64,000 bases of DNA from Morchella semilibera (Eukaryota > Ascomycota > Pezizomycetes > Pezizales > Morchellaceae): assembly GCA_009192285.1 (NCBI GenBank), contig WBVU01000008.1, positions 1,188,370-1,252,369 of the forward strand. Direction: 5' to 3'. Made by a program: the position numbers and the translations under genes. The notes below the pieces were generated by a model. The model ran no database searches. It was given only the letters and a program-made list of their open reading frames with translations, and was not told the DNA's origin. Of this stretch, positions 1 through 64,000 are shown one piece after another. The stretch's first letter is position 1. Each line of letters starts with the position of its first letter.

Positions 1-1228
1 TCAGCGGGGGGAGAGGGGGAGGGGGAGGCCCGGTCTTAAGCTGTACGCATAGACATATATACCGGCAGTTCTACACACCCCACCCACACCGGACCATCCA
101 GATACGGCATTCCGCGCACATCCACCCGCGGAGCAGCGGAGCCCCCGGAGGTCTGTCGCACGACGGACGAGAGGAACCCGGGCGACAGCGCTCCGGCAAT
201 GAATGTGGGGTCAATGATCGTCGCTGCATGACGCACGTGGCACACCCCTGCAACGGTGGCGGGGTAGCGGGTGCCAAGAGATCTCTATCGTATCGCGGAC
301 ACAAGACCGGTTGTGGTGGGTTGTGGTGTGTGCGTGATGCGATGGTCGCAGCGCGGAGAGATGGCAGCGAAAGGCCCACGGCGGGATGGCCGGTGTTTGT
401 TTCATTGATGGATGGATGGGCCGCGCACTGCCGTCTCCAGTTCGTACTGTTACCCCCCCCCCCCCCCACTGTATGGCGCCTTCCGGGGTTCGTGCGTTGA
501 GGTACGACCCCCCCCCCCTTCCATGATCAGGATGGTATAGAGGGCCGGCCGGTGGACGTACTCGCTGCCCCGAACGGTCGCTGAGGAACCTACACGCCTC
601 CCCGGTGAACGACAGCTCCGGACATACCCAACCAGGCGACTACGACAACATACGGGCGCGGGGAAAGCCTCCCGCGTCTCACAAACGTGCACATATAACC
701 GCCGGCGGCGCTGGACCTCATAACACAAACTCCCGATATCCGGGCATGACGTGGGTTAGGGTTCCACCGTTGTGTGGGCCATCAGCCATTTATGGACCAC
801 CCTCACCACGCCCAACCCAAGGCCATCGCGTAGACACGCTGTGGCGGTGTTGGGTAACGAGCGTCGCCGGAGGCAGCTGGTTCATGAACAAAACCTGCCC
901 AGCCACTCCCGCAGACCGCCCAGCGCTCATTCTGCAGTCTAGCTACTGCCTTGGAGAGTCAGTCCACACGCAATCCGCCACTGGTGGTCTCTTGGCCAAC
1001 GTACCCACAATACATGTAGTTTACACCACCCACGAGTCGAGGGACTTGAGGTTATCTCCCCCAAAAACAAACCCTCGTGTGGCTTTACCAGCACATCCTA
1101 TCACCAACTAGTATTTCGCCCATAAAACAACGCGGCAGTATTATGTAAACACTGTCCTATGCCATCGGCATAGCTAGCAAATATGAAAGTGCGACACCCG
1201 ATGTGGCTCGGTTGGTTGGTCCGATCAT

Positions 1229-1417
1229 GGCTAAGCACCGCCAAGAGCTTAATATTTAGACACAGGTGGTTAGCGCCACTTCCTCTATAGGCGCGCTAAC
1301 GGCAGAAAGTATAATACATGTAGTGAGACAGAATCTACGTGATTTGATTGGTCTGGCAGGGTTAGTGCCAAGAGCTAATTATTAGACAAAGAGGTGGTTA
1401 GCGCCACTTCCTTTATG
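1229..1417. repeat. two-unit diverged direct repeat
   Basis: A segment of about 54 bp at 1229-1285 recurs at 1364-1417. Both copies contain CCAAGAGCT, then an ATTAGACA-type block, then GGTGGTTAGCGCCACTTCC, followed by TCTATAGG or TTTATGG. Similarity extends weakly upstream (TTGGTCCGATCATGGCTAAG against TTGGTCTGGCAGGGTTAG), giving a period of about 135 bp. GTGGTTAGCGCCAC can form a small hairpin. No coding function is apparent. Confidence 0.7.
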
Positions 1418-4267
1418 GTAGCGTGAATTTAACGCCCAGAATATTTGTGACATTGTTTCAATTCATTGAGCTGTTTATATCGCGATCAGGAAGGGTTCAG
1501 GCGTTTTATTTTTTTTTGGGGGGGGAGTTTAGTTGATTAATTTTATACGGCCTCGGCTATGGCAATATCGCACCCAGAGTGCCTCGCTATCCACTACCAT
1601 CTCCAATAATGGAAATAAAGTAATAATGGAAAACTGACTGAAAATACAGTTTATCGCTTCCTAATACGAAAGGTCCCGGGGTACGAGATCTCAACTATCT
1701 TCGCTAGTCCCCCTCCTCTAACCAATTCTCGCGTGGCCGCTGCGCTGCTTTTCATTTGTTAATGGGGCCGTCATTGCTAGTTTCTTAGTAAATAGTTTCT
1801 TTCCCATCTTAACGATAGTTATCCGTATAAACGACTCCCTACAATCCTCCGCTGTAGCCAGCTCGTAAGGATCCTGCCCCGGAAGTGCTGTATGCTAATA
1901 CCTACAATCTCCACCACGCCCGCAAATGCCCATCCAAAACCGACCGTGGTAACGCATCCCCTGTCGAAGACTCTCCTGAGCGATGTGCACGGTGCATTCT
2001 ATGCGGCTTTACCACCTTACACTACTTCCCGGCAAAGTCGCTGGGAAAGTTGTCGAGGGATCGCTACGGTTTATTGAACGCCGTACTTATCCTCCCTCCC
2101 GACTTTTCAAATAGTAGCTTGAGAAGAGTTATTGGACGACTTCCCATGGACAATGGAGCCTTATCAACCTGATTCAGTCTCTCCATCATAGAACGCGGTG
2201 ACCAAGAACCCTAACCCTGGTAGAGCACCATCACCGGGAGGGGAGGGGGATATGGTATTTTCTATCCGCTTGGGTACTCCCACCTTCCTTCCCCGGTTAG
2301 GACAAAGAACTAGACATGAAAAGCCCAGTACCACTGTTCCTTATCTCCCTATTAACTGAAGAGAACAAGCCCGGCGAATAGAAAATGTTAATTGCCAACG
2401 TATCTAGCACAACCTACTATCGCAATCAAGCGCGCTCTGGGAGGTCGTCTATTATCATGTCATTATGGCCTAGCTGGCAAGATGTGCAATTTCCCCCACG
2501 TGATCGGTAGTAGTTGACGATGCTGCTACGGGTGCGGTCGGGGGTACCGTATGCCTTACTAGGAATCAAGATATTGCCCGGGAGTGATTGAATCAAGTCT
2601 GCTTCGTCCCCGCGACGGCCAAATAACAGCTCTGCTTGTCGGTGTATACTCCTGCTGTTTGTTTGTCGCAGGATAGCAGTACTAATGCCTTCAGGCTAGT
2701 GTGGCGGATGGTGGCGGTGGGCGACCTGACCAAGCCGCGAATGTGGCTTCGCTTCGCGTAGCCGAATAAGTATCCTCGAATGTGCAGTGTTGACGTGTTC
2801 GGTCATAGAACGATGAAACTTGGGCATCCCGTCCGCTCTGCCATACACAAGCATCGTATCGCCCGGTCAGTACTGCAGTGGGTGACCATGTGGGAATCCC
2901 GGGTACCGAACTCTTTTTTTTTTCCCTAAGTGTGTTGTTCTCCTCCGCTGGGTAGATGTTTACCTCGATCGCCCGTGGCTGGGTTGATATGGAGAATGCA
3001 CTCTGATGGAGTTGCGTTGTCTAACGAGGGGGTGGACATAGCGGCTAACCCTAACCCACGAGCGTTGCCTCAACCGGCATACAGTTATTTACTCATACTT
3101 CATACCTTGAACCACGCGATTGATTCAATTTTCCTCGTCCATAGAAATCTATATATTTACAATCTGAGTTCAAAATTTGAAAAACAGCGGTTGGCCAAAT
3201 CTGTGACAATCTGCATCACTAGTATTACAGGCCAAATATGAAGACCAGTTGTAGCATTATAAGCCACCGTGGCAACGGGTTGTTGTCGAACACTTGTTCA
3301 CTAGCTAGTATATATATTATATGGGAAGTGAGAGCGGGGCTCTCCCTTCTTATAATCAACATCAACCTACCTACTATCTTACTTCCCAGTCGGAGTGAGA
3401 AAATATCACCACTGCACTCGGAGCGCTTAACCTTCGTTGTGGATTGTCTGTCCCTCAGGAGTTAGTTAGCGAGTGGTTGCACAGGGCACCTGATCCGTTT
3501 CCGCCTCGAGATACCATCGGTGTGGTACAGTACGAATGATGTTGAATTGTCGGCTGATTTAGTCCTTCTTTTGAGCCTACCCTGGCGCGCAGCTTCGGGT
3601 GTCCTTTCGGGTAGGGTGGCGTGATCGGGATACATTCTATAATCTCCGCCTCGTATAAGTAGCTATCCGGGATGACTCAGGCCTCCTAGTATTCGACGGG
3701 ATGTCATATCCATCCGTCTCGCCTGGCCGTTACGGCTCTTTGGACCGTGCCTTCTCGTTCCTATGTGTGTGGGTGTCGGGGGATCTCTGTAAATTGTTAA
3801 GTGTTGGTGGAGAGAAAATATGCGGTGTTGGTGTTATTTCCGTAAAATAGCTCGTGGTCGTTGAGAGGTCGCTTATTGAGCGTCATTGGACTAATCGGCG
3901 GAGACGAAGGGGAAATGAAGGGGTATTTATAACTAAAGGCGGTTGCGAAAAATTGCTTGGCAAGCGCGGCCCATTCTATGGGTCTCGCTATAATAAGTGT
4001 CGAGGTAGAGTTACCCGGACATGGTGTCTCCCATAACGCAACTTAACGCTAGCGAGTGTTATCGTCGCAGTAGAGGCATGGGGAGGGGTTTGGGCTGGTG
4101 AGGGAAGTGTGGAGGGGGATGTCGTACCAACCGGATGTTCTCCTTTCCAGGAGCGACGGTATTGGTAGATAAGCTATAAGTATTGAGGACCTTTCTCTAC
4201 AACCCCCATGTGCGCTAGCGGGGGGGTGAATTGTATCTGGGACGGGGAAGTAAAGCGTCATGCACTG

Positions 4268-4283
4268 TCACTCGGCCGAGTGA
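4268..4283. repeat. 16-bp perfect palindrome
   Basis: TCACTCGGCCGAGTGA is perfectly self-complementary. A shorter relative, TCACTCGAGTGA, lies at 4592-4603 with the same TCACTCG/CGAGTGA arms but without the central GC step. They could be binding sites for a dimeric zinc-cluster-type factor or remnants of a transposon end. Nothing nearby decides between these. Confidence 0.5.
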
Positions 4284-7200
4284 CCAATTGTGAAGGAGCG
4301 CCCTGTATCCCCTCTGACACCATCAATATGGTAGTGGCAGGCGTGGGGCTTTGGATTCGCCCTTCACCCTAGACATAGATTAATGGCATAGTCCGGTAGG
4401 GAGATCGTAGCTCCCCTTTGTAGAATAGCGAGACCTATATACCCATTCGGCCATCCTACCCCCGAGCTCCATCTTGAAATAGATTGCAATGTCAAAGTGA
4501 CTAGCCTAGCGATACCTTCTGTACCAATGCCCATTTCCCAATCCATCAATAGTCTTCAAACCGTAGGAACTGATAAATCATGTATTATCACTCACTCGAG
4601 TGATGCTCCATGACTACACTAACGGAACCTTAGCTTGCACTACATGCGGCATGGGGAAACCTGACCTACCGCAGTCAGACCATGCAACCTAGGAATTCTT
4701 TCGCAGAACGGCAGTTTTCCAACCTAGTGCTCGGCCCCAATATCGTAAGATGTATGTGTATTGTACCTTAATCTATAAATCCACGGGTAGCTCCAATGCC
4801 CCCCGAGTAGTACCGACAGGTAGGCAGATGGCTCCTGGTCGGTTTTCGCAATTGCTTTAAAGTAGAGGCATATATATCTTTCCAGGAGTAGCATTTACGA
4901 GGGAAAAAGGGTAAGGGTATCGTTTACGGTAAATGGTGGACCTCCGAGAACCAATAGAACGTCACTAGATAGCACACTAACTCTTTATAGGACTGCTCAC
5001 AAGTCTCATCCATGTGTTCTTTGGAAATGGCCGATCACTATGATTCCAAGAAACCCTAACCCTATCATCTTAAAATTGCAGATTCCGCAACTTATACGTA
5101 ATATGCGACCGGAGTCATGGGACATGTGGAGTTAAATCATTCGACCTGATCAATCGAGTTAGAAAACTGTTTCGGCCCTTTGTAGCCAGTCTCTCACCTC
5201 CCAAATCTGTGTTCCCGGTGTAAGTAGTAGGAAATTAATTGCCAGTACCAATTGCAATACCCTCGGATAAGTGCGTACCTATACGAAACAATCTGGCTTT
5301 GAATTACATGTATACATTGCTCATATCTAGGGATGTACCATCGAAGGAGAAGCATTGCTAGTAAGGATGCTCTGAATTAATTTTCAACCGTAGCGAATGA
5401 AATCCCTATATACCAAGCTCCTAGTGGAGGATAAGGATTGAGACCTTATGAAACACCTTGCGCAGGAATAGGAAGATAAGGAAGATCCCACACAGTTTAG
5501 ATCGGTCAAAAGACCTTATCGCTGGTCTCGTTCGAAGTACTTGGGACCATGGACTTTTTGAAAGGGAGCTTTCCCAATTGCCATGGCAAGGCGCGCACCA
5601 TCCAACAACCCACCGTTTGTATGAATTACAGACGGCGAAGAGCTTGAAGGTTGGTTGGCAGACACTACTGCTAGACCTCGATGGCTCTTAGCGGTGCTCT
5701 ACAGGGAAGGCGCTGGCTTTGTGACCGGCGACCAAAGGTTTCCGCACATTGAGGAGACCGATGACTCGATCCTCGAAGCAGGGTATTGCCCCCAAAGCAA
5801 CTCCTTGATCTACCAGAGGTGTGGTAAAATAAGATTGGGTATAATACACCCAGAGGTGGGTCGGGCCGCCATACCCTGTACCGGAATTCGCCGAGGATGT
5901 TACAGCGATGGGGAAAGTTATTGTCGAAGTATGGTAAGAGTCCTATTGGCCAGGGCAGCCACCTAAACCCTGGTCTTAGACCCCTGTTTTTACAAAGATT
6001 TTCCCCATCGCTGTGCCGGTAGAGCAATCGCCATTCGGGTTCGCATGCATGATGTAGTCTTTCATGCTGATGCAGCCGATCGGGCCTTCTTGTGCCGTGT
6101 GAAGTCAGCCCCACTCGTGCGGGGAACAGTTCACTTCGCCCACTGTTCTTCACCGCGCGAAGTCTCCGTCCCTCAGCCTTTGGGAAGGATACATGTACTT
6201 AAGGGGGGCTTTCCCCCCTTCACCTTTTTCGAGTCTTTACGGGCAGCACTCTTCTTCACTCCCTCGACAGCCTTCGAGATCGCCTTCGCCGTCTTCGCTT
6301 ACACCTGCGGAACGGGACATTCGACACACGCAACCGCGGCCGTGCACTTTCCTGGCCGAGAACGGTCAACGCAGCTTTCCACCTGGGGTCCGCAATGCCC
6401 CTGCGGCCGGCCTGGGAGCGGTCTGGGGAACCCTCCTAGGTTTTTTTCTGTAGGCCAAAAAGAGATGCAGAGCACGCTCATGGGGAGTGTGGTGGTACAC
6501 CGAAGCGGGGGTCAACCCGTTAGGAAGGGCTACATAGCGACTGCCCGCGCAATTCCACTCACAAAACTCCCGCCTCTGTCATGCCGCGCTACCTCTCTTT
6601 TCATCGATTTTTTACCCTCGGGGCGCTGGTCGACGCACTGACCAAAAAACCAAAAAACAATCAAATCCTTTTCGCCGGCGATCGCATCAATGGCTCCACT
6701 GTCGCGGGCCCTTTTATCGGGGAACGCAAAAACGCGTATCGATGCGCAAAAAGTTGTTGCTTCAGCCACCACCGCGGAGTTCAATCGGCCGGTTTTCGGG
6801 ATCCGGGGGAAAACCTTTCTGGCTAAAAGAGGCCCTCACTACTACGGTCCAGAGTTCTGTTACCCATCGATTTCTCCGCCTCGCTAGGCTGTTGCTACCG
6901 AGGAAAAAGCCAACCGCACCTGCCGGAGCCGGGGATTTCCCTGCACACCGCCACCTCCACTGAATGTCCCCGCCGAAAGAGACCGGGGAAGTCATCGACC
7001 GGTTCGACAGGATCGGTACGCATAACGGGCCCCCACTCCACGGGGGAACACCGAATTCCTTCGCCGCTTGTACCCCACTCTTAAGCACTTCCAAAGGTAT
7101 TGACCGCGTCGCCCTGCTTTCTCGCCGCTGTAGCCCGGTGCCCGTCCCCCCCCGATGCGCTGTGTAAGCCCCTCCCTCCGCCTTGAAAGATAGCGCGATA

Positions 7201-8499
7201 GGGCAATGTCAGGGACCCTGCCAGGTACGTTTAACATCGCCCCCACTCCACGGACAGGGTGACCCCTGTTGTATGCTAACTTGACACTGGCGTGTCGCCG
7301 GGGATTGGCACCCCGAGCACTGTTGAGTTGCCCGAAACACGCCCGCTCGCTTTAGGAAAAACGGAACCGCGACCCGGTTCGCCCAGCCAGGATAGCACGG
7401 GACAGTCCTTTCGCCTTTTGGTTCTTCGGGGGGGAGGGGGGGTTTCTCTTTTTTTCGAATTTTCTCGAACCCTCTTTCGCCGCTCTACGTACGTATCTCC
7501 GCACTGTTTCCGCTAACCGTTGCCTGTGTTAAGCATTGCTGTCGTCGGAGATGCTCTCCCCGCACTGTCTGAGACCCCTAAGGGCGAGCCCGCCAGCGAT
7601 TTTTATCATTCCAGATATATTTGTGGCCCCGGAAGGGCGCATGGCGGGCCTGACATCCTCCAACTAGACCACGTGGGGAGAGGGGGGGGGGGGCGCATTC
7701 ACACCTTTGCGGACTTGTCATTCCGCCGCAAACTGTCCGTTGCCGCATCACTGCGCGGCCCTTGTGTCGTTGCATATGCAACTAAATTGTCTCTGCGGAC
7801 TTCGGCCTCTCGCTGCGCCAACAGAATTCGTTGTTTTGTTTCGTTCTCCGTCACTGCTCCGGCATATCTCAAACCTGTCTGTGGATACCCTAGCTTGAGA
7901 TCTGGGGCCCATACTGGTGGTTTCATCGGCTTTTCGCAAAACGTTGGAACACCGCACGTGCTTGGAGTCACGTGACCTGACGCTAACTCCAGTAGCAAGA
8001 AATGGGCGAAACCCGTATTATAGGAGAAGAGTTGTGCGGTATTTTATAGAGGAGAGTTAAATATTTGCTATAATGTGGTTTTTGTGCTCAATGCCACATA
8101 TATGCGGAATGCTTAAAACTATCACTAAATACAATGTTTTCCCCGGGTTTCCGGGGTTTTCCGGGCTGTACCTACAACAAAATAGTGCATGTTTTATTTT
8201 GTTCATGATAATCATCAAGATATCTTATACTGCCACGAGCACTGTGGTTGGGACGTCAGTTGTCAGCTATCCCAAACTGTCCCAAATGTTTCGTCCTTTG
8301 TCAGTGACCATAATAGCGTGTCCCATCATGATAGTTTTGTCAGTAGTTAGGAACGGAAGGATTTATTGCTATTTTAATATCAACGTATACATGACCCTAT
8401 ATTCCTCCTCCACCCCCTTCATAGTTGATTGGTGCCTGCAATCCCACTCGCACACTGCGTGGGTAGGTATCAGGCATTGAATTAATTTGGTCCCCCCTC

Positions 8500-8824
8500 C
8501 TAATCCTGTTTCCACCCGCAAGATCTAAAGGAAGTAAAACCGCTTTTGCGAGGACATCGATGGGTACATCTTCTCTGTCTGCTATATCCATATCATCCGC
8601 TTCTGGTTCCAATTCATTCATCGGGCCGGGCAAGCATACCAAAGTACCCATAACCTCACAACGGTACTCCTCACTTTTCTCAAATAGGCTGGCTGCAGAG
8701 GTAATTTTCTCATATGATAGATCCCATTCGCCAGCCTTGCAGTTAACCCATGCTTTTGCAATCAAGTCCGGGTTTCTGTTGAGATATTCTTCGCCTTTAA
8801 CTACCCAAAAGGAAGTTAATATTT
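8500..8824 (-). pseudogene. exon-like fragment of an unrecognised protein
   Basis: The minus frame from 8824 down to about 8500 reads like real protein: a Trp/Val/Lys/Glu-rich opening, then a segment with Cys, Trp, Tyr and Leu spaced as in a folded domain, then an acidic tail. No ATG opens it (the frame enters just after a stop, with the first plausible residues FWVVKGEEYLNRN), and downstream it runs into low-complexity glycine codons. It is either an internal exon of a gene with diverged neighbouring exons or a fragment of a decayed gene or element. I do not recognise the family. A 15-bp minisatellite lies directly upstream of it on the minus strand. Confidence 0.35.
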
Positions 8825-8888
8825 GCTCAAATCACTCCACTCTGGATTTGATTTTGAACCTCGGAGACGAAAAATTGGCTGGCGGATT

Positions 8889-9045
8889 GACGGAGCCGTA
8901 GAAATGAAGCTGTAGAGATGGAGCCATAGAGATGGAGGCATAGAGATGGAGCTGTAGGGATGAAGGTGTAGAGATGAAGGTGTAAAGGCGAAGGTGTAGA
9001 GAGGGTGTAGAGGTGAAAATGTAGGGAAGGTGTAGAAGGAAGGAC
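8889..9045. repeat. 15-bp minisatellite
   Basis: About ten degenerate copies of a 15-bp unit of the form GATGGAGCTGTAGA(G) run head to tail, drifting from GGAGCCATAGAGAT through GAAGGTGTAGAGAT to a shortened GAAGGTGTAGGG. The unit length is a multiple of three, so both strands stay open across the array, which explains the long Ser/His/Tyr/Pro-rich frames there. I regard those frames as artefacts. Confidence 0.85.
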
Positions 9046-9064
9046 GTGATATCTCAAAGTCCCC

Positions 9065-9076
9065 AACCCTAACCCT
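9065..9076. repeat. interstitial telomere-like dimer
   Basis: AACCCTAACCCT: two units of the TTAGGG telomere repeat (C-rich strand on +), standing alone in unrelated sequence just past the 15-bp minisatellite. Confidence 0.8.
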
Positions 9077-9508
9077 CATTCTCGCTGAGGTTTTTGATAA
9101 TCTGGTTTCTCCGTGAATGATTCACTCCAAAATGAACCATGATTGAGCCTGACTGGGACCTGAATAGGCGGCAAATATCAGGGGTTTTCGCCCAATCAGT
9201 GAACTATGCTCAAATCATAACTCGGTCTCAAAATCGGTCTGTAATGCATGTGTCAAGGGGTGGTTTATCCTCGCCTGAATTCTACGACTTGTGTGTGCAT
9301 GTAATCCTTAGCTGTTTATTTTTAACAAGTGGGGGTTTTCTATTTGTGGTAATCCTCCGGAAAGGGTACTCTACTATTCCATGGCTATTCTCAACCTCAA
9401 ATTAACATTAAACTCAAAGAGCATGGAGGTTGTGATACATGTAGACATGCTAAGTCCAGGAGTCTGCGGCTGGGTTTATCAGCCAATACAACACCCCTTA
9501 CACAAAAC

Positions 9509-9521
9509 GCCACAATGCGGC
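9509..9521. promoter_or_regulatory. conserved inverted-repeat site upstream of the first F-box gene
   Basis: GCCACAATGCGGC, an imperfect GCCACA/TGTGGC inverted repeat preceded by TTACACAAAAC, lies 132 bp before the ATG at 9641. Equivalent sites precede the next two F-box/ankyrin genes at 10973-10985 (130 bp before its ATG) and 14889-14901 (100 bp before the likely ATG). A fourth stands at 16032-16044. Conservation of both site and distance points to a regulatory element or a shared core promoter. A single telomere-like box (AAACCCTAAC) follows at 9583-9592. Confidence 0.55.
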
Positions 9522-9640
9522 TCTACGCATGTTGCATAAACCTTGCCAACTGTCCTTATGACATCACCGACTACACACATATAAACCCTAACAACACACA
9601 AAATAGCCCAACAATCCACAACTAAACATCTCTAGAGTTT

Positions 9641-10489
9641 ATGGCTGAGATGGAATGCCAGCCTATTAAATTTCGACGGTCCGTATGCTCCGGTGGCGTA
9701 TTTTCAAGCTCTATTGCTCCCCCAACTGCACCATCAGCTCCTGTTCTCCCCCTAGATCTCTTTCTCCTTCTCAGTACTTATCTGGACACCAAGACACTCT
9801 CCCGCCTCTCCCGCACCTGCCACAGCCTGCACGGACTTCTCGCCCGAAATTTAAAGCGTCACCATATCTTTCTGCTAGTAGGCGACTACCTGAACTGGAA
9901 CGAAGGGCCACCTAAGAGGCCTGTTTTGAATTTGAAAGATTATTCCATACTCCCCCATAAAGCTTGCCCCCGCCCTATCTTCCGTCTCTCACGCACCTGC
10001 CGCACCCTCCATCATGCACTCGCCCCCTTAGTGGGGGAGTTTAGAGTAAGGTACGCGATGATTCTCATCCGTCTATGGGCTAGATTCAACCGCCACGTCG
10101 AGCTCCAGCGTTGCCTCACAGACATGGGGCAGTCCTCATCTATCGTGCTGCACCACTGCGGCAACGGCACAGTTGCATATGCGGTCTTGATGGGCTATGA
10201 AGAAGTGGTGAGGGTGCTTCTAGACTACGGATTTAGTACTGGGGATACTCCCCTGGAGGGTCGGGATCGTTGTATATGTACGCCGCTGTGTGTGGCGGTT
10301 CGGAGAAACTACCTAGGAATTGCAAGAATGCTGCTGGAGAGGGGGGCAAGGGGTGGACGGTCGGATTGGTTTGGATGGTATTGTTGGGAGGAACTTTCGG
10401 TGGATATGATGACTTTGTTGATGGAGTATAAGAGGTTAGATCTACGTGCTGTCCTCGACGATGGGGTGGAGGATTCGACGCTAGCCTAA
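9641..10489 (+). CDS. F-box and ankyrin-repeat protein, duplicated F-box core
   Basis: The 282-residue protein probably acts as a substrate adaptor of an SCF-type ubiquitin ligase: the F-box binds SKP1 and the ankyrin repeats bind a partner. The F-box covers about residues 36-76 (LPLDLFLLLSTYL, then LSRLSRTCHSLHG). A partial second copy of the F-box C-terminal half (FRLSRTCRTLHHALAPL) follows at about 113-130, after a basic linker (LKRHHIFLLVGDYL). Two ankyrin-like repeats lie at about 178-200 and 213-238, the second with a TPLCVAVRRNYLGIARMLLERGA-type layout. It is an intact single exon, and the ATG follows a conserved upstream site at 9509. Closest relatives in the window are the genes at 11103 and 14989. 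Targets are unknown. Confidence 0.85.
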   Translation: MAEMECQPIKFRRSVCSGGVFSSSIAPPTAPSAPVLPLDLFLLLSTYLDTKTLSRLSRTCHSLHGLLARNLKRHHIFLLVGDYLNWNEGPPKRPVLNLKDYSILPHKACPRPIFRLSRTCRTLHHALAPLVGEFRVRYAMILIRLWARFNRHVELQRCLTDMGQSSSIVLHHCGNGTVAYAVLMGYEEVVRVLLDYGFSTGDTPLEGRDRCICTPLCVAVRRNYLGIARMLLERGARGGRSDWFGWYCWEELSVDMMTLLMEYKRLDLRAVLDDGVEDSTLA

Positions 10490-10777
10490 TTCTGATGGGA
10501 GGACGGGGAGGGAGCTGTCTTTGGCCGTTTCTATATATCGTTTAGGTAGAACGTGGGTTCTGTGTATTCAAATGCGTTGATGGTAGTGCCGGCCTGTTCC
10601 ATCCAATAGCGCCAGAATGAAATGCCTCCAATCAAGGACCATCATGATCAAGAATGCAGGCACCTAAATAGTTTTGTGAGAAGAGGTCCTGAGAGGAAAT
10701 ATCAATTACTAATTTTTAGGTCACATTCCGATCCTTGCAGAGTCAGTAAATGTTAATCAGCGTAGACAACCTTCTCT

Positions 10778-10936
10778 ATCCCTTAGTCTGTCAATGCTGA
10801 CCCCCCTATAATAGAGGAATTAAATTTGTATGGAGGATCTATTATTTGATAAGGGAGATAACGGGATCTGTTAGTAAAGCCACACAAAATTTGCTTCTTC
10901 TTGGGGGGTCAGCATTTTACTGACAAACTAAGGGAT
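10778..10936. mobile_element. MITE-like inverted-repeat element
   Basis: The left arm at 10778-10806 (ATCCCTTAGTCTGTCA, then ATGCTGACCCCCC) is matched by the inverted right arm at 10903-10936, which has five extra bases inside the arm. The total is about 159 bp with an AT-rich centre. The arms may extend outward by a few more bases (CTTCTCT-like). It lies between the first two F-box genes and codes for nothing. The superfamily is unclear because no clean target duplication is visible. Confidence 0.65.
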
Positions 10937-10972
10937 AAATCTAGAGAAAGATCTACATCCGTTACACAAAGT

Positions 10973-10985
10973 GCCACAGCGTGGC
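10973..10985. promoter_or_regulatory. conserved inverted-repeat site upstream of the second F-box gene
   Basis: GCCACAGCGTGGC, preceded by GTTACACAAAGT, lies 130 bp before the ATG at 11103, almost the same spacing as at the first gene. It sits immediately outside the right arm of the MITE-like element, so it is not part of that element. Confidence 0.55.
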
Positions 10986-11102
10986 GCTGCGCCCAAGCCC
11001 TGCCAACTCAGCCTATATTACTGGTAAGGCTCGAAAAACGTCTGTCTTCACATTCAAAACTTACCAATATATATTCTTGAGCGATTTCATAATTTATCCA
11101 AT

Positions 11103-11873
11103 ATGGCCCCTGGACTAGATAAGAGGTCCACCAGGAACCGTCAGTCCATACTACCCCACAATAAACTACACACCCGTCCAGAGCCTCCCCAGCTCCCCAT
11201 TGAGCTCTTCCTCCTCCTTGGTACCCACTTGGACACCCAAGCCCTGTCCCGACTCTACCGTACTAGCCGTACCCTCAAGTTCTTCCTCACCCCGACTTTG
11301 AAACGACACCGAGTCTTCCGCTTAGTCGGTACGTATCTCTTTTGTGCCCAACGTTGGGAGCGTGGCATCCGCTCCTCAATTCTCCGCCTATCCCGCACAA
11401 GCCGCACCCTGCACCACGCACTCGCGCCCCTGGTGCGGGAGTGCTACTTCGACTATGCTCCTACCTATATCCACCGGTGCATCCGCAGCTGCCTCAGCCT
11501 TCATGTGGGATTAGATATTTGCCTCGCCGCCATCGGCCCGCTGGACCAGCACTCTCGCCTGAATTACCAGGGTATTGAACCGCTTGCATGGGCTGTTACG
11601 GTGCGGTATCCTGATGAAATGATCGTACGGGTACTACTAGACCACGGGTTCAACCCGCATGGCGTGTGTCCTAGCTGGAATGCCCACTATGTGTCGCCGC
11701 TGGACTTGGCCTTAAGGGGCGGGCACTTGGGGATTGCGAGGATGATGTTTAAGGGGGGGATAGTGGGGGGGGGGGGGTTGTGCAACTCCCAGGGGTTCCG
11801 GCTGACGGATGAGGTGTTGGGGTTGTTAAGGGGGTATTGGGTGAAGGTCAAGGGATATGGAGGTTTTGCATAG
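11103..11873 (+). CDS. F-box and ankyrin-repeat protein, duplicated F-box core
   Basis: The 256-residue protein is of the same subfamily as the gene at 9641. The F-box spans about residues 31-72 (LPIELFLLLGTHLDTQALSR), followed by the basic LKRHRVFRLVGTYL linker and the second core (LRLSRTSRTLHHALAPL, about 94-110). Ankyrin-like repeats follow at about 160-183 and 198-220. A run of 13 G (11765-11777) inside the coding sequence encodes four glycines at about 222-225. Slippage there would shift the frame, so the C terminus may vary between strains. The start MAPGLD is shared with the gene at 14989, which supports it. Likely an SCF adaptor; target unknown. Confidence 0.85.
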   Translation: MAPGLDKRSTRNRQSILPHNKLHTRPEPPQLPIELFLLLGTHLDTQALSRLYRTSRTLKFFLTPTLKRHRVFRLVGTYLFCAQRWERGIRSSILRLSRTSRTLHHALAPLVRECYFDYAPTYIHRCIRSCLSLHVGLDICLAAIGPLDQHSRLNYQGIEPLAWAVTVRYPDEMIVRVLLDHGFNPHGVCPSWNAHYVSPLDLALRGGHLGIARMMFKGGIVGGGGLCNSQGFRLTDEVLGLLRGYWVKVKGYGGFA

Positions 11874-13100
11874 CCCCCGGATCCGGGGTTGCGGCATGGA
11901 TGGTTGCGTTTGGAGCAGCCAAGGTGATACGAGACATGGAGTATATACGAGATGTTCGGTCAAGCTAGTGGGGGAGGTGATACAGGTCAAATTGTGCATA
12001 GACCATACAAGGAAGAATTTGATCGGTGGAAAGAAACGTCGTTTAACTCTCCGCAAAAACACCAACATCACCATCAAATGCCCCAGTACAGCATAAAACA
12101 CCCTATTCCCACTCTTTTGATAAATAGGACTCTGTCCTCTACGGATATGCATCTGATTCTCAATCACCGAAAAAGATTTTTTACGGTCACTAGAATCCGG
12201 ATTGGTAAAGGGACAAATATATGAATCATGGACACTTGCTTATGACCGATCACCATTTATACGGGCAGCGAAATGGCATGAGTGGTGCATTCAATATTTG
12301 TGTTTCAGCCACGAACAGATACATGAGCTAGCGGCGAGGTTACGTATCCCTAGTTAATACTCGTGTTAAATACACCGAACGAACCTGGGACCCTTTCCCC
12401 AGTTCTATACAGGATGTCTGCCTTAAATCAATAATTCGATATCGTGCACTGGACATAGTCGGTCCTGGTTGTCCGTAGTGTTCAACGATGCTTGTACGCA
12501 CTTGTATACAACATTGAAGGATCTCATGTTTTAAGAAATTAACGCTCGACCGGGGAGGTTCTTACAGATCACTGCGATGTTATACGGGCCAATGGCGGAC
12601 CTAGTGGCGAAATATGGGGGCTTGAGGATGCGGCACAATGAAGGATTTGTCGACCCGGACTAGACGTAGCCGATCAACAATGGGACCACTCAGGATATAT
12701 ATAAGAAAACGCATACCCTACAACCCCAAGAATTGCAACACCTGATGGTTTTTTAAGCAGTACAGTATGATTGGGGGGTTTGAGGGACAGACTCGAGATT
12801 GGCATATGTGGGTCAGGTCAAAAATCCAAGGGGGATTAGTTGGTAACGCATATCTTATAGAAGGGTAGGAGTATATCTCTTTGGAGACGGAGTATATGGA
12901 TTACAGAATCGAAAGGCGTCATCGGACGATAAAGAGCCGCGATCGATTAACTCTACCAGCGCAGAAAATGCATCAATTGATACATTCCCATACTAGAATG
13001 GTGTATAAATGCATCGGTTGATGCATAAACGTGTCGAGGCCTCTGTAATATCGTCTATTAACGACTTTATTGACGCCCCCCCTATTTCCCTATAGTAATC
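11874..13100. other. intergenic, no gene seen
   Basis: AT-balanced sequence with only short overlapping frames and no recognisable domain or long repeat. Confidence 0.4.
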
Positions 13101-14460
13101 ATTTTAAGAAAATCCTCATCATCCTCCTTAAACTTACTGCTTAGCTTAGCGATCAATCTCTTTCTCGAAGAACTGGAACTAGCCTCTCCAATTGAATCTC
13201 ACTACGCTTCATTTCTTTAGAGGAAGGAACGTCACCCAATCCCAAACCATTCTGCTGTAAATGATTGGTATCCTCCTCGCCACTAGAGATTTCCAACCGT
13301 TTCTTAGAAGTATTGCTTCGCGTTACATCAATATTTTTCTTATGGTTTTTAGATACTCTTTATTTCTTTTTTCCTTGAACTGAACCTTTTCCATTATATA
13401 ACCGTCAACGGCAGCTATCCATCCATCCATCACAACTTCCCACTCCCTACAAGCCCTTGCTTCACTGCTAGTTCCTTTTCCAACTCATTCCCCTCTCCCT
13501 TTTTTTCCCTCGCGGACCATATATCCTTTGACATTCATGTCAAACTGCTCTTTAGTAGCTACGCAAAATTTGCACCGTACTAAGGCGTAAAATTTACCTT
13601 TCCCCTTCCGGTAAAATCCAAGATTCTCGCAAGCAAACTTCACCAGGAGAGCCTTTGAACCACTGTCGGATAGTTGGACGCATGTCTTTCCACCATCCGG
13701 GTTGAGAGAGTTCAGATAGGCTAAATAGGCTCGAATCATTGCAGGATTGTTGAAGCCTACAAATGCCAGCTGCAGTTCGAAGAAACTAGATTATGTCCAG
13801 CACTGGTACTAACATTATCGGTTCCTGTATGGATAGGTTGAATGGGGATGTGTGGAGGTTGGGTCAGCATTTCTGGTAATTGTGGAATGTTATTGAACAG
13901 TCCAGGTACGTTTTGTTTGGAAAGAGGTAGGTATTGCAGAACCAACAGGGTAGGTAGGAAAAAGACGGCTCAGTTCTGATTTCAACTTGTACAGGTACTC
14001 CTACTGTCTAACCTTTCAATGAGAAGGCTAGCACCTCTGGAGTCTAGACCCATCCAGGAGCAAGCTAACGTCATGACAGGGCTTATTTAGGAGGGAGGTG
14101 ACGCAACAGAAATCATCCACTGTAGGGCGCGCATCATAGGACTCGACAGAGAGGCCCTCAACCCGAGGGACAGGAGACCCCTGCAAAGACGAAGATACTT
14201 GGGATATTATGGACATCTGAGAAACAGTGGACACCTGAGATCCAATGGACATCTGAGCTCCAGCACACACTTGGAGACAGCGGACATCTACCAGATGGTT
14301 AGCTTCTGTCCTTTATCGGATGGTAGAAATACTAACTGCATCTGCATGCAACATAGCGGGCAGCTCTGCGTGGGGCAAAGTGGATACTTGAGCGGGAGCG
14401 GATACCTAAGAGACAGTGGACATCTCAGGAACAGGAGATATCTCAGAGATAGTTAACACC
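13100..14460 (-). pseudogene. degenerate unidentified gene with Ser/Val-rich repeats
   Basis: Several minus-strand segments look like pieces of one broken gene. At 14460-14030 lies a repetitive Ser/Val/Gln/Met-rich region (units like SQMSI, SQVST), encoded by roughly 21-bp repeats and interrupted by stops. At 13945-13757 there is a proline/glutamine-rich piece. At about 13780-13485 a globular piece reads LAFVGFNNPAMIRAYL, then continues with several Cys and aromatic residues (KFYALVRCKFCV). At 13480-13100 charged segments continue but need at least two frame changes. A GTTAGT..CTGCAG intron could join the second and third pieces. I do not recognise the protein. It could be a decayed cellular gene or transposon cargo. 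Confidence 0.4.
14199..14456. repeat. about 21-bp degenerate tandem repeats
   Basis: GGACATCTGAGA and variants (GGACACCTGAGA, GGATACTTGAGC, GGACATCTCAGG) recur roughly every 21 bp in two blocks (14208-14285 and 14390-14450). On the minus strand they encode the Ser/Val/Met repeats of the broken gene. Confidence 0.6.
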
Positions 14461-14888
14461 TCGGTCCAAATGGAGACGCTTAAGTTATGAAGTACGTACA
14501 TACCAGTTGCATGCAAAACCTTTCCCTACGCCCTATATCTCATCCCATTTTAGCCGCTTCCGTAACCCATGTGTTTAATACGCACTCCGGGTGGCTAAGG
14601 TGATATCGACCTGAAAGCTGACTGCATGTAGTACTCGGAAAGCTTGTCTTTAGTCATTTATCGGTAAAACTCTCTAGGCAATAGGCTAATGTAAGCCCGT
14701 GCAAGGATTCCATAAATACATATATACCTCATTACCAATTAGTGGTAGCATGGATGACCAACTAGATTGGCGGGCCCGTAAAAGACGATCTGGTGAGAAA
14801 GACTACAAAGCTACGTGAGAATATTAATAAAAATACAAAGTGATTATCTAATTTTCGACTAAGGTAAGGTCCGTTACACGAAGCGAGT

Positions 14889-14901
14889 GCCACAGTGCGG
14901 C
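14889..14901. promoter_or_regulatory. conserved inverted-repeat site upstream of the third F-box gene
   Basis: GCCACAGTGCGGC, preceded by CCGTTACACGAAGCGA, is the third copy of the shared upstream site. It lies 100 bp before the ATG at 14989 (85 bp before the alternative ATG at 14974). Confidence 0.55.
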
Positions 14902-14988
14902 GTCAATGCGCACATCATAAACCCCGCAGCTTGAATTAGAATAAAACATAATATTGAGAACCTTCAACAAAACGTGTCTTCTCCAAAG

Positions 14989-15741
14989 ATGGCCCCTGGA
15001 CTAGATAACCAATCTATCAATCCTTGGCAGTCCATACTATCTTCTCTTCCATTCGAAATTTTCCTCATACTCGGTACTCACCTCGACACTCGTAGCCTTT
15101 CCCGTCTATCTCGTACCTGTCGTACGCTTCATATCCTCCTCGCCTTTCAATTAAAGCGCCACCATATCTTTCGCTTAGTTGGCCCCTACTTCCTTCGCGC
15201 CGACCGCTGCCTCGATGTCCCCCGTCCCTATCGCCGTTTGACCCCGCGCTCGGGATCCATCTTCCGTCTCTCCCGCACGTGCCGTACCCTCCAGAATGCC
15301 CTCGCCCCCTTTGCACACGAGCTCCATCTTGGATATGCACCCATGTACATCCACAAATGCACCAACCTCAACGACCACCTGGGGGTCGTGCGCTGTCTCA
15401 CCTCAATTGGCACTCCCTACCCCGATCTCTCCTATTATGCTGAGTTACCGCTAAGATACGCGGTATTGAAGCGGCGTGAGAAGATTGTGGAGGTACTGCT
15501 GGATCATGGGCTTAGTCCCCATGGCCGGAAGTGTGATTTGAGGACGCCCCTAATGGTCGCGATAGAGAATCAGGATGAAGGGATTGTGAAAATGCTGTTA
15601 GAGAAGGGGGCACGAGTCGGTAATGTATGGAGAGTGCAGCATCACCGGTGGGTGGGATATTCGATGAGGCGCCTGTTGGAGGAATATGGTATTGAGATGA
15701 AGTGGGAGGTTCGTCGTGGTACAAAGTCGTTCTGGGTGTAG
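14989..15741 (+). CDS. F-box and ankyrin-repeat protein, duplicated F-box core
   Basis: The protein has 250 residues from the ATG at 14989, chosen because it then starts MAPGLD like the gene at 11103. An ATG 15 bp upstream (14974) is in frame. The F-box begins near residue 20 (LPFEIFLILGTHLDTRSLSR, LSRTCRTLHILLA) and runs into the LKRHHIFRLVGPYFL linker. The second core (IFRLSRTCRTLQNALAPF) follows, then two ankyrin-like repeats (PLRYAVLKRREKIVEVLLDHG and TPLMVAIENQDEGIVKMLLEKGA types). Intact single exon. A 14-G run (15889-15902) lies 150 bp past the stop. Function as an SCF adaptor is inferred from the domains. Confidence 0.85.
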   Translation: MAPGLDNQSINPWQSILSSLPFEIFLILGTHLDTRSLSRLSRTCRTLHILLAFQLKRHHIFRLVGPYFLRADRCLDVPRPYRRLTPRSGSIFRLSRTCRTLQNALAPFAHELHLGYAPMYIHKCTNLNDHLGVVRCLTSIGTPYPDLSYYAELPLRYAVLKRREKIVEVLLDHGLSPHGRKCDLRTPLMVAIENQDEGIVKMLLEKGARVGNVWRVQHHRWVGYSMRRLLEEYGIEMKWEVRRGTKSFWV

Positions 15742-17328
15742 GAACGTTTGTCTTTTGAGTTTTGATCGGTAGCCTAAGAGGCATAGACCAGTACTCCTGT
15801 TGTATATAGACCACCCAGCCGATGGGTAGGGCTTTGTGTAATGTATCGCCATTCCCGGCGCACAGGCCAACAGGTTTAGGGTAGGATCGGGGGGGGGGGG
15901 GGATATTGTGGGAAAACAGTGATTTTTGCGTGCATCCATGACTGGCGTAGGATTTTCCTTCCTCTTTCTTACAATTATTAACACCCTCAGATTTGACAGT
16001 AGTGGATATTTTCAGCTTTACCATCCAAAGCGCCACAATGTGGCTTTGCGCAGGTTGCCCTACACGCAAGCCCTTAGCAGTCAACTAACCAGAGCTTGGG
16101 AGACGACGATCCTTATCATATCCAATTAACACACACTTTCTTTTTCCCACTCGTCACTGGAGTTTAGACGACCTAACTTTTATCGAGCTATTCCTAAATT
16201 GTCAATCGGACATGGAAGCACATTTATTGACTTTTAATTTTGGCAGTTTATATTCCCACGCATTAATTAAGTCCCTAGAATTCTTGGTAGAACAGGCTCA
16301 CAAAACTTCACAGGACATAATTAACGGGTAAGCATTAACCCCGCAATAAGTCTACCACTCCCCTACCAAACCCTCACCTCATTCCCCTCTCCTTCCCGCC
16401 TAGCTCCAATCAGGAATTATCCCTCCCGAAGCCTCTATCCCTGGAATAGCCAACGTCGCAAAGCGCAAACATGTGTTTCCAATCGTCGGTGAAGTAGTAC
16501 CTCAACACTCCCGACAACTACATATATCACTCCAACTACTGAAAGTTCTACAAGAGCGGCGCCCCCTGGCTATGCTAATCTCCCCAGCATAACCCCCTAC
16601 GTACCGTTCAGATAAGGCATACTAGCATGAGGGTTTAACCACTTGATCTGGTTTTTCTTTTGTACTGTATATAGTTCATTGTGAGGTTGATCCAGCCCAT
16701 GTCCTATATACATCGAAAGCTCCTACTACCAATAACTATATGCGGGATCAGCATGTCCTATCATAAGAAGTAAACTCAGTATGTTTTGCTTTTGCGCCCC
16801 AGGTGCGCGCGGAGCGTAGAGCTTATATTTAAACTAAACTCCATAACGAACCGGACACCGTTGAGGAAGTAGAGAGTGTTGCCTTTAAACCCATTTACCC
16901 ACCTTTCGCACGTTCCTATCTTCTATTTTCTTTATCGGCAAGGAAAGTCAAGTCACCACTAGGAGGGGAGAGGTCGACTGTCATAACCTGCGTGCGCGTT
17001 ATATGCATGTAAATTATATATAAATAAACGAAATAACGGGTGCCGGACATCCATCATGCGATATCACTCGATCAATCACTATATCCTCTGTTTATTTATT
17101 TATTTGTTGTACTTCATACATGCATTTATATCTTCTGTTTGATCAGCTGAAAATTCATACACCTATCCCTTCTATTGAACAAACTACAATTCGCGGTTGT
17201 TGACACCTGGGGGGTACCAAAACCCCCAACCCAGGAAACCACAGCTGCTGCAACCCAAAGTAACGCCATCTCACGAGACTCATAACCAAACATCGCCCAT
17301 TACCCCTCAAGGAACTCGAGCATCAAAC
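15742..17328. other. intergenic; orphan copy of the F-box upstream site
   Basis: No gene seen. At 16032-16044 stands GCCACAATGTGGC, a perfect GCCACA/TGTGGC inverted repeat in the same context (ACCATCCAAAGC before, TTTGCGCA after) as the sites upstream of the three F-box genes. Its partner gene is missing. The nearest family member is the relic 1.3 kb downstream. Confidence 0.45.
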
Positions 17329-18030
17329 ATGCCCACCCCCACGTCAAAACTACCACCTAAGCTTTTTCTACTAATCGCGGACCACCTCTCCACCGCCTCC
17401 CCCCTCCCGCTTCTCTCGCACTAGTCATACACTTCAAATCATCCTTATCCACCACTCAAACGGCGCCATGCCTTGGTGCTAGTTGGCCGCTATCTCTATC
17501 TGCACGGCTCTCCCTGCTCTGAGCATATATTTCCAGTCAACTGTCTCGGCCCCTGCCGTCGCTGCGACTTCAGCTTACATTTTCACGTCTCTCCCGTACC
17601 TGTCGCACCGCCTACCACGCCCTTACCACCTCTCCTCAATGACCGTTTTAGGCTCGATGCACGTAGGATCATTATCATTACGTTGATTCATGACCGCCTC
17701 TAAGATGTTAAGCGCTACCCAGCCATTCCCGGCAAAAACACCATAGACGTCCACCACTGTCTCTTCTGCGCGGTCACACTCGGTAGGCCCATGTTTGTCC
17801 GCAGATTCTCGACCACGGCAGCCTAGCATGGAAGAGACAGAGCGGTAACGAGACAGGTCCACTCCGGCATGCCATACGTTACGGGCGGGTGGAGATTACG
17901 GGGATTCTGCATGCTGAGCGGGGGCAAGGGTGGATGTGGGGACTCGTTGTATCTTTAGACCTACGGGTGCGCCGGAGGAGGTTAAGGCACTTGTTTTGAA
18001 GTATGTTGGCTCCGTAGAGACGGATCATAT
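17329..18030 (+). pseudogene. F-box/ankyrin relic of the duplicated-core subfamily
   Basis: From the ATG at 17329 the frame encodes a good F-box N-terminal half (KLPPKLFLLIADHLSTA), then breaks at a TAG near 17422. Later frames keep the subfamily hallmarks: RRHALVLVGRYLYLHG, matching the basic linker of the intact genes, and FSRLSRTCRTAYHALT, matching the second F-box core. The rest is scrambled by stops and frame changes, with a last recognisable ankyrin-like tail near 17970-18015. It is therefore a fourth, dead member of the group at 9641, 11103 and 14989. Confidence 0.75.
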
Positions 18031-19410
18031 TTAATATCTGCCATGCATTAACTAGCTAGCTCACTAGGTAGCGATTCGTGCTCATCGTTCATGTGTACGG
18101 ATACCCCGCCCCTTTCCAAGAGACAAATTTGTTGAACCATAACTATTACAACTCTTTTTACCAGAAACCTATCCCGCTGTTTAAGCTTCGGGATGGCTAG
18201 GGAGTGCTACAAAAACAACACACTAAAGCTTTACCGCCGGATGAAACAAGTCAGGCTCGTTCACTAGAGTCCACGAATCTCAGTTGATTATGGTTAGGTG
18301 CAATATGGTAGACATGAGATCAAGTGTCAAAATGTGGGCCCCAAACGGCAGCGTGATATTTTTACAGGCTAGGTATTTGCGCCTGAACCTTTTGAAGCAG
18401 AACAGATATATAGAGGGGATATACCGACCTGCAACAATTCTCGACAGAAATGAAGATCTCACGCCCTCTCCGCCCATAACTCCGTGGCAACTAACTATAA
18501 TGTCTAGCTCCTATGTAAATGTTTTCCTCGGAGCCCGATCAACGCCCGGAAGAGTGGGGACCATAGTGTATCACTCGGCCTTGGCGCGCACGATTAGCTC
18601 TACCATTATTTATTTATCGTCCATACATGCAACTAGCTCTACCTACGGAAAGAACTTCCCACTAGATTTATGTAGAAACCTATTCCTGTAGATACCATAG
18701 CAGCGTTTTTTAAAAAAAACTAGCTGTCATAAACCAATATTTCCCTTGACAAGGAACCGTTAATGACATCCGACAATGGTTGTCAAGATCTTGCCACAAT
18801 TCTTATGTTCTGCCAGGCTCGCAACCCAGACTCCAGCCCAAAGTCCTTAAGTGAGGTTCCAGGGCGCCCCCGATGATGACGGCCGCGCCCCCCAACCATC
18901 CTGATGCAGTAACGGAAGACACCTATCACCGAGGAGCCGGCCATGCCCACAGGGGAGCGCACGGGGAGGTAGTTGAACTCTAGTTAAGGAGTATGGACTG
19001 CAAGAAAGTTAGAGAAACAAGGGTAAACGCCCCCATCGCGCAACAGATCGATCTACAAAGAATTAAGGTCCGTATATATGCTTCGTGTTTCAATCAGCAT
19101 TCTGAAGTTTAGTGGGATGGCTGGTGTAAAATTTAATTTCTCAGCGATAGTTTAAAAAATAGGGAGGGAAGGTACGAGCGACAGAAGATTTATATGCATT
19201 GGTGAGGATCTCTAGCTTCTCTCAGGCGCATCATCAGTATGTGGCGAACCTATCTTCGCCGGGATTTGCTCTCCTACGACTAGAGGTGGCTGGCCGAATT
19301 ATCCAATTATTATATAGACGATGAGCCATGCGTACCACCGCCCCCGTCGCCGGATAATAAGTATATATTATCGACACCGTACTTCCCGGGTATCCCCTCG
19401 ATCTAACTAA
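18031..19410. other. intergenic, no supported gene
   Basis: An open frame at 18284-18691 (+) has no recognisable domain, and I would not call it. The rest is ordinary AT-rich sequence. Confidence 0.4.
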
Positions 19411-19411
19411 A

Positions 19412-19705
19412 GTCCCTACCCAAAAGTTTTTTTGAAAGGGCCAATTACCACCCAAGCTAGGTGGAACCCGGTTCCGATGTAGAGCCACAACACAACTAAT
19501 TATAATGATGAACAGAGGTAAAGAGTTTTGACCCTTGGGAGAATAAGCCTTTTAATTTGCACATTTTTGAATTTGTAATTTGTAAAAAGGAGTGGTCAAG
19601 GTGTAATAAAATAGTTTAGCGGAGAACCCCGTTGCTAGGGTATAAGATTTGTATTGGATTTCACCACCCAACCGCTTTCGGGCCTTCACGAAAGGTTTTG
19701 GGTAT
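19412..19705. repeat. dispersed repeat, copy 1, with inverted ends
   Basis: This segment and 47856-48060 are diverged copies of one repeat in opposite orientation. Shared blocks include a stretch ATTATAATGATGAACAGAGG, AAAAAGGAGTGGT(C/T)AAGGT, and GTTGCTAGG(G)TAT. The ends here look inverted: CTACCCAAAAGTTT at 19423 against AGGTTTTGGGTATA at 19694. That suggests a small DNA transposon of about 290 bp rather than an LTR. Confidence 0.55.
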
Positions 19706-19972
19706 ATATATATATATATATAGGGGCCCTACATACTCATGAATTTATTATTCTGTTCAGCACCAGCGTTGGGAAACTAGAGGTCGGGGCAGCTCTATTT
19801 GTTTACTTATATTCCATAGAGGGGCAGCTCTTGGACACCAGAGCGTGCCCTCTAAATAGATTATCATGTCTGTTTCTGTAAGCCACGGGTTTAGTTTCCA
19901 TCTCCCTACTCGTTCCTCTTCACCTGTTTGGCGGGGAGGCAGCCATCAACAACGGTGCTCTCGTACCAATGC

Positions 19973-19985
19973 AGGGTTAGGGTTA
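19973..19985. repeat. interstitial telomere-like dimer
   Basis: AGGGTTAGGGTTA, G-rich strand on +, 450 bp upstream of the F-box gene at 20438. It is followed by two copies of CAACCCCACTCGAG (19987 and 20020), a small direct repeat. Confidence 0.8.
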
Positions 19986-20437
19986 CAACCCCACTCGAGA
20001 GCTTGAGTCATCGATACTTCAACCCCACTCGAGCTTGAGCAGGAACGGTTTTTTATTGACACATTCGGTTTCCCTGGTGGCGGATGAGTTCCTGGTGTCA
20101 ATCGAGGCTTGAGATCCTCTACTGCGTAAAAAATGGCCGCCAGTTAAACATGTAGTCATTGAACATCTGTATGTGAACTTTCGCCCAACAGGGTAGGGAA
20201 ACGAGTAGGACGACAAAAGAGAATGGACGGATTAAAGCTTCTACTAGATTATATAGGCAACTAGAGTATTAATTACTTGTACTTAATATACAGACATTGG
20301 AGGGTCACAACTTTATCCCCTCCTGTGTGATTAGTAATACAGTACGTACAGTGTATACGCCATGGCCGACTTGTAGCCTTTCCTAGCCCCCACCCCCAAC
20401 CACTCCTAAATCGCCACCTTCCGCCGCAGTAGTCCTG

Positions 20438-21049
20438 ATGTCGACCTGCACACCACTCTATGATGAGTACCAAAGCACCCCCGACGCCTCCTCCACCCCC
20501 TCCCCCCCGATGGGGTCGCCATTCCCGCTCCTCGACTTCCCCCTCGAGATCCTTCTCATGATCGCCGATTTCCTCCCCACGCGCCCCCTCTCGCTCCTCT
20601 CGCGCACCTGCCGCACCCTGCACGACACGCTCTCCCCTCTCCTCGCGCTCCACTTCGAGTCCCAAGCCGCGGGAATCAGCCACTACGCCGCGCGGCACAA
20701 CAACCCCGCGCTGCTCGCGCGCGCCCTCGCCTTCTACGACCCCATCCGGCCGCTCGGCGGGTTCTTCATGCTTCGCCTCGCGTGCAGGCATGGGTTCGAG
20801 CAGATTGTGCGTCTGCTGCTGCAGCATGGCGCACCCACGCACCGTGCGACGCTGCGGTGCGCGCTCGGGGATGGGAAGTTTGCGATTGCGCGCATTTTGT
20901 TGGAGTATGGCGCGGATTGGGGAAGGTGGGGGATGGTGGATTCGCAGGTGGAGGATGGGGAGTGTACGGTGGTGGAAAGATTGTTGATGGAGTATGGGGC
21001 CCGGAGGGATGGGAGTGGGTATCTTGTTAAGGGTGGTGAGGCCGAGTAG
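20438..21049 (+). CDS. F-box and ankyrin-repeat protein
   Basis: 203 residues; an ATG at 20510 would give 179. The F-box begins about residue 30 (FPLEILLMIADFLPTRPLSL, LSRTCRTLHDTLSPLL). It is followed by a helix typical of this subfamily (HFESQAAGISHYAARHNNP) and about three ankyrin-like repeats (MLRLACRHGFEQIVRLLLQHGA; FAIARILLEYGA; VVERLLMEYGA). Base composition flips inside the gene: line 20581-20640 has 34 C and 10 G, line 20941-21000 has 4 C and 29 G. An 11-G run starts 4 bp after the stop. Intact; SCF adaptor role inferred. Confidence 0.85.
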   Translation: MSTCTPLYDEYQSTPDASSTPSPPMGSPFPLLDFPLEILLMIADFLPTRPLSLLSRTCRTLHDTLSPLLALHFESQAAGISHYAARHNNPALLARALAFYDPIRPLGGFFMLRLACRHGFEQIVRLLLQHGAPTHRATLRCALGDGKFAIARILLEYGADWGRWGMVDSQVEDGECTVVERLLMEYGARRDGSGYLVKGGEAE

Positions 21050-21052
21050 GAT

Positions 21053-21636
21053 GGGGGGGGGGGTAATGTACTAGAGTCTTAAAATTAGGGATATATATGG
21101 GGGATATGACGTCCTTTACCTTATTATTGTATATGGTATGATGTCGACCCCTTCGTAAGAAGGGGCGACTTGGTAGTTGAGAGATTAACTGATTCGAGAG
21201 AAGTTGAACAGGCTAGAGGAATGGAGTTCGGCAATGATGGGAATTATCTCGGGGGAGGGTGGTTTGTAGAGACTTTGATGTGGAAATAGCAGAGTAACAA
21301 CTAATATTTGATGAGTAATCGCGCTCGCAATTAAGAACGCTTAGGCAGAATATTATCAGTTGGAGTACTACGGATACCGATCATTGACATTGTGGCCCTG
21401 GTTACTGATATCCCTGCATGATGAGACCTCCAGCCCGCGTAGAAAAATTACCAATTGGTAAGCTTCCCATCTTATACAAATCCAAAACCTCACCTAGTAT
21501 TGCTACATGCTTATATGAAGAAACTCATCTAAGCTCGATACTTTTGATAACTAGCACCAAATACGACGATTATCATCGGCAAATCTCCTGTCAGACACGT
21601 TTTTTCCGGAAATTAGTTCAAAAGATTACTTAATTA
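21053..21636. other. intergenic; poly-G and a strong hairpin
   Basis: Begins with an 11-G run (21053-21063). At 21143-21169 a strong inverted repeat (GTCGACCCCTTC, loop GTAA, GAAGGGGCGAC) could form a stem downstream of the F-box gene. No gene seen. Confidence 0.4.
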
Positions 21637-21670
21637 TAAGTATTGTCCGGATATAAGTTCATAAGATTAA
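21637..21670 (+). repeat. direct repeat flanking the Harbinger element, left copy
   Basis: TAAGTATTGTCCGGATATAA, then a TTCAT..AAGATTA block, sits immediately left of the transposon. A close copy begins immediately right of it at 27074. Removing the transposon leaves two tandem copies of a unit of about 31 bp, so the element landed at the TAA between (or in) a pre-existing tandem duplication. Confidence 0.75.
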
Positions 21671-21800
21671 GGGCCTGTTCGGGCTGGTTTGGATTATTTG
21701 GTGGATTATTCTAAAGTGTAGATTATTAATAAGTGGTTGAGATAATTCAAATCAGCAGAAGTTGGGAAAAATCTTATGTGTTTGGGGTGGGCGTTGCCAT

Positions 21801-22041
21801 GGACTATCAATAGGGTACAGGACTATCAATAGGGTACAGGACTATCAATAGGGTACATCGGGTATATGAGGTGTGGTTTTGAGGTGTGGTGTTAGGTGTG
21901 GTGAGCGGTTGCTATGGACTACCGGTAGGGTACAGGACTATAGGTAGGGTACATCGGGTATGTGGGGTATGGTGTTAGGTGTGGTGAGCGGTTGCTATGG
22001 ACTACCGGTAGGGTACAGGACTATAGGTAGGGTACATCGGG
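21801..22041 (+). repeat. GGACTATC-n-TAGGGTACA repeat array, left block
   Basis: Three perfect 19-bp copies of GGACTATCAATAGGGTACA run head to tail. Two longer units follow (TTGCTATGGACTACCGGTAG, then GGTACAGGACTATAGGTAGG). Related units resume at 23236 in the same orientation, on the other side of the zinc-finger-like gene. The motif also forms the ends of a 98-bp inverted-repeat element at 28945. They may be subterminal transposase-binding sites or remains of a nested element. Confidence 0.8.
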
Positions 22042-22386
22042 TTGAGGTATGTTGAGAATGCTACTTGCACTGCGCAACACAATCATATTTGAGTGAATTA
22101 CAATATATGTATCATTTTGACCAGAAAAAATTGTAGAATCTGGTAGTAATATATTTAATATAGCAGGAGTGGAGTATAGGGTTTAAATAATAAAAAATCC
22201 CGAAATTATATATAGACTTTTAACTATATAAAATTTCAGAGTCTTACAGTAACATATATTTGACTAAGTCAATTCCCCCTCCTGACAACCTTTCCTTTGC
22301 CTTTACCTTTCTTAGAGCTACCCTTAGAGATTTCAGGTTTTTCCACATCAGCAAGACCTCATTTGTCTCCTGATGTCTCCTGATCC

Positions 22387-23153
22387 TCAGGAGACTGAAA
22401 AAATATCCAGGGGTCTCAGGAGACTCTCAGGAGACTTGGGAGACTGTTGGGAGACTGCAGGCACAAGTTGAGTTTGCTGATGCAATTGAGCATTATTCTC
22501 CATTTCCTTCTCAAGTGCCAATTTCTCCCTTGCCAATTCTATTTCCTCTGCCCATTGCACAATAGCCTCCCAACCCTTATCAGCAACCTCTGGAATCTTT
22601 TTTGCTCTTGCCCTGTAGTTTGAAATTCGGGAGGCTCTAGCAACTTTAGCTTGATTGTTAAGCTTGTAAAGCTCTCTGAAATTTTTCTGTTTCTCTTCAA
22701 ATGTCTCTATGAAAATATATTAGCATACATTATCTTAATTAGGAATTAAGTCAACTTACTCCTCTTCTCTCTCTCAATAACCCAAGCATCAAAATGAGCA
22801 TCTTCAAACTCTCGTTTTTTGCATGCTTTGCTACTTTCTCCTCCAGTATGCTCATCATTTTCCTCCTCCTTCCTATCTTCTACCAGTGATTTATATCGAA
22901 AAATGTGCCTCATCAATGCCTTCCTTGCAAGCTTATCATCAGAATATGAGAAAGCTTTATTGCATCCTTCAGCAGTACAGTTGAGGGTGACAATTTCAGG
23001 AGTTTGTAGTGTATTGTTGTAACTGTTGGAGCTTCTATATGAGGGGGCAGTGGAATTGGAAATAGTTGTAGCAGGTTTGAGTTTGGCTTTGCTCTTGCCT
23101 TTGGCACTTCTGGTAGGAGTTTTTTTGACTGATTTGGGTTTAGATTTGGCCAT
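22387..23153 (-). CDS. zinc-finger-like protein carried inside the Harbinger element
   Basis: Two exons, 23153-22760 and 22706-22387, are joined by a 53-nt GTAAGT..CATAG intron with a GCTAAT branch site, giving 237 residues with no interruption. The N terminus is very basic (MAKSKPKSVKK, KSKAKLKP). Residues 59-83 contain a single finger-like C-x4-C...H arrangement (NCTAEGCNKAFSY) that lacks a clear second histidine. The C-terminal third is a charged helix likely to coil (AEEIELAREKLALEKEMEN). The stop falls in GGAGACT/TCTCCTGAG-type repeats (22375-22460); a downstream reading frame (KGSSKKGKGKGK) suggests the original C terminus was longer. I infer nucleic-acid binding. The exact family is not recognised. 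Confidence 0.6.
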
Positions 23154-23235
23154 GATAAATGTAGAAGGGGATGTGTTGTTGACTGATGAAAATTTTGTGG
23201 TAGATGTTGGTGTTGGTGATGGTGATGGCTCGGCG

Positions 23236-23802
23236 TACAACTATTGACAGGGTACAGGACTATTAATAGGGTACATAGCAACGGAAGCAATATACTATCC
23301 ATATTATACTGAGAGAATATGAAATATAAATAACGGTCGCAAAAGGATATCAGTAGGGTACAGGACTATAGTTAGGGTATATCGAAAAAGTATGAAATAT
23401 ACTATACAGTTGTTATAAACTATCGGTAAGGTACAAGACTATAGATATGGTACATCAGAAGAAGTATAAAGTATGTGAAATGGTTGTTATTATCTATCGG
23501 TAGGGTATAGGACTATAGACTAGGTACATTGCACTGAATATAAGTATAGTTAATGGTTGGCATGGACTATCGATAAGGTACAGGACTATAGATAGGGTAC
23601 ATCGGGAGTACCATATAAAGTGAACAATTGTTATAAACCATCGGCAAGGTACAGAACTATAGTTAGGGTACATAAAAATGTATAAAATATAGCAGTATAC
23701 GATCGGTATAAACTATCGATAAGGTACAGGACTATATATATGGTACATCGAAAACGTAAAGTGTTGGTATATGGTTGCCATGAACTATCAGTAGGATACA
23801 TG
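23236..23802 (+). repeat. GGACTATC-n-TAGGGTACA repeat array, right block
   Basis: About seven diverged units with a period near 85-90 bp, each with a core like ACTATCGGTAAGGTACAGGACTATAGATAGGGTACATCG, separated by AT-rich spacers containing GTTATAAAC or TGGCATG. Same orientation as the left block. There are no genes inside. Confidence 0.75.
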
Positions 23803-23918
23803 ACGCACTACATAATGTGGGTTTATCTGGATCCTCAATCTAACATTATATTAATATATATAAGCCTATCTCAAATTTACAACCATACTTTACTGTTGAT
23901 ACCAATCAAATCGCGGAA

Positions 23919-24962
23919 ATGTCAGAACCACGAGCATCATGGACTGAAGAAATGGAAGAGACGCTTATTCAAGCTCTATTAAGTGAGGTACAACAAGGAA
24001 AGAGATCAGATAATGGCTTCAAAAAGAGTCATATATGATTGCCCTTCTTAAAATCAACGAAAAACATATGTCTCAACTCGAGTTTACTCAAGTAAAAAAT
24101 AAACTCAGTGCCGTTAGTACTCTAAAGCTCTATGAAATAAGTTAATATACTAGGCTTTACTGACATATATATTTACTACCAGCTCAAACGCAAATATGAT
24201 ATCTTCTCATCATTGAAAAATAATAGTGGATTTGGATGGGATGAAGAGAATCAGATGCCGACGGCGCCTGATGATGTTTGGAACCGTTATTTAAAGGTAA
24301 TATATTACGTTATTTAATTCTATAATACTTATTTATAATGTTCTTAATAGTCACATCCAGGAGCTAAGGAATTTCGGAGAAAACATTTAAACAACTTTAT
24401 CGAACTCAGTATACTTTTTTCTGGAATGCGAGCAACAGGGGAATATGCTATTATAGCAGCTTCTCAAATCGAATCAGGAGCATTAGGAAAAGTTGGAACC
24501 AATAAGCGGAAACTTGATATTTTCGATTAGAATCCCCAAGCTATCAGTGCATTTGGTAAAGAGAGTATAGAAATTGAAGAACCAACTATCGACCCACAAT
24601 TGCTTACATTACCGATCTATAATAATCCAAGAACGATTTCCTCTCCAATCAATTCCTCTCCCGCTCAATCACAATCTGGTACATATATAAGACCAAAAAA
24701 AATTCGCAGCAGTACCGGAAAAGATATTGCAGAAGCCTTGGGTAATATCAATAGAACTGCTCAAACTCTTAGTATTAGTAAGGTTCAACAAGCGATTACC
24801 ATACTTCAAGAGGATTATGAGCATACATATACAACGGTGGATATGGTACTGGCTATGAGTATATTTGAGTCAACTATCAAAGCAGAAATGTTTATTGTTA
24901 TGAAAAAGGGACTTGTACTTGATTCATGGCTAGAACGGGAATTACAAAAGTTAAGGAAATAA
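23919..24962 (+). pseudogene. Myb/SANT-like accessory protein of the Harbinger element, broken
   Basis: Exons 23919-24112, 24183-24296 and 24351-24962 are separated by clean GT..AG introns (24113-24182 and 24297-24350). Together they match the Myb/SANT-like domain of PIF/Harbinger partner proteins: WTEEMEETLIQALL at the start, then KNKLSALKRKYDIF, SGFGWDEENQMPTAPDDVW, KSHPGAKEFRRKHL and an ATGEYA element. The frame is lost at an A-run near 24020 (one base short), and a TAG interrupts it at about 24529 after LDIFD. In functional elements this protein brings the transposase to the ends and into the nucleus, so this copy is probably not self-sufficient. Confidence 0.8.
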
Positions 24963-25723
24963 GTCTACATACCTATTTATATTTTTGATAATCTTTCCAC
25001 ATTCTTCCCGCTATATTCTTCCTCAGTGTCGAGCCATATTAGAATCCTTTTAGATCCAATTCCGATTTTGATATCTATGATATCCTAGTGATTTGTCCCG
25101 GGCGTTTGGCATCTGTCGACAGTTGCGGTGGGTGATACTGGTTTTATGATTGGTTTTGGTAATGTGTAAGCGAGAGCGGGGATGCGAGTTGGAGGGGTTG
25201 TCGTCATTTAGGTTCTAGGAAGGGTTCGATGGCGTGATGGATTAATATGTAAATACGGGATGGGGGCCGAGGTTTGAGGTTGTAGCGACGGGTTTCCATG
25301 GATTCTGTGGAGTACGATATGTAAGTCTGGCGGAACTGGTGGAGGAGGTATGGTTACAATTAGCGGGTTAGATGTTTTCCTTAGTTCTTTCTTTCTTTTC
25401 TCTTCGGTCTCGTGCTTCCTGTTATCGTCGGTACATATGGAATCCACTCCTATTTCTAAGCCAACACCTCTCGTATAACGACCGTCGGATCCTCTGACCA
25501 AAGGAGACCCATAGTATTCCTTTCATCGTTCTCGTTGAGGTCCCTTCGGTCCTCACTCTCCCTGCTCTGTGCTCTTGTGCCCTTGCTCTTGCCTTTGTCT
25601 TCGCCGGTGCCTGTGCTTGTGCCCGCCTGGCGTTGTCCCTGTCTTCATCAGTTCCCTCGTCGAGTACACTGTGCTCCTCGAGTCCCTCTGCGTCATCATT
25701 GTCATCTTCTTCTTTGCGTCGGG
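24963..25723. other. spacer between the convergent Harbinger genes
   Basis: No supported gene. A minus frame at 25208-25501 has no recognisable domain. A pyrimidine-rich repeat of CTTGTGCCC/CTCTTGCC type lies at 25560-25630. Confidence 0.4.
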
Positions 25724-26787
25724 TTACCCCGTCACATGATTGATTGAATCATTTCCCTGTTGGTTTTCGGTTTCTTCTGCCTCCCAATCATGTATTTCAT
25801 TGGAGGAGTTGTTAAATCGAATAAAGTTATGCAATGCTGATAATGCTATAACGATTTTAACTTGGGTATCGAATTTGTATTCTGGTTGGGTACGAAGAAT
25901 AGGAAACCGCCGTTTTAGAATGCCGATAGTTCTTTCTATAGCGTTTCTTAGCTGTGAATGGCGTAAATTGAATAATTCTTCTTTGGTTTGTGGTCTATTC
26001 AATTAATAGCATTAGCAGTTGATTCATTGTATCATTTATACAATCAAATAAAATTTTACTTTTGTCCTGCTTGCATATGTTCTCGTAAATGATATCGTAT
26101 ACCTCGGTATGGAGTAAGAAACCCTTTTCGCAAACCATATCCTGCATCTGCAAGAAAATATTTGCCTTCTGGAACATCAAAGTCTTGAGATAGTGCATGT
26201 TGAAGAACACGTGCATCATGTGCTGACCCTTCCCAACCTGCTAATATATAGCTGAATTGTAAATTGAATTTGCAAGCAGCTAAAATATTCTGTGAGACCT
26301 GACCCTTCCTATTTCGAAATCGTACAACTTCGTTTGTTGGTACTCTTGCAGGTATATGAGTACCATCAATTGCTCCAATACAATCTTTAAAATATGGAAA
26401 CATTTTCGGGTTTTTAGCTATTTCTGGAGGTATAGCTATCGATGGGAAAAGAACGAAATCATGATAAAGATGTAATAATCCTTCAAGAACTGAATGAAAA
26501 TGCCGGCTAATTGTATCTCCACTGTGTTGAAAACGTTCTTGTAATGTTCTGTTGGATGCATTTTCTGATACTATCTTTAGAAATATCGCTATTTGTTCTT
26601 CAACAGACACTCCAGGAAATGATACAGTTGAACGAGTAGGTGAAAGTAAACTTCGTTCTATCATCCATTGACATAATATCAAAAAGGTCGTCTTCGGCAT
26701 TTTTAGAACTTGACGAATCCGTTCAGGATTATCACAGTTGAGGAGCTCATCCATATAAAACTGGCCTGTCAATATCGAGTTTCGCAT
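25724..26787 (-). CDS. PIF/Harbinger (HARBI1-like) DDE transposase
   Basis: Exon 1 runs 26787-26060 and exon 2 runs 25994-25724, joined by a 65-nt intron (GTAAAA..AATAG, branch TGCTAATG). The product is 332 residues and acts in the nucleus to cut and join transposon ends. All three catalytic acidic residues are present: Asp in GAIDGTHIPA, Asp in LADAGYGLRKG and Glu in RNAIERTIGILKRRF. The N-terminal part has a helix-turn-helix-like section (VSVEEQIAIFLKI..., TISRHFHSVLEGL). An in-frame ATG at 26862 lies upstream, but a TAA after ERY (about 26800) separates it, so the protein may have lost about 25 N-terminal residues. The catalytic domain is intact. Confidence 0.9.
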
Positions 26788-27626
26788 GATATTTGAATCT
26801 TAGTACCGTTCAACCACAGAGATGATTTGCAGTAAATTCTCTGGCGTTAATATATTGGTCATGATGCGGCAATCAAGGTATAACTAAAGGAAAGGAAACG
26901 ATAACAATGAAAAATCAACTCTGGAGGTAATTATATTCTTGGCTGATTATTTGAATAAGCAGAAATTAAAAACATAGATTATTCATTTCCCCGAACACCT
27001 CTACTTATTAGAATAATTCAAAACCTTATAATCTATTAGATTATTGTGATTATCAGACTGTCCGAACGGGCCCTAAGTATTGTCCGGATATAAATTCATG
27101 ATATAAGATTACAAGTGGAATGCCGCCTGAGGCCGCATATGTAGTCGTGTGTATTCCAGTTCGTCTCTGCCGATGACCGGCCCGATATAATCCTTAAATA
27201 GCACTGTTTTTTTTTTCATTCAGTTGATTCTGTTTGTGAAAGCTTGAGAGATTCAGGAATTTAGAGATGATATAAGATTATCAACGTACTTATATATCAG
27301 TGTTCGCTCATGCCGTTTGCAATTTGGTATAGCAATGGTGTACTTACAATCCCTCTTAATGTAGCCTCAAGTTCTCTTCCAATCACAGTGGCGATCTTTT
27401 TGTCAGTGTATGTACGCTTCTAGTATATCACTAATATGCAAACCATCTTGAGCAATAGAAATATTTCCTGATGACGATGGACAAGCTTATACTGTTTGGA
27501 AGTATTGTGACAATTAGGTGTCCGTGGATTACTAATCATCTGTTACACAGCGTCATAACCCCCCCCCCCACCTCCGTACTAGTCCTACATTGCAAGTTTG
27601 ATCACCCCCATTTCCCCACTCACACG
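26788..27626. other. Harbinger right end and upstream region of the next F-box gene
   Basis: 27074-27110 repeats the left flank of the transposon (TAAGTATTGTCCGGATATAA). A poly-C run of 11 (27559-27569) lies 58 bp before the ATG at 27627. No additional gene seen. Confidence 0.5.
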
Positions 27627-28190
27627 ATGCCCCGGCTTCCCCCCGAGCTCATCCTCCTCACCGCCGCCTTCCTCCCCCTCCCCACCCTCTCCGTACTCTC
27701 CCGCACCTGCCAGTCCTACCACCACCTCCTCGCCCCCCTCCTCAACGCCCACTTTGCCAGCCAGGCGCTCGAGATCCGCTGGCACGCCATCAAGCGAAAC
27801 GACGCCGCGCTCCTCACCCGTGCCCTCTCGGCCCTCGTACACTGCCCGGTTGCCACCCTCGGCGCGAACCTGGAGTACGCGGTTCTGAACGGCGCCGACA
27901 GGGCCCTGCGCGTACTCCTGGACCGCGGAACGCTGGTGCCGAATGCAGCCCTGCTGCGATTTGCCCGAGCCACCGCAAGGGGTAGGAAAGGCACTCATGG
28001 GAGTCTGGAGGTGTTGGAAGTCCTGCTGGCATCCGGGATGTGTGATATCAGGTGGCGCGTGGTGGGGAAGGATAGGTTGACGGAGTGGGAGAAGGTGCTG
28101 GTGGAGAGGTATGGATCTGGGGTGGTGAATCAGAAGGGGCGTATGGTCCTGGGCGATAGGAGGGATTTACCGCAGCGGCTGAACAGATAG
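27627..28190 (+). CDS. F-box and ankyrin-repeat protein
   Basis: 187 residues from the ATG at 27627, chosen because the F-box starts three codons later (MPRLPPELILLTAAFLPL), as in relatives; an upstream in-frame ATG (27471) would add an unrelated leader. F-box core LSVLSRTCQSYHHLLAPLL, then NAHFASQALEIRWHAIKRND. About two ankyrin-like repeats follow (LEYAVLNGADRALRVLLDRG; LEVLEVLLASGM), less regular than in other members. Composition flips from 37 C/6 G (27661-27720) to 5 C/31 G (28081-28140). Intact. Confidence 0.8.
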   Translation: MPRLPPELILLTAAFLPLPTLSVLSRTCQSYHHLLAPLLNAHFASQALEIRWHAIKRNDAALLTRALSALVHCPVATLGANLEYAVLNGADRALRVLLDRGTLVPNAALLRFARATARGRKGTHGSLEVLEVLLASGMCDIRWRVVGKDRLTEWEKVLVERYGSGVVNQKGRMVLGDRRDLPQRLNR

Positions 28191-28944
28191 TGGGGCTTTG
28201 GTGAAGGAGCATTAGGCTGGTTCGAGAGGGCTGCGTCTCTGCAGTAAAATATACGTGACGAATCCTTTACGGGTGGTCGTTCTCAACCTTCGTATGGGAT
28301 ACCAGCTTGTGCATAAATAGAAATAATAATAATACTTCAAACCCATCTAGGTGGATAGCAATCCTAAGCCATGTGATGTTAGTATTCATAGGAATTGGGG
28401 TGGCTCCTTGTAATCCGGACTGGACCCCGGCCTGGTATATATTGTAATCTAGGTGCACTCCCGCAGTGACTGGGGGGGGTGGGGGGGGCTGCCAATTCGT
28501 TGGGTTTTCTCTGTATTATTTTTGAACTTGGAGGCTGGTCCTGGGACATGTTTGGGCAGAAATTAACCACAGGTAGAAACCCGTTTTCTCGGAATATTTA
28601 TTGACCTATCCTTGTTGTGCACTAGAAGCCTCTACTGCTCGCCGTGGCAAATGAGGTATGTTGATGGTTTGGGGTACGGGGTGTCGACTGACCTTTTTCA
28701 GCAAATATGTACTCGTCAAAAAATAAAGTCTATAGATGAAAAATATCAACAGACCTTTCCATGGCCCAGAAGACGCAACGACTAGAAAAAAAAAAAAAAA
28801 AAGAGGAAAGCATAAGGCTTTCCGTGGAGGAAGCAATTAGTCATGTGCACTATTCTGATTTTCTGCACGAGCCCTGGTATGTAGTTAAGCATATCAAAGA
28901 GCCTAATACCTCAAGGTATGCTTACAGTCGCTTTCGAAAAGCTG
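28191..28944. other. intergenic, no gene seen
   Basis: Contains G-rich runs near 28471-28490 and an A-run of 17 at 28785-28801. No supported coding sequence. Confidence 0.4.
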
Positions 28945-29042
28945 TTGCAACGGACTATCGGTAGGGTACAGGACTATCGCCTGGCTGGTCGCGAATTTGG
29001 CAATTTCACCCCCCATGCGACCCTACTGATAGTCCGTTGCAA
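28945..29042. mobile_element. 98-bp MITE with ends matching the Harbinger-internal repeat
   Basis: TTGCAACGGACTATCGGTAG at 28945 is mirrored by CTACTGATAGTCCGTTGCAA ending at 29042 (23-bp arms, one mismatch). The left arm continues into GGGTACAGGACTATC, the same core as the arrays at 21801-22041 and 23236-23802 inside the Harbinger element. The terminal TTGCAA is itself palindromic, so the target duplication cannot be separated from the arm. Confidence 0.75.
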
Positions 29043-29259
29043 TAGGCCGCTCTTACACGCTACCCGCCTTAATCCACAGGTTTTCGCAAGCGACTGGTAT
29101 GTAGATAACACACACACTAGTAGTTGAAGGTTGCCTAGTAGATCTATAGACGCCGTGTGACGATGCGGCGGCCGATTACTCATCAGTGGTTCAACCCCAC
29201 CTCCCGCCAGCACACGTCTCGCATCCAGTCCACCAACATACATTCCTCTCACAAGCGCC

Positions 29260-29731
29260 ATGCCAATTACCACACTTCCTGGCCGAGCTTATCCTCCTCA
29301 TCGCCGAAGGGCTCCCTCTCCGTACGCTTTCCAAACTCTCCCGCACCTGCCACTCTTTCCACAAAGTCATAACGGCCCTGCTCACCGCCCGCTTTACCCG
29401 CGATGGTCCCGAAATTATCAGGAATGCTCTCGACCAGAACGACACCACACTCTTCTCCCACGCCCTCACATTCATCGCCGACCCCCGCAATTTCTCAACC
29501 ATTACTCATGGAGGCGCTGCAGGACTCGAATGTCAGACGGTGGTGATACTACTGGAGGCTGGAGCGCGGTGGCGCTGGTTTCACGAGGTTGAGTTCAAGC
29601 ACTGGATGGGAACTCAGGAGGACAGGAAGGGAATAGAGAAATTGCGAAGGAGGCTGGAGAGGGTGGGTGGATACGCTATACGGGAAGATGCAGTGGTGAT
29701 ACCCCGGCGTGGAGGAAACAGCATTTTTTGA
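29260..29731 (+). pseudogene. F-box/ankyrin gene, frameshifted at the start
   Basis: The natural start MPITTLP at 29260 is thrown out of frame by one extra G in CCTGGCCGAGC (about 29281). The rest of the protein (AELILLIAEGLPLRTLSKLS, RTCHSFHKVITALLTARF) continues in the next frame to a TGA at 29729-29731. An ATG at 29186 is in the right frame and would add a leader unlike any relative, so a rescued product is possible but doubtful. The ankyrin part is short: only one repeat is clear (VVILLEAGARWRW). Confidence 0.65.
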
Positions 29732-30182
29732 ACTACGGATATTACCAAGAAATCGAGAATACACTATATATGGCATATATATTATCATGGGGAAAGTACG
29801 TGTCCTATTCGTAAAATCTGAAAACCATCGATCTCCGATGAAGAATTCTGTAAGTGTTCTATTCTATCGTAGTTGCCAAGCCTCTCTGCTCGATTGACAT
29901 ATATCACTGTAGCATTGTTTTAGCCTCATCTATTTCTCTATCACCGGTAACATGTCCACTGTAATATTTATTTACCTAGATCGGGCGCTAAGCGGATGAA
30001 GAAACCAAAAAAGGTACAATATCTCTTGGCGCCGGATAATGCATAGTTCTTGATTACTCATCATTAAACTGTCACACTCATCACCCGATATATATATTCA
30101 GCATTAACTCTACAGTCGCATTTCTCATCTCTCCACTCTGCAGATCTATATCTCTCTCCCCTCACCAGTCTTCCCCTTATGC

Positions 30183-30748
30183 ATGTCTACCTTAAACTCT
30201 ACAAATCCCATACTCCCCCTCGAACTTATCCTCCTAATCGCCGAAGAACTCCCCGGCGGACGCTCTCCAGCATGTCGCGCACCTGCCACGCTCTGCATAC
30301 GCTTCTGTCGCCGCGTCTCGCCATCCACTTCGCCAAGGAAGCGTCCTACATCCAAGACTTTGCCATCCGGCGTAACGACCGCGAGCTCCTCCTGCGTGCG
30401 CGCGCCGCCTGCCCCAACAATCTCCAGCCCGACGAATCCTTCATGTGGCTGGCCATCCTGTCTGGGTCGGACAAGATCGTGCGGTGGCTGCTGGACCAGG
30501 ATGTCAGTGGATCCTCAGGAGCGAAACGCCCGTCCTGATTGCGCTTAATCACGGCCATATGGAGGTTGCGAAGGTGCTGCTGGAGGCGGGGGCGTGCTGG
30601 GGGAGCTGGTGCAAAAATAGTGAGTATGATAAGCGCAGGGGGGAGGAGAAGGAGGCGCTTTTGCTGAAGTACGGCGGGGTTGAGGTGAATGGGGAAATAG
30701 TTAAACACTTCTCCAGGAGACGTAAACCACAGCGTGGGCGGCGATAGC
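30183..30748 (+). pseudogene. F-box/ankyrin gene with two frameshifts
   Basis: MSTLNSTNPILPLELILLIA opens a normal F-box, but the frame changes near 30255 (CCCCGGCGGACG). It continues in a second frame (RTLSSMSRTCHALHTLLSPR, later SGSDKIVRWLLDQD), then changes again near 30505 into a third frame holding the last ankyrin repeat (NHGHMEVAKVLLEAGACWG). All parts of a normal family member are present in order, so only two indels separate it from an intact gene. It must be a recent loss or an assembly error. Confidence 0.8.
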
Positions 30749-33197
30749 CATGTCTGCTGTGGGGTCATGGTTGGTGGCGGACGTTTGTGGGTGCGGTTTT
30801 TTTTAGGTAGGGAGGGGGCTCAGGCGACGAAAGCACGCTTCCTTAATCATCACTTTGGAGGAGAGGACCCAAATTCCTTCTCTTTACTATATCACGGGTC
30901 TAAAATGTGGTATCCTCTCATTCCTTTTGCTGGCATTATCTTATTTATTGTGACAGTATTGCAACTTTCTATTTCCTTATTAATGTATTTAATGTCGACA
31001 TGAGCTTAGGAAAGTAACCAGCCCCCCACTTACTATTCAAATGATGCTCCATCCGATTTGACCTGCTGTACCCAAGTCTGTGTCGACATTGAACTATTTG
31101 ACTCCAGTACATGTGCGCCTTATCCCTATCAATGAAGATTACCATAAGTTCGTAAATCTAGCACTCCAGCTAAACTGCTCCGCCCCCAGCGGCACAGTCA
31201 CACAGCATCTGTGTTGATGCTAATGAATACCTATATCCACGCGCTCTTTTCGGGATGACCGAGGCAGGCAGCAACCCGGTCGGCCACCCCTAACCCTAGT
31301 AGGTATACTTTTTTTTTCCCCCTCTCTTTTTTTTAATTCATGAATTGCATGCAGCCTGTGCTGTCCTATTGGGAAACCTACGGTAATACTCCTCACGGAT
31401 TGGTAACCCAGATAGTGAACAGCTCCAAGGTTGTAATAGTCAAGATCACATGACATCAATGCAACTCATCGAATCACGATAGGTTAAAGTTAGTCTCGTG
31501 CGCGTCCCTTATTTTGGTGTGGTTGGTGTTATAGTATTTTTTTATTAGTCCACACCAGCACCACCAGAAGAAATACCGATTGGGCCTGGGAAGGGGACTA
31601 GGTAAAAATCTCTGCAGTACTTAGACTAGAACCTAGATTGTGCCAAGATCCTTGCAATCCTGACCCAATGTTCTCCAGGCCCGCTTCCTCATGTTTCTAT
31701 AGCGCGTGTTTTAATGCTGCATCTGGCGTTATCGGCTGAAGGGGATGTGATAGTCCCTTGAGGAAGTCTTTTAAGATCGGGAGACCCCCAGGTTTCAGAA
31801 TCGAGGTAAGGAGTTTGTCAAAGTCTCTTATGGTAAACATCAGCATGGCGTTATCGCCATTGCGGACCTCAAACGCTGGTTTAAAAGCTCCACGTACCTG
31901 AACATGGTCCTAGGCGCCACGTTGGCTGGTTCTTAGGCACCGAAGAAAACCCCCGCACCCAGGTACATGGGTTAGGGTACCCATGTGCCAAGTCACTTTA
32001 GCCTGCATGTATTAGCTACCGCAGGAAAGCTGGCATGCGACTCGGGAGGGTTAGGGGCGGAAGCGCCTCTCCCGACGTGCAGCTCATCAGGCTGTGCTTC
32101 TTCTGGGTCCTGGGTCTGTCGTCATCCCGCGTATCTTGGCATGTGGCATGTCTTTAAATGACGTATGAAAGGGACCGTTGGACATTAAACGCGATCACTA
32201 CTTCTAACTAGCGCAGCCAGTATTTAAACATTAATTCCTCGTGGGATAACGCGGGCCGTCGTGGATCCGCGTTTATTAGTTGGTCAAAAGCAGTAAGCCC
32301 GCACTAGCCGCTTTATCCTTGTTCTTTTTTTCTCCCATCCATTAGTCATAGGCCTGGAGAATATAATTACTCAGTTTTTTCGCTGCATGTGCGCTAGTCT
32401 TGGCATTTCAGCAGCTTATGCTTTTGCCACCTTTTAAAGTCGCATAGCTACTTCATCTTCCACTTGACCCCCAGGTTGCATTTGATTAACAGCAACATCT
32501 AGCTTCTTCTTTGAACCTCAGTTGACCTGCGCCTGGTTCTGCACCATATCGGTCTAGTTTCACAGCCATCGGTCCAGTTACACAGCGACAACCACAGTAT
32601 AAGTATGATGATTATTATTGTCTGCTTGATGTTATTCCCAAGATGGGCTAACTAGGACCCCCGGATAAACTCGTATTTTCCCTGGCAGTATCTTGTCTAC
32701 CCTGACTGTTGGAGCACGATAGATGATGCAGTATTTGTTTGGAATTGTTCCGGAGGTTGACAAGGCTGAAGGAAATATCGACTCAGTAGAGCTCTTGAGG
32801 TACTTGAACTCAAACCGTGTCGCCTGGCCAATATATGATTCCGGGCACTTGGTCCGATTTTTTGGTGGTCATAACACTTGTCTGAACGTAGGCCGCACTA
32901 AAAAGACCAACGTTGCCTGCCTGATACCCCTTTATGCCGATAATTGCTCAGGCGTTAATGAAGCCCGGCGAGACCTTGGCAGCAACCACATTATAAAACC
33001 TCTCACGACTCAGTTATCCTCACCAGTAGATGTTTATGCCAAGAAAGCGATACCTATCCAGTAATAAACGTTGCATGTATCACGCGGCCATCTTACCCTG
33101 CATCTGCATGATTATGTACACGTCGATATCAGGCATTTCTGCGCAGAGTTGCCAGCTCAACAACCTTCTTCCCTCCACCACCTTCCCGCCGCACAAC
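30749..33197. other. 2.4-kb intergenic stretch
   Basis: No supported gene. The frame 32723-33064 (+, 113 aa) has fair amino-acid composition but no recognisable domain and no relatives in the window. A G-rich telomere-like box (GGGTTAGGGT) is at 31969-31978, next to GGTACATG/CATGTGCC inverted bases. A hairpin GGGAGGGTTAGG..CTCTCCC lies near 32045. Confidence 0.4.
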
Positions 33198-33749
33198 ATG
33201 TCCGCCACAGTATCACCTCTGCTTCAACTACCCGTCGAGCTAATACTGCTCATCACCCCTTACCTCCCCAACCGCTCGCTATCCAAGCTAGCCCGTACCT
33301 GCCACGCCCTGCATAACCTCCTCACCCCTCTCCTCGACCGCAAGCTCAAACGCAAAGAGAACGAGGTCCGCCAATGGGCCATCAGAAGAAACTGGCCTGT
33401 GGTTGTTTCCTACACCCTGAAGCTCCCCCGTGCTAGGCGTGTTCGCAACGGCCACTGGCTGTTCTATCTGGCTGCTTCGGACGGGTTTGAGGAGATAATC
33501 CGGGTGCTCCTGGAACATGGTGTCTCCCCCGGCCCCAACCACGAGAAGGTTTATTCCCCGCTCCGCGCTGCAAAGGACAGTGGGCATATGGGGGTTGTGA
33601 AGATGCTCCTTGAGTCGAAGGGGTACTGGAAGAGGTGGCGCAGGGACAAGACCCCAAAGCAGTGGGTGATCAGAATAGATGGATTTGTGTCTGACCTTGG
33701 GGATATTGGGAAGGGCTGGGTAGCAGCGGCGGGTAGGAGCATGCGTTAG
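33198..33749 (+). CDS. F-box and ankyrin-repeat protein
   Basis: 183 residues from the ATG at 33198 (MSATVSPLLQLPVELILLIT); an in-frame ATG at 33030 would add a leader that relatives lack. F-box core YLPNRSLSKLARTCHALHN, then LLTPLLDRKLKRKENEVRQW and IRRNWP. Two ankyrin-like repeats: LAASDGFEEIIRVLLEHGV and RAAKDSGHMGVVKMLLESK. The C terminus (YWKRWRRDK...) is shared with the pseudogene at 34963, marking the two as close paralogues. Intact single exon; predicted SCF substrate adaptor. Confidence 0.85.
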   Translation: MSATVSPLLQLPVELILLITPYLPNRSLSKLARTCHALHNLLTPLLDRKLKRKENEVRQWAIRRNWPVVVSYTLKLPRARRVRNGHWLFYLAASDGFEEIIRVLLEHGVSPGPNHEKVYSPLRAAKDSGHMGVVKMLLESKGYWKRWRRDKTPKQWVIRIDGFVSDLGDIGKGWVAAAGRSMR

Positions 33750-34359
33750 GGTGAGAATAATCATAACTGGGGGAAACAAACACAGTCCATTCTTGCGGAA
33801 GGTTCTTTTGTCTAGACAGATTTTTTAATAATTATCGTGGTGGAGTTATCGAAGACTTGGCATTTTTTTTTGGTTATGGCCGGGTCTAAGACTGTGTGCA
33901 CTATATTTGCGCCTGTGCGGGCATTGCCGCCGGGCTTTAGCTAGAGCAGAAAGTGATGTGACTTAAACAGTATTCTTTTACCAGCGCAAGTTCAAGATAA
34001 CAATAACTCAAGGTGCCCTGTGCGCACATTATCTGCTATGTGGTTTGATGCATACAATGGCTATTGGAATTCAAAATTCACTGAGTGACTCAAAGATGAT
34101 TGATGGAGAACGACCCCTCCGCAAAGAATAGAAGGGAAAAGAATCCTCTCAGAGCCGGCCAATTATATCGTTTAAATTGCATATTTCCTGCTCGGTATAT
34201 CCACCTGTAATTGCATGGCGTTTCCGGACCCAACTGCTATTGCATCAATGCTACCCTTTTTGTATGGCATGCAAGAGTGGTTGGGAGCGGAAATGTCATG
34301 GAACCTAAGGCCTGGTTACACAAGATTGCAATCAACCGATATATCCACCTGCATATCCC

Positions 34360-34545
34360 CTCATCGACCTTCACATCCTCCAGCTACCTACCGAACTACT
34401 GACTAAAATTGCCGAAGACACGCTCACTACCTACCTGAGCTCTCATGCACCTGCCACGCCCGGCACGCCCCTCACCACACTAGAGCTCAACTGCCAGTTT
34501 ATTACTAGCCCAAGCAGACATGATCCGCAAGTGGGTTATCGGGGG
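34360..34545 (+). pseudogene. F-box relic
   Basis: LQLPTELLTKIAEDTLTTYL in one frame, followed by traces of the RTCHA..HHTLL section and a matching QADMIRKWVI tail in other frames. Too decayed to delimit precisely. Confidence 0.5.
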
Positions 34546-34600
34546 TGGCCGAGTTGGAGAAAAAATCTTGAATTTGCGTGTATCGATTTAAAGACCTCTA
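34545..34600 (+). other. tRNA-like 5' fragment
   Basis: GGGGGTGGCCGAGTTGGAGA contains TGGCCGAGTTGG, a perfect match to the eukaryotic internal promoter box A of Leu/Ser-type tRNAs. No box B or closing acceptor strand follows, so this is a truncated tRNA-derived piece or chance. Confidence 0.3.
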
Positions 34601-34962
34601 CGCGTCCATTATATCGGGATATGAGGGATAATGTATGTGTTTGTGGGGTATCAATTTTATTCTACGCGCCCCCCTCATGCGGTTCCATTAATTGCACACA
34701 AGGCTGAATTTATGGAAATTATGTGTATATTATCAAAACCAAGTATATTCTAGAGTTCGTGGCACAGATCAGAGAAATTCTCTCGAGAACCGTAGCGCGG
34801 GGAAGTGAAGCAGTGTATCTTGAACCTATATCGTGGCTAAGAGATTGACATGATTATCCCGAAAATCCCATTACATGTGTATAAATATATATTAGTATAA
34901 ATTAGGTCAAGATGTTGTTACACAGCAATGCAAACGTCGACCACCCCTCTTTACTTGATACT

Positions 34963-35590
34963 ATGTGCACCTCACACTTCCACCTCCTTCCTAATAAGCT
35001 ACTGCTCCAGATTATTGATGATCTACCTCTTTCCGCTCTCTCCACACTCTCACGGACCTGCCATGCCTACACCACATTCTCCACCTCCTCCTTAGCAACC
35101 ACTTCCGGTCCCAGCTAAAAGACATCCGTATGTGGGGGTTCGACACAACCGACCCCGCACTCTTTCCCGCGCACTGGACATCCCGCTGGGTGAGCATGAC
35201 TACTACAATGTCATTCATGTACTACCACCATGCGGCCGCAAAAGGACATGATCAGGTAGTCCGCGTGCTTCTTGACCGTGGCATTTATCCCGGAATGCTT
35301 TATACGGACGTCTTGTTACCCGTGCTGGTTGCGCAGAGGAAGGGATCTATGGAGGTTGTGAGGGCGCTGCTGGGATCGGCGAAATAATGGGAGCGGTGGT
35401 GGAAGGAGCAGGCTTCGGAGGAGTACGAGGGCCTGGTGCACAGCGACGGGTCCATGCCGTTCCCCGGTGCGGTTGTGAAGGTTTGGGTTGGGAACTGTAA
35501 GGACGGAAGGCAGATAGAAGGGAGGAGAGAGGAAGAGGTGACCGATCTTGGACGGGTTTGTTATACGTTTGGCTGGCGAATTGATATTGT
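34963..35590 (+). pseudogene. F-box/ankyrin pseudogene, paralogue of 33198
   Basis: The ATG at 34963 opens LLPNKLLLQIIDDLPLSALS and LSRTCHAYTT, then the frame shifts near 35095. The second frame carries SQLKDIRMWGFDTTDP and ankyrin repeats (HAAAKGHDQVVRVLLDRG; GSMEVVRALLGSAK). A TAA at 35386 precedes WERWWKEQASEEYEG, which aligns with the intact C terminus of the gene at 33198 (YWKRWRRDK), so this stop is also a lesion. Confidence 0.75.
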
Positions 35591-35809
35591 ATGTATATCG
35601 AGGGTAGTCTGATATGCATGGTTACTCATCAATCTGAGACATCGTTGCACAACATTGCATGTCAACGTCAACTCTATTCCCACATCCCATGTAAGACCCG
35701 TTCCGCAACGGTTTACACATACTCGCCCGAAGGAGAAGTCTGTTGTTGATTTGCATGGCAACCGCACCAAAGATATCAATGGAATCCACTCTTTGGCGAG
35801 TGCCTCGAC

Positions 35810-36180
35810 CCTCTTTAATACCCCCCCGAGCTTCTCGATCCGATCACCAGCTACCTAACCACTCCCACTATCCCGGGGCGGCCCTTTAAAACCAGATATC
35901 TTTCCGCGCATCCATCTACTGCACTAGCCTCCCAAAGATGTCCGGAGGGGGCGTCACGATAGACATGGTCGTGACCGCTGGCCACCTTGACATTGCCACT
36001 CTACGCACTCTACTCCTCTCCTAACACCGGAGATCATCACGGCGACAGCTCGATTTTTAGTGGCGGATAGTAGGAGTAAGGAGTGTGCGCGCATCTGTTG
36101 GAGGCTGAGGTAGTCATAGATCTGAACTAACCCCTACAGATGCTACTGGGTTTAGTGTTCGGGAAGGGCGATAAGATCGT
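35810..36180 (+). pseudogene. F-box/ankyrin relic
   Basis: LFNTPPELLDPITSYLTTP (F-box start) at about 35813, an ankyrin trace VTAGHLDIATLRTLL near 35975, and LLEAEVVIDLN near 36090, which matches the LLEAGADIDLN motif of intact genes. Frames and stops are mixed. Confidence 0.5.
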
Positions 36181-36385
36181 AGAGAGCCATCTGAGATGTT
36201 TGATTGTATTTTGGGGCACTCCTGTTATCTCCCGGGCTTTTCTGGGAGTTTGCTCTAGAGAGAACAATGAGTATTATGGCGATGCGGAGGGGCTAACAAT
36301 GAGAAGGGTGCATGCCAAGGAAAAGGGAAAGCTGACTTCGGCAAACCCAGGTCCTCGTACTACGCAAAGCGTGTCTAAACTTGTC

Positions 36386-36398
36386 AGGGTTAGGGTTA
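36386..36398. repeat. interstitial telomere-like dimer
   Basis: AGGGTTAGGGTTA, the same 13 bases and orientation as at 19973-19985. Confidence 0.8.
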
Positions 36399-36624
36399 CG
36401 AATAGGTTATAATTCGTTGATATAGTAATATTGAGTTAGAGCTCGCCCATGACGGGGCCATAGTTGGATGATCTTCCTGCGCATGCGTGGTAAAATACAT
36501 ATATATTGCTAGATTCCTAGCCTATGTCCTGAGCGTATGAGACATTCGCGAAATCTCTCTCATGCATTAGCGTTGCCTTTGTAGGAAGCGATTGGCTAGA
36601 ATAAAGTAATTTCAAGACCGATAA

Positions 36625-36744
36625 TAGAGACTTTGCGCAAACGGAGCCAGCCCCATTTTCCGGTAACCTGATTAATGCCGATCCCGTAGCCTGCCAATCA
36701 GATAACCGAAATATAGAGCTGGCTGGATTTGCGCAAAGTCTCTA
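36625..36744. mobile_element. 120-bp palindromic MITE (TAGAGACTTTGCGCAAA ends)
   Basis: TAGAGACTTTGCGCAAA at 36625-36641 is exactly inverted at 36728-36744. Inner arms also pair: GAGCCAGCC with GGCTGGCT-type bases, and TTTCCGGTAACCTGATTA with AATCAGATAACCGAAA. Almost the whole element folds back on itself. The flanking TA on each side fits a Tc1/mariner-type TA target but is part of the palindrome. Confidence 0.8.
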
Positions 36745-36770
36745 ATACAGCAAACAGCTTGCCCGGACAT

Positions 36771-37196
36771 AACGCGTTGGACCGGGAACCCTGTCAGACG
36801 CAGAAACCTGTCGCCTGGCAACCAGCACTTGTAGAAAAACCTCAAAACCATATGAATCTAGATACCATCTACATAGGTATAATTGCCTATTAAGAAGGAT
36901 ACTCCTCCAAGTTCAAATGGGAGATTTGCTTAAAAACTCGTGAAGAAACAGTCAAATTATATATAAACTCCTATACATGCAAACACTTGTATGGAGAGAT
37001 CAGCACCATAACATATCTCCACCAGCTTTTAAGATATTTGAGTCAGAATTTTTTTGAGATGGTCCTCATGTCAGGAGAATAAATATTCAATTCCATTTTC
37101 CTCCTGTGGCGGTTGTTGTTCGATTATTCAGTTCAATGGATTTTGTATGCGACAGGTTTCTAGCTGCGTCTGACAGGGTTCCCGGTCCAACGCGTT
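36771..37196. mobile_element. 426-bp inverted-repeat element flanked by AACGCGTT
   Basis: The arms are about 44 bp: left 36771-36814 and right 37149-37196, reading AACGCGTTGGACCGGGAACC inward, then CTGTCAGACGCAG and AAACCTGTCGC. The right copy has a 4-5-base insertion. The outer AACGCGTT (36771-36778 and 37189-37196) is both palindromic and directly repeated, so it may be an 8-bp target duplication with the element itself at 36779-37188. There is no coding capacity. The 8-bp flank would suit a hAT-type element. Confidence 0.8.
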
Positions 37197-37245
37197 ACCT
37201 AGAAATTGGATATCACATGACTTTCATGCATGTGAATGTCTGACG

Positions 37246-37383
37246 TACTCGGGGCAGGTAAATAGTACCGGACAATGCAAGTTTTGTCTCTGGGCTTTTT
37301 TTGCAGTGGTTCTCGCCTAGTACGCGCACCCATTGGTGAACCAAAAACCTCCATTGTCCGGTACTTTTTACCTGCCCCGAGTA
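37246..37383. mobile_element. 138-bp MITE (CTCGGGGCAGGTAAA ends, TA flanks)
   Basis: 32-bp arms at 37246-37277 and 37352-37383 differ at one position: TACTCGGGGCAGGTAAA, then AGTACCGGACAATG. TA occurs at both outer edges, as expected for a Tc1/mariner-type non-autonomous element. It ends 85 bp before the ATG of the F-box gene at 37468, so it sits in that gene's promoter. Confidence 0.85.
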
Positions 37384-37467
37384 GAGTACATGTGACACTT
37401 ACCTAATCAATCTGTGTAACACGACCCAGTATAAAGCTCTCTTGTTCCCCCCCCCCCTGCTGATAAA

Positions 37468-38058
37468 ATGTCCACCACACACTTGTATCCACGTTTGCCA
37501 CTTGGGCTCTTCCTACTTATCGCCGACTACCTTCCCACCCGCGAATTATCATCCCTCTCCTGTACATGCAGTTCGTACCATGTACTACTAGCCCCCCGCC
37601 TCGATACTCGCTTCAAGGACCACGCCAGGTCTATCGTCCGTTGGGCGGCGAAGCGCAACAACCCTGAAATCTTTAAACGTGCCCTCGATCTCGTGGAACT
37701 TCCCCCGTTATTCATTGGCCCCGGGGGTAAAGGCCATTGGCTCGACGTCCTTCTTTATGAGGCGGTCCGCCTTGGGTGGACGGAGTTTGTTCGTGCCCTG
37801 CTGGAGTACGGAGTAAACCTTCACGAATGTTGTGGGGGCGGAACCCCGCTGTCTATTGCTGTAAAATGGGGAAAGTTGGAGATCGCAACACTGCTTCTGG
37901 AGGCTGGCACAGACCCCGATAGGCCGGGGTGCGCCTGTGATGGATTTAAAAAGCCAGCGGAGATCGCGTGGGACTTCCCAAGCCACAATGATATGATGGC
38001 CCTCTTGGTCAAGTACGGGGCGGCGTTTCGGCCACCACATTTGTCGCCGGGGGAATAG
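37468..38058 (+). CDS. F-box and ankyrin-repeat protein
   Basis: 196 residues. F-box from residue 9 (RLPLGLFLLIADYLPTRELS, then LSCTCSSYHVLLAPRL), followed by the family helix FKDHARSIVRWAAKRNNPEI. Three ankyrin-like repeats: LYEAVRLGWTEFVRALLEYGV, TPLSIAVKWGKLEIATLLLEAGT, and a final AEIAWDFPSHNDMMALLVKYGA. The ATG follows an 11-C run (37447-37457) by 10 bp and lies just downstream of three palindromic elements, so its promoter has been rebuilt by insertions. It is the last intact gene of the + array. Intact. Confidence 0.88.
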   Translation: MSTTHLYPRLPLGLFLLIADYLPTRELSSLSCTCSSYHVLLAPRLDTRFKDHARSIVRWAAKRNNPEIFKRALDLVELPPLFIGPGGKGHWLDVLLYEAVRLGWTEFVRALLEYGVNLHECCGGGTPLSIAVKWGKLEIATLLLEAGTDPDRPGCACDGFKKPAEIAWDFPSHNDMMALLVKYGAAFRPPHLSPGE

Positions 38059-38309
38059 GTTGTGAGAGAATATAGGCTTTCATAAGGGTGTTTAGGTTAG
38101 AGGTTTCTGTCTTGGTCTCCCATGGCGCGTTTGGTCATGTATAGGGAAATACAATCTCCCACTAGAAGACGGTTGTCAGATAGTCGTGAAATCAGTACTG
38201 AGAGATTAATAATAAGTAACTTAGCCTTATGCTGTTTCTTAAATAGTGGGCAGGGATCCCGGGCATTTGATCGAGTGAGACGCTATGACTGTCATCAACT
38301 TTCATCGAG

Positions 38310-38445
38310 CCTCTATAATACCCCTACCACCAAACCTCCGCAAACTCCTCCCTCTCTATTAAAACCTTATCCCTCATCCACAATCGTCCCACCTCTGATC
38401 TCGGCACTTTTTCCCGCCTCTCCCGCACCCGTCCCACCTCCAGTG
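38310..38445 (+). pseudogene. possible F-box relic
   Basis: Traces only: LPPNLRKLLPL in one frame and TFSRLSRTRPTS in another, in the order expected for an F-box. The long open frame through here (38122-38601, Pro/Ser/Thr-rich) is probably a shadow of this decayed pyrimidine-rich sequence. Confidence 0.35.
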
Positions 38446-38934
38446 ACCTCTCGACCCCCCACCACAATACCCAACCTGACTCCTAGGCCACTGAAACCCC
38501 TAGCTAAGCCGCACAGTGATCTATCCGTTTCTTTGTACTGTGCCCTCAGCCTAGGCCCTGCCCTGGAACAATACGGAGGTTTAAGGGTAAGAGACGAATA
38601 GCAAGGGTATAGACAAAGTGCACATCCTCCTTGCTCATGGGGTGGGAAGCATGGGTCTTGGAATGATATTGTTCCTGGTACTTATTCCTAGTTGTAAAAT
38701 CCATTACCGATAGTTTTTAGGATGGCTGTAGTATGTGCCGAATCAATTTCTGAGGTTTGTTGAGTGGCGATGAGCATAAGATGAAGTTAAAGTGAACGTG
38801 CTCTCGCGTACAATGTGGCTATGTAATCAATTGGGGGAGCTGACGCAATTAGTGATTTGAGGGGGAGGGGAGGGGGATTGGAGAAGCTGCATAACGAGTG
38901 ATATCGCATGATGCATTACCGGTTTTGAAGGTAT

Positions 38935-39440
38935 GTCTCGTGATTCACCACACCGGAGACTCTACCAACTATATAAACGAATCAAAAAAAGCATCATTTT
39001 CGCTTATTATTTTTCTATGCGAAATGAATCACTTTTAATGTGCTCTCTAAAGGGATCAAAAACCGATCAAAAAATGAATCCTTAGTTCCATTTGATACAT
39101 TTCAAGTGCTTTTTCTAAAAGTTTAAAAGGAAAAAAGAATTGATCTCTCAAGGAACTGAACCTTGGCTATTGCAATTACTTAACCTGAACCTTATCACCT
39201 ATGCTATCAGACAATATATTAATTCATTATTTGAGCTGTGTTGGATTGCCAGAGAGGAAAAGCATCAGAAAATTGGTGAGGAAAAGGCATCATGGAAAAG
39301 CATCATGAAAAATGAATCCGAGTGCCTTTTACAAAAGCATACCCTCTAAATGAATCAAAGGATTCATTTACCAAAACTGACTGTGTGGGAAACGAATCAA
39401 AAGATTCATTTACATGGCTGGTAGAGAGAGGGTAGATCTA
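38935..39440 (-). repeat. SINE-like repeat with a tRNA-related part, copy 1
   Basis: On the minus strand at about 39212-39143 lies a tRNA-like stretch with a good T-arm: CAAGG, loop TTCAGTT, CCTTG, matching the internal box B consensus, with a box A-like TAGCATAGGTGATAAGG before it. The rest is AT-rich with many ATGAATCA/GATTCATTT motifs and a palindromic GAATCAAAGGATTC. Together with copy 2 it shares the order: Pol III-like core, AAAACTG(A/C)CTG(T/A)GTGGGAA, and CATTT..GCTGGTAG. A tRNA-derived SINE is the best reading; a decayed LTR is possible. Confidence 0.5.
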
Positions 39441-39589
39441 ACTCAAATATGGGGTGTGTCCTCGGACTGTGATCATTGTTCTGCATGACCGAAGATAGCC
39501 GCCGGAGTATCACGATGAAGGCCTTTTGTCGGCCCCAATCTTCACCTCTATTCTCTTAAATTTGTACCGGCCCCTGCAGGTCAGATCAG

Positions 39590-40080
39590 AGAAAATGACT
39601 CACTATATACATACCCGCCCGCACTCCCTACAAACTATCAAAGTGAATCGAGAAATGAATCATGCGATCAAATGTGACATATAATAATGCATCAAATAAC
39701 TATGGGGAAACGAACCAGTAAATGAATCTTAAGTTCATTTTGCCACTTAAGTTCACACATTTCCCATCCAAATCCCCAAAAAGAAAATGTTCTTGATGAG
39801 AGTTAAACTCTCACTATCTTGAATCTTTATCCTAGATCTTATCACTTCCGCCAACACTTCAGATAATAACATTTAAGAGAAAGCAGTAAGAAAGGGTTAT
39901 TGATTGATAATGGATCAGTAAATGAATCAGGTAAGGGAATCAAGTAAATGGATCAAGTAAAGGAATCAAAGATTTTATTGCAACTAACGTCCCCCGAAAA
40001 CGAATCACTGGATTCATGTCCCAAAACTGCCTGAGTGGGAATGATTCGTTTCCAGAGCTGGTAGTGACTGTGGTGTCATG
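39590..40080 (-). repeat. SINE-like repeat with a tRNA-related part, copy 2
   Basis: A diverged copy of the repeat at 38935-39440. The tRNA-like part is at about 39864-39790 on the minus strand. It shares GTGATAAGRTYYAGG-type bases with copy 1, and its own T-arm-like TGAGA, GTTTAAC, TCTCA closes perfectly. The ATGAATCA motifs and the CAAAACTGCCTGAGTGGGAA block match copy 1. The pair marks the boundary between the two opposing F-box arrays. Confidence 0.5.
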
Positions 40081-40787
40081 TCGAAATCTTTGCCAAATAT
40101 GTTCTAGGCCAATCCCAAGTCCGAAGAATGACGAACTTTGACCACCGACTAAATGGTAAGGTCCATCTGACTGCACGGGATGCAATAGCGGTGGTGGAGT
40201 GTTCAGGGTATCGCTAATTATAGCATAGCTGAAAAGCATGATATGTATACATGCGGGATCGATTATCAGCATCTTATGGCCCTTTTGAATAGTATCGCGG
40301 CTTCAATTATTTAAATTGCCTTGGCAACCCTTGCACAAAGCTCTAAATATTTTTGGCCTTGCAGATTGCCTTTCTGTTGCCTCTTGTAGCTTGAAAGATG
40401 GAAGTTCCAAACTATTCTAGTAAAACATCGAAGGATGGTCATTTTAGCTTACGAGCGATTGTAGTGCCTATATCTTCTTCCTGTAAGTCGGCTATAGGTA
40501 TACGGATTCCATCACTGAACCATTGTTTAAGATGAGGAGCTGGTCCATCTTTACTGTACAGCGACAGGTAACAAGTGATGGAATGCCCTGAGGTACAAAC
40601 ACCAGATGTTGGTGGCGTTTTACCAAAACAGGCGTCGCTGTGTTCCATCGCTTATTACCTGCTACTGTACAATGATAAGAGGCGAAATAGTAAATGCCCA
40701 AAACCAACAGCGAAGGTTGGCAAAGGGAGGATCCACATGCCCGTGTCCTCCTCGATACCTCCTCCACCTACGCTCGCGAACATGGTT
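40081..40787. other. intergenic, no gene seen
   Basis: Only short overlapping frames; no domain or repeat recognised. Confidence 0.35.
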
Positions 40788-41300
40788 TCAACGGCAGCGC
40801 TTGTCCCCATGCAGCTCCTCATTCCAATAGAATGTTGGCAGTACCCTCCTCGCATAGTAGTCAGTCCTCAACAGCTCAGCGATCCCCCAATCCTCCCTCA
40901 TCATCGCCACATTTACAGGAGTCATAACCACCAATCCACTATCAGCCATGTGTACGTCTGCCCCTGCCTTGAGCAAAATCTTAGCAACTTCTTTATCACC
41001 TGTATAGACTGCGCGCAACAACGGCATCAAATCTATTGCCTTGGGGTGTACAGGTTCCTTATCCAGCAGCTGTCGCACCATCTGCGTTTGTGCGTGGTCC
41101 GTGGCGTTGCCGCGAGGCTTCGTCTCATATATCTACGGACAGCGCGCGGGATAGGAATTTGGAATGGTAGTGGGCAGTGGCCTAGACAATGATGGCTCTT
41201 GCCCCCTCCGTGAAGAGGCTGTCGAGGAAGGGGGTGAGGAGAAAGTAGAGGGTAAGGCAGCTACGAGAGAGGGCAGATACGGAGCGGGTGCAAGGGAAGC
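40788..41300 (-). pseudogene. F-box/ankyrin pseudogene with nonsense codon
   Basis: The 3' half is open (about 41081-40788) and encodes ankyrin repeats: MPLLRAVYTGDKEVAKILLKAGA, then MTPVNVAMMREDWGIAELL. Upstream (41290-41180) the F-box C-terminal half is readable (VSALSRSCLTLYFLLTPF, SLFTEGARAIIV), but a TAG replaces the tryptophan found at this point in relatives. The LPPEL start of the F-box is not recognisable. It is the first member of the minus-strand array. Confidence 0.7.
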
Positions 41301-42168
41301 GGGAATTTATAAGTAGAAGTTTAAGCGGGAGGAACGAGAGATATGGGGGGTGGGGGGATGGCTAGAATAGGATCTAGCTTGGTCTGATATCCTATGTTGT
41401 TAAAAAGCATAAAACACAACGGTTCTAGTCTACAAATCCTGCAGCTAAGCATCTGCTAGAGCATTTGTGGGCAACCTGCCTTGTAGCATTATAGCTTTTT
41501 GGATTTCTGGACTGGGGAAAATGTGCTGTGAGGTGGTGATGCGGTAGAACGTGAAGAGGGTTGACTATGAGAACCGTGGACTGGAACTGTTCTAAAGACG
41601 AGCAAACGGCCCAATACAACCTGTCTATTACAATCTCGAAACACGCGCAGTTTATGAGATATGGGTGCTTTTATAATGGAAGGAAAGAAAGGAGTGGGTG
41701 TATGCAGCCCGCCCAAATCACAGGACATGCATGAGTACGCTCTGGCAATGACGTGACAACTGTGTATTGGCCGACAGAGTAATCATGACAAAGTCACGAG
41801 CCTAGGTTGCTAGCCAACAGTGGGCCTATGGCCAGGGGCGCCCCAGTCCTCGCGCAGGGATCGTTTATCTACAGGTGCCTCTAATGATGTCTGTGATATT
41901 GATAGCCACCATGCATCTATTTAGGTCTGTCATTGACGCAATAGATGAACAGTTAAGTGTTAGGCTTTGAGTCGATACGCTGAATTACAAAGAACAACAA
42001 ATCAATTCGTGCAGCTATAACCTACCCACTAGCTGCACATCACTCTTGAAGCAACAACGGGGCAAGGATCAGCTGTACTTACAGCCACCCATCAGAGTTG
42101 TCCATCATTCGGATTTAATATGACATGCCCGGCTCAAGCAGTTATCAGACTATGCATTGAAATGTTGA
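41301..42168. other. intergenic, no gene seen
   Basis: Nothing supported apart from short shadow frames. Confidence 0.35.
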
Positions 42169-42544
42169 TAGTGATGGGCACGAGACGAGACGAGACTTGG
42201 GTTAGTCTCGTCTCGTCTTGTACCTCTTGGATTAGGTCTCGAAAGTCTCGAGACAATGGTCTAGTCTCGTCAAAGTCTCGAGACTTTTGGTCATATGACT
42301 TTGTTTCTGGGGAACACCCACAATCATGATAGTTAATGTATATTAAAAGTTGATCAAGGGTTGGAATCGTAGCTGGGGAGTACATTTGGGTACGAAAATA
42401 AAGTCCTAAATGTCTCGAGACAAGTCTCGAGACATTCAGACCTAGTCTTGTCTTGTCTTGTCTTGTCAACCCTCAGGTCTCGTCTTGTCTTGCTGAAAGC
42501 CTCGAGACTTAGTCTCGAGACAACTTGTCTTGTGCCCATCACTA
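42169..42544. mobile_element. 376-bp non-autonomous hAT-like element
   Basis: The ends are inverted: TAGTGATGGGCACGAGAC at 42169 and the complement of TAGTGATGGGCACAAGAC ending at 42544. Flanks AATGTTGA (42161-42168) and AATGTTGG (42545-42552) form an 8-bp target duplication with one mismatch, as expected of hAT elements. The subterminal parts are packed with GTCTCGAGAC and GTCTCGTCTTG motifs in both orientations, typical transposase-binding repeats. There is no coding capacity. Confidence 0.88.
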
Positions 42545-43394
42545 AATGTTGGTAATCTCAAGCCACCAGTGAGCTTGATGGAGGCGAAAACCAATATTAG
42601 ATGTTCATAGTGTTCTTATTCTCTGTTATCAAGTTTTTATACTTCTATAGATACATTTGAGTTCTTTGATTCAACTCTGTAAGCCACGTTGAGAACTGAC
42701 CACCTTATATACGAGTCACAAACACTCTTGAACAGTGGCTGTATAGACATATCGAGTGATAAGCTATGATTAATCTGAGGTATACACAGCTCCGCCAATT
42801 CCGTCATTTGACTACATGTCTACCAAGAGCACTTCCGAATTTAGTAATCGTACAAGAGGTACACCCAAAGCTGCTAGACTAGTCATCCTTTACCTCACCA
42901 AAGGGAGTATATCCCAGAAAACATCCTTATTCAGTGCACATGTTGACAATAGTTATGGCTAGGAAGAACGAGATACCCCTAATCTATCTGTTCAGTATAG
43001 AAGAAGCCCACGGCTATATAGAGACCAACAAAGGGGCATCATCTATCGAAATAACCGTATATGGCTAAGCTGCCAGCCCTGAAATAGGGGCTAGATGGGT
43101 TGGTATATGGGGGTTAAAAAGTCCGAAACAGCTTCTGTTGCTCACAGTTTAAAGTTTGTGGAGGTCACGTCAAGTTTGACTAGGTTTGCTTGGGACAAAT
43201 ATTAACCCGGATTCGGGAAACAATAACGACTACACGTCTTTTATATTTATTAACTATACTGTAAGTTCCTTAACCGGGATAACGGGACCTTCACAGCAGG
43301 TTCCCGTGCCGTGATATCTCCGGCAACAGTGGGGAGTGCAGGAGAGAAGCGCGGGAGAGAAAACGTGTGGAAGAGCCTGCGTGTAATCCTAGGT
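42545..43394. other. intergenic, no gene seen
   Basis: No supported coding sequence or repeat. Confidence 0.35.
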
Positions 43395-43938
43395 CTAAGA
43401 GCGTCCATAACCTACCCATATATAGTCCTGCTGGTTACTCCACTTTAGTGCTCTTACCAAGCTAAAACCTACCAACAGATCAACCATCCTCTCATGCGCT
43501 AACCTCTCCGCCGCTTCTACCGGCGTCATATAGCCCAACCACCCCTCCCGCTCGTGCACATTCACCCCCGCCTCCGGTAGGATCTCGGCCATCTCCCAAT
43601 CCGCTGAATACACCTGTACCCCTTTACCCACTCCCGGAGGGGGACCGTGGGCAAGTAGCAACCGGGCCACGTCATAGGAGCGCCATGCGATCCGGATGGT
43701 GGGTACTAGGGAGAGGGCGCGGGAAAGAGCGGCGACGTGGGTGTATTGAGCGGTGAACTGGAGGGGGTCGGGAGTGGTGAAGCGGGCGATAAGCATGAGG
43801 GTGAGGTTCATGCGGCGGGAGGTTGGGGGAGTGGGTGGGGAAATAAATGGCGATACGGAGGAAGGGGTCGGTGGGGATCGGAGGAGGAGGAGGAGGAGGA
43901 GGTACGGACGTACATGATATACTACTAGTAGTGGCCAT
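43395..43938 (-). pseudogene. F-box/ankyrin pseudogene, frameshifted
   Basis: The ATG at 43938 (MATTSSISCT, proline run, then PIPTDPFLRIAIYFPTHS) starts an F-box, but the frame is lost near 43815 and the LSRTCH core is unreadable. The second frame (43811-43395) keeps the helix and ankyrin part: LLAHGPPPGVGKG, DWEMAEILPEAGVNV, and YMTPVEAAERLAHERMVDLL. A (GGA)n run at 43886-43904 makes the proline stretch. Confidence 0.7.
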
Positions 43939-43983
43939 ATATATGGCGAGATCTATCCCATTGTTAGTGAGTGGTGATATCAC

Positions 43984-44258
43984 TCATATATAACTGGATT
44001 CTAAGTACCTGTTTTTCGATGGCCTTTCGGAAGCATTTCGCGTTGGGAGAGTTAAGTTAACTAGTGCGGCTCAATTTAAGATTCGTGGGGCAGAGTAAAA
44101 TGCGGCTCAAATACCGGGGATCCCTGTAAATTACCCCGCTTTTACACCAAGGGTCAGGGTTATTTAATAATACGGAGCTATTTATTTTTATTTATAGAGT
44201 ACATACTTCATACAGATAGTACAGAGCTAAGAGAAACAACAATTATGGATTCTTCTTC
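43984..44258. other. intergenic, no gene seen
   Basis: AT-rich spacer including TTTATTTTTATTTATAG near 44180. Confidence 0.35.
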
Positions 44259-44882
44259 TTAAGCCTCGATCTCCGCCTTCTTATCCTTTAACTTAGCCCT
44301 GTGGACTAGACCCGAAAATAGGATCTCCATCTCAGTGTCCTCCCACTGCAACACACAATTCATAATGTAGCTTATGCGATCTGGCTTGCCTTCCATATTT
44401 GCCCCCGCCTCGACCAGCATCTTGACCATCTCTCTCCTGTTGGAGGTGACAGCGCGAAACAGTGGCTTATTATTAGGCCATAAATTTGGGTCGGCGCCAT
44501 GGTTGAGCAGTACACGTACAATGTCCTCATTACCGCTGATCACGGCATCGAGTAGTAAGAAACTTAGATATTTCCTGAGGTCGCGCTTGGTGTTGCGCAG
44601 TACACGCCGCAGGAGGCTAGGGAGTTCCCTCCTGACTGCTCGGGTGGCGAAGAGTTTCGCGTACCTCCCGAGGAGAGAGTCTAGGGTAGGGGTAAGGAGA
44701 TTGTGCAGAGAGTGGCAGGTTCGGGAGAGGGCGGAGACGGCAGATAAACTAATTTGTCGCAGCCGTGGAGTGCCATTTCGCCGGGTGTCCTTTGTAGGAA
44801 GGAAAGAGGCAACGAGGAGTAGGAGCTCGGGGGGGAGAGTGTGGAGTGATGTGGGGTGTGTGGCCATCCTCGGTAGGGTCAT
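44259..44882 (-). CDS. F-box and ankyrin-repeat protein with an in-frame F-box insertion
   Basis: 207 residues (a second ATG five codons in gives 202). F-box start LHTLPPELLLLVASFLPTKD is followed by about 17 extra residues (TRRNGTPRLRQI...) before the usual core VSALSRTCHSLHNLLTPTL. The insertion would fall in the F-box loop. Next come the family helix (ARAVRRELPSLL-like) and ankyrin repeats: LDAVISGNEDIVRVLLNHGA and LFRAVTSNRREMVKMLVEAGA. The C terminus is lysine-rich. Otherwise intact. Whether the altered F-box still binds SKP1 is uncertain. Confidence 0.82.
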   Translation of the reverse strand: MTLPRMATHPTSLHTLPPELLLLVASFLPTKDTRRNGTPRLRQISLSAVSALSRTCHSLHNLLTPTLDSLLGRYAKLFATRAVRRELPSLLRRVLRNTKRDLRKYLSFLLLDAVISGNEDIVRVLLNHGADPNLWPNNKPLFRAVTSNRREMVKMLVEAGANMEGKPDRISYIMNCVLQWEDTEMEILFSGLVHRAKLKDKKAEIEA

Positions 44883-45298
44883 GGTTGATGTCGATACATG
44901 TCGCGCGTCGACATCTGGCCACCTGGGCGCGGGGACTTCGATTGGTTACCCGCTCTTGTACTCAGGGTTTTGGCATCTTAGCTACTTTCCGGTAGAAATA
45001 TGGAGTAAAGGACCCAGAAAATGATTGGGACCTTATTCTTTTTTTTTTATTTATTTTTTTTATCTCCGGTTTCCCCATCAAATGTATGAAGATTATAGTC
45101 CACCCCCGGTATAAGAAAAACAGGTATAGAGCCCTTCTACACAATGGACATTTTGACCCTTAGGAGCGGCAAACCGAACGCAAGACAAAGGGACTACCAC
45201 CAACCCAGTAGCACGTAACAGAGAGATGAGTAGGATCACGTGCTCAAGAGACTATGGAGGGTATGTAACTTATACCAAAGGTCACATGTTTGAACCTT

Positions 45299-45811
45299 TC
45301 ACGTTCTAAACACGAATCGTGAAATATCCACTGTTATCCTCTCCGCCCCGAAGCTCGCCAACAGCTGCGCCATCTCCTCTAATGACCACAACTCCGCATG
45401 GTACATCGGCGTGTGATCCGTGCTCGGATCCTTCGCATTAATGTCCGCGCCTGCTTCCAGGAGCATTGCGGCCGCCTCGAGATTATTCAGGGTGACAGCT
45501 ACGAAGAGCGCTGGAGAGTGGTCATTGTACCACCTGTAGCGGTAGGGATTGGCGCCAGTGTTGGTGCTGTTTGGGTTGGCGCCGTTCGCGAGGGCGCGCT
45601 TGACTATTGAAGGGCGCCACGGCACTTCTAAGGCCCAAAAGAGGACGGAGGTGGCTTCTTCGCTGAAACGCTTGTTGAGGGGGCGGGAGAGGGGGGCGTA
45701 GAGGGTGTGGCAGGTGCGGGAGAAGAGGGATAGATCGCGGGTTGAAAGGTGCTCGGAAATCGTTAGAAGGAGCTCAGGAGGGAGTCTGAGTAGTGTTGTG
45801 GGGGCAGACAT
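45299..45811 (-). CDS. F-box and ankyrin-repeat protein
   Basis: 170 residues from the ATG at 45811 (MSAPTTLLRLPPELLLTISE), preferred because relatives start just before LLxLPPEL; an in-frame ATG 99 bp upstream would read through a telomere-like box. F-box core HLSTRDLSLFSRTCHTLYAP, then NKRFSEEATSVLFWALEV. Ankyrin repeats: IVKRALANGANPNSTNTG, ALFVAVTLNNLEAAAMLLEA and HAELWSLEEMAQLLASFGA. Intact; predicted SCF adaptor. Confidence 0.85.
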   Translation of the reverse strand: MSAPTTLLRLPPELLLTISEHLSTRDLSLFSRTCHTLYAPLSRPLNKRFSEEATSVLFWALEVPWRPSIVKRALANGANPNSTNTGANPYRYRWYNDHSPALFVAVTLNNLEAAAMLLEAGADINAKDPSTDHTPMYHAELWSLEEMAQLLASFGAERITVDISRFVFRT

Positions 45812-45871
45812 ACTGTACTGGGGGGATGGGGCGGGTTGTTTGGTAGTGGCCGGATGGGTGTTGTGGATATC

Positions 45872-45886
45872 TAACCCTAACCCTAA
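45872..45886. promoter_or_regulatory. telomere-like box upstream of an F-box gene
   Basis: TAACCCTAACCCTAA lies 61 bp upstream of the ATG at 45811 (on the gene strand it reads TTAGGGTTAGGGTTA). It could bind a telobox-type factor or be a remnant of DNA-break repair. Confidence 0.55.
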
Positions 45887-45989
45887 TACACCCCAAGACC
45901 ACCGAACCATTTCAATTCCTAATTTCCACTGCCGCCACCGTTGTTATTATTATTATTGCCATTTTGAATGTGAAAAGTGACAAATTGAG

Positions 45990-46760
45990 TTCACGACCTC
46001 TAAAATAGAAGATACATGATATCACCTACGTTCGCAGCTGGCATGAGTCACTTTGTCCTCATTACTCTGATACATGTGTCCCTCAAAATTAATTCCGTTA
46101 TACCGTGAGGAAGAAAGACTTAATGTTCCTAGAAGGGAATGCTTCATCATCCTCCTACTAGCATTATCACTTGTGTGCTGACACTCGTGGGCTTAAGCCA
46201 GTTAGGGACAGCTAGGACCAGCGTGCAGTTCTGCGTAACATTCAAGATGGGAGAGCCGCGCAGTTACTTGTTATCTTGGCAGAACTCAGTTAGAAGTCAA
46301 CGTGCGGCGTTCAGGCAGCAAGAACCCGCACCCACCAGTGAGTATAACGGCACGGGATCGGAGGAAGACCTAGCAACTTCAAGGGTCAAGTACCAATAAA
46401 TAATAAAGATTAAGTTCTTCCGGTATTAGGGGAATAGTTCTATGCCACTCATGGACGTCTCTACCTTCTAAGCACTCGTCACTGGGTCTGAAGGGTGCAT
46501 TTACCCTTAACCGGGAACAGGATATTTGAGTCACAAAGTAAATTCTATATTTCTATAGGATCAGAGATAACAGTTTGATGACTATAATAGAACGGCTCGG
46601 ATACAGAACTTGGACGAACGAAGCAATGACAATTCGGAGGGCAGAAACTGTACAGATGATCCTAGTAAAGCTACAAGAAAGATGCCCGTCTGAATTCAAG
46701 ATCCTGAGATACAGAATCGATTCCCCGACGGCCTCTCCTCCACAAAAGCCCCTTCTTCCT
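45990..46760. other. intergenic, no gene seen
   Basis: Shadow frames only. A (TTA)n-like run lies at 45944-45958. Confidence 0.35.
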
Positions 46761-47291
46761 TCACCAATGCCCCGTGCAACAGGTACCTTCAGGCCCCGAG
46801 TCGCCCTCACAGTCCGTCTCCGACTCTTCAGAGCCCGAATCATCGTCCAGATACTGATGGCCTACCCCCTCACTGAACATCTGCAACAGCTCCTCCAGAT
46901 CATCGCGCTCGGCTCCCGTGTGCTCCCCCGAATGGGGAAATGTCCTTACCCGCTTGTCCACGTCCGCGCCCGCCTCCAAGAGAACGCTGGCAATCTCGAA
47001 GCTGCATACTGTGACGGCGATGGCAAGCGGGCACTCGTAGTCATCACCATCCGGATCGGCGCCTTCTGCGAGGGCGCGTTTGACAATCGTCATGTTTTTG
47101 CGGGATACCGCCCAGATAAGGATGGCTGTGGGTTCGGCGGCGAAGCGCTTGGCGAGGGGAGATGTCAGGGAGGAATGTAGGTGGTGGCAGACACGGGAGA
47201 GGACAGAGAGGTCGCGGGTGGAGAGGTGGTCCGCGGTGAGAAGGAGGAGCTCGGGGGGGAGGAGATGTAGTAGTATTGCAGAGGAGGACAT
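46761..47291 (-). CDS. F-box and ankyrin-repeat protein with acidic tail
   Basis: 176 residues. MSSSAILLHLLPPELLLLTA is an unambiguous start and F-box, with core HLSTRDLSVLSRVCHHLHSS, then AKRFAAEPTAILIWAVSRKN. Ankyrin part: IVKRALAEGADPDGDDYECP, LAIAVTVCSFEIASVLLEA. The last 40 residues are acidic and Ser/Cys-rich (SGSEESETDCEGDSG) and replace the final repeat seen in relatives, so the C terminus may come from an earlier frameshift. A partial telomere-like box (ACCCTAACCC) lies at 47392-47401, 101 bp upstream. Confidence 0.82.
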   Translation of the reverse strand: MSSSAILLHLLPPELLLLTADHLSTRDLSVLSRVCHHLHSSLTSPLAKRFAAEPTAILIWAVSRKNMTIVKRALAEGADPDGDDYECPLAIAVTVCSFEIASVLLEAGADVDKRVRTFPHSGEHTGAERDDLEELLQMFSEGVGHQYLDDDSGSEESETDCEGDSGPEGTCCTGHW

Positions 47292-47433
47292 GGTGGCTGT
47301 AGTTGAGGGGATGTTGGTTTGGGAAGGGAGGGTGGGTGTTTTTATATTATGGGGGATGCCCAGCTGCAGATGTAGTATTGTGAGAACCTGGACCCTAACC
47401 CACGCCTTATTAACCCGCCCTAGCGCTCGGCTC

Positions 47434-47600
47434 CACGTGACAGGACGCCTAAGTTAATTGGCCTATCAACGAGCGCGGCCCCTCAGCGAGCGTCCACCCA
47501 AACAAAATTTCCAGCACTCGGCCACACGTGACAGGACGCCTAAGTTAATTGGCCCATCAGCGAGCGCGGCCCCTCAGCGAGCGTCCACCCCAAAATTTGG
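47434..47600. repeat. two tandem 91-bp units
   Basis: CACGTGACAGGACGCCTAAG, continuing through TTAATTGGCC(T/C)ATCA and GAGCGCGGCCCCTCAGCGAG to CGTCCACCC, occurs at 47434 and again at 47525 with very few differences, so the duplication is recent. GCCCATCAGCG in the second unit is inverted at 47624 (CGCTGATGGGC). Function unknown. Confidence 0.8.
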
Positions 47601-47855
47601 CAAAATAGCAGGCAACGCACGCTGATGGGCTGTGTTGGTGGGCAAGCTGGGCTACGTACTACATATCTTTACCAAGAAGGGACTTCGGCGTCTTAGATGG
47701 CTGCTAAGCCAAATTGCAAATAAACACGGCATTTTCAATCGAAGCCTTAAGCTGTTACTTAGGCTATATTTTAATCATGTCTTGTTTTTTTGGTATATTT
47801 TGATAATCGCTCCTAGTAATTATTGTTTTGTGGTTCGAGTGTTTGACCTGTTTTA

Positions 47856-48060
47856 TGTAAAGCCCCTACCCAGAAGTTTTCGTGATGGAATCCCATGCGA
47901 ATACCTAGCAACGAGGCTCTCCACCAAATATCTTATTATACCTTAACCACTCCTTTTTACCAACTCAAAGATATGCAAAAGGCTTCCACCAAGAGTCAAA
48001 GGATTTTACCTCTGTTCATCATTATAATTAATTGTGTTGTGGTTCGACATTTAGGACCAG
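47856..48060. repeat. dispersed repeat, copy 2 (inverted relative to 19412-19705)
   Basis: Reverse-oriented diverged copy of the repeat at 19412. Matching blocks include ACCACTCCTTTTTACCA and CCTCTGTTCATCATTATAAT, plus a CTACCCAGAAGTTTTCGTGA end at 47866. It lies between F-box genes. Confidence 0.55.
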
Positions 48061-48469
48061 GCATTAGCCCTTTTACGAGATCCAGCCTCGACAAAACACA
48101 TGCTATGCCCTGATGACGCCGCCCCCCAACTCAGGAAAATCAAGGTAGCTTCTTTGTTAAGGTTTCTAAATTCCACCTAGTGACCCCCATATTTCATGCA
48201 TCTTTTTACCTCACGATACGCGAATTAAGTTACGTATTTTTCATAATCAAGAACCCTAACCCTACATAGTACTATAGCCGGATTCAATCAACAGTATGTG
48301 ACAAGGAAGCACCTGCCACACACAAAAAACATGGACGAGCTCAATAACATTCGCTACATCTCGGCGGTGCTGTCAATCATCCCACCATGTCATCATACGA
48401 TACCAAACCTAAGCATGTACCTCAGCTTAATGATGTCTCAAGATGACAGGAACATCAACCACTCTGTAC
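48061..48469. other. intergenic with a telomere-like dimer
   Basis: AACCCTAACCCTA at 48252-48264, followed by an unremarkable stretch up to the 3' end of the next minus-strand gene. No gene seen. Confidence 0.5.
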
Positions 48470-48967
48470 TTACCCCCACGAATCCCTCAAGACAAAGTAC
48501 TCCGAGGGGTCCGGCCGCGGCAGGCGCCCTCCATACCTCTGCAACAGCCTCACCATGTTGTTATCGTTGAGGTTATACGCATATATCACGGGCGGATCAT
48601 TGAACAGATACGGGTGTGTTTGGTTTATGTCTGCGCCAGCCTCCAGAAGTAGCGTAGTGACCGGTATGTCACTGTTGATGACGGTGAGGGCCAGAAGTGG
48701 AATTCCCCTCGTCCATGGCTCCTCGTAGGACTGGCAGGTGATGTCGGCGCCGTTCGACAGGGCTCGCTTGATGAGGGCGATACGCTTGCGAGGGACGGCC
48801 CAGCAGAGGATGGAGGTGGCTTCGGCGGTGAAGCGTCTTTCGAGAAGAGGTGTGAGCAGAGTGTGGAGGTTTTGGGATGTTCGTGAGAGGAGGGATATAT
48901 CACGGGTTGGTAGCTTATCAGCAATAAGGAGAAGGAGCTCTGGGGGTAGCGAGGGCAGGGGGGCCAT
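48470..48967 (-). CDS. F-box and ankyrin-repeat protein
   Basis: 165 residues from the ATG at 48967 (MAPLPSLPPELLLLIADKLP); an in-frame ATG at 49039 gives 189. F-box core TRDISLLSRTSQNLHTLL, then ERRFTAEATSILCWAVPRKR. Ankyrin repeats: LIKRALSNGADITCQSYEE, LALTVINSDIPVTTLLLEAG and a final YAYNLNDNNMVRLLQRYGG. Intact. It is closest in style to the genes at 45811 and 47291, suggesting local tandem duplication. A telomere-like box stands at 49116-49128. Confidence 0.85.
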   Translation of the reverse strand: MAPLPSLPPELLLLIADKLPTRDISLLSRTSQNLHTLLTPLLERRFTAEATSILCWAVPRKRIALIKRALSNGADITCQSYEEPWTRGIPLLALTVINSDIPVTTLLLEAGADINQTHPYLFNDPPVIYAYNLNDNNMVRLLQRYGGRLPRPDPSEYFVLRDSWG

Positions 48968-49115
48968 GGTTGTGGTCGTGGAGGTTGTCTCGCCATGAAT
49001 GCTGAGAACGATAGAGACATAACTTATAACCACTGCCACGCCAAGTATTCAGGCACCCGACCTGTAGAGTAGTTCAAGATGGTGATGCCTGAAGGGCGTG
49101 GGTTAATTTCCACAG

Positions 49116-49128
49116 AACCCTAACCCTA
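49116..49128. promoter_or_regulatory. telomere-like box upstream of an F-box gene
   Basis: AACCCTAACCCTA, 149 bp upstream of the ATG at 48967 (77 bp upstream of the alternative ATG at 49039), in the same orientation relative to the gene as the box at 45872. Confidence 0.5.
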
Positions 49129-49449
49129 TGCCCCGATCACAGCTTTATGGGCTGCAGAATACGTTGGTCATCTCGTGCGTGCACCCGAGCACTATGAAAA
49201 TTATTTATGAATTTGTTTAAAGTGAATTATCTCTTGATTGAAAGCCAAATATTCCTTACTGATTTATCACATGTGTGCAACCTGCTGGTTATGACGCAAT
49301 CATACCTCAAAGTACCAGCTGCACTAGAGGTAGAGTAAATATACATATTCCAGGGTAGATAGACCCTGGTTATAGCCTGTTTATCATCTCCCTACCTGTA
49401 CCTTTTCTCCACAGTAGCAAACCCCGCGTTTCCACGCTCCCAGGGGTCA

Positions 49450-49765
49450 GCTGGCAGCTGTAAGATTTCCGACCGCTGCGGCGCAGGTGAGAGGTGACCA
49501 GCCGTAGCCACTGCCGTCGGGGTTCGCACCGTGTCGGAGGCAACGTTCAATGGAGGTGTAGCCGCTGTTGGGCTTTACTATGCCCAGCGCAAGATGGTTT
49601 GTGAAGTAGGTGTCGAGGAGTGGCGTGAGTAGTGTCTGAAGGGTGTCGCAGGTGCGTGAGAGAACAGGGAGGTCACCAATGGAGAGGTATGAGGCGATAT
49701 GGAGGTAAAGCTCAAGGGGTAGTGTTGGGGGTGTCGAGTTCGACAGATGAAGAAGCGTGGCCGAG
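49450..49765 (-). pseudogene. F-box/ankyrin relic, start lost and tail missing
   Basis: A single open frame reads SSATLLHLSNSTPPTLPLEL, YLHIASYLSIGDLPVLS, RTCDTLQTLLTPLLDTYF and one ankyrin repeat (IERCLRHGANPDG, WSPLTCAAAVGNLTAAS) before a TGA. The position of the start ATG reads TTATCGATAAGC (no ATG), and the last repeats are gone. Confidence 0.7.
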
Positions 49766-50079
49766 CTTATCGATAAGGTGACGTCACAGGTATGGTTGTG
49801 TAACCATATTCATAGGAAACATGAGGCTCTTCATACATGCATTCTGATGTCTATGAAGCACTATCGCTAGCTAGCCAAGGAAACAGCCTAACCAGAAATA
49901 TTCCAAGGGCATATCATCTGGTACACTGTAGACCAAGGACTTCATAGCATATATTGTCAGCCCTCGAACCGCTCATCGAGATACGTCTCTCAACCTTATC
50001 GCCGTAATGATTCAGGGGCCATCACTGCCCCGTAGCACACCAAAAGGCGAATCATATTCTCATTGCAGCATCTATTCGC

Positions 50080-50445
50080 CTACATGACCGGCGCCCCACC
50101 GCTCCTGTCCGATATCGGCTCGTGAACGTCGGCACCAGCGTCGAGCAGGATCTTGCTGCATCCAGTTTGTTGAAAAAAAATGGCCAAGTGAAGGGGGGTT
50201 GGGCTGCACTTAACGTCCGCGCCATTCTTGAGGGCACGTTCGATGGAGGCGACGCTCTGTCCTGGAGTCACTGCCTAGACGGGAATAAAGCTGGCCTGTG
50301 CTGTGAAGTGGGTATCGGGGGTGGTGGTAAGCTTTGTATAGAGAGACGACAACTCCGCGAAAGGACGGAGACAACTTCCGTGCTGAGGCTTTCCATGATT
50401 AGGAGAAGGAGCTTGAAGGGTGAGAGAAGCATGATTGCTGGAAGG
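50080..50445 (-). pseudogene. F-box/ankyrin relic
   Basis: Upstream frame: KLLLLIMESLSTEVVSVLS, RSCRL. A frame change follows, then LYTKLTTTPDTHFTAQASFI, a TAG, and a readable ankyrin part: VASIERALKNGADVKCSP, TPLHLAIFFQQTGCSKILLD. At least one indel and one nonsense codon. Confidence 0.65.
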
Positions 50446-50576
50446 GATACGGTTTGAGGTGTGATGTTTACCCTTTATTTTATTGACATTGCCGGTATTT
50501 GATTTATCCCTTGAAGCGGCAATTGCAATTACCACAATTTTTAACTACATAGCATACGAACACGAATTTTCCGTGT

Positions 50577-51183
50577 CTAGGAGCCTTGCTCGAGCCCGAC
50601 TAGGATCCGATGATTTAACATGGTCAAGGCGCCAGAACCACCGGGGAACTTTTTCTGCGAGTCACCTCCGCACTCGCTACAGAGCTTAGGACCATGTTCC
50701 TGCAGAGCTCTGCTCACCAATCTAAAATCCTCGACCCCATGTCCACCCCTTCCCCATTGTGGTGGCGTTGGTGGCCTTGCAGCCCCATAACTCACCAGCA
50801 GATGAACCACATCCTCATTATTCAATTTGTATGCATGCATTACGGACATCTCATTGTTCCCGGGGGCAATTGCTTGTTTAACATCCGCCCCAGCTTCAAG
50901 CAAGACCTTTGCAGGTTCTCGGCAAAAACCGCTGTGCACAAGGGTGTGCAGTCCCTGCCCCCGTTCAGATTGGCGCCGTACATGAGGGCGCGCTCGATGA
51001 GCGTGAGGTCCTAGTCAAATGCTATTGCCCAGGTGAGGAATCGGCCTGCGCAGTGAATATAGAGTTCAGGGCGGGGGTGACGATGGACGCCGTGGGAGGT
51101 GCGTGAGAGCCCGGAGATCACGCATGGTACGTTAGGTATCTGGCGATCACGAAGAAGAGTTCCGGGGGCAGTGAGGTAAGCAT
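50577..51183 (-). pseudogene. F-box/ankyrin pseudogene with several lesions
   Basis: The ATG at 51183 starts MLTSLPPELFFVIARYLTYH, then TGA. A second frame has ISGLSRTSHGVHRHPRPELY and a TAG after FLTWAIAFD. A third part has LTLIERALMYGANLNGGRD and CTPLCTAVFAENL. A final frame (50939-50577) holds KVLLEAGADVKQAIAPGN and YKLNNEDVVHLLVSYGA. All family modules are present in order but separated by two frame changes and two stops. Confidence 0.7.
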
Positions 51184-51228
51184 GATGAGCGGAAGGATTC
51201 GTTGATCGAGAAAGGATGGGGTTGTATA

Positions 51229-51318
51229 GTACTACGGGTGTAGGGGTAAGTCTGTAGACACCTACTGCTGTTGCAACCACGACCACCGTCTACAGACTTA
51301 CCCCTACCCCCGTAGTAC
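51229..51318. mobile_element. 90-bp foldback element
   Basis: The 31-bp arms GTACTACGGGTGTAGGGGTA, AGTCTGTAGAC (51229-51259) and their complement (51288-51318) differ at one or two positions around a 28-bp loop. It lies just upstream of the F-box relic that starts at 51183. Non-coding. Confidence 0.75.
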
Positions 51319-51343
51319 ATGTAGATATAGATTTACCATCGAT

Positions 51344-51357
51344 CACGTGATCACGTG
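51344..51357. promoter_or_regulatory. double CACGTG palindrome
   Basis: CACGTGATCACGTG is a perfect 14-bp palindrome holding two E-box (CACGTG) sites, as recognised by bHLH factors. Whether it is used is unknown: no intact gene starts close by. Confidence 0.35.
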
Positions 51358-52108
51358 TGCACTACATAGTAATGCGCCGTCGGTGCGCGACCGGGGTCTT
51401 GGCCTTGGGTTTGTGGCGTACCTAAGCTCCCTGATATCAAAAACAATCTTTTGGAATTACTTTCAGAGTTACTCTGTCAACATTCTATATCCCTACAAGT
51501 TACTTCAAGTGGTTATTCTGTCAAGAAACCCAAGAAGTTTATATATTAGTTCGCGTGACGGAGTCGTCATAGTGGGTTAGGGTTACTGGCTTGCGACCAA
51601 CCGTTTCAAGAATGATTGTCCTCTCCACCGTGCCCACTGGCATCGTTGTCGGGAAAGGTTAAGAGCGGCTGTCAAATTACAAACCAGAATGTGTACGTCA
51701 CGTAGCTAATAGAACTCTACATAACCCCATACATTTTCCGTGGTAGGCCTTGCTGAATGCTGCTTTATTCTAGCCGCCACTTCATATATTATTGGTAACG
51801 CTACATGTACGCATGAGAGTTATGTTGCGGGTTTCTTATACCCCTAGAACATCACAAAGGGGGGGGGTTGTTCGCTGTAATAGTGGGTGAATCCTCAATT
51901 TAATACGTCTCTGTTGTACTCATTAGAAGTCCTACTACCGGGGGCAATATTAGAGCCTACGGTATCTAGGAGTTCAATTAACTTAAGCCCTTTGGATCCA
52001 TGTAGTAAACAGTAATATAATACAAGAAATTAAATAAAACCCCATATACCCGCACACACTCAAACGTATGGCGCGGCGTGTTTTAAAGGTGACATAAATT
52101 GCGTTGCG
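51358..52108. other. intergenic with a telomere-like dimer
   Basis: GGGTTAGGGTTA at 51574-51585 and a 9-G run near 51859. No gene seen. Confidence 0.45.
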
Positions 52109-52217
52109 AACAACTTTTCAACAGAACAGGATCAAAAATCTATGAAGCCAAATTGTAGGCATAGGTATGGTAAAGATGGCTTCATAGATTTTTGATATCT
52201 TGTGTCGAAAAGTTATT
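52109..52217. mobile_element. 109-bp foldback element
   Basis: The left arm 52109-52150 (AACAACTTTTCAACAGAAC, then ATCAAAAATCTATGAAGCCA) is inverted at 52177-52217 with a handful of mismatches. The inner 20 bases (ATCAAAAATCTATGAAGCCA) are perfect. A smaller hairpin TCCAGCCA, TAAAG, TGGCTGGA follows at 52323-52343. Non-coding. Confidence 0.75.
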
Positions 52218-52760
52218 AGCGATATTTTTGTATGTAAAAAGTGCCAAGACCTGGTGAAGTGGAACAGTATTATACCCATTTATACCCCTTCATTACAGAT
52301 CAGTTGCGGCTAAGATGTGGTTTCCAGCCATAAAGTGGCTGGATTACAATGCTCTAATTGGTTTAAAAGCATCCGGAGCAGCCAAGATCGTTCCGGCTGA
52401 GATACGGCATGCACCTTTAAGGCGCGCCGCACCATAAATACAGAAAATGAGTGTAAAAGAGGTACTCTAATGGAATATTCGGGAATAGTATCATCTAACA
52501 CTGTAAATGCATCGCTGATGTCACCTACAGAAGGAATCCTCTGTTCTTGAATGATTCGAGTATTTCCCAACATCACTCTAGTGGGTAATGCATAAATTTT
52601 GGTTTACGTTGCGGATGGAGGGGGACTACTAAATCCGATAGGAAGGAGGTCTCAAGGATAGGAAACAAAATATGTATCATACCAGAGATTCCATGAGGAG
52701 GAGGACAGGGTAGATAACGGTATTTTTCTTCGCTTCAATCCAATATCTCGACCACATGAT
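52218..52760. other. intergenic, no gene seen
   Basis: A minus frame at 52310-52576 reads like ordinary protein but has no recognisable domain and no relatives in the window; I leave it uncalled. Confidence 0.35.
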
Positions 52761-53216
52761 CTAAATAAAGAGTCCCGGGCGGAATGGCCCCATCGCCCCG
52801 AACCACATCAATAGTTCCTCTGTCCCCAGATCATTCGTGTCTCCTGCCGTCTGTGCCGACCGGGTATGGGTCCCCTCCCGCAGTTCCATCCTTGCACCCG
52901 CGGCGATAAGCATCCTGGCCGCATCTACGGTCCCTTGGTGGACGGCGTAGGTCAGGGGCGGTGTGCCCTCATTCCAATCGTTCACGTCTGCGCCGTGAGA
53001 AATGGCACGTTTGAGGATATCCAGCTTGTTCCAGTGCAGGGCCCACCAGAGAATACCGGTTGCTTGCGATGTGAAGTGCGTGATGAGGAGAGGGTTAAGG
53101 AGGGCACGGAGTGTGTGGGAGGTGCGGGTGAGAATGGAAAGGGCGGGCGTAGGGAGATGGGACGCGATGAGGAGAATGAGCTCTGGAGGGAGCCTATACA
53201 GGCTGATGGGTGACAT
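52761..53216 (-). CDS. F-box and ankyrin-repeat protein, short
   Basis: 151 residues. MSPISLYRLPPELILLIASH is a clean start, with F-box core LPTPALSILTRTSHTLRALL, then THFTSQATGILWWALHWNKL. Ankyrin part: ILKRAISHGADVNDWNEG, PLTYAVHQGTVDAARMLIAA, and a degenerate last repeat ending in LLMWFGAMGPFRP. Intact and the outermost intact member of the minus array. Confidence 0.82.
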   Translation of the reverse strand: MSPISLYRLPPELILLIASHLPTPALSILTRTSHTLRALLNPLLITHFTSQATGILWWALHWNKLDILKRAISHGADVNDWNEGTPPLTYAVHQGTVDAARMLIAAGARMELREGTHTRSAQTAGDTNDLGTEELLMWFGAMGPFRPGLFI

Positions 53217-53459
53217 GAGTATATATTGGCTGGGGATATCGAAGTTGATGGAGCTGCTGCCTCTGACGCCCGAAAAACTCTGTAACTCGATGTCACATGC
53301 TTGGGTAACCTGGTATGCAAGTCGACAAAACAGGGAAAGGAGGCTTCGAGTCTAGTTTGATAATATATTTATATAAAGAGGCTAGAAATACCTGTACACA
53401 TGGGCAGGGGAACACGCCACACCCCCCGGCCCCGCGCCAGCTACCGGAACAAAGGCACC

Positions 53460-53895
53460 CCCCGCTCCTACGGCCTCACCGCTCCAAACTGCACCAACAA
53501 CCTCATCACCTTGACATTGAGTGAGCCCCTCGCGACATCCGCCGGTGTCATAATGTAACAGTCAGGCAAATTTATGTCCGCCCCAGCCTCGATCAGCATT
53601 TTGATAAGGGCTAGGACGCTGTGGACGTTGCGGATGGCATGGATCAGCGGGGGTGGCCATTATTCGAGTCGCTAACATCAGCGCCAGCCAATACGGCGCG
53701 CGTAAGGGTTCCAGCGAAGCATCTAGATGAGCATTGGGGTTGCCTGGGCGATGAAGGTATGATTGAGTAGATTTAGGGGGGTGGGGTAGGTGTGCGGGGG
53801 AGGGTGGGGACGGCGGCCGCGGGGAGATGGTCGGCTATGAGGAGTATAATCTCCGGGGGGAGTGTGCGTAGAGCTGTAGAGGGCGCTATCACCGT
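53460..53895 (-). pseudogene. F-box/ankyrin relic
   Basis: F-box start TALRTLPPEIILLIADHLPA with core LPRTPTPPP ending at a stop. A later trace reads LTRAVLAGADVSDSNN, and the final repeats are readable (LIKMLIEAGADINLPDCY, MTPADVARGSLNVKVMRLL, QFGAVRP). Several frame changes. Outermost member of the array. Confidence 0.65.
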
Positions 53896-54189
53896 TGTGG
53901 GTTAAGATCTAGACGAATTGCGGTTGAGGATTGATGTCATTGTTTGTGTAACTCCTTGGGATGCCGGCTGACAAAGCCAGAAATATAATTATTTTCTGGT
54001 TGTAGGGACCGTTTTGCTGGGCAGCAGCATTCTTATTGATACCAAATTAATATCAGCCCCTACGCCCTAAAGTTACGACTGAGTTGGTTAAATATCGTAC
54101 CTATCTCCAGAGGAGAAGCCGCGTATTTCTATATACTAAAGAAATGTACACAGTACAAAACACCGTAGTACAAAACTTTGGTGGGGCGG

Positions 54190-54830
54190 GCCGAAGAAAC
54201 ACATCTTTATTGTGTGAACCCCCAAACTATTGTGTCTCTCTATCTAATTCACACAGTTTAATTGTGTTAGATACTTCTCGAGCCGATGACACAATATAGT
54301 TGTGTTCATTGAACACATTAGAATTGTGTTTCTCGCTTACAGGCTCGTAGACACATTTTAATTGTGCATCCAAGACACAGTTTAATTGTGCTTTCCCCGC
54401 CGCACTCTTTGAACACAACTTAATTGTGCTTAACACCCACAGCCGATAAACACAATAAACACTCACAACCTTTACACATTTAAATTGTGTTAAACCTAAC
54501 CGCAAACACAAATTTATTGTGTTTGCCTTGCCCAGTATAGAAGACACATTTTAATTGTGTCGATGTGCCCCACCCAGCAATTTACAGCGAACACAATAAA
54601 ATAATAACAAAGTTTTGACACAATTAAATTGTGTTATGACAGCAGCCAAAGTAGATATAGACACAACTTTATTGTGTTCGCCGCGCCATGCTACGGTAAC
54701 ACAACTCCGACACAATTAAATTGTGTTTTGATAGCGGCCAAAGTAGATATAGACACAACTTTATTGTGTTTGCTACGCCCACGCTACAGTAACACAACTT
54801 TAACACAATTAAATTGTGTTCGTCTCGTTC
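54190..54830. repeat. subterminal palindromic repeats of the CACTA-type element
   Basis: About 16 copies of TTGTGT/ACACAA-type half-sites occur, mostly paired as small palindromes such as AACACAATTAAATTGTGTT, GACACATTTTAATTGTGT and ACACAACTTTATTGTGTT. Spacing is 25-60 bp. Two consecutive segments of about 92 bp (from 54618 and from 54711) are tandem duplicates. These are probably binding sites for an element-encoded protein. Confidence 0.85.
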
Positions 54831-54905
54831 AAAATTATAAAGTTAATATTAATTCTATATATATATACAATTAATTAATGTTTTAAGATATATATACAAG
54901 TGCTA

Positions 54906-57900
54906 TTAGAAAAGACTTGTATTCTTCAAGACAATATATTCCCTTTGGCCCTTTTTTAATAACCCGATTAATTCCTGAATGCTACTGGCCCAAATCACTT
55001 TGTATTTTATTCCCTTTGTACCCGGTGGTGCGCGATATAGAAGCTTACTACCAGCGTCTTTACATACCGGGAAGTGCCGAATGTATGCCAGCAAAGCCTC
55101 ATTATCCCTAGCATCCCTCACATCCCCCTTTTCTTTTTCGCGAATCATAAGTCTGATATTACTATAGTCGTCATTCTGATAACGGTGCCGATATGGGTCT
55201 CGGGCATATCTGCGGTGATCATCGCTGAGCTTAACTGTGAAGTAGAATTGTACCTCTCCAAAGTGGCTTTGGTCAGAGCTTTCGTATCTAACAAAAGAAG
55301 TCGAGCGTGTCTGATTTTTTCTTTTAAATGTTGCCGATGTCGATTTAAACTCATATGCGCCATCTCGGCCTGTTTCATGTCGGTCTCCTCCTTTTTCAGT
55401 TCTGTCAAACATAGCTGATTGAAAAATCGTGCATTGAGCGGGTATACCAAAGTCGTCTGCGAGAAGTGCTTCATGTTCTTCATCTGCTGAACCATAATTC
55501 TCCTCTTCGTGCATATCCTCTTCATTAATTAAGAACGTCTTGAGGCAGGTCCTTGCATGGGTCTTTAGTGTTTCTTGTTTAGATGGCCCGGAAAAGCATA
55601 GAATTTTGTCGCTTTTCAAGCTGTTGTTCTGGATACCAACCATTTTACGTCTCTCGTTTGGTGGACCCGATTTCATGAGGCGTTTTGTAAGGAAGTTCGC
55701 AAGGAGTATGTTTCCATCCTCGTCCTCATCGCTTGAATCAATATCCCCGATTGTACCCGCATTAAGGCCGCCGTCCAGTACATAAATCAAAGCATTCTTC
55801 TGTTCCGTCATGGCCAAAGAATTTGCTAAATTCTTATTCGTCAATACTTTTGATTTAGCCATACCCGAAAGTGTACCACAGAACCTCTCCATGGCCCATT
55901 GTGAGTATACGTACATGGGTCCCGCCCATCTTAGTGCCTGGGACACATGTAATATCTGGTGAAAGACCGGTAAGCAGCTCTTCAGTCTCGACCATTCCCC
56001 TCGGTAGTATCGTCGTTCATAGTAAATGCTGAAACGCTCTAGTTTAGTCTTGATATCTTGAAAGTCAGACTCCGATAAGCTGTAATCACAGCAGATGTGA
56101 ATAGCTTCCACGAGTGACACAAATTCCGTATAGTCTTCGACTGGTAGAATATCCTTCAGATAAACTGGCCCTAATATAAGCGTGAAAAGCTTCCATTCCG
56201 CGGCCGTCAGCTCATGTATATGCTCCAAGAAGTTACGCAGATTAGGTCCGAAGGCTAATGGAAAGGTAGGCGCGCTCATCGCTATCTCTCGGCTTATTTT
56301 TTCCCAATCTGATAAGCTGATATTGTAATCGTCATCGGTGGCAGTCACTTTCTGTTGTTTCGACGGGGCAGTGCTGGTCGTTTTTTTCGACTTTCCCCCT
56401 GCCTTTTTTTGCTTGTCAGCGGCCGCCTGTTGACCGTCTGGACTCTCTGACTCATCGCTCGAATCAACCTGGTCCACCTTGTATTTTCCCCTCCAATGTT
56501 TTACCATATCTGGAACAACGTTTTCAAACCAAAGATGCATGCAATCTGGTGGGAAACTCCTAGGGAAATCGATTGATCCCAATATACTGAGTATCGAGAG
56601 CCCCTTTACACCGTACTTTGACTTCTGTTTTTCTGTGGCACCTCTTGTTGCAATGTGTTGTGCTACTCGTCGAAATTCAGAGTCGGTCCTCATCGGGAGA
56701 TTTTGTCTGTCCCATGTTGGCCAGGGATATCCCTTAGCCGTGATAGGTGCATCATTCGGCGGGGAGATTGGGCAATACAATGCCTTGTTCCATACTCCTT
56801 GTATCAAACAATATTCGCAATAACAGTATGATCTATTCCCAGTAACCTTCATAATCTAATGTCCGTCAGTATCGAATGTATTCCCGTCACAGAGCTAGAA
56901 ATACCTTCTCGCGTGCTACCATATCTGCGCCTATAACGCATATATGTGCTCTCAAATTTATTTTCCTGTCAGATACCGATAGGGATGTCGGTAGAGAACC
57001 AACCAGGACCCCCGGAATCCCGTTTTGGAGCTTCTCAAACTCCTTCACTAAGGGGTATAAGAAAGAATCGAGGTTTTTGGGCCCTTTTGGCCCTGGTATA
57101 AACCCTACACATAATAGGTTCTGGCGTTTCGTTCGGATTTCAGGTGGTAAATTCAAACAAGCCAAAACAATTGGCCAAATTGAAAACCTTGTCTTCGCTT
57201 TGAAAACTTGTACACCATCTGTCGTAAGGAGGAATCCCAAGTCTGTCGCGGAACTAAAAAGCCCTTTCCCCCTCTTCATTTCCCGGAACAACTCACTTGT
57301 CCAGAAATCTGTACAAGTTTTTTCTCGCTCTGCCTGCCTCCTATACGATATAAGAGTAGCGGCACGTTGTGGATCAGCGTACCAAAGCATAAGACGGTGA
57401 ATGATCGGAATATATTCATAGGTCGCAAAAGGAATACGAGGCCCTTCCCCACTTCTCCATCGGGGACTATCGCAATGATCGCATATATCCTTATCGGGGA
57501 ACATAGCATACGACATGCACGAGTTTTTGCAACAATCATATGTGACTGGTTGGATATCAGTCTGTTTGGCGATCCATTTTTTCGTCGTCCTGTAATCCCA
57601 GCAAGAAACACCTCCGAAAATCTCGAGTAGTTTGGTATACTGCGTACTCGCGGCCCTTGATGTCCGATGAGAGATTTTGAGGTCATGCATTGCAACAGAG
57701 GCAATCTCGTCTTCTGTCATTTTGGACTTTTGTGCCCCATATGGAAAGTCATGATCCTCGTCCGGCCCTGAATCACTGCTGCTTAAGTCCTCGGACGATG
57801 ACGATTCTGGATTTTCGGGAGGGCTCACAAAGCCTCGCTGCATTTGGCCTACTTTATCCTCTGCAGCTGGTGAATGATACAGTCCGTCATTTTCGATTTC

Positions 57901-58758
57901 GGTTGATGCTAACTCTTCGTCTTCATCATACCGCATATCCTCGTCATATTGCGTATTGTCCCCTGCAAACGGCTCTGTTTGGGTTGCGGGGTCTGGGCGC
58001 ATATGATGATCATCGAATAGGCTGTATCTCTCTGCCGATGTTATACCTCGCGTGATATTTTCATGTACATCTTCCTTCTCCTCTTCCACTACCAGACCCA
58101 CCCCCCCCTCCTCCTCTTCCACCACCTCATATACATCATCAATATCCCTTTCATCGTCTCCTTCATCGCCGCTTAAATCGCCGCTTGTCATGGCAGGCTC
58201 CGCCAGTACTGCCTGATCATCCCCATGTCTGTGCATCCGGGAATGCTGTAATAATGGAGCGCGTGGTTGTATGTTTGTATAGGGCCTCGGTGTGGACGTA
58301 GACACTCTCGGAGGTTGACGACGCGTATTGTTTTCCCATCTCTCATCGATATCGTTCCCCGGTGCCTCGTGAACTTGTTCTGTATTGTCTTCATGTGGAT
58401 CTTGCTGACAGTGTTCGATTACGTCTTGTGTGTCTCTCAGTTGATCGATGTCGGAGATCTCCAGTTCGTCGTCGACCAAATCCATTTCATCGTTCACCAA
58501 CGCCATTTCATCATCGACTAAATCCATCTCATCGTCCACTATTGACATGTTATTACCAATTGAATTCTGTGTCAATAGTTCGGCATCGTTCACTAAAGCC
58601 AATTGGTTATCGGCTGTGTTCGCGGTGAATAACTCGGCAATACGATCTTGTTCATCCACATCTCTATGTCTTTTCCATTCGGCGCGATTGGTGACTGTAT
58701 GAGGGCGTACATCCAGCAGGGAGCAGAAGCATTCTCTGTAAAAATCCAATTTCGACAT
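54906..58758 (-). CDS. Tnp2-like (CACTA/EnSpm) transposase
   Basis: Two exons, 58758-56905 and 56855-54906, with a 49-nt intron (GTATTT..CATTAG) give 1267 residues. The N terminus has a degenerate Cys/His motif (ECFCSLLDVRPHT). A long acidic region follows, with seven-residue repeats of the DEMDLVDD type at about 70-100. At about 406-430 lies a zinc knuckle of the form YDCCKNSCMSYAMFPD, CDHCDSPRW. The Tnp2 core follows: TTDGVQVFKAKTRFSIWPI, NLPPEIRTKRQNLL and GFIPGPKGPKNLDSFLYPL (about 510-570). Then come RSYCYCEYCLIQGVWN (about 625), FPPDCMHLWFENVVPDM (about 720) and MERFCGTLSGMAKSK. The catalytic acidic residues expected in TTDG and PPDCMHL are present. It excises and inserts the element in the nucleus. 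The frame is unbroken. Confidence 0.88.
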
Positions 58759-59160
58759 GGCATATAAATTTTTGCTCTGTTGGCGGAAAATTTTGATGTT
58801 GTGATAGTAAGAACTGGAGAACTAGCTGTTCACCGCTCCAGCCAGACAGTTGGGTGTTGCCAAGAGGGTCCCTGGGGTCCCTGGTTGCTAATGCAACGTG
58901 CATGTGCAGATCTTATCCACAAACAGCTAGTGACTGTGTTAGTTCCTTGCATATAACTCTGCGCTAGCCTACCGCAGGCTCGTTAACCTAATACGGCATA
59001 TGAAAATAGTTTACTACATATTTATGTGTACAATATATAGTACTAGCTCAGTGCTCAGTTATTAGAATACAGTACTTAGCACTCAAAATTATCCGAACAC
59101 CTCTTAACCCCAAATTCATCAACATCACCACATCGATTCATCCAAATTACCCAAGTAACA
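58759..59160. promoter_or_regulatory. divergent promoter region of the CACTA-type element
   Basis: 402 bp lie between the start codons of the transposase (leftward) and the 102-aa gene (rightward). A CCAAGAGGGTCCCTGGGGTC, CCTGG-type short repeat is at 58860-58882. No further gene. Confidence 0.45.
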
Positions 59161-59540
59161 ATGCCCGACGTCGATATCGTCTGTGAGTTTTAGCTGTCTG
59201 TACCGAAATATTGATCAATACATCCGTAACTAATTATAACCCTAACTTTTTAGATATCGGTGGAGACCTTGTACCACGCAGAGCACCCGTTGTCGGCCAT
59301 TGCTATCGCCTCCGCTTGGTCAGATGTGGAGGAAATAACCCAAGGGTCGGTGTTCAGCTTCAGAGAGCTGGGGCGAGGTCTGGTTGGATTCGCGAATACG
59401 ACAATGCCGTGATTATGGAGCTCCTTCAAGAAGGTAGAGGGGTTTGGTGCGAGGTCCTTTCTCTCGAGGAGTTTCTCTGGAATGGTGAACGTTGTTTTTG
59501 GGGAACTGCGTTTTGGTTTGTTTTCGACCCACCAGCTTGA
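59161..59540 (+). CDS. 102-aa unknown protein within the CACTA-type element
   Basis: Exon 1 (59161-59182) and exon 2 (59254-59540) are joined by a 71-nt intron (GTGAGT..TTTTAG). The splice joins T to AT and keeps the frame, giving MPDVDIVYIGGDLVPRRAPV and on to FWFVFDPPA. It is rich in Arg, Gly, Val and Trp, has three cysteines, and has no signal peptide or membrane segment; by eye it looks like a small beta-rich fold. I do not recognise it. Its position beside the transposase suggests element cargo or an accessory factor. Confidence 0.6.
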
Positions 59541-60413
59541 TCAATGGGATCGATATGGGCGGGCATTGTGTGGGCGAATTAGAGTTAAATGTGCATGTAA
59601 AATCATGTAAATTCTCGATGCCTCTACTGCTTGTTCTCAAATCTTCTTCCGCAAAAATCCAAAGATGAAAGAGCTTGATTTTTTTTTTGTTATATACATG
59701 TAGATAGATAGATACATGCGTAAAAACTCAAAGATGAAAGAGCTTGATTTTTTTTTGTTATATACATGTATATAGACGAATGCGCGGGTTTTATGTATTT
59801 ACATATATTATACAATGATATTTGTTTAACTTCAAAAGGTTACATGTATGTGTACATGTACTTGTAGTAACCGAATTTGCTTATATGTACGTAATTAATA
59901 GTATGTGTTTGTGTTATGTAATAATTATGTCGTTGAGTTTGTGATACATGTTCCTACACGCAACTTCGTTTAGATATTGAAGTACCCAGTCGTTGATTAA
60001 AAAGTTACATGTGGTTAACGCATGTGTGCCATTTCGACAGTGACAGGGGTAAAGCGAGTGATTATGTATGATACAACATGAATCCTAAATCAAAAGGAAT
60101 AATACTCTATGATGTAAGAACATTCTAAAGTGAATTTCAGATAGAAATATATATCATAATTAATAATTAACATAATAAGTTACATTTATGAAATATCTGG
60201 TGTTTGGGATTAGTGGTCAGCACTGGTCGCTGGGCCCCTGGCTTGGCGAGCCAGGGTTTTTTTTTCTTCTGGATCCTCCTAACTACACCCGGTACCCCCT
60301 CTCGCGTGTATCACTTCATCTGTTCAAGTTCGCGCGATCAACCAACTCACCCCCCCAACAGACATCGCCTATCAACTCCAACCCTGTATCACCCCTCGCC
60401 TATCTCCATCGTG
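59541..60413. other. spacer with a tandem duplication
   Basis: AAAGATGAAAGAGCTTGATT plus a T-run and GTTATATACATGTA occurs at 59661-59705 and again at about 59731-59775, a 70-bp tandem duplication. The rest is AT-rich with many TACATGTA palindromes (for example near 59846 and 59858). No gene seen. Confidence 0.6.
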
Positions 60414-63400
60414 ATGGAAGACTTGAAAAGAATGCTCGCGGAGCTGAGGGCGAAACACGAGGCGGAGGCCAGGGAGCTCGAGGCCAAATTCCTGAGCGCA
60501 GTGAGTGCAGGCCAACTCACAGCTCAAGCAAGGGACACGCCCGTCGCCGGACCGGCTGGAGGCGCCGATCAACAGTATCAGGGTGAGATGGACGTTTGTG
60601 TTCAGATGGACTTGATAGCTAATCTCATATAGTGAATCAAATTTCTTCGTCGGGTGGAGGCGCGCCGGACGCGTCGGACGCGTCGGATATGAGTTGGGAA
60701 AATGGGGAGTCATCAAGATCGGCAGAGTTGCGGAATGTGGCATCATATAAGCCCGTGTATGCTCCGATTGACCTGAGCCAAATAGGTAAATTGAAATTCC
60801 AGTGAATCCACGCTTTTTGCTAGCATGCTGATTTTTTTTTTCATAGACCCTCAGTTACATAAAGATCAAAATGCGCGGACCAGTACGCGACGGAGTGAAC
60901 AGGATGCTCGTAATAAGCTCCAGCGCAACAAGGATCGTCATGGCGGCAATGCTTCTGATAATGATTACCGCGACACCCGCCGACGCTACAGTTAGTCACA
61001 TCTTTATAAATTATGCTTCCGTGATTTTGCATTAACTAATTATATATTAGGTCAAAACGTACCCAAGACACCATCACGTGTTAACTCGAGGAATGAGTTC
61101 CCATCATCCACTCCAGCATCATCACAATCCCAATCTCAGACGTATTCCGCGGAATATGAGCCAGACGATAGTGCTTCTGAGATGAAAGTCAACGACCCAG
61201 AGTTCCGTGCCGATCTTACCAGACGGATGAATATTCCTCCTGGTAGTAAAGCGAAGATGGAAAGGATAAAGCGCAAACGCCGCAAGTGGGTCCGTGAAGA
61301 ATGCATTTGGAGAAAGATGTATCTCGACGTTAGTTTCAAAAGTTATAACTTCGAAACCAGAATGTATCCGGCAATCGTTAAAATCACAGCGAGTGCACCT
61401 CCGGAATGGGGCTGGGATCAATCGGTTACCAGGGATGTCATTCGTACATTATGTTGGGATCGGGTTAGGTCGATTAACCGCCGGAAATATAAAGAGAATC
61501 CAGGTATAGAAAGAAAAAGAGGGCCAAAACGACGTATAGAAAGGAGTAAGGGATCGAAGAGTGACAAAGGAAAAGCAGTTGTTGGGTCGGAGCCTCACGA
61601 CAGCGAACTGGATAGCGATGCCATTGACGAAGACAACGAAAAAACTCCACGTCAGCGGAAGTCTCGCCCCCTTCCTCCTTCTGATGAAGACTCAGATCGT
61701 CCAGCACCTAAGAAGTCTCACCCCCAGTCTCGCCCTCAACAGTCTCGCCCCCTTCCTCCTTCTGATGAAGATTCAGATCACCCGACACCTAAGAAGTCTC
61801 GCACTCAGCAGTCTCGCCCTCCTCCTCCTCCTCCTCCTCCTCCGGTTGAAGAAGATTCAAATCGCCAAGCACAGGGGAAGTCCCGTTTACCCCCCCCTCC
61901 TGCTGATACTGATGGATACAAAAATGAGGTGATCGCAAAACCATCTGTTAGAAAGAGGCTTTTTAAGCCGGCTAAACTGACAGGGGAAATTACTGCCACT
62001 GCAGCTGCGGGTACTGTATTTAGTAATAGGCCTACTAACAACCCCCCCCCACAGAAATCGGCCCCCCCCCCACAGAAATCAGGTGCATCAAGGAGAATTG
62101 CTCCGGTTGCCGTGGCGAGTGCCCCTGAAGGGTTTGGCTCAATTCCATCCAGTCCCCTTGCAAATAGAGAGAAAGAGAAATCTGTTCTACCTGCTGCTTC
62201 ACTAGGGGACGATGGAGACGATGCGGAAGATGAGTTGCTGGATGTGCGGATTGGTAATAAAACCCTCACCTTCTCCCGTGACGTTGCTTGGAATATATTT
62301 GATCGGGCGGTTACACGGAGCCTCAAGCTGGGACCTGGGTATATGCGGGTCTTTAGGGCAACGAAAGGGGGCAAAGCCGACCGTGAATGGAAACCTATCC
62401 AGTATCCAGATGAACTGAGCAAGATCATTAAATTTTATAAATATAATGAGATTGAAATCAAGAGTATTTTGGAGGTATGTCCTACTTACCGTCTATGATT
62501 GGTAATATACTGACGCCGCATTTTAGAGTGAGCATTGGTCATTTGATAGGGAGGAAGATGGGGATAGCGGGAAAGAATTGGTTTGATAGTCTTGCTGGGT
62601 ATGAAGCACACACCATCGCATCGTACTAATGTGATAACGTAGAACCAAAAGGATCCGGAGCCTGACAATGTGGATGGAGGACAGATCGAACGAACGCAAC
62701 CTAAGTCGATATTAATTGGCCATGGGGGATCACAAGTTCCAGCGCCGGACCAAAACACAATAGCCACATCTATTAATAACCCCCAGGTTGCGGAAGAACC
62801 ACAAAAAGAAATGCCCCCACCACGTACAAAAAGAGTTAAGGTCTGCTCCTATCCGGTTAATAATAATAATAATAATAATAAAGAGAGGTGCTAATGAGTC
62901 GTAAAAAGATTGCGGATATTGCCACTGTGATAGATAAGAATGCTATAGCCGCTACTTATAAAAAACCTTCACCAAAGAAAGACAACAACACAAAAGTAGC
63001 GAAGAAGAAGCCTTCCCCCAAAAAGGATGGAACACCACAAGAAACACCAACAAAGAAAAAGGTTGGCCGCCCCCCCGGGTCCAAAAACAAAAAGAAACAG
63101 GTAAGGTTTGATAGCCAGATACCGGATAGTCAGATACAACAAGAGAGCCAGCTACAAGAGAGCCAGGCAGGGGATACTCAGATGCCGGATAGTCAAATTC
63201 AGGGAGGGCAAGTATGGGAGAGTCAAATCCCAGAAGACCGGATATGGGAGAGCCAAATGCCGGAGAGCCAAGTGCCAGATTACATACCGGAAACACAAGA
63301 GATCTCCGAGAGTCAGATCGTATCTCAGATATTGGAGGGGAATGTGATCGAGGGCGCCGCAGTTGTTCCACCCGCGAGTGGGATGCCTGCAAGAAGATCA

Positions 63401-63628
63401 AACCGCAGCCAGAAAAAAAGTATGAAGATCCAAGAAATGGAGGAATTGAGGGATATGAAAATACGTGCTAACAAGGTTACCGCTGGGAAGAGGCAATTGA
63501 AGAGTGACTGGGAGGATTTCGAGAAGAGTAATCCTCCAGCTTATGTGAGTAACATTCTTCGAATAAACGTATCGGCTTGATATTGACCAAAGACCCGTCT
63601 ACAGGAGAAATATCTACAAAAGAAATAG
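60414..63628 (+). CDS. AT-hook, SQ-rich protein encoded by the CACTA-type element
   Basis: Eight exons with consistent phase: 60414-60582, 60633-60785, 60847-60990, 61051-62474, 62527-62580, 62643-62855, 62909-63544 and 63605-63628. They encode 938 residues without a stop. The N terminus is a short coiled coil (MEDLKRMLAELRAKHEAEAR). A basic, Trp-containing block (about 200-310; KRKRRKWVREECIWRKMY, WGWDQSVTRDVIRTLCWD) looks like the main folded or DNA-binding part. Next come Pro/Ser/Asp repeats (PLPPSDEDSD, KKS) at about 345-430, a second folded block (about 540-625), then KKPSPKKD twice, an AT-hook (KKKVGRPPGSKNKKK, about 768-782) and an SQ cluster (DSQIPDSQI, ESQMPESQV). It is probably the subterminal-repeat-binding partner of the transposase. 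The exon 6/7 intron spans an (AAT)7 run and is the least certain. Confidence 0.75.
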
Positions 63629-63916
63629 TTCCATACATTAATCTTTATTGTTATCTCAGATCTTTTAGAGGTATGTATATATATATATGTAACTAGCTAA
63701 CACAATCGCTAATTGTTATTTAGAAAACTTTGAAACATTCAATACAATTAGAAAGCTTTCGGGGGTGTGGGTGTGGGCAGTCTGGTGGGATTGTGTACTC
63801 ACAAAAGAAAGGGGGCGGTATGGGGGGAGGGGAGGAGCAGTACGTATTCGGGGGTGGTACGGGGGGCCCGGGGGGGGTTATATTATTATACGGGGAGAAA
63901 TATATTATCTGTATCA
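63629..63916. other. spacer before the right subterminal repeats
   Basis: AT-rich at first (TATATATATA at 63673), then a G-rich block (63756-63890) with runs of 4-8 G. Open frames across it are glycine-rich and not convincing. Confidence 0.45.
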
Positions 63917-64000
63917 ATACTTTAACACAATTTCGACACAATTAAGTACACAACTTTAACACAATTTCGACACAATTAAGTACACAACTTTAACACAACT
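63917..64000. repeat. right-hand subterminal repeats of the CACTA-type element, cut by the window end
   Basis: Two tandem units of about 41 bp, TTTAACACAATTTCGACACA, ATTAAGTACACAAC, then the start of a third. They contain the same ACACAATT half-site as the left cluster, here in one orientation. Confidence 0.8.

Follow-up and report, generated by a model that had tools for sequence, protein, structure and literature searches.

The genome of Morchella semilibera harbours a densely packed cluster of small and highly diverged F-box/ankyrin genes, part of which lies in the window, the 64,000-nucleotide stretch of DNA analysed here. Dispersed 5S genes and the content of the family would suit a filamentous ascomycete. 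The cluster comprises 35 F-box/ankyrin loci in ~82 kb, organised in direction blocks of +11, -12, +1, -9, and +2, with four orientation switches. These loci probably represent a single birth-and-death cluster, grown by local tandem duplication with the direction of the genes kept, in which rare switches left blocks. A sequence-only reading had described two arrays facing each other in the window, with every member on the left on + and every member on the right on -.

Family loci in the window were searched by tblastn, using 13 window members as queries, and by an iterated profile HMM in six frames, and fragments were merged manually into loci. The searches revealed 22 loci, and not the about 25 genes and relics counted before, including weak fragments at 17.5 kb (E 0.0095) and 51.1 kb (E 0.015). 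Eleven loci are located on the + strand, spanning 9.6-38.1 kb, and eleven on the - strand, spanning 40.9-53.9 kb. Neither tblastn nor the profile HMM detected a member in the opposite direction within either array. The strict separation of directions thus holds inside the window without exception but not beyond it, where three + loci are found to the right of the - block.

The + side starts with three open frames of a duplicated-core subfamily (9641..10489, 11103..11873, and 14974..15741), the second of which scores below all Pfam cut-offs but clearly matches the family, followed by a weak relic (17299..17627) and an open frame (20438..21049). Two F-box/ankyrin-like members (27471..28190 and 29186..29731) and a further member (30183..30678), whose frame is split in the window's contig, C22, and open in contig C21, lie within an assembly-noisy stretch. 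An open frame (33030..33749), a relic spread over two frames (34930..35492), and the final gene of this side (37468..38058) complete the + array. The - side opens with a relic (40866..41358) and an F-box/ankyrin-like partial member, in which the profile match starts past most of the F-box (43395..43811). Four open frames follow (44259..44882, 45299..45910, 46761..47291, and 48470..49039), then a truncated member (49450..49767), a relic with internal stops (50026..50441), and a relic with a weak F-box fragment (50754..51186). The last members in the window are an open frame (52761..53216) and the rightmost relic (53471..53898).

Seven of the 14 family open frames scanned clear the F-box Pfam cut-off (PF00646 / PF12937), six score below it, and the remaining one, the relic at 50.6 kb, lacks any F-box match; the ankyrin cut-off is cleared by nine of the 14. 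Across 16 members with 150 residues or more, the three duplicated-core genes excluded, pairwise identity averages 0.47 in the F-box, compared with 0.29-0.34 in the linker and ankyrin regions. In the structure model of the 37.5 kb protein (mean pLDDT 80), helices at the N-terminus precede ankyrin-like helix pairs, and the fold of the model matches ankyrin/DARPin chains. Going by their titles, all of the 50 Foldseek matches listed for this model are ankyrin/DARPin structures or complexes, and the F-box part has no match of its own among them. Ankyrins also lead among the best 60 of 531 matches in a profile search of PDB sequences. The domain content suggests that the F-box/ankyrin proteins are likely substrate receptors of SCF (Skp1-cullin-F-box) ubiquitin ligases, in which the F-box would dock on Skp1 and targets would be picked by the ankyrin part, which varies more.

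The duplicated-core subfamily was claimed to exist only on the far left of the window, and the genome search agrees. The 15.0 kb protein has strong matches only with itself and with two others, the 9.6 and 11.1 kb members (E <=1.2e-37), all three present in both contig copies, and the next genome match has an E value of only 1.1e-7. The relic at 17.3 kb, with its best match to the 9.6 kb member, may be a fourth member of the subfamily. The structure model of a duplicated-core protein (mean pLDDT 56, with residues 1-92 below 50) is too poor to read.

The assembly carries this chromosome arm twice, and contigs C21 and C22 are identical across the window apart from positions 23250..30506, where 118 discrepancies were found. 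Because the discrepancies are mostly single-base indels and confined to this stretch, with identity elsewhere, we read them as assembly noise. Protein hits in C21 had hinted at other F-box genes at 27-31 kb, that is, at divergent alleles, a possibility that was rejected when the alignment gave one shared sequence. The better copy differs by member, with the fuller family match in the window's contig for the 27.6 kb member and in C21 for the 29.2 and 30.2 kb members. Since the assembly is unreliable at 23.25-30.51 kb, the three members at 27-31 kb are not gradable for intactness, and the noise bears on whether such genes are called intact or broken.

No family matches were found at the junction between the arrays (38.4-40.8 kb) by tblastn or the profile HMM, and at least two dispersed repeats are present there. 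The first and better defined, of 467 bp (38960..39426), possesses terminal inverted repeats, each end starting with CTCTACCA read inward and the inverted repeat going on imperfectly. The second (39624..40064) has loosely similar, TIR-like ends; its genome copies span 39624-40021, and the right end was set by the analyst. A third, short dispersed repeat is located at 40543..40674. SINEs lack terminal inverted repeats and have a head that stems from a tRNA, 5S or 7SL gene. The terminal inverted repeats of the first repeat speak against a SINE and make it MITE-like, and stringent searches for such a head, Rfam at gathering level and ARAGORN, gave no match there. The earlier description of the junction as two SINE-like repeats and no F-box gene is thus right about the repeats, at least two in number, and the lack of family members, but not about the class of the first repeat. 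Only two inverted repeat pairs of at least 60 bases were detected within the window (67 and 60 nt), and the longest inverted repeat at the junction has 35 nt.

The profile HMM revealed that the cluster runs 28 kb further right (C22:1253.6-1280.4 kb). Thirteen F-box/ankyrin loci are located in this right flank, ten on - and three on + (C22 positions 1255586, 1275651, and 1280197). Two transposon-like open frames on the - strand (54906..58758) lie between the - array of the window and its continuation outside; the frame at 56887-58758 clears the Transposase_21 cut-off and the one at 54906-56852 clears no cut-off. The arrays, which the sequence-only reading had placed at 9.6-53.9 kb, therefore continue in the longer contig. 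As three more switches occur just past the window, the premise that the split needs a special explanation is weakened.

With exchangeable orientations, the probability of the split is 2/C(22,11) = 2.8e-6 in the window, and that of at most five runs among 35 loci is 2.0e-6 in the cluster. Tandem copies, however, inherit direction, and uniform blocks are a common outcome of tandem duplication. If direction is inherited, no more than one switch among 21 adjacencies has a probability of 0.27 at a rate of 4/34, that of the whole cluster with the window, and of 0.03 at 3/13, the rate for adjacencies that lie outside it. The statement that random orientation would almost never give the split stands where directions are free, and carries less weight where copies inherit them. 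At the outside-window rate, 22 genes with one switch or none would be fairly improbable, which puts some strain on a view of tandem growth with rare switches. Vertebrate tandemly arrayed genes are reported to be 72-94% parallel in transcription direction (PMC2547482), and switch rates of 0.06 to 0.28 taken from this range, whose unit may differ from an adjacency, give probabilities of 0.64 to 0.009. Similar to the Morchella cluster, with 30 of 34 adjacencies parallel (counting units may differ), the vertebrate genes are mostly parallel, but that survey does not concern F-box genes.

The first tree included 18 of the 22 window loci and 12 of the 13 right-flank loci, the rest being dropped for short profile coverage, and in the second tree five more short or very divergent rows were removed. 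The off-cluster rows come from 20 stretches selected among the genome hits. Tree distance follows gene order inside the arrays (Mantel r 0.49, P 0.001), in the window (r 0.45, P 0.0002), and, without a mirror component, in the 30-row cluster (r 0.24, P 0.0008). Subclades of neighbours occur in both trees; those in the same direction are found in the first tree at 9.7/11.2/15.0 kb (98/95), 20.5-35 kb (95/91), and 45.8/47.3/49.0 kb (97/82), in agreement with the proposed tandem growth within each array. The 20.5-35 kb clade falls in the second tree, where four rows group at 89/32, the 33.2 kb member lies outside, and the 35 kb member is not included. Resolution is poor, with 24 of 50 inner branches drawn open in the first tree and 26 of 45 in the second.

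A phylogeny had been suggested to check whether + and - members pair symmetrically about the junction, and no mirror signal was found (Mantel P 0.32 and 0.26). Models that pair + with - members in parallel or in plain order were not significant either (P 0.65 and 0.20). The claim that the two sides are not simple mirror copies is supported by the same mirror tests and by the presence of just two inverted pairs of 60 bases or more in the window. Orientation alone is weakly related to tree distance, both in the window (r 0.19, P 0.038) and in the cluster (r 0.21, P 0.0002). Orientation changes on the tree are few: 2 among 18 window rows (shuffled mean 6.1), 4 among 30 cluster rows (shuffled mean 10.0; lowest of 30 circular shifts), and 3 among 26 rows of the second tree (shuffled mean 8.9; lowest of 26 circular shifts). 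Orientation follows ancestry across the whole cluster, and repeated movement between the arrays, which would have spoken against the earlier reading, was not seen. For the window rows alone, orientation is inseparable from proximity, because the observed value is equalled by 4 of 18 circular shifts and, in the second tree, by 5 of 16, with the actual arrangement counted among them.

In a single cluster growing by local tandem duplication, new copies would retain the direction of their parent. Four switches, including the one at 38-41 kb inside the window, would then leave blocks of uniform direction. The switches may be rare inversions or inverted re-insertions within the cluster, possibly aided by repeats.

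The inversion of one block in an array that was once entirely + is an unlikely alternative, in which the - genes from ~41 to 65 kb were flipped between flanking + genes at 37.5 kb and at a window-equivalent 67.2 kb. The succession of blocks along the cluster fits this explanation, and the junction repeats could be its breakpoints. The 37.5 kb gene joins two + genes past the - block in the first tree (83/82); however, this kinship was gone from the second tree. Furthermore, the two short inverted pairs do not bound the block within the window, its right end being outside, and exchanged neighbours at the block ends are absent from the free trees, a comparison with little power.

It is rather doubtful that the arrays descend from an ancient inverted gene pair, head-on founder duplicates near 39-40 kb from which they grew outward as separate clades. 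The orientation in the window takes just the two tree changes given above, and the AU test rejects neither a single clade for each array (P 0.42 and 0.33) nor sister placement at the junction (P 0.43-0.56); in the latter case, two of three constrained trees score slightly above the free tree. Nor was the + array minus the 37.5 kb gene rejected (P 0.52), its likelihood being slightly higher than that of the free tree. Nevertheless, none of 200 bootstrap trees recovers either array as a single clade, for the first or the second tree, the mirror signal is absent, the junction genes group with other relatives in free trees, and + genes reappear to the right of the - block.

There is a slim chance that the cluster is a direction-sorted, diverse repertoire of ubiquitin-ligase receptors, in which + and - lineages would have been long apart and the blocks kept by selection and not by chance. 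On this reading, common control of chromatin or transcription would be one example of what keeps the blocks, and a repertoire for self/non-self recognition or against mobile elements another. A false join in the assembly is a very improbable source of the change of direction at 38-41 kb: the arm is assembled in two copies, with obvious noise in one stretch of 7.3 kb, but the junction lies outside that stretch and is the same in both contigs (which may share reads and are not fully independent), and its inverted repeats reach at most 35 nt, therefore the sides are not palindromic copies.

Growth by tandem duplication, as preferred here, is known from another set of F-box genes. In Caenorhabditis, local tandem duplication, accompanied by some loss, was the main route by which a large F-box family expanded, and 43-74% of the F-box genes of four species were put down to tandem duplication (PMC8665587). 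The Morchella cluster resembles these arrays as a tandem F-box expansion; however, Caenorhabditis is a nematode, and array direction is not treated under the term 'orientation' in that source. Aspergillus nidulans possesses a set of 74 F-box proteins, 46 of them SCF-associated (PMC9744329). These are fungal SCF receptors, as the Morchella proteins may be, and ankyrin repeats are named in a supplementary figure legend, but the main text does not use the word 'tandem', whereas 35 loci form one cluster in Morchella. In the ascomycete Trichoderma, sets of ankyrin-domain and F-box-domain proteins are expanded (PMC3218866), although the account of these expansions lists them separately and names no F-box/ankyrin cluster. 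A Morchella genome paper describes an ankyrin-repeat family that varies between strains. No title with a fungal F-box/ankyrin cluster as its subject appeared in the literature searched, which is weak evidence of novelty.

The cluster is ordinary in kind. A direction split that is striking in a fixed window may hinge on the window ends and on a null of random orientation. The analysis documents a dense fungal F-box/ankyrin cluster, recalling the tandem F-box expansions of nematodes, and a duplicated-core F-box subfamily at a single spot of the genome.

The window, 64 kb of contig C22 (1188370-1252369) from a genome of 56.8 Mb and 23 contigs, was searched by tblastn with 13 family proteins and then with an iterated family profile HMM in six frames. 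Twenty-two F-box/ankyrin loci were found, a count that rests on the hand-joining of fragments. Eleven are on the + strand (about 9.6, 11.1, 15.0, 17.3, 20.4, 27.5, 29.2, 30.2, 33.0, 34.9 and 37.5 kb) and eleven on the - strand (about 40.9, 43.4, 44.3, 45.3, 46.8, 48.5, 49.5, 50.0, 50.8, 52.8 and 53.5 kb), and neither search of the window found a member of opposite direction within either array. Long open frames spanning the F-box and the ankyrin part are present in 11 of the 22 loci (6 +, 5 -), three lie inside an assembly-unreliable stretch, and eight are partial or broken. The strict split by direction proposed in the sequence-only reading is genuine within the window, but its figure of about 25 members is not. 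Its claim of a split with no exception depends on the position of the window end, since + loci recur to the right. Past a stretch with transposon frames, the cluster picks up again at 1253.6 kb of the contig and continues to 1280.4 kb with 13 further loci (-, +, nine -, +, +), giving 35 loci in total, 14 + and 21 -, in five runs. Within the 60 kb examined to the left, a single F-box/ankyrin gene (1132547, +) is accompanied by two large open frames with ankyrin repeats, and the array proper therefore starts at 9.6 kb. Genome searches found more members further left, at 1126.5, 1084.2 and 1085.2 kb, all -.

The surroundings include other elements. An NLR-like open frame of 993 residues, some 40 kb to the left of the window (C22:1146749-1149727), has NPHP3_N/NACHT ahead of many ankyrin repeats, and an 849-residue frame at C22:1173419-1175965 has ankyrin repeats across most of its length. 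A 5S rRNA gene lies at 2795-2914 of the window, with eight near-identical matches on both strands at C22:1128104-1140755, 48-60 kb to the left. Between family members are a DDE_Tnp_4 transposase frame (26056-26787) and a Transposase_21 frame with an adjoining unassigned frame (54906-58758). Degenerate short tandem repeats at 21765-23770, spaced mostly by 71-83 bp and built on motifs such as GGTACAGGACTAT, extend into a noisy assembly stretch.

A second contig with the same chromosome arm, C21, is identical to C22 over the window except at 23250-30506 (C22:1211619-1218875), where 118 discrepancies, chiefly single-base indels, separate the two. Within that stretch, family frames extend further sometimes in C21 and sometimes in C22, neither copy being uniformly better, and the differences were treated as assembly noise. 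Directions are unaffected, but neither the gene models nor the frame of the DDE transposase within this stretch should be trusted. Among the matches listed, many are paired between the two contigs up to about 1.52 Mb, with an offset that widens from about 0.15 kb to 1.7 kb, and beyond about 1.6 Mb the listed matches on one contig lack a partner on the other. Possible causes are a rearranged arm in a heterokaryon and an effect of assembly; C9/C10 and C12/C13 appear to be pairs too.

The F-box and ankyrin cut-offs were passed by 7 and 9, respectively, of the 14 family open frames scanned. The 37.5 kb protein is predicted (mean pLDDT 80) to have helices at the N-terminus followed by ankyrin-like helix pairs, and all matches listed in a fold search were ankyrins. 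Conservation across 16 well-covered members is highest in the F-box (mean pairwise identity 0.47), compared with 0.29 in the linker part, 0.34 in the ankyrin part and 0.22 at the C-terminus. In the first three genes (9.6, 11.1 and 15.0 kb), the later half of the F-box is present twice. Restriction of this duplicated-core subfamily to the far left was confirmed, as the 15.0 kb protein strongly matches only these three places in the genome (E 1.2e-37 or better), the next match having an E of 1.1e-7.

Between the last + and the first - member lie two dispersed repeats (38960-39426; 39624-40021) plus a third, short one at about 40543-40674, all with genome copies elsewhere. The first has imperfect inverted repeats at both ends (CTCTACCA...) and is therefore MITE-like, not SINE-like as the earlier reading had it; the ends of the second are loosely similar. 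Neither Rfam nor ARAGORN detected RNA genes at the junction. Another dispersed repeat of about 370 bp (52063-52436), within the - array, has at least 38 other genome matches (contig duplicates counted), many with a second, inverted match.

The arrays had been interpreted as outward growth from an inverted pair or as a folded single array. A mirror signal was absent from the cross-array distances (P 0.32 for ranks, 0.26 for kb), in agreement with the earlier remark that the sides are not simple mirror copies, as were a parallel signal (P 0.65) and a plain-order signal (P 0.20). Inverted repeats at the junction reach 35 nt at most. Only two inverted pairs of at least 60 bases occur in the window, both joining + and - sides: 67 nt (19.5 with 48.0 kb) and 60 nt inside F-box genes (27.7 with 45.7 kb).

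A first tree covers 53 proteins, from 18 of the 22 window loci, 12 of the 13 right-flank loci and 23 from elsewhere, including the left-flank gene. Its subclades unite neighbours of one direction, with support of 98/95 for the trio of duplicated-core genes, 95/91 for the + genes between 20.5 and 35 kb and 97/82 for three of the - genes. Neither array came out as a single clade, in this tree or among 200 bootstrap trees. After removal of five short or divergent rows, a second tree kept the duplicated-core clade (100/100), with weaker support for four of the + genes (89/32) and the three - genes (92/81). AU tests rejected neither a single clade for each array (+, P 0.42; -, P 0.33) nor a grouping of junction genes as sisters (P 0.43-0.56), so the trees have little power for deep questions.

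Genes closer together in order are also closer on the tree, whether compared within arrays (r 0.49, P 0.001), across the entire window (r 0.45, P 0.0002) or along the cluster (r 0.24, P 0.0008). The 30 cluster rows of the first tree require 4 orientation changes, whereas shuffling gives a mean of 10.0, and the real pattern beats every other circular shift along the chromosome (30 shifts). The second tree (26 rows) requires 3 against 8.9, the lowest of 26 shifts. When only rows from the window are used, the observed result is equalled by 4 of 18 and 5 of 16 shifts, a count that includes the real pattern; the extra orientation signal thus comes from the wider cluster.

Under free directions, the window split has a probability of 2.8e-6 and the five runs of the cluster 2.0e-6. 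Free orientation is, however, the wrong null, because tandem copies inherit direction. In the cluster, 30 of 34 adjacencies are parallel, compared with 72-94% reported for vertebrate tandem genes in PMC2547482. At most one switch in the window has a probability of 0.27 at the cluster's own switch rate, 0.03 at the rate from outside the window alone, and 0.64 to 0.009 at rates of 0.06 to 0.28. The case for an unremarkable single switch is thus fair, not overwhelming.

The earlier interpretation is half right, and the facing arrays are ordinary in kind. The mechanism with the best support is birth and death by tandem duplication, in which new copies would take over the direction of their parent and rare local switches would change it. 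F-box proteins bring targets to SCF ubiquitin ligases, and ankyrin repeats are widespread binding modules, so the proteins of this cluster probably act as substrate receptors of such ligases; fungal F-box proteins in SCF complexes (PMC9744329) and tandem F-box expansion (PMC8665587) offer precedents.
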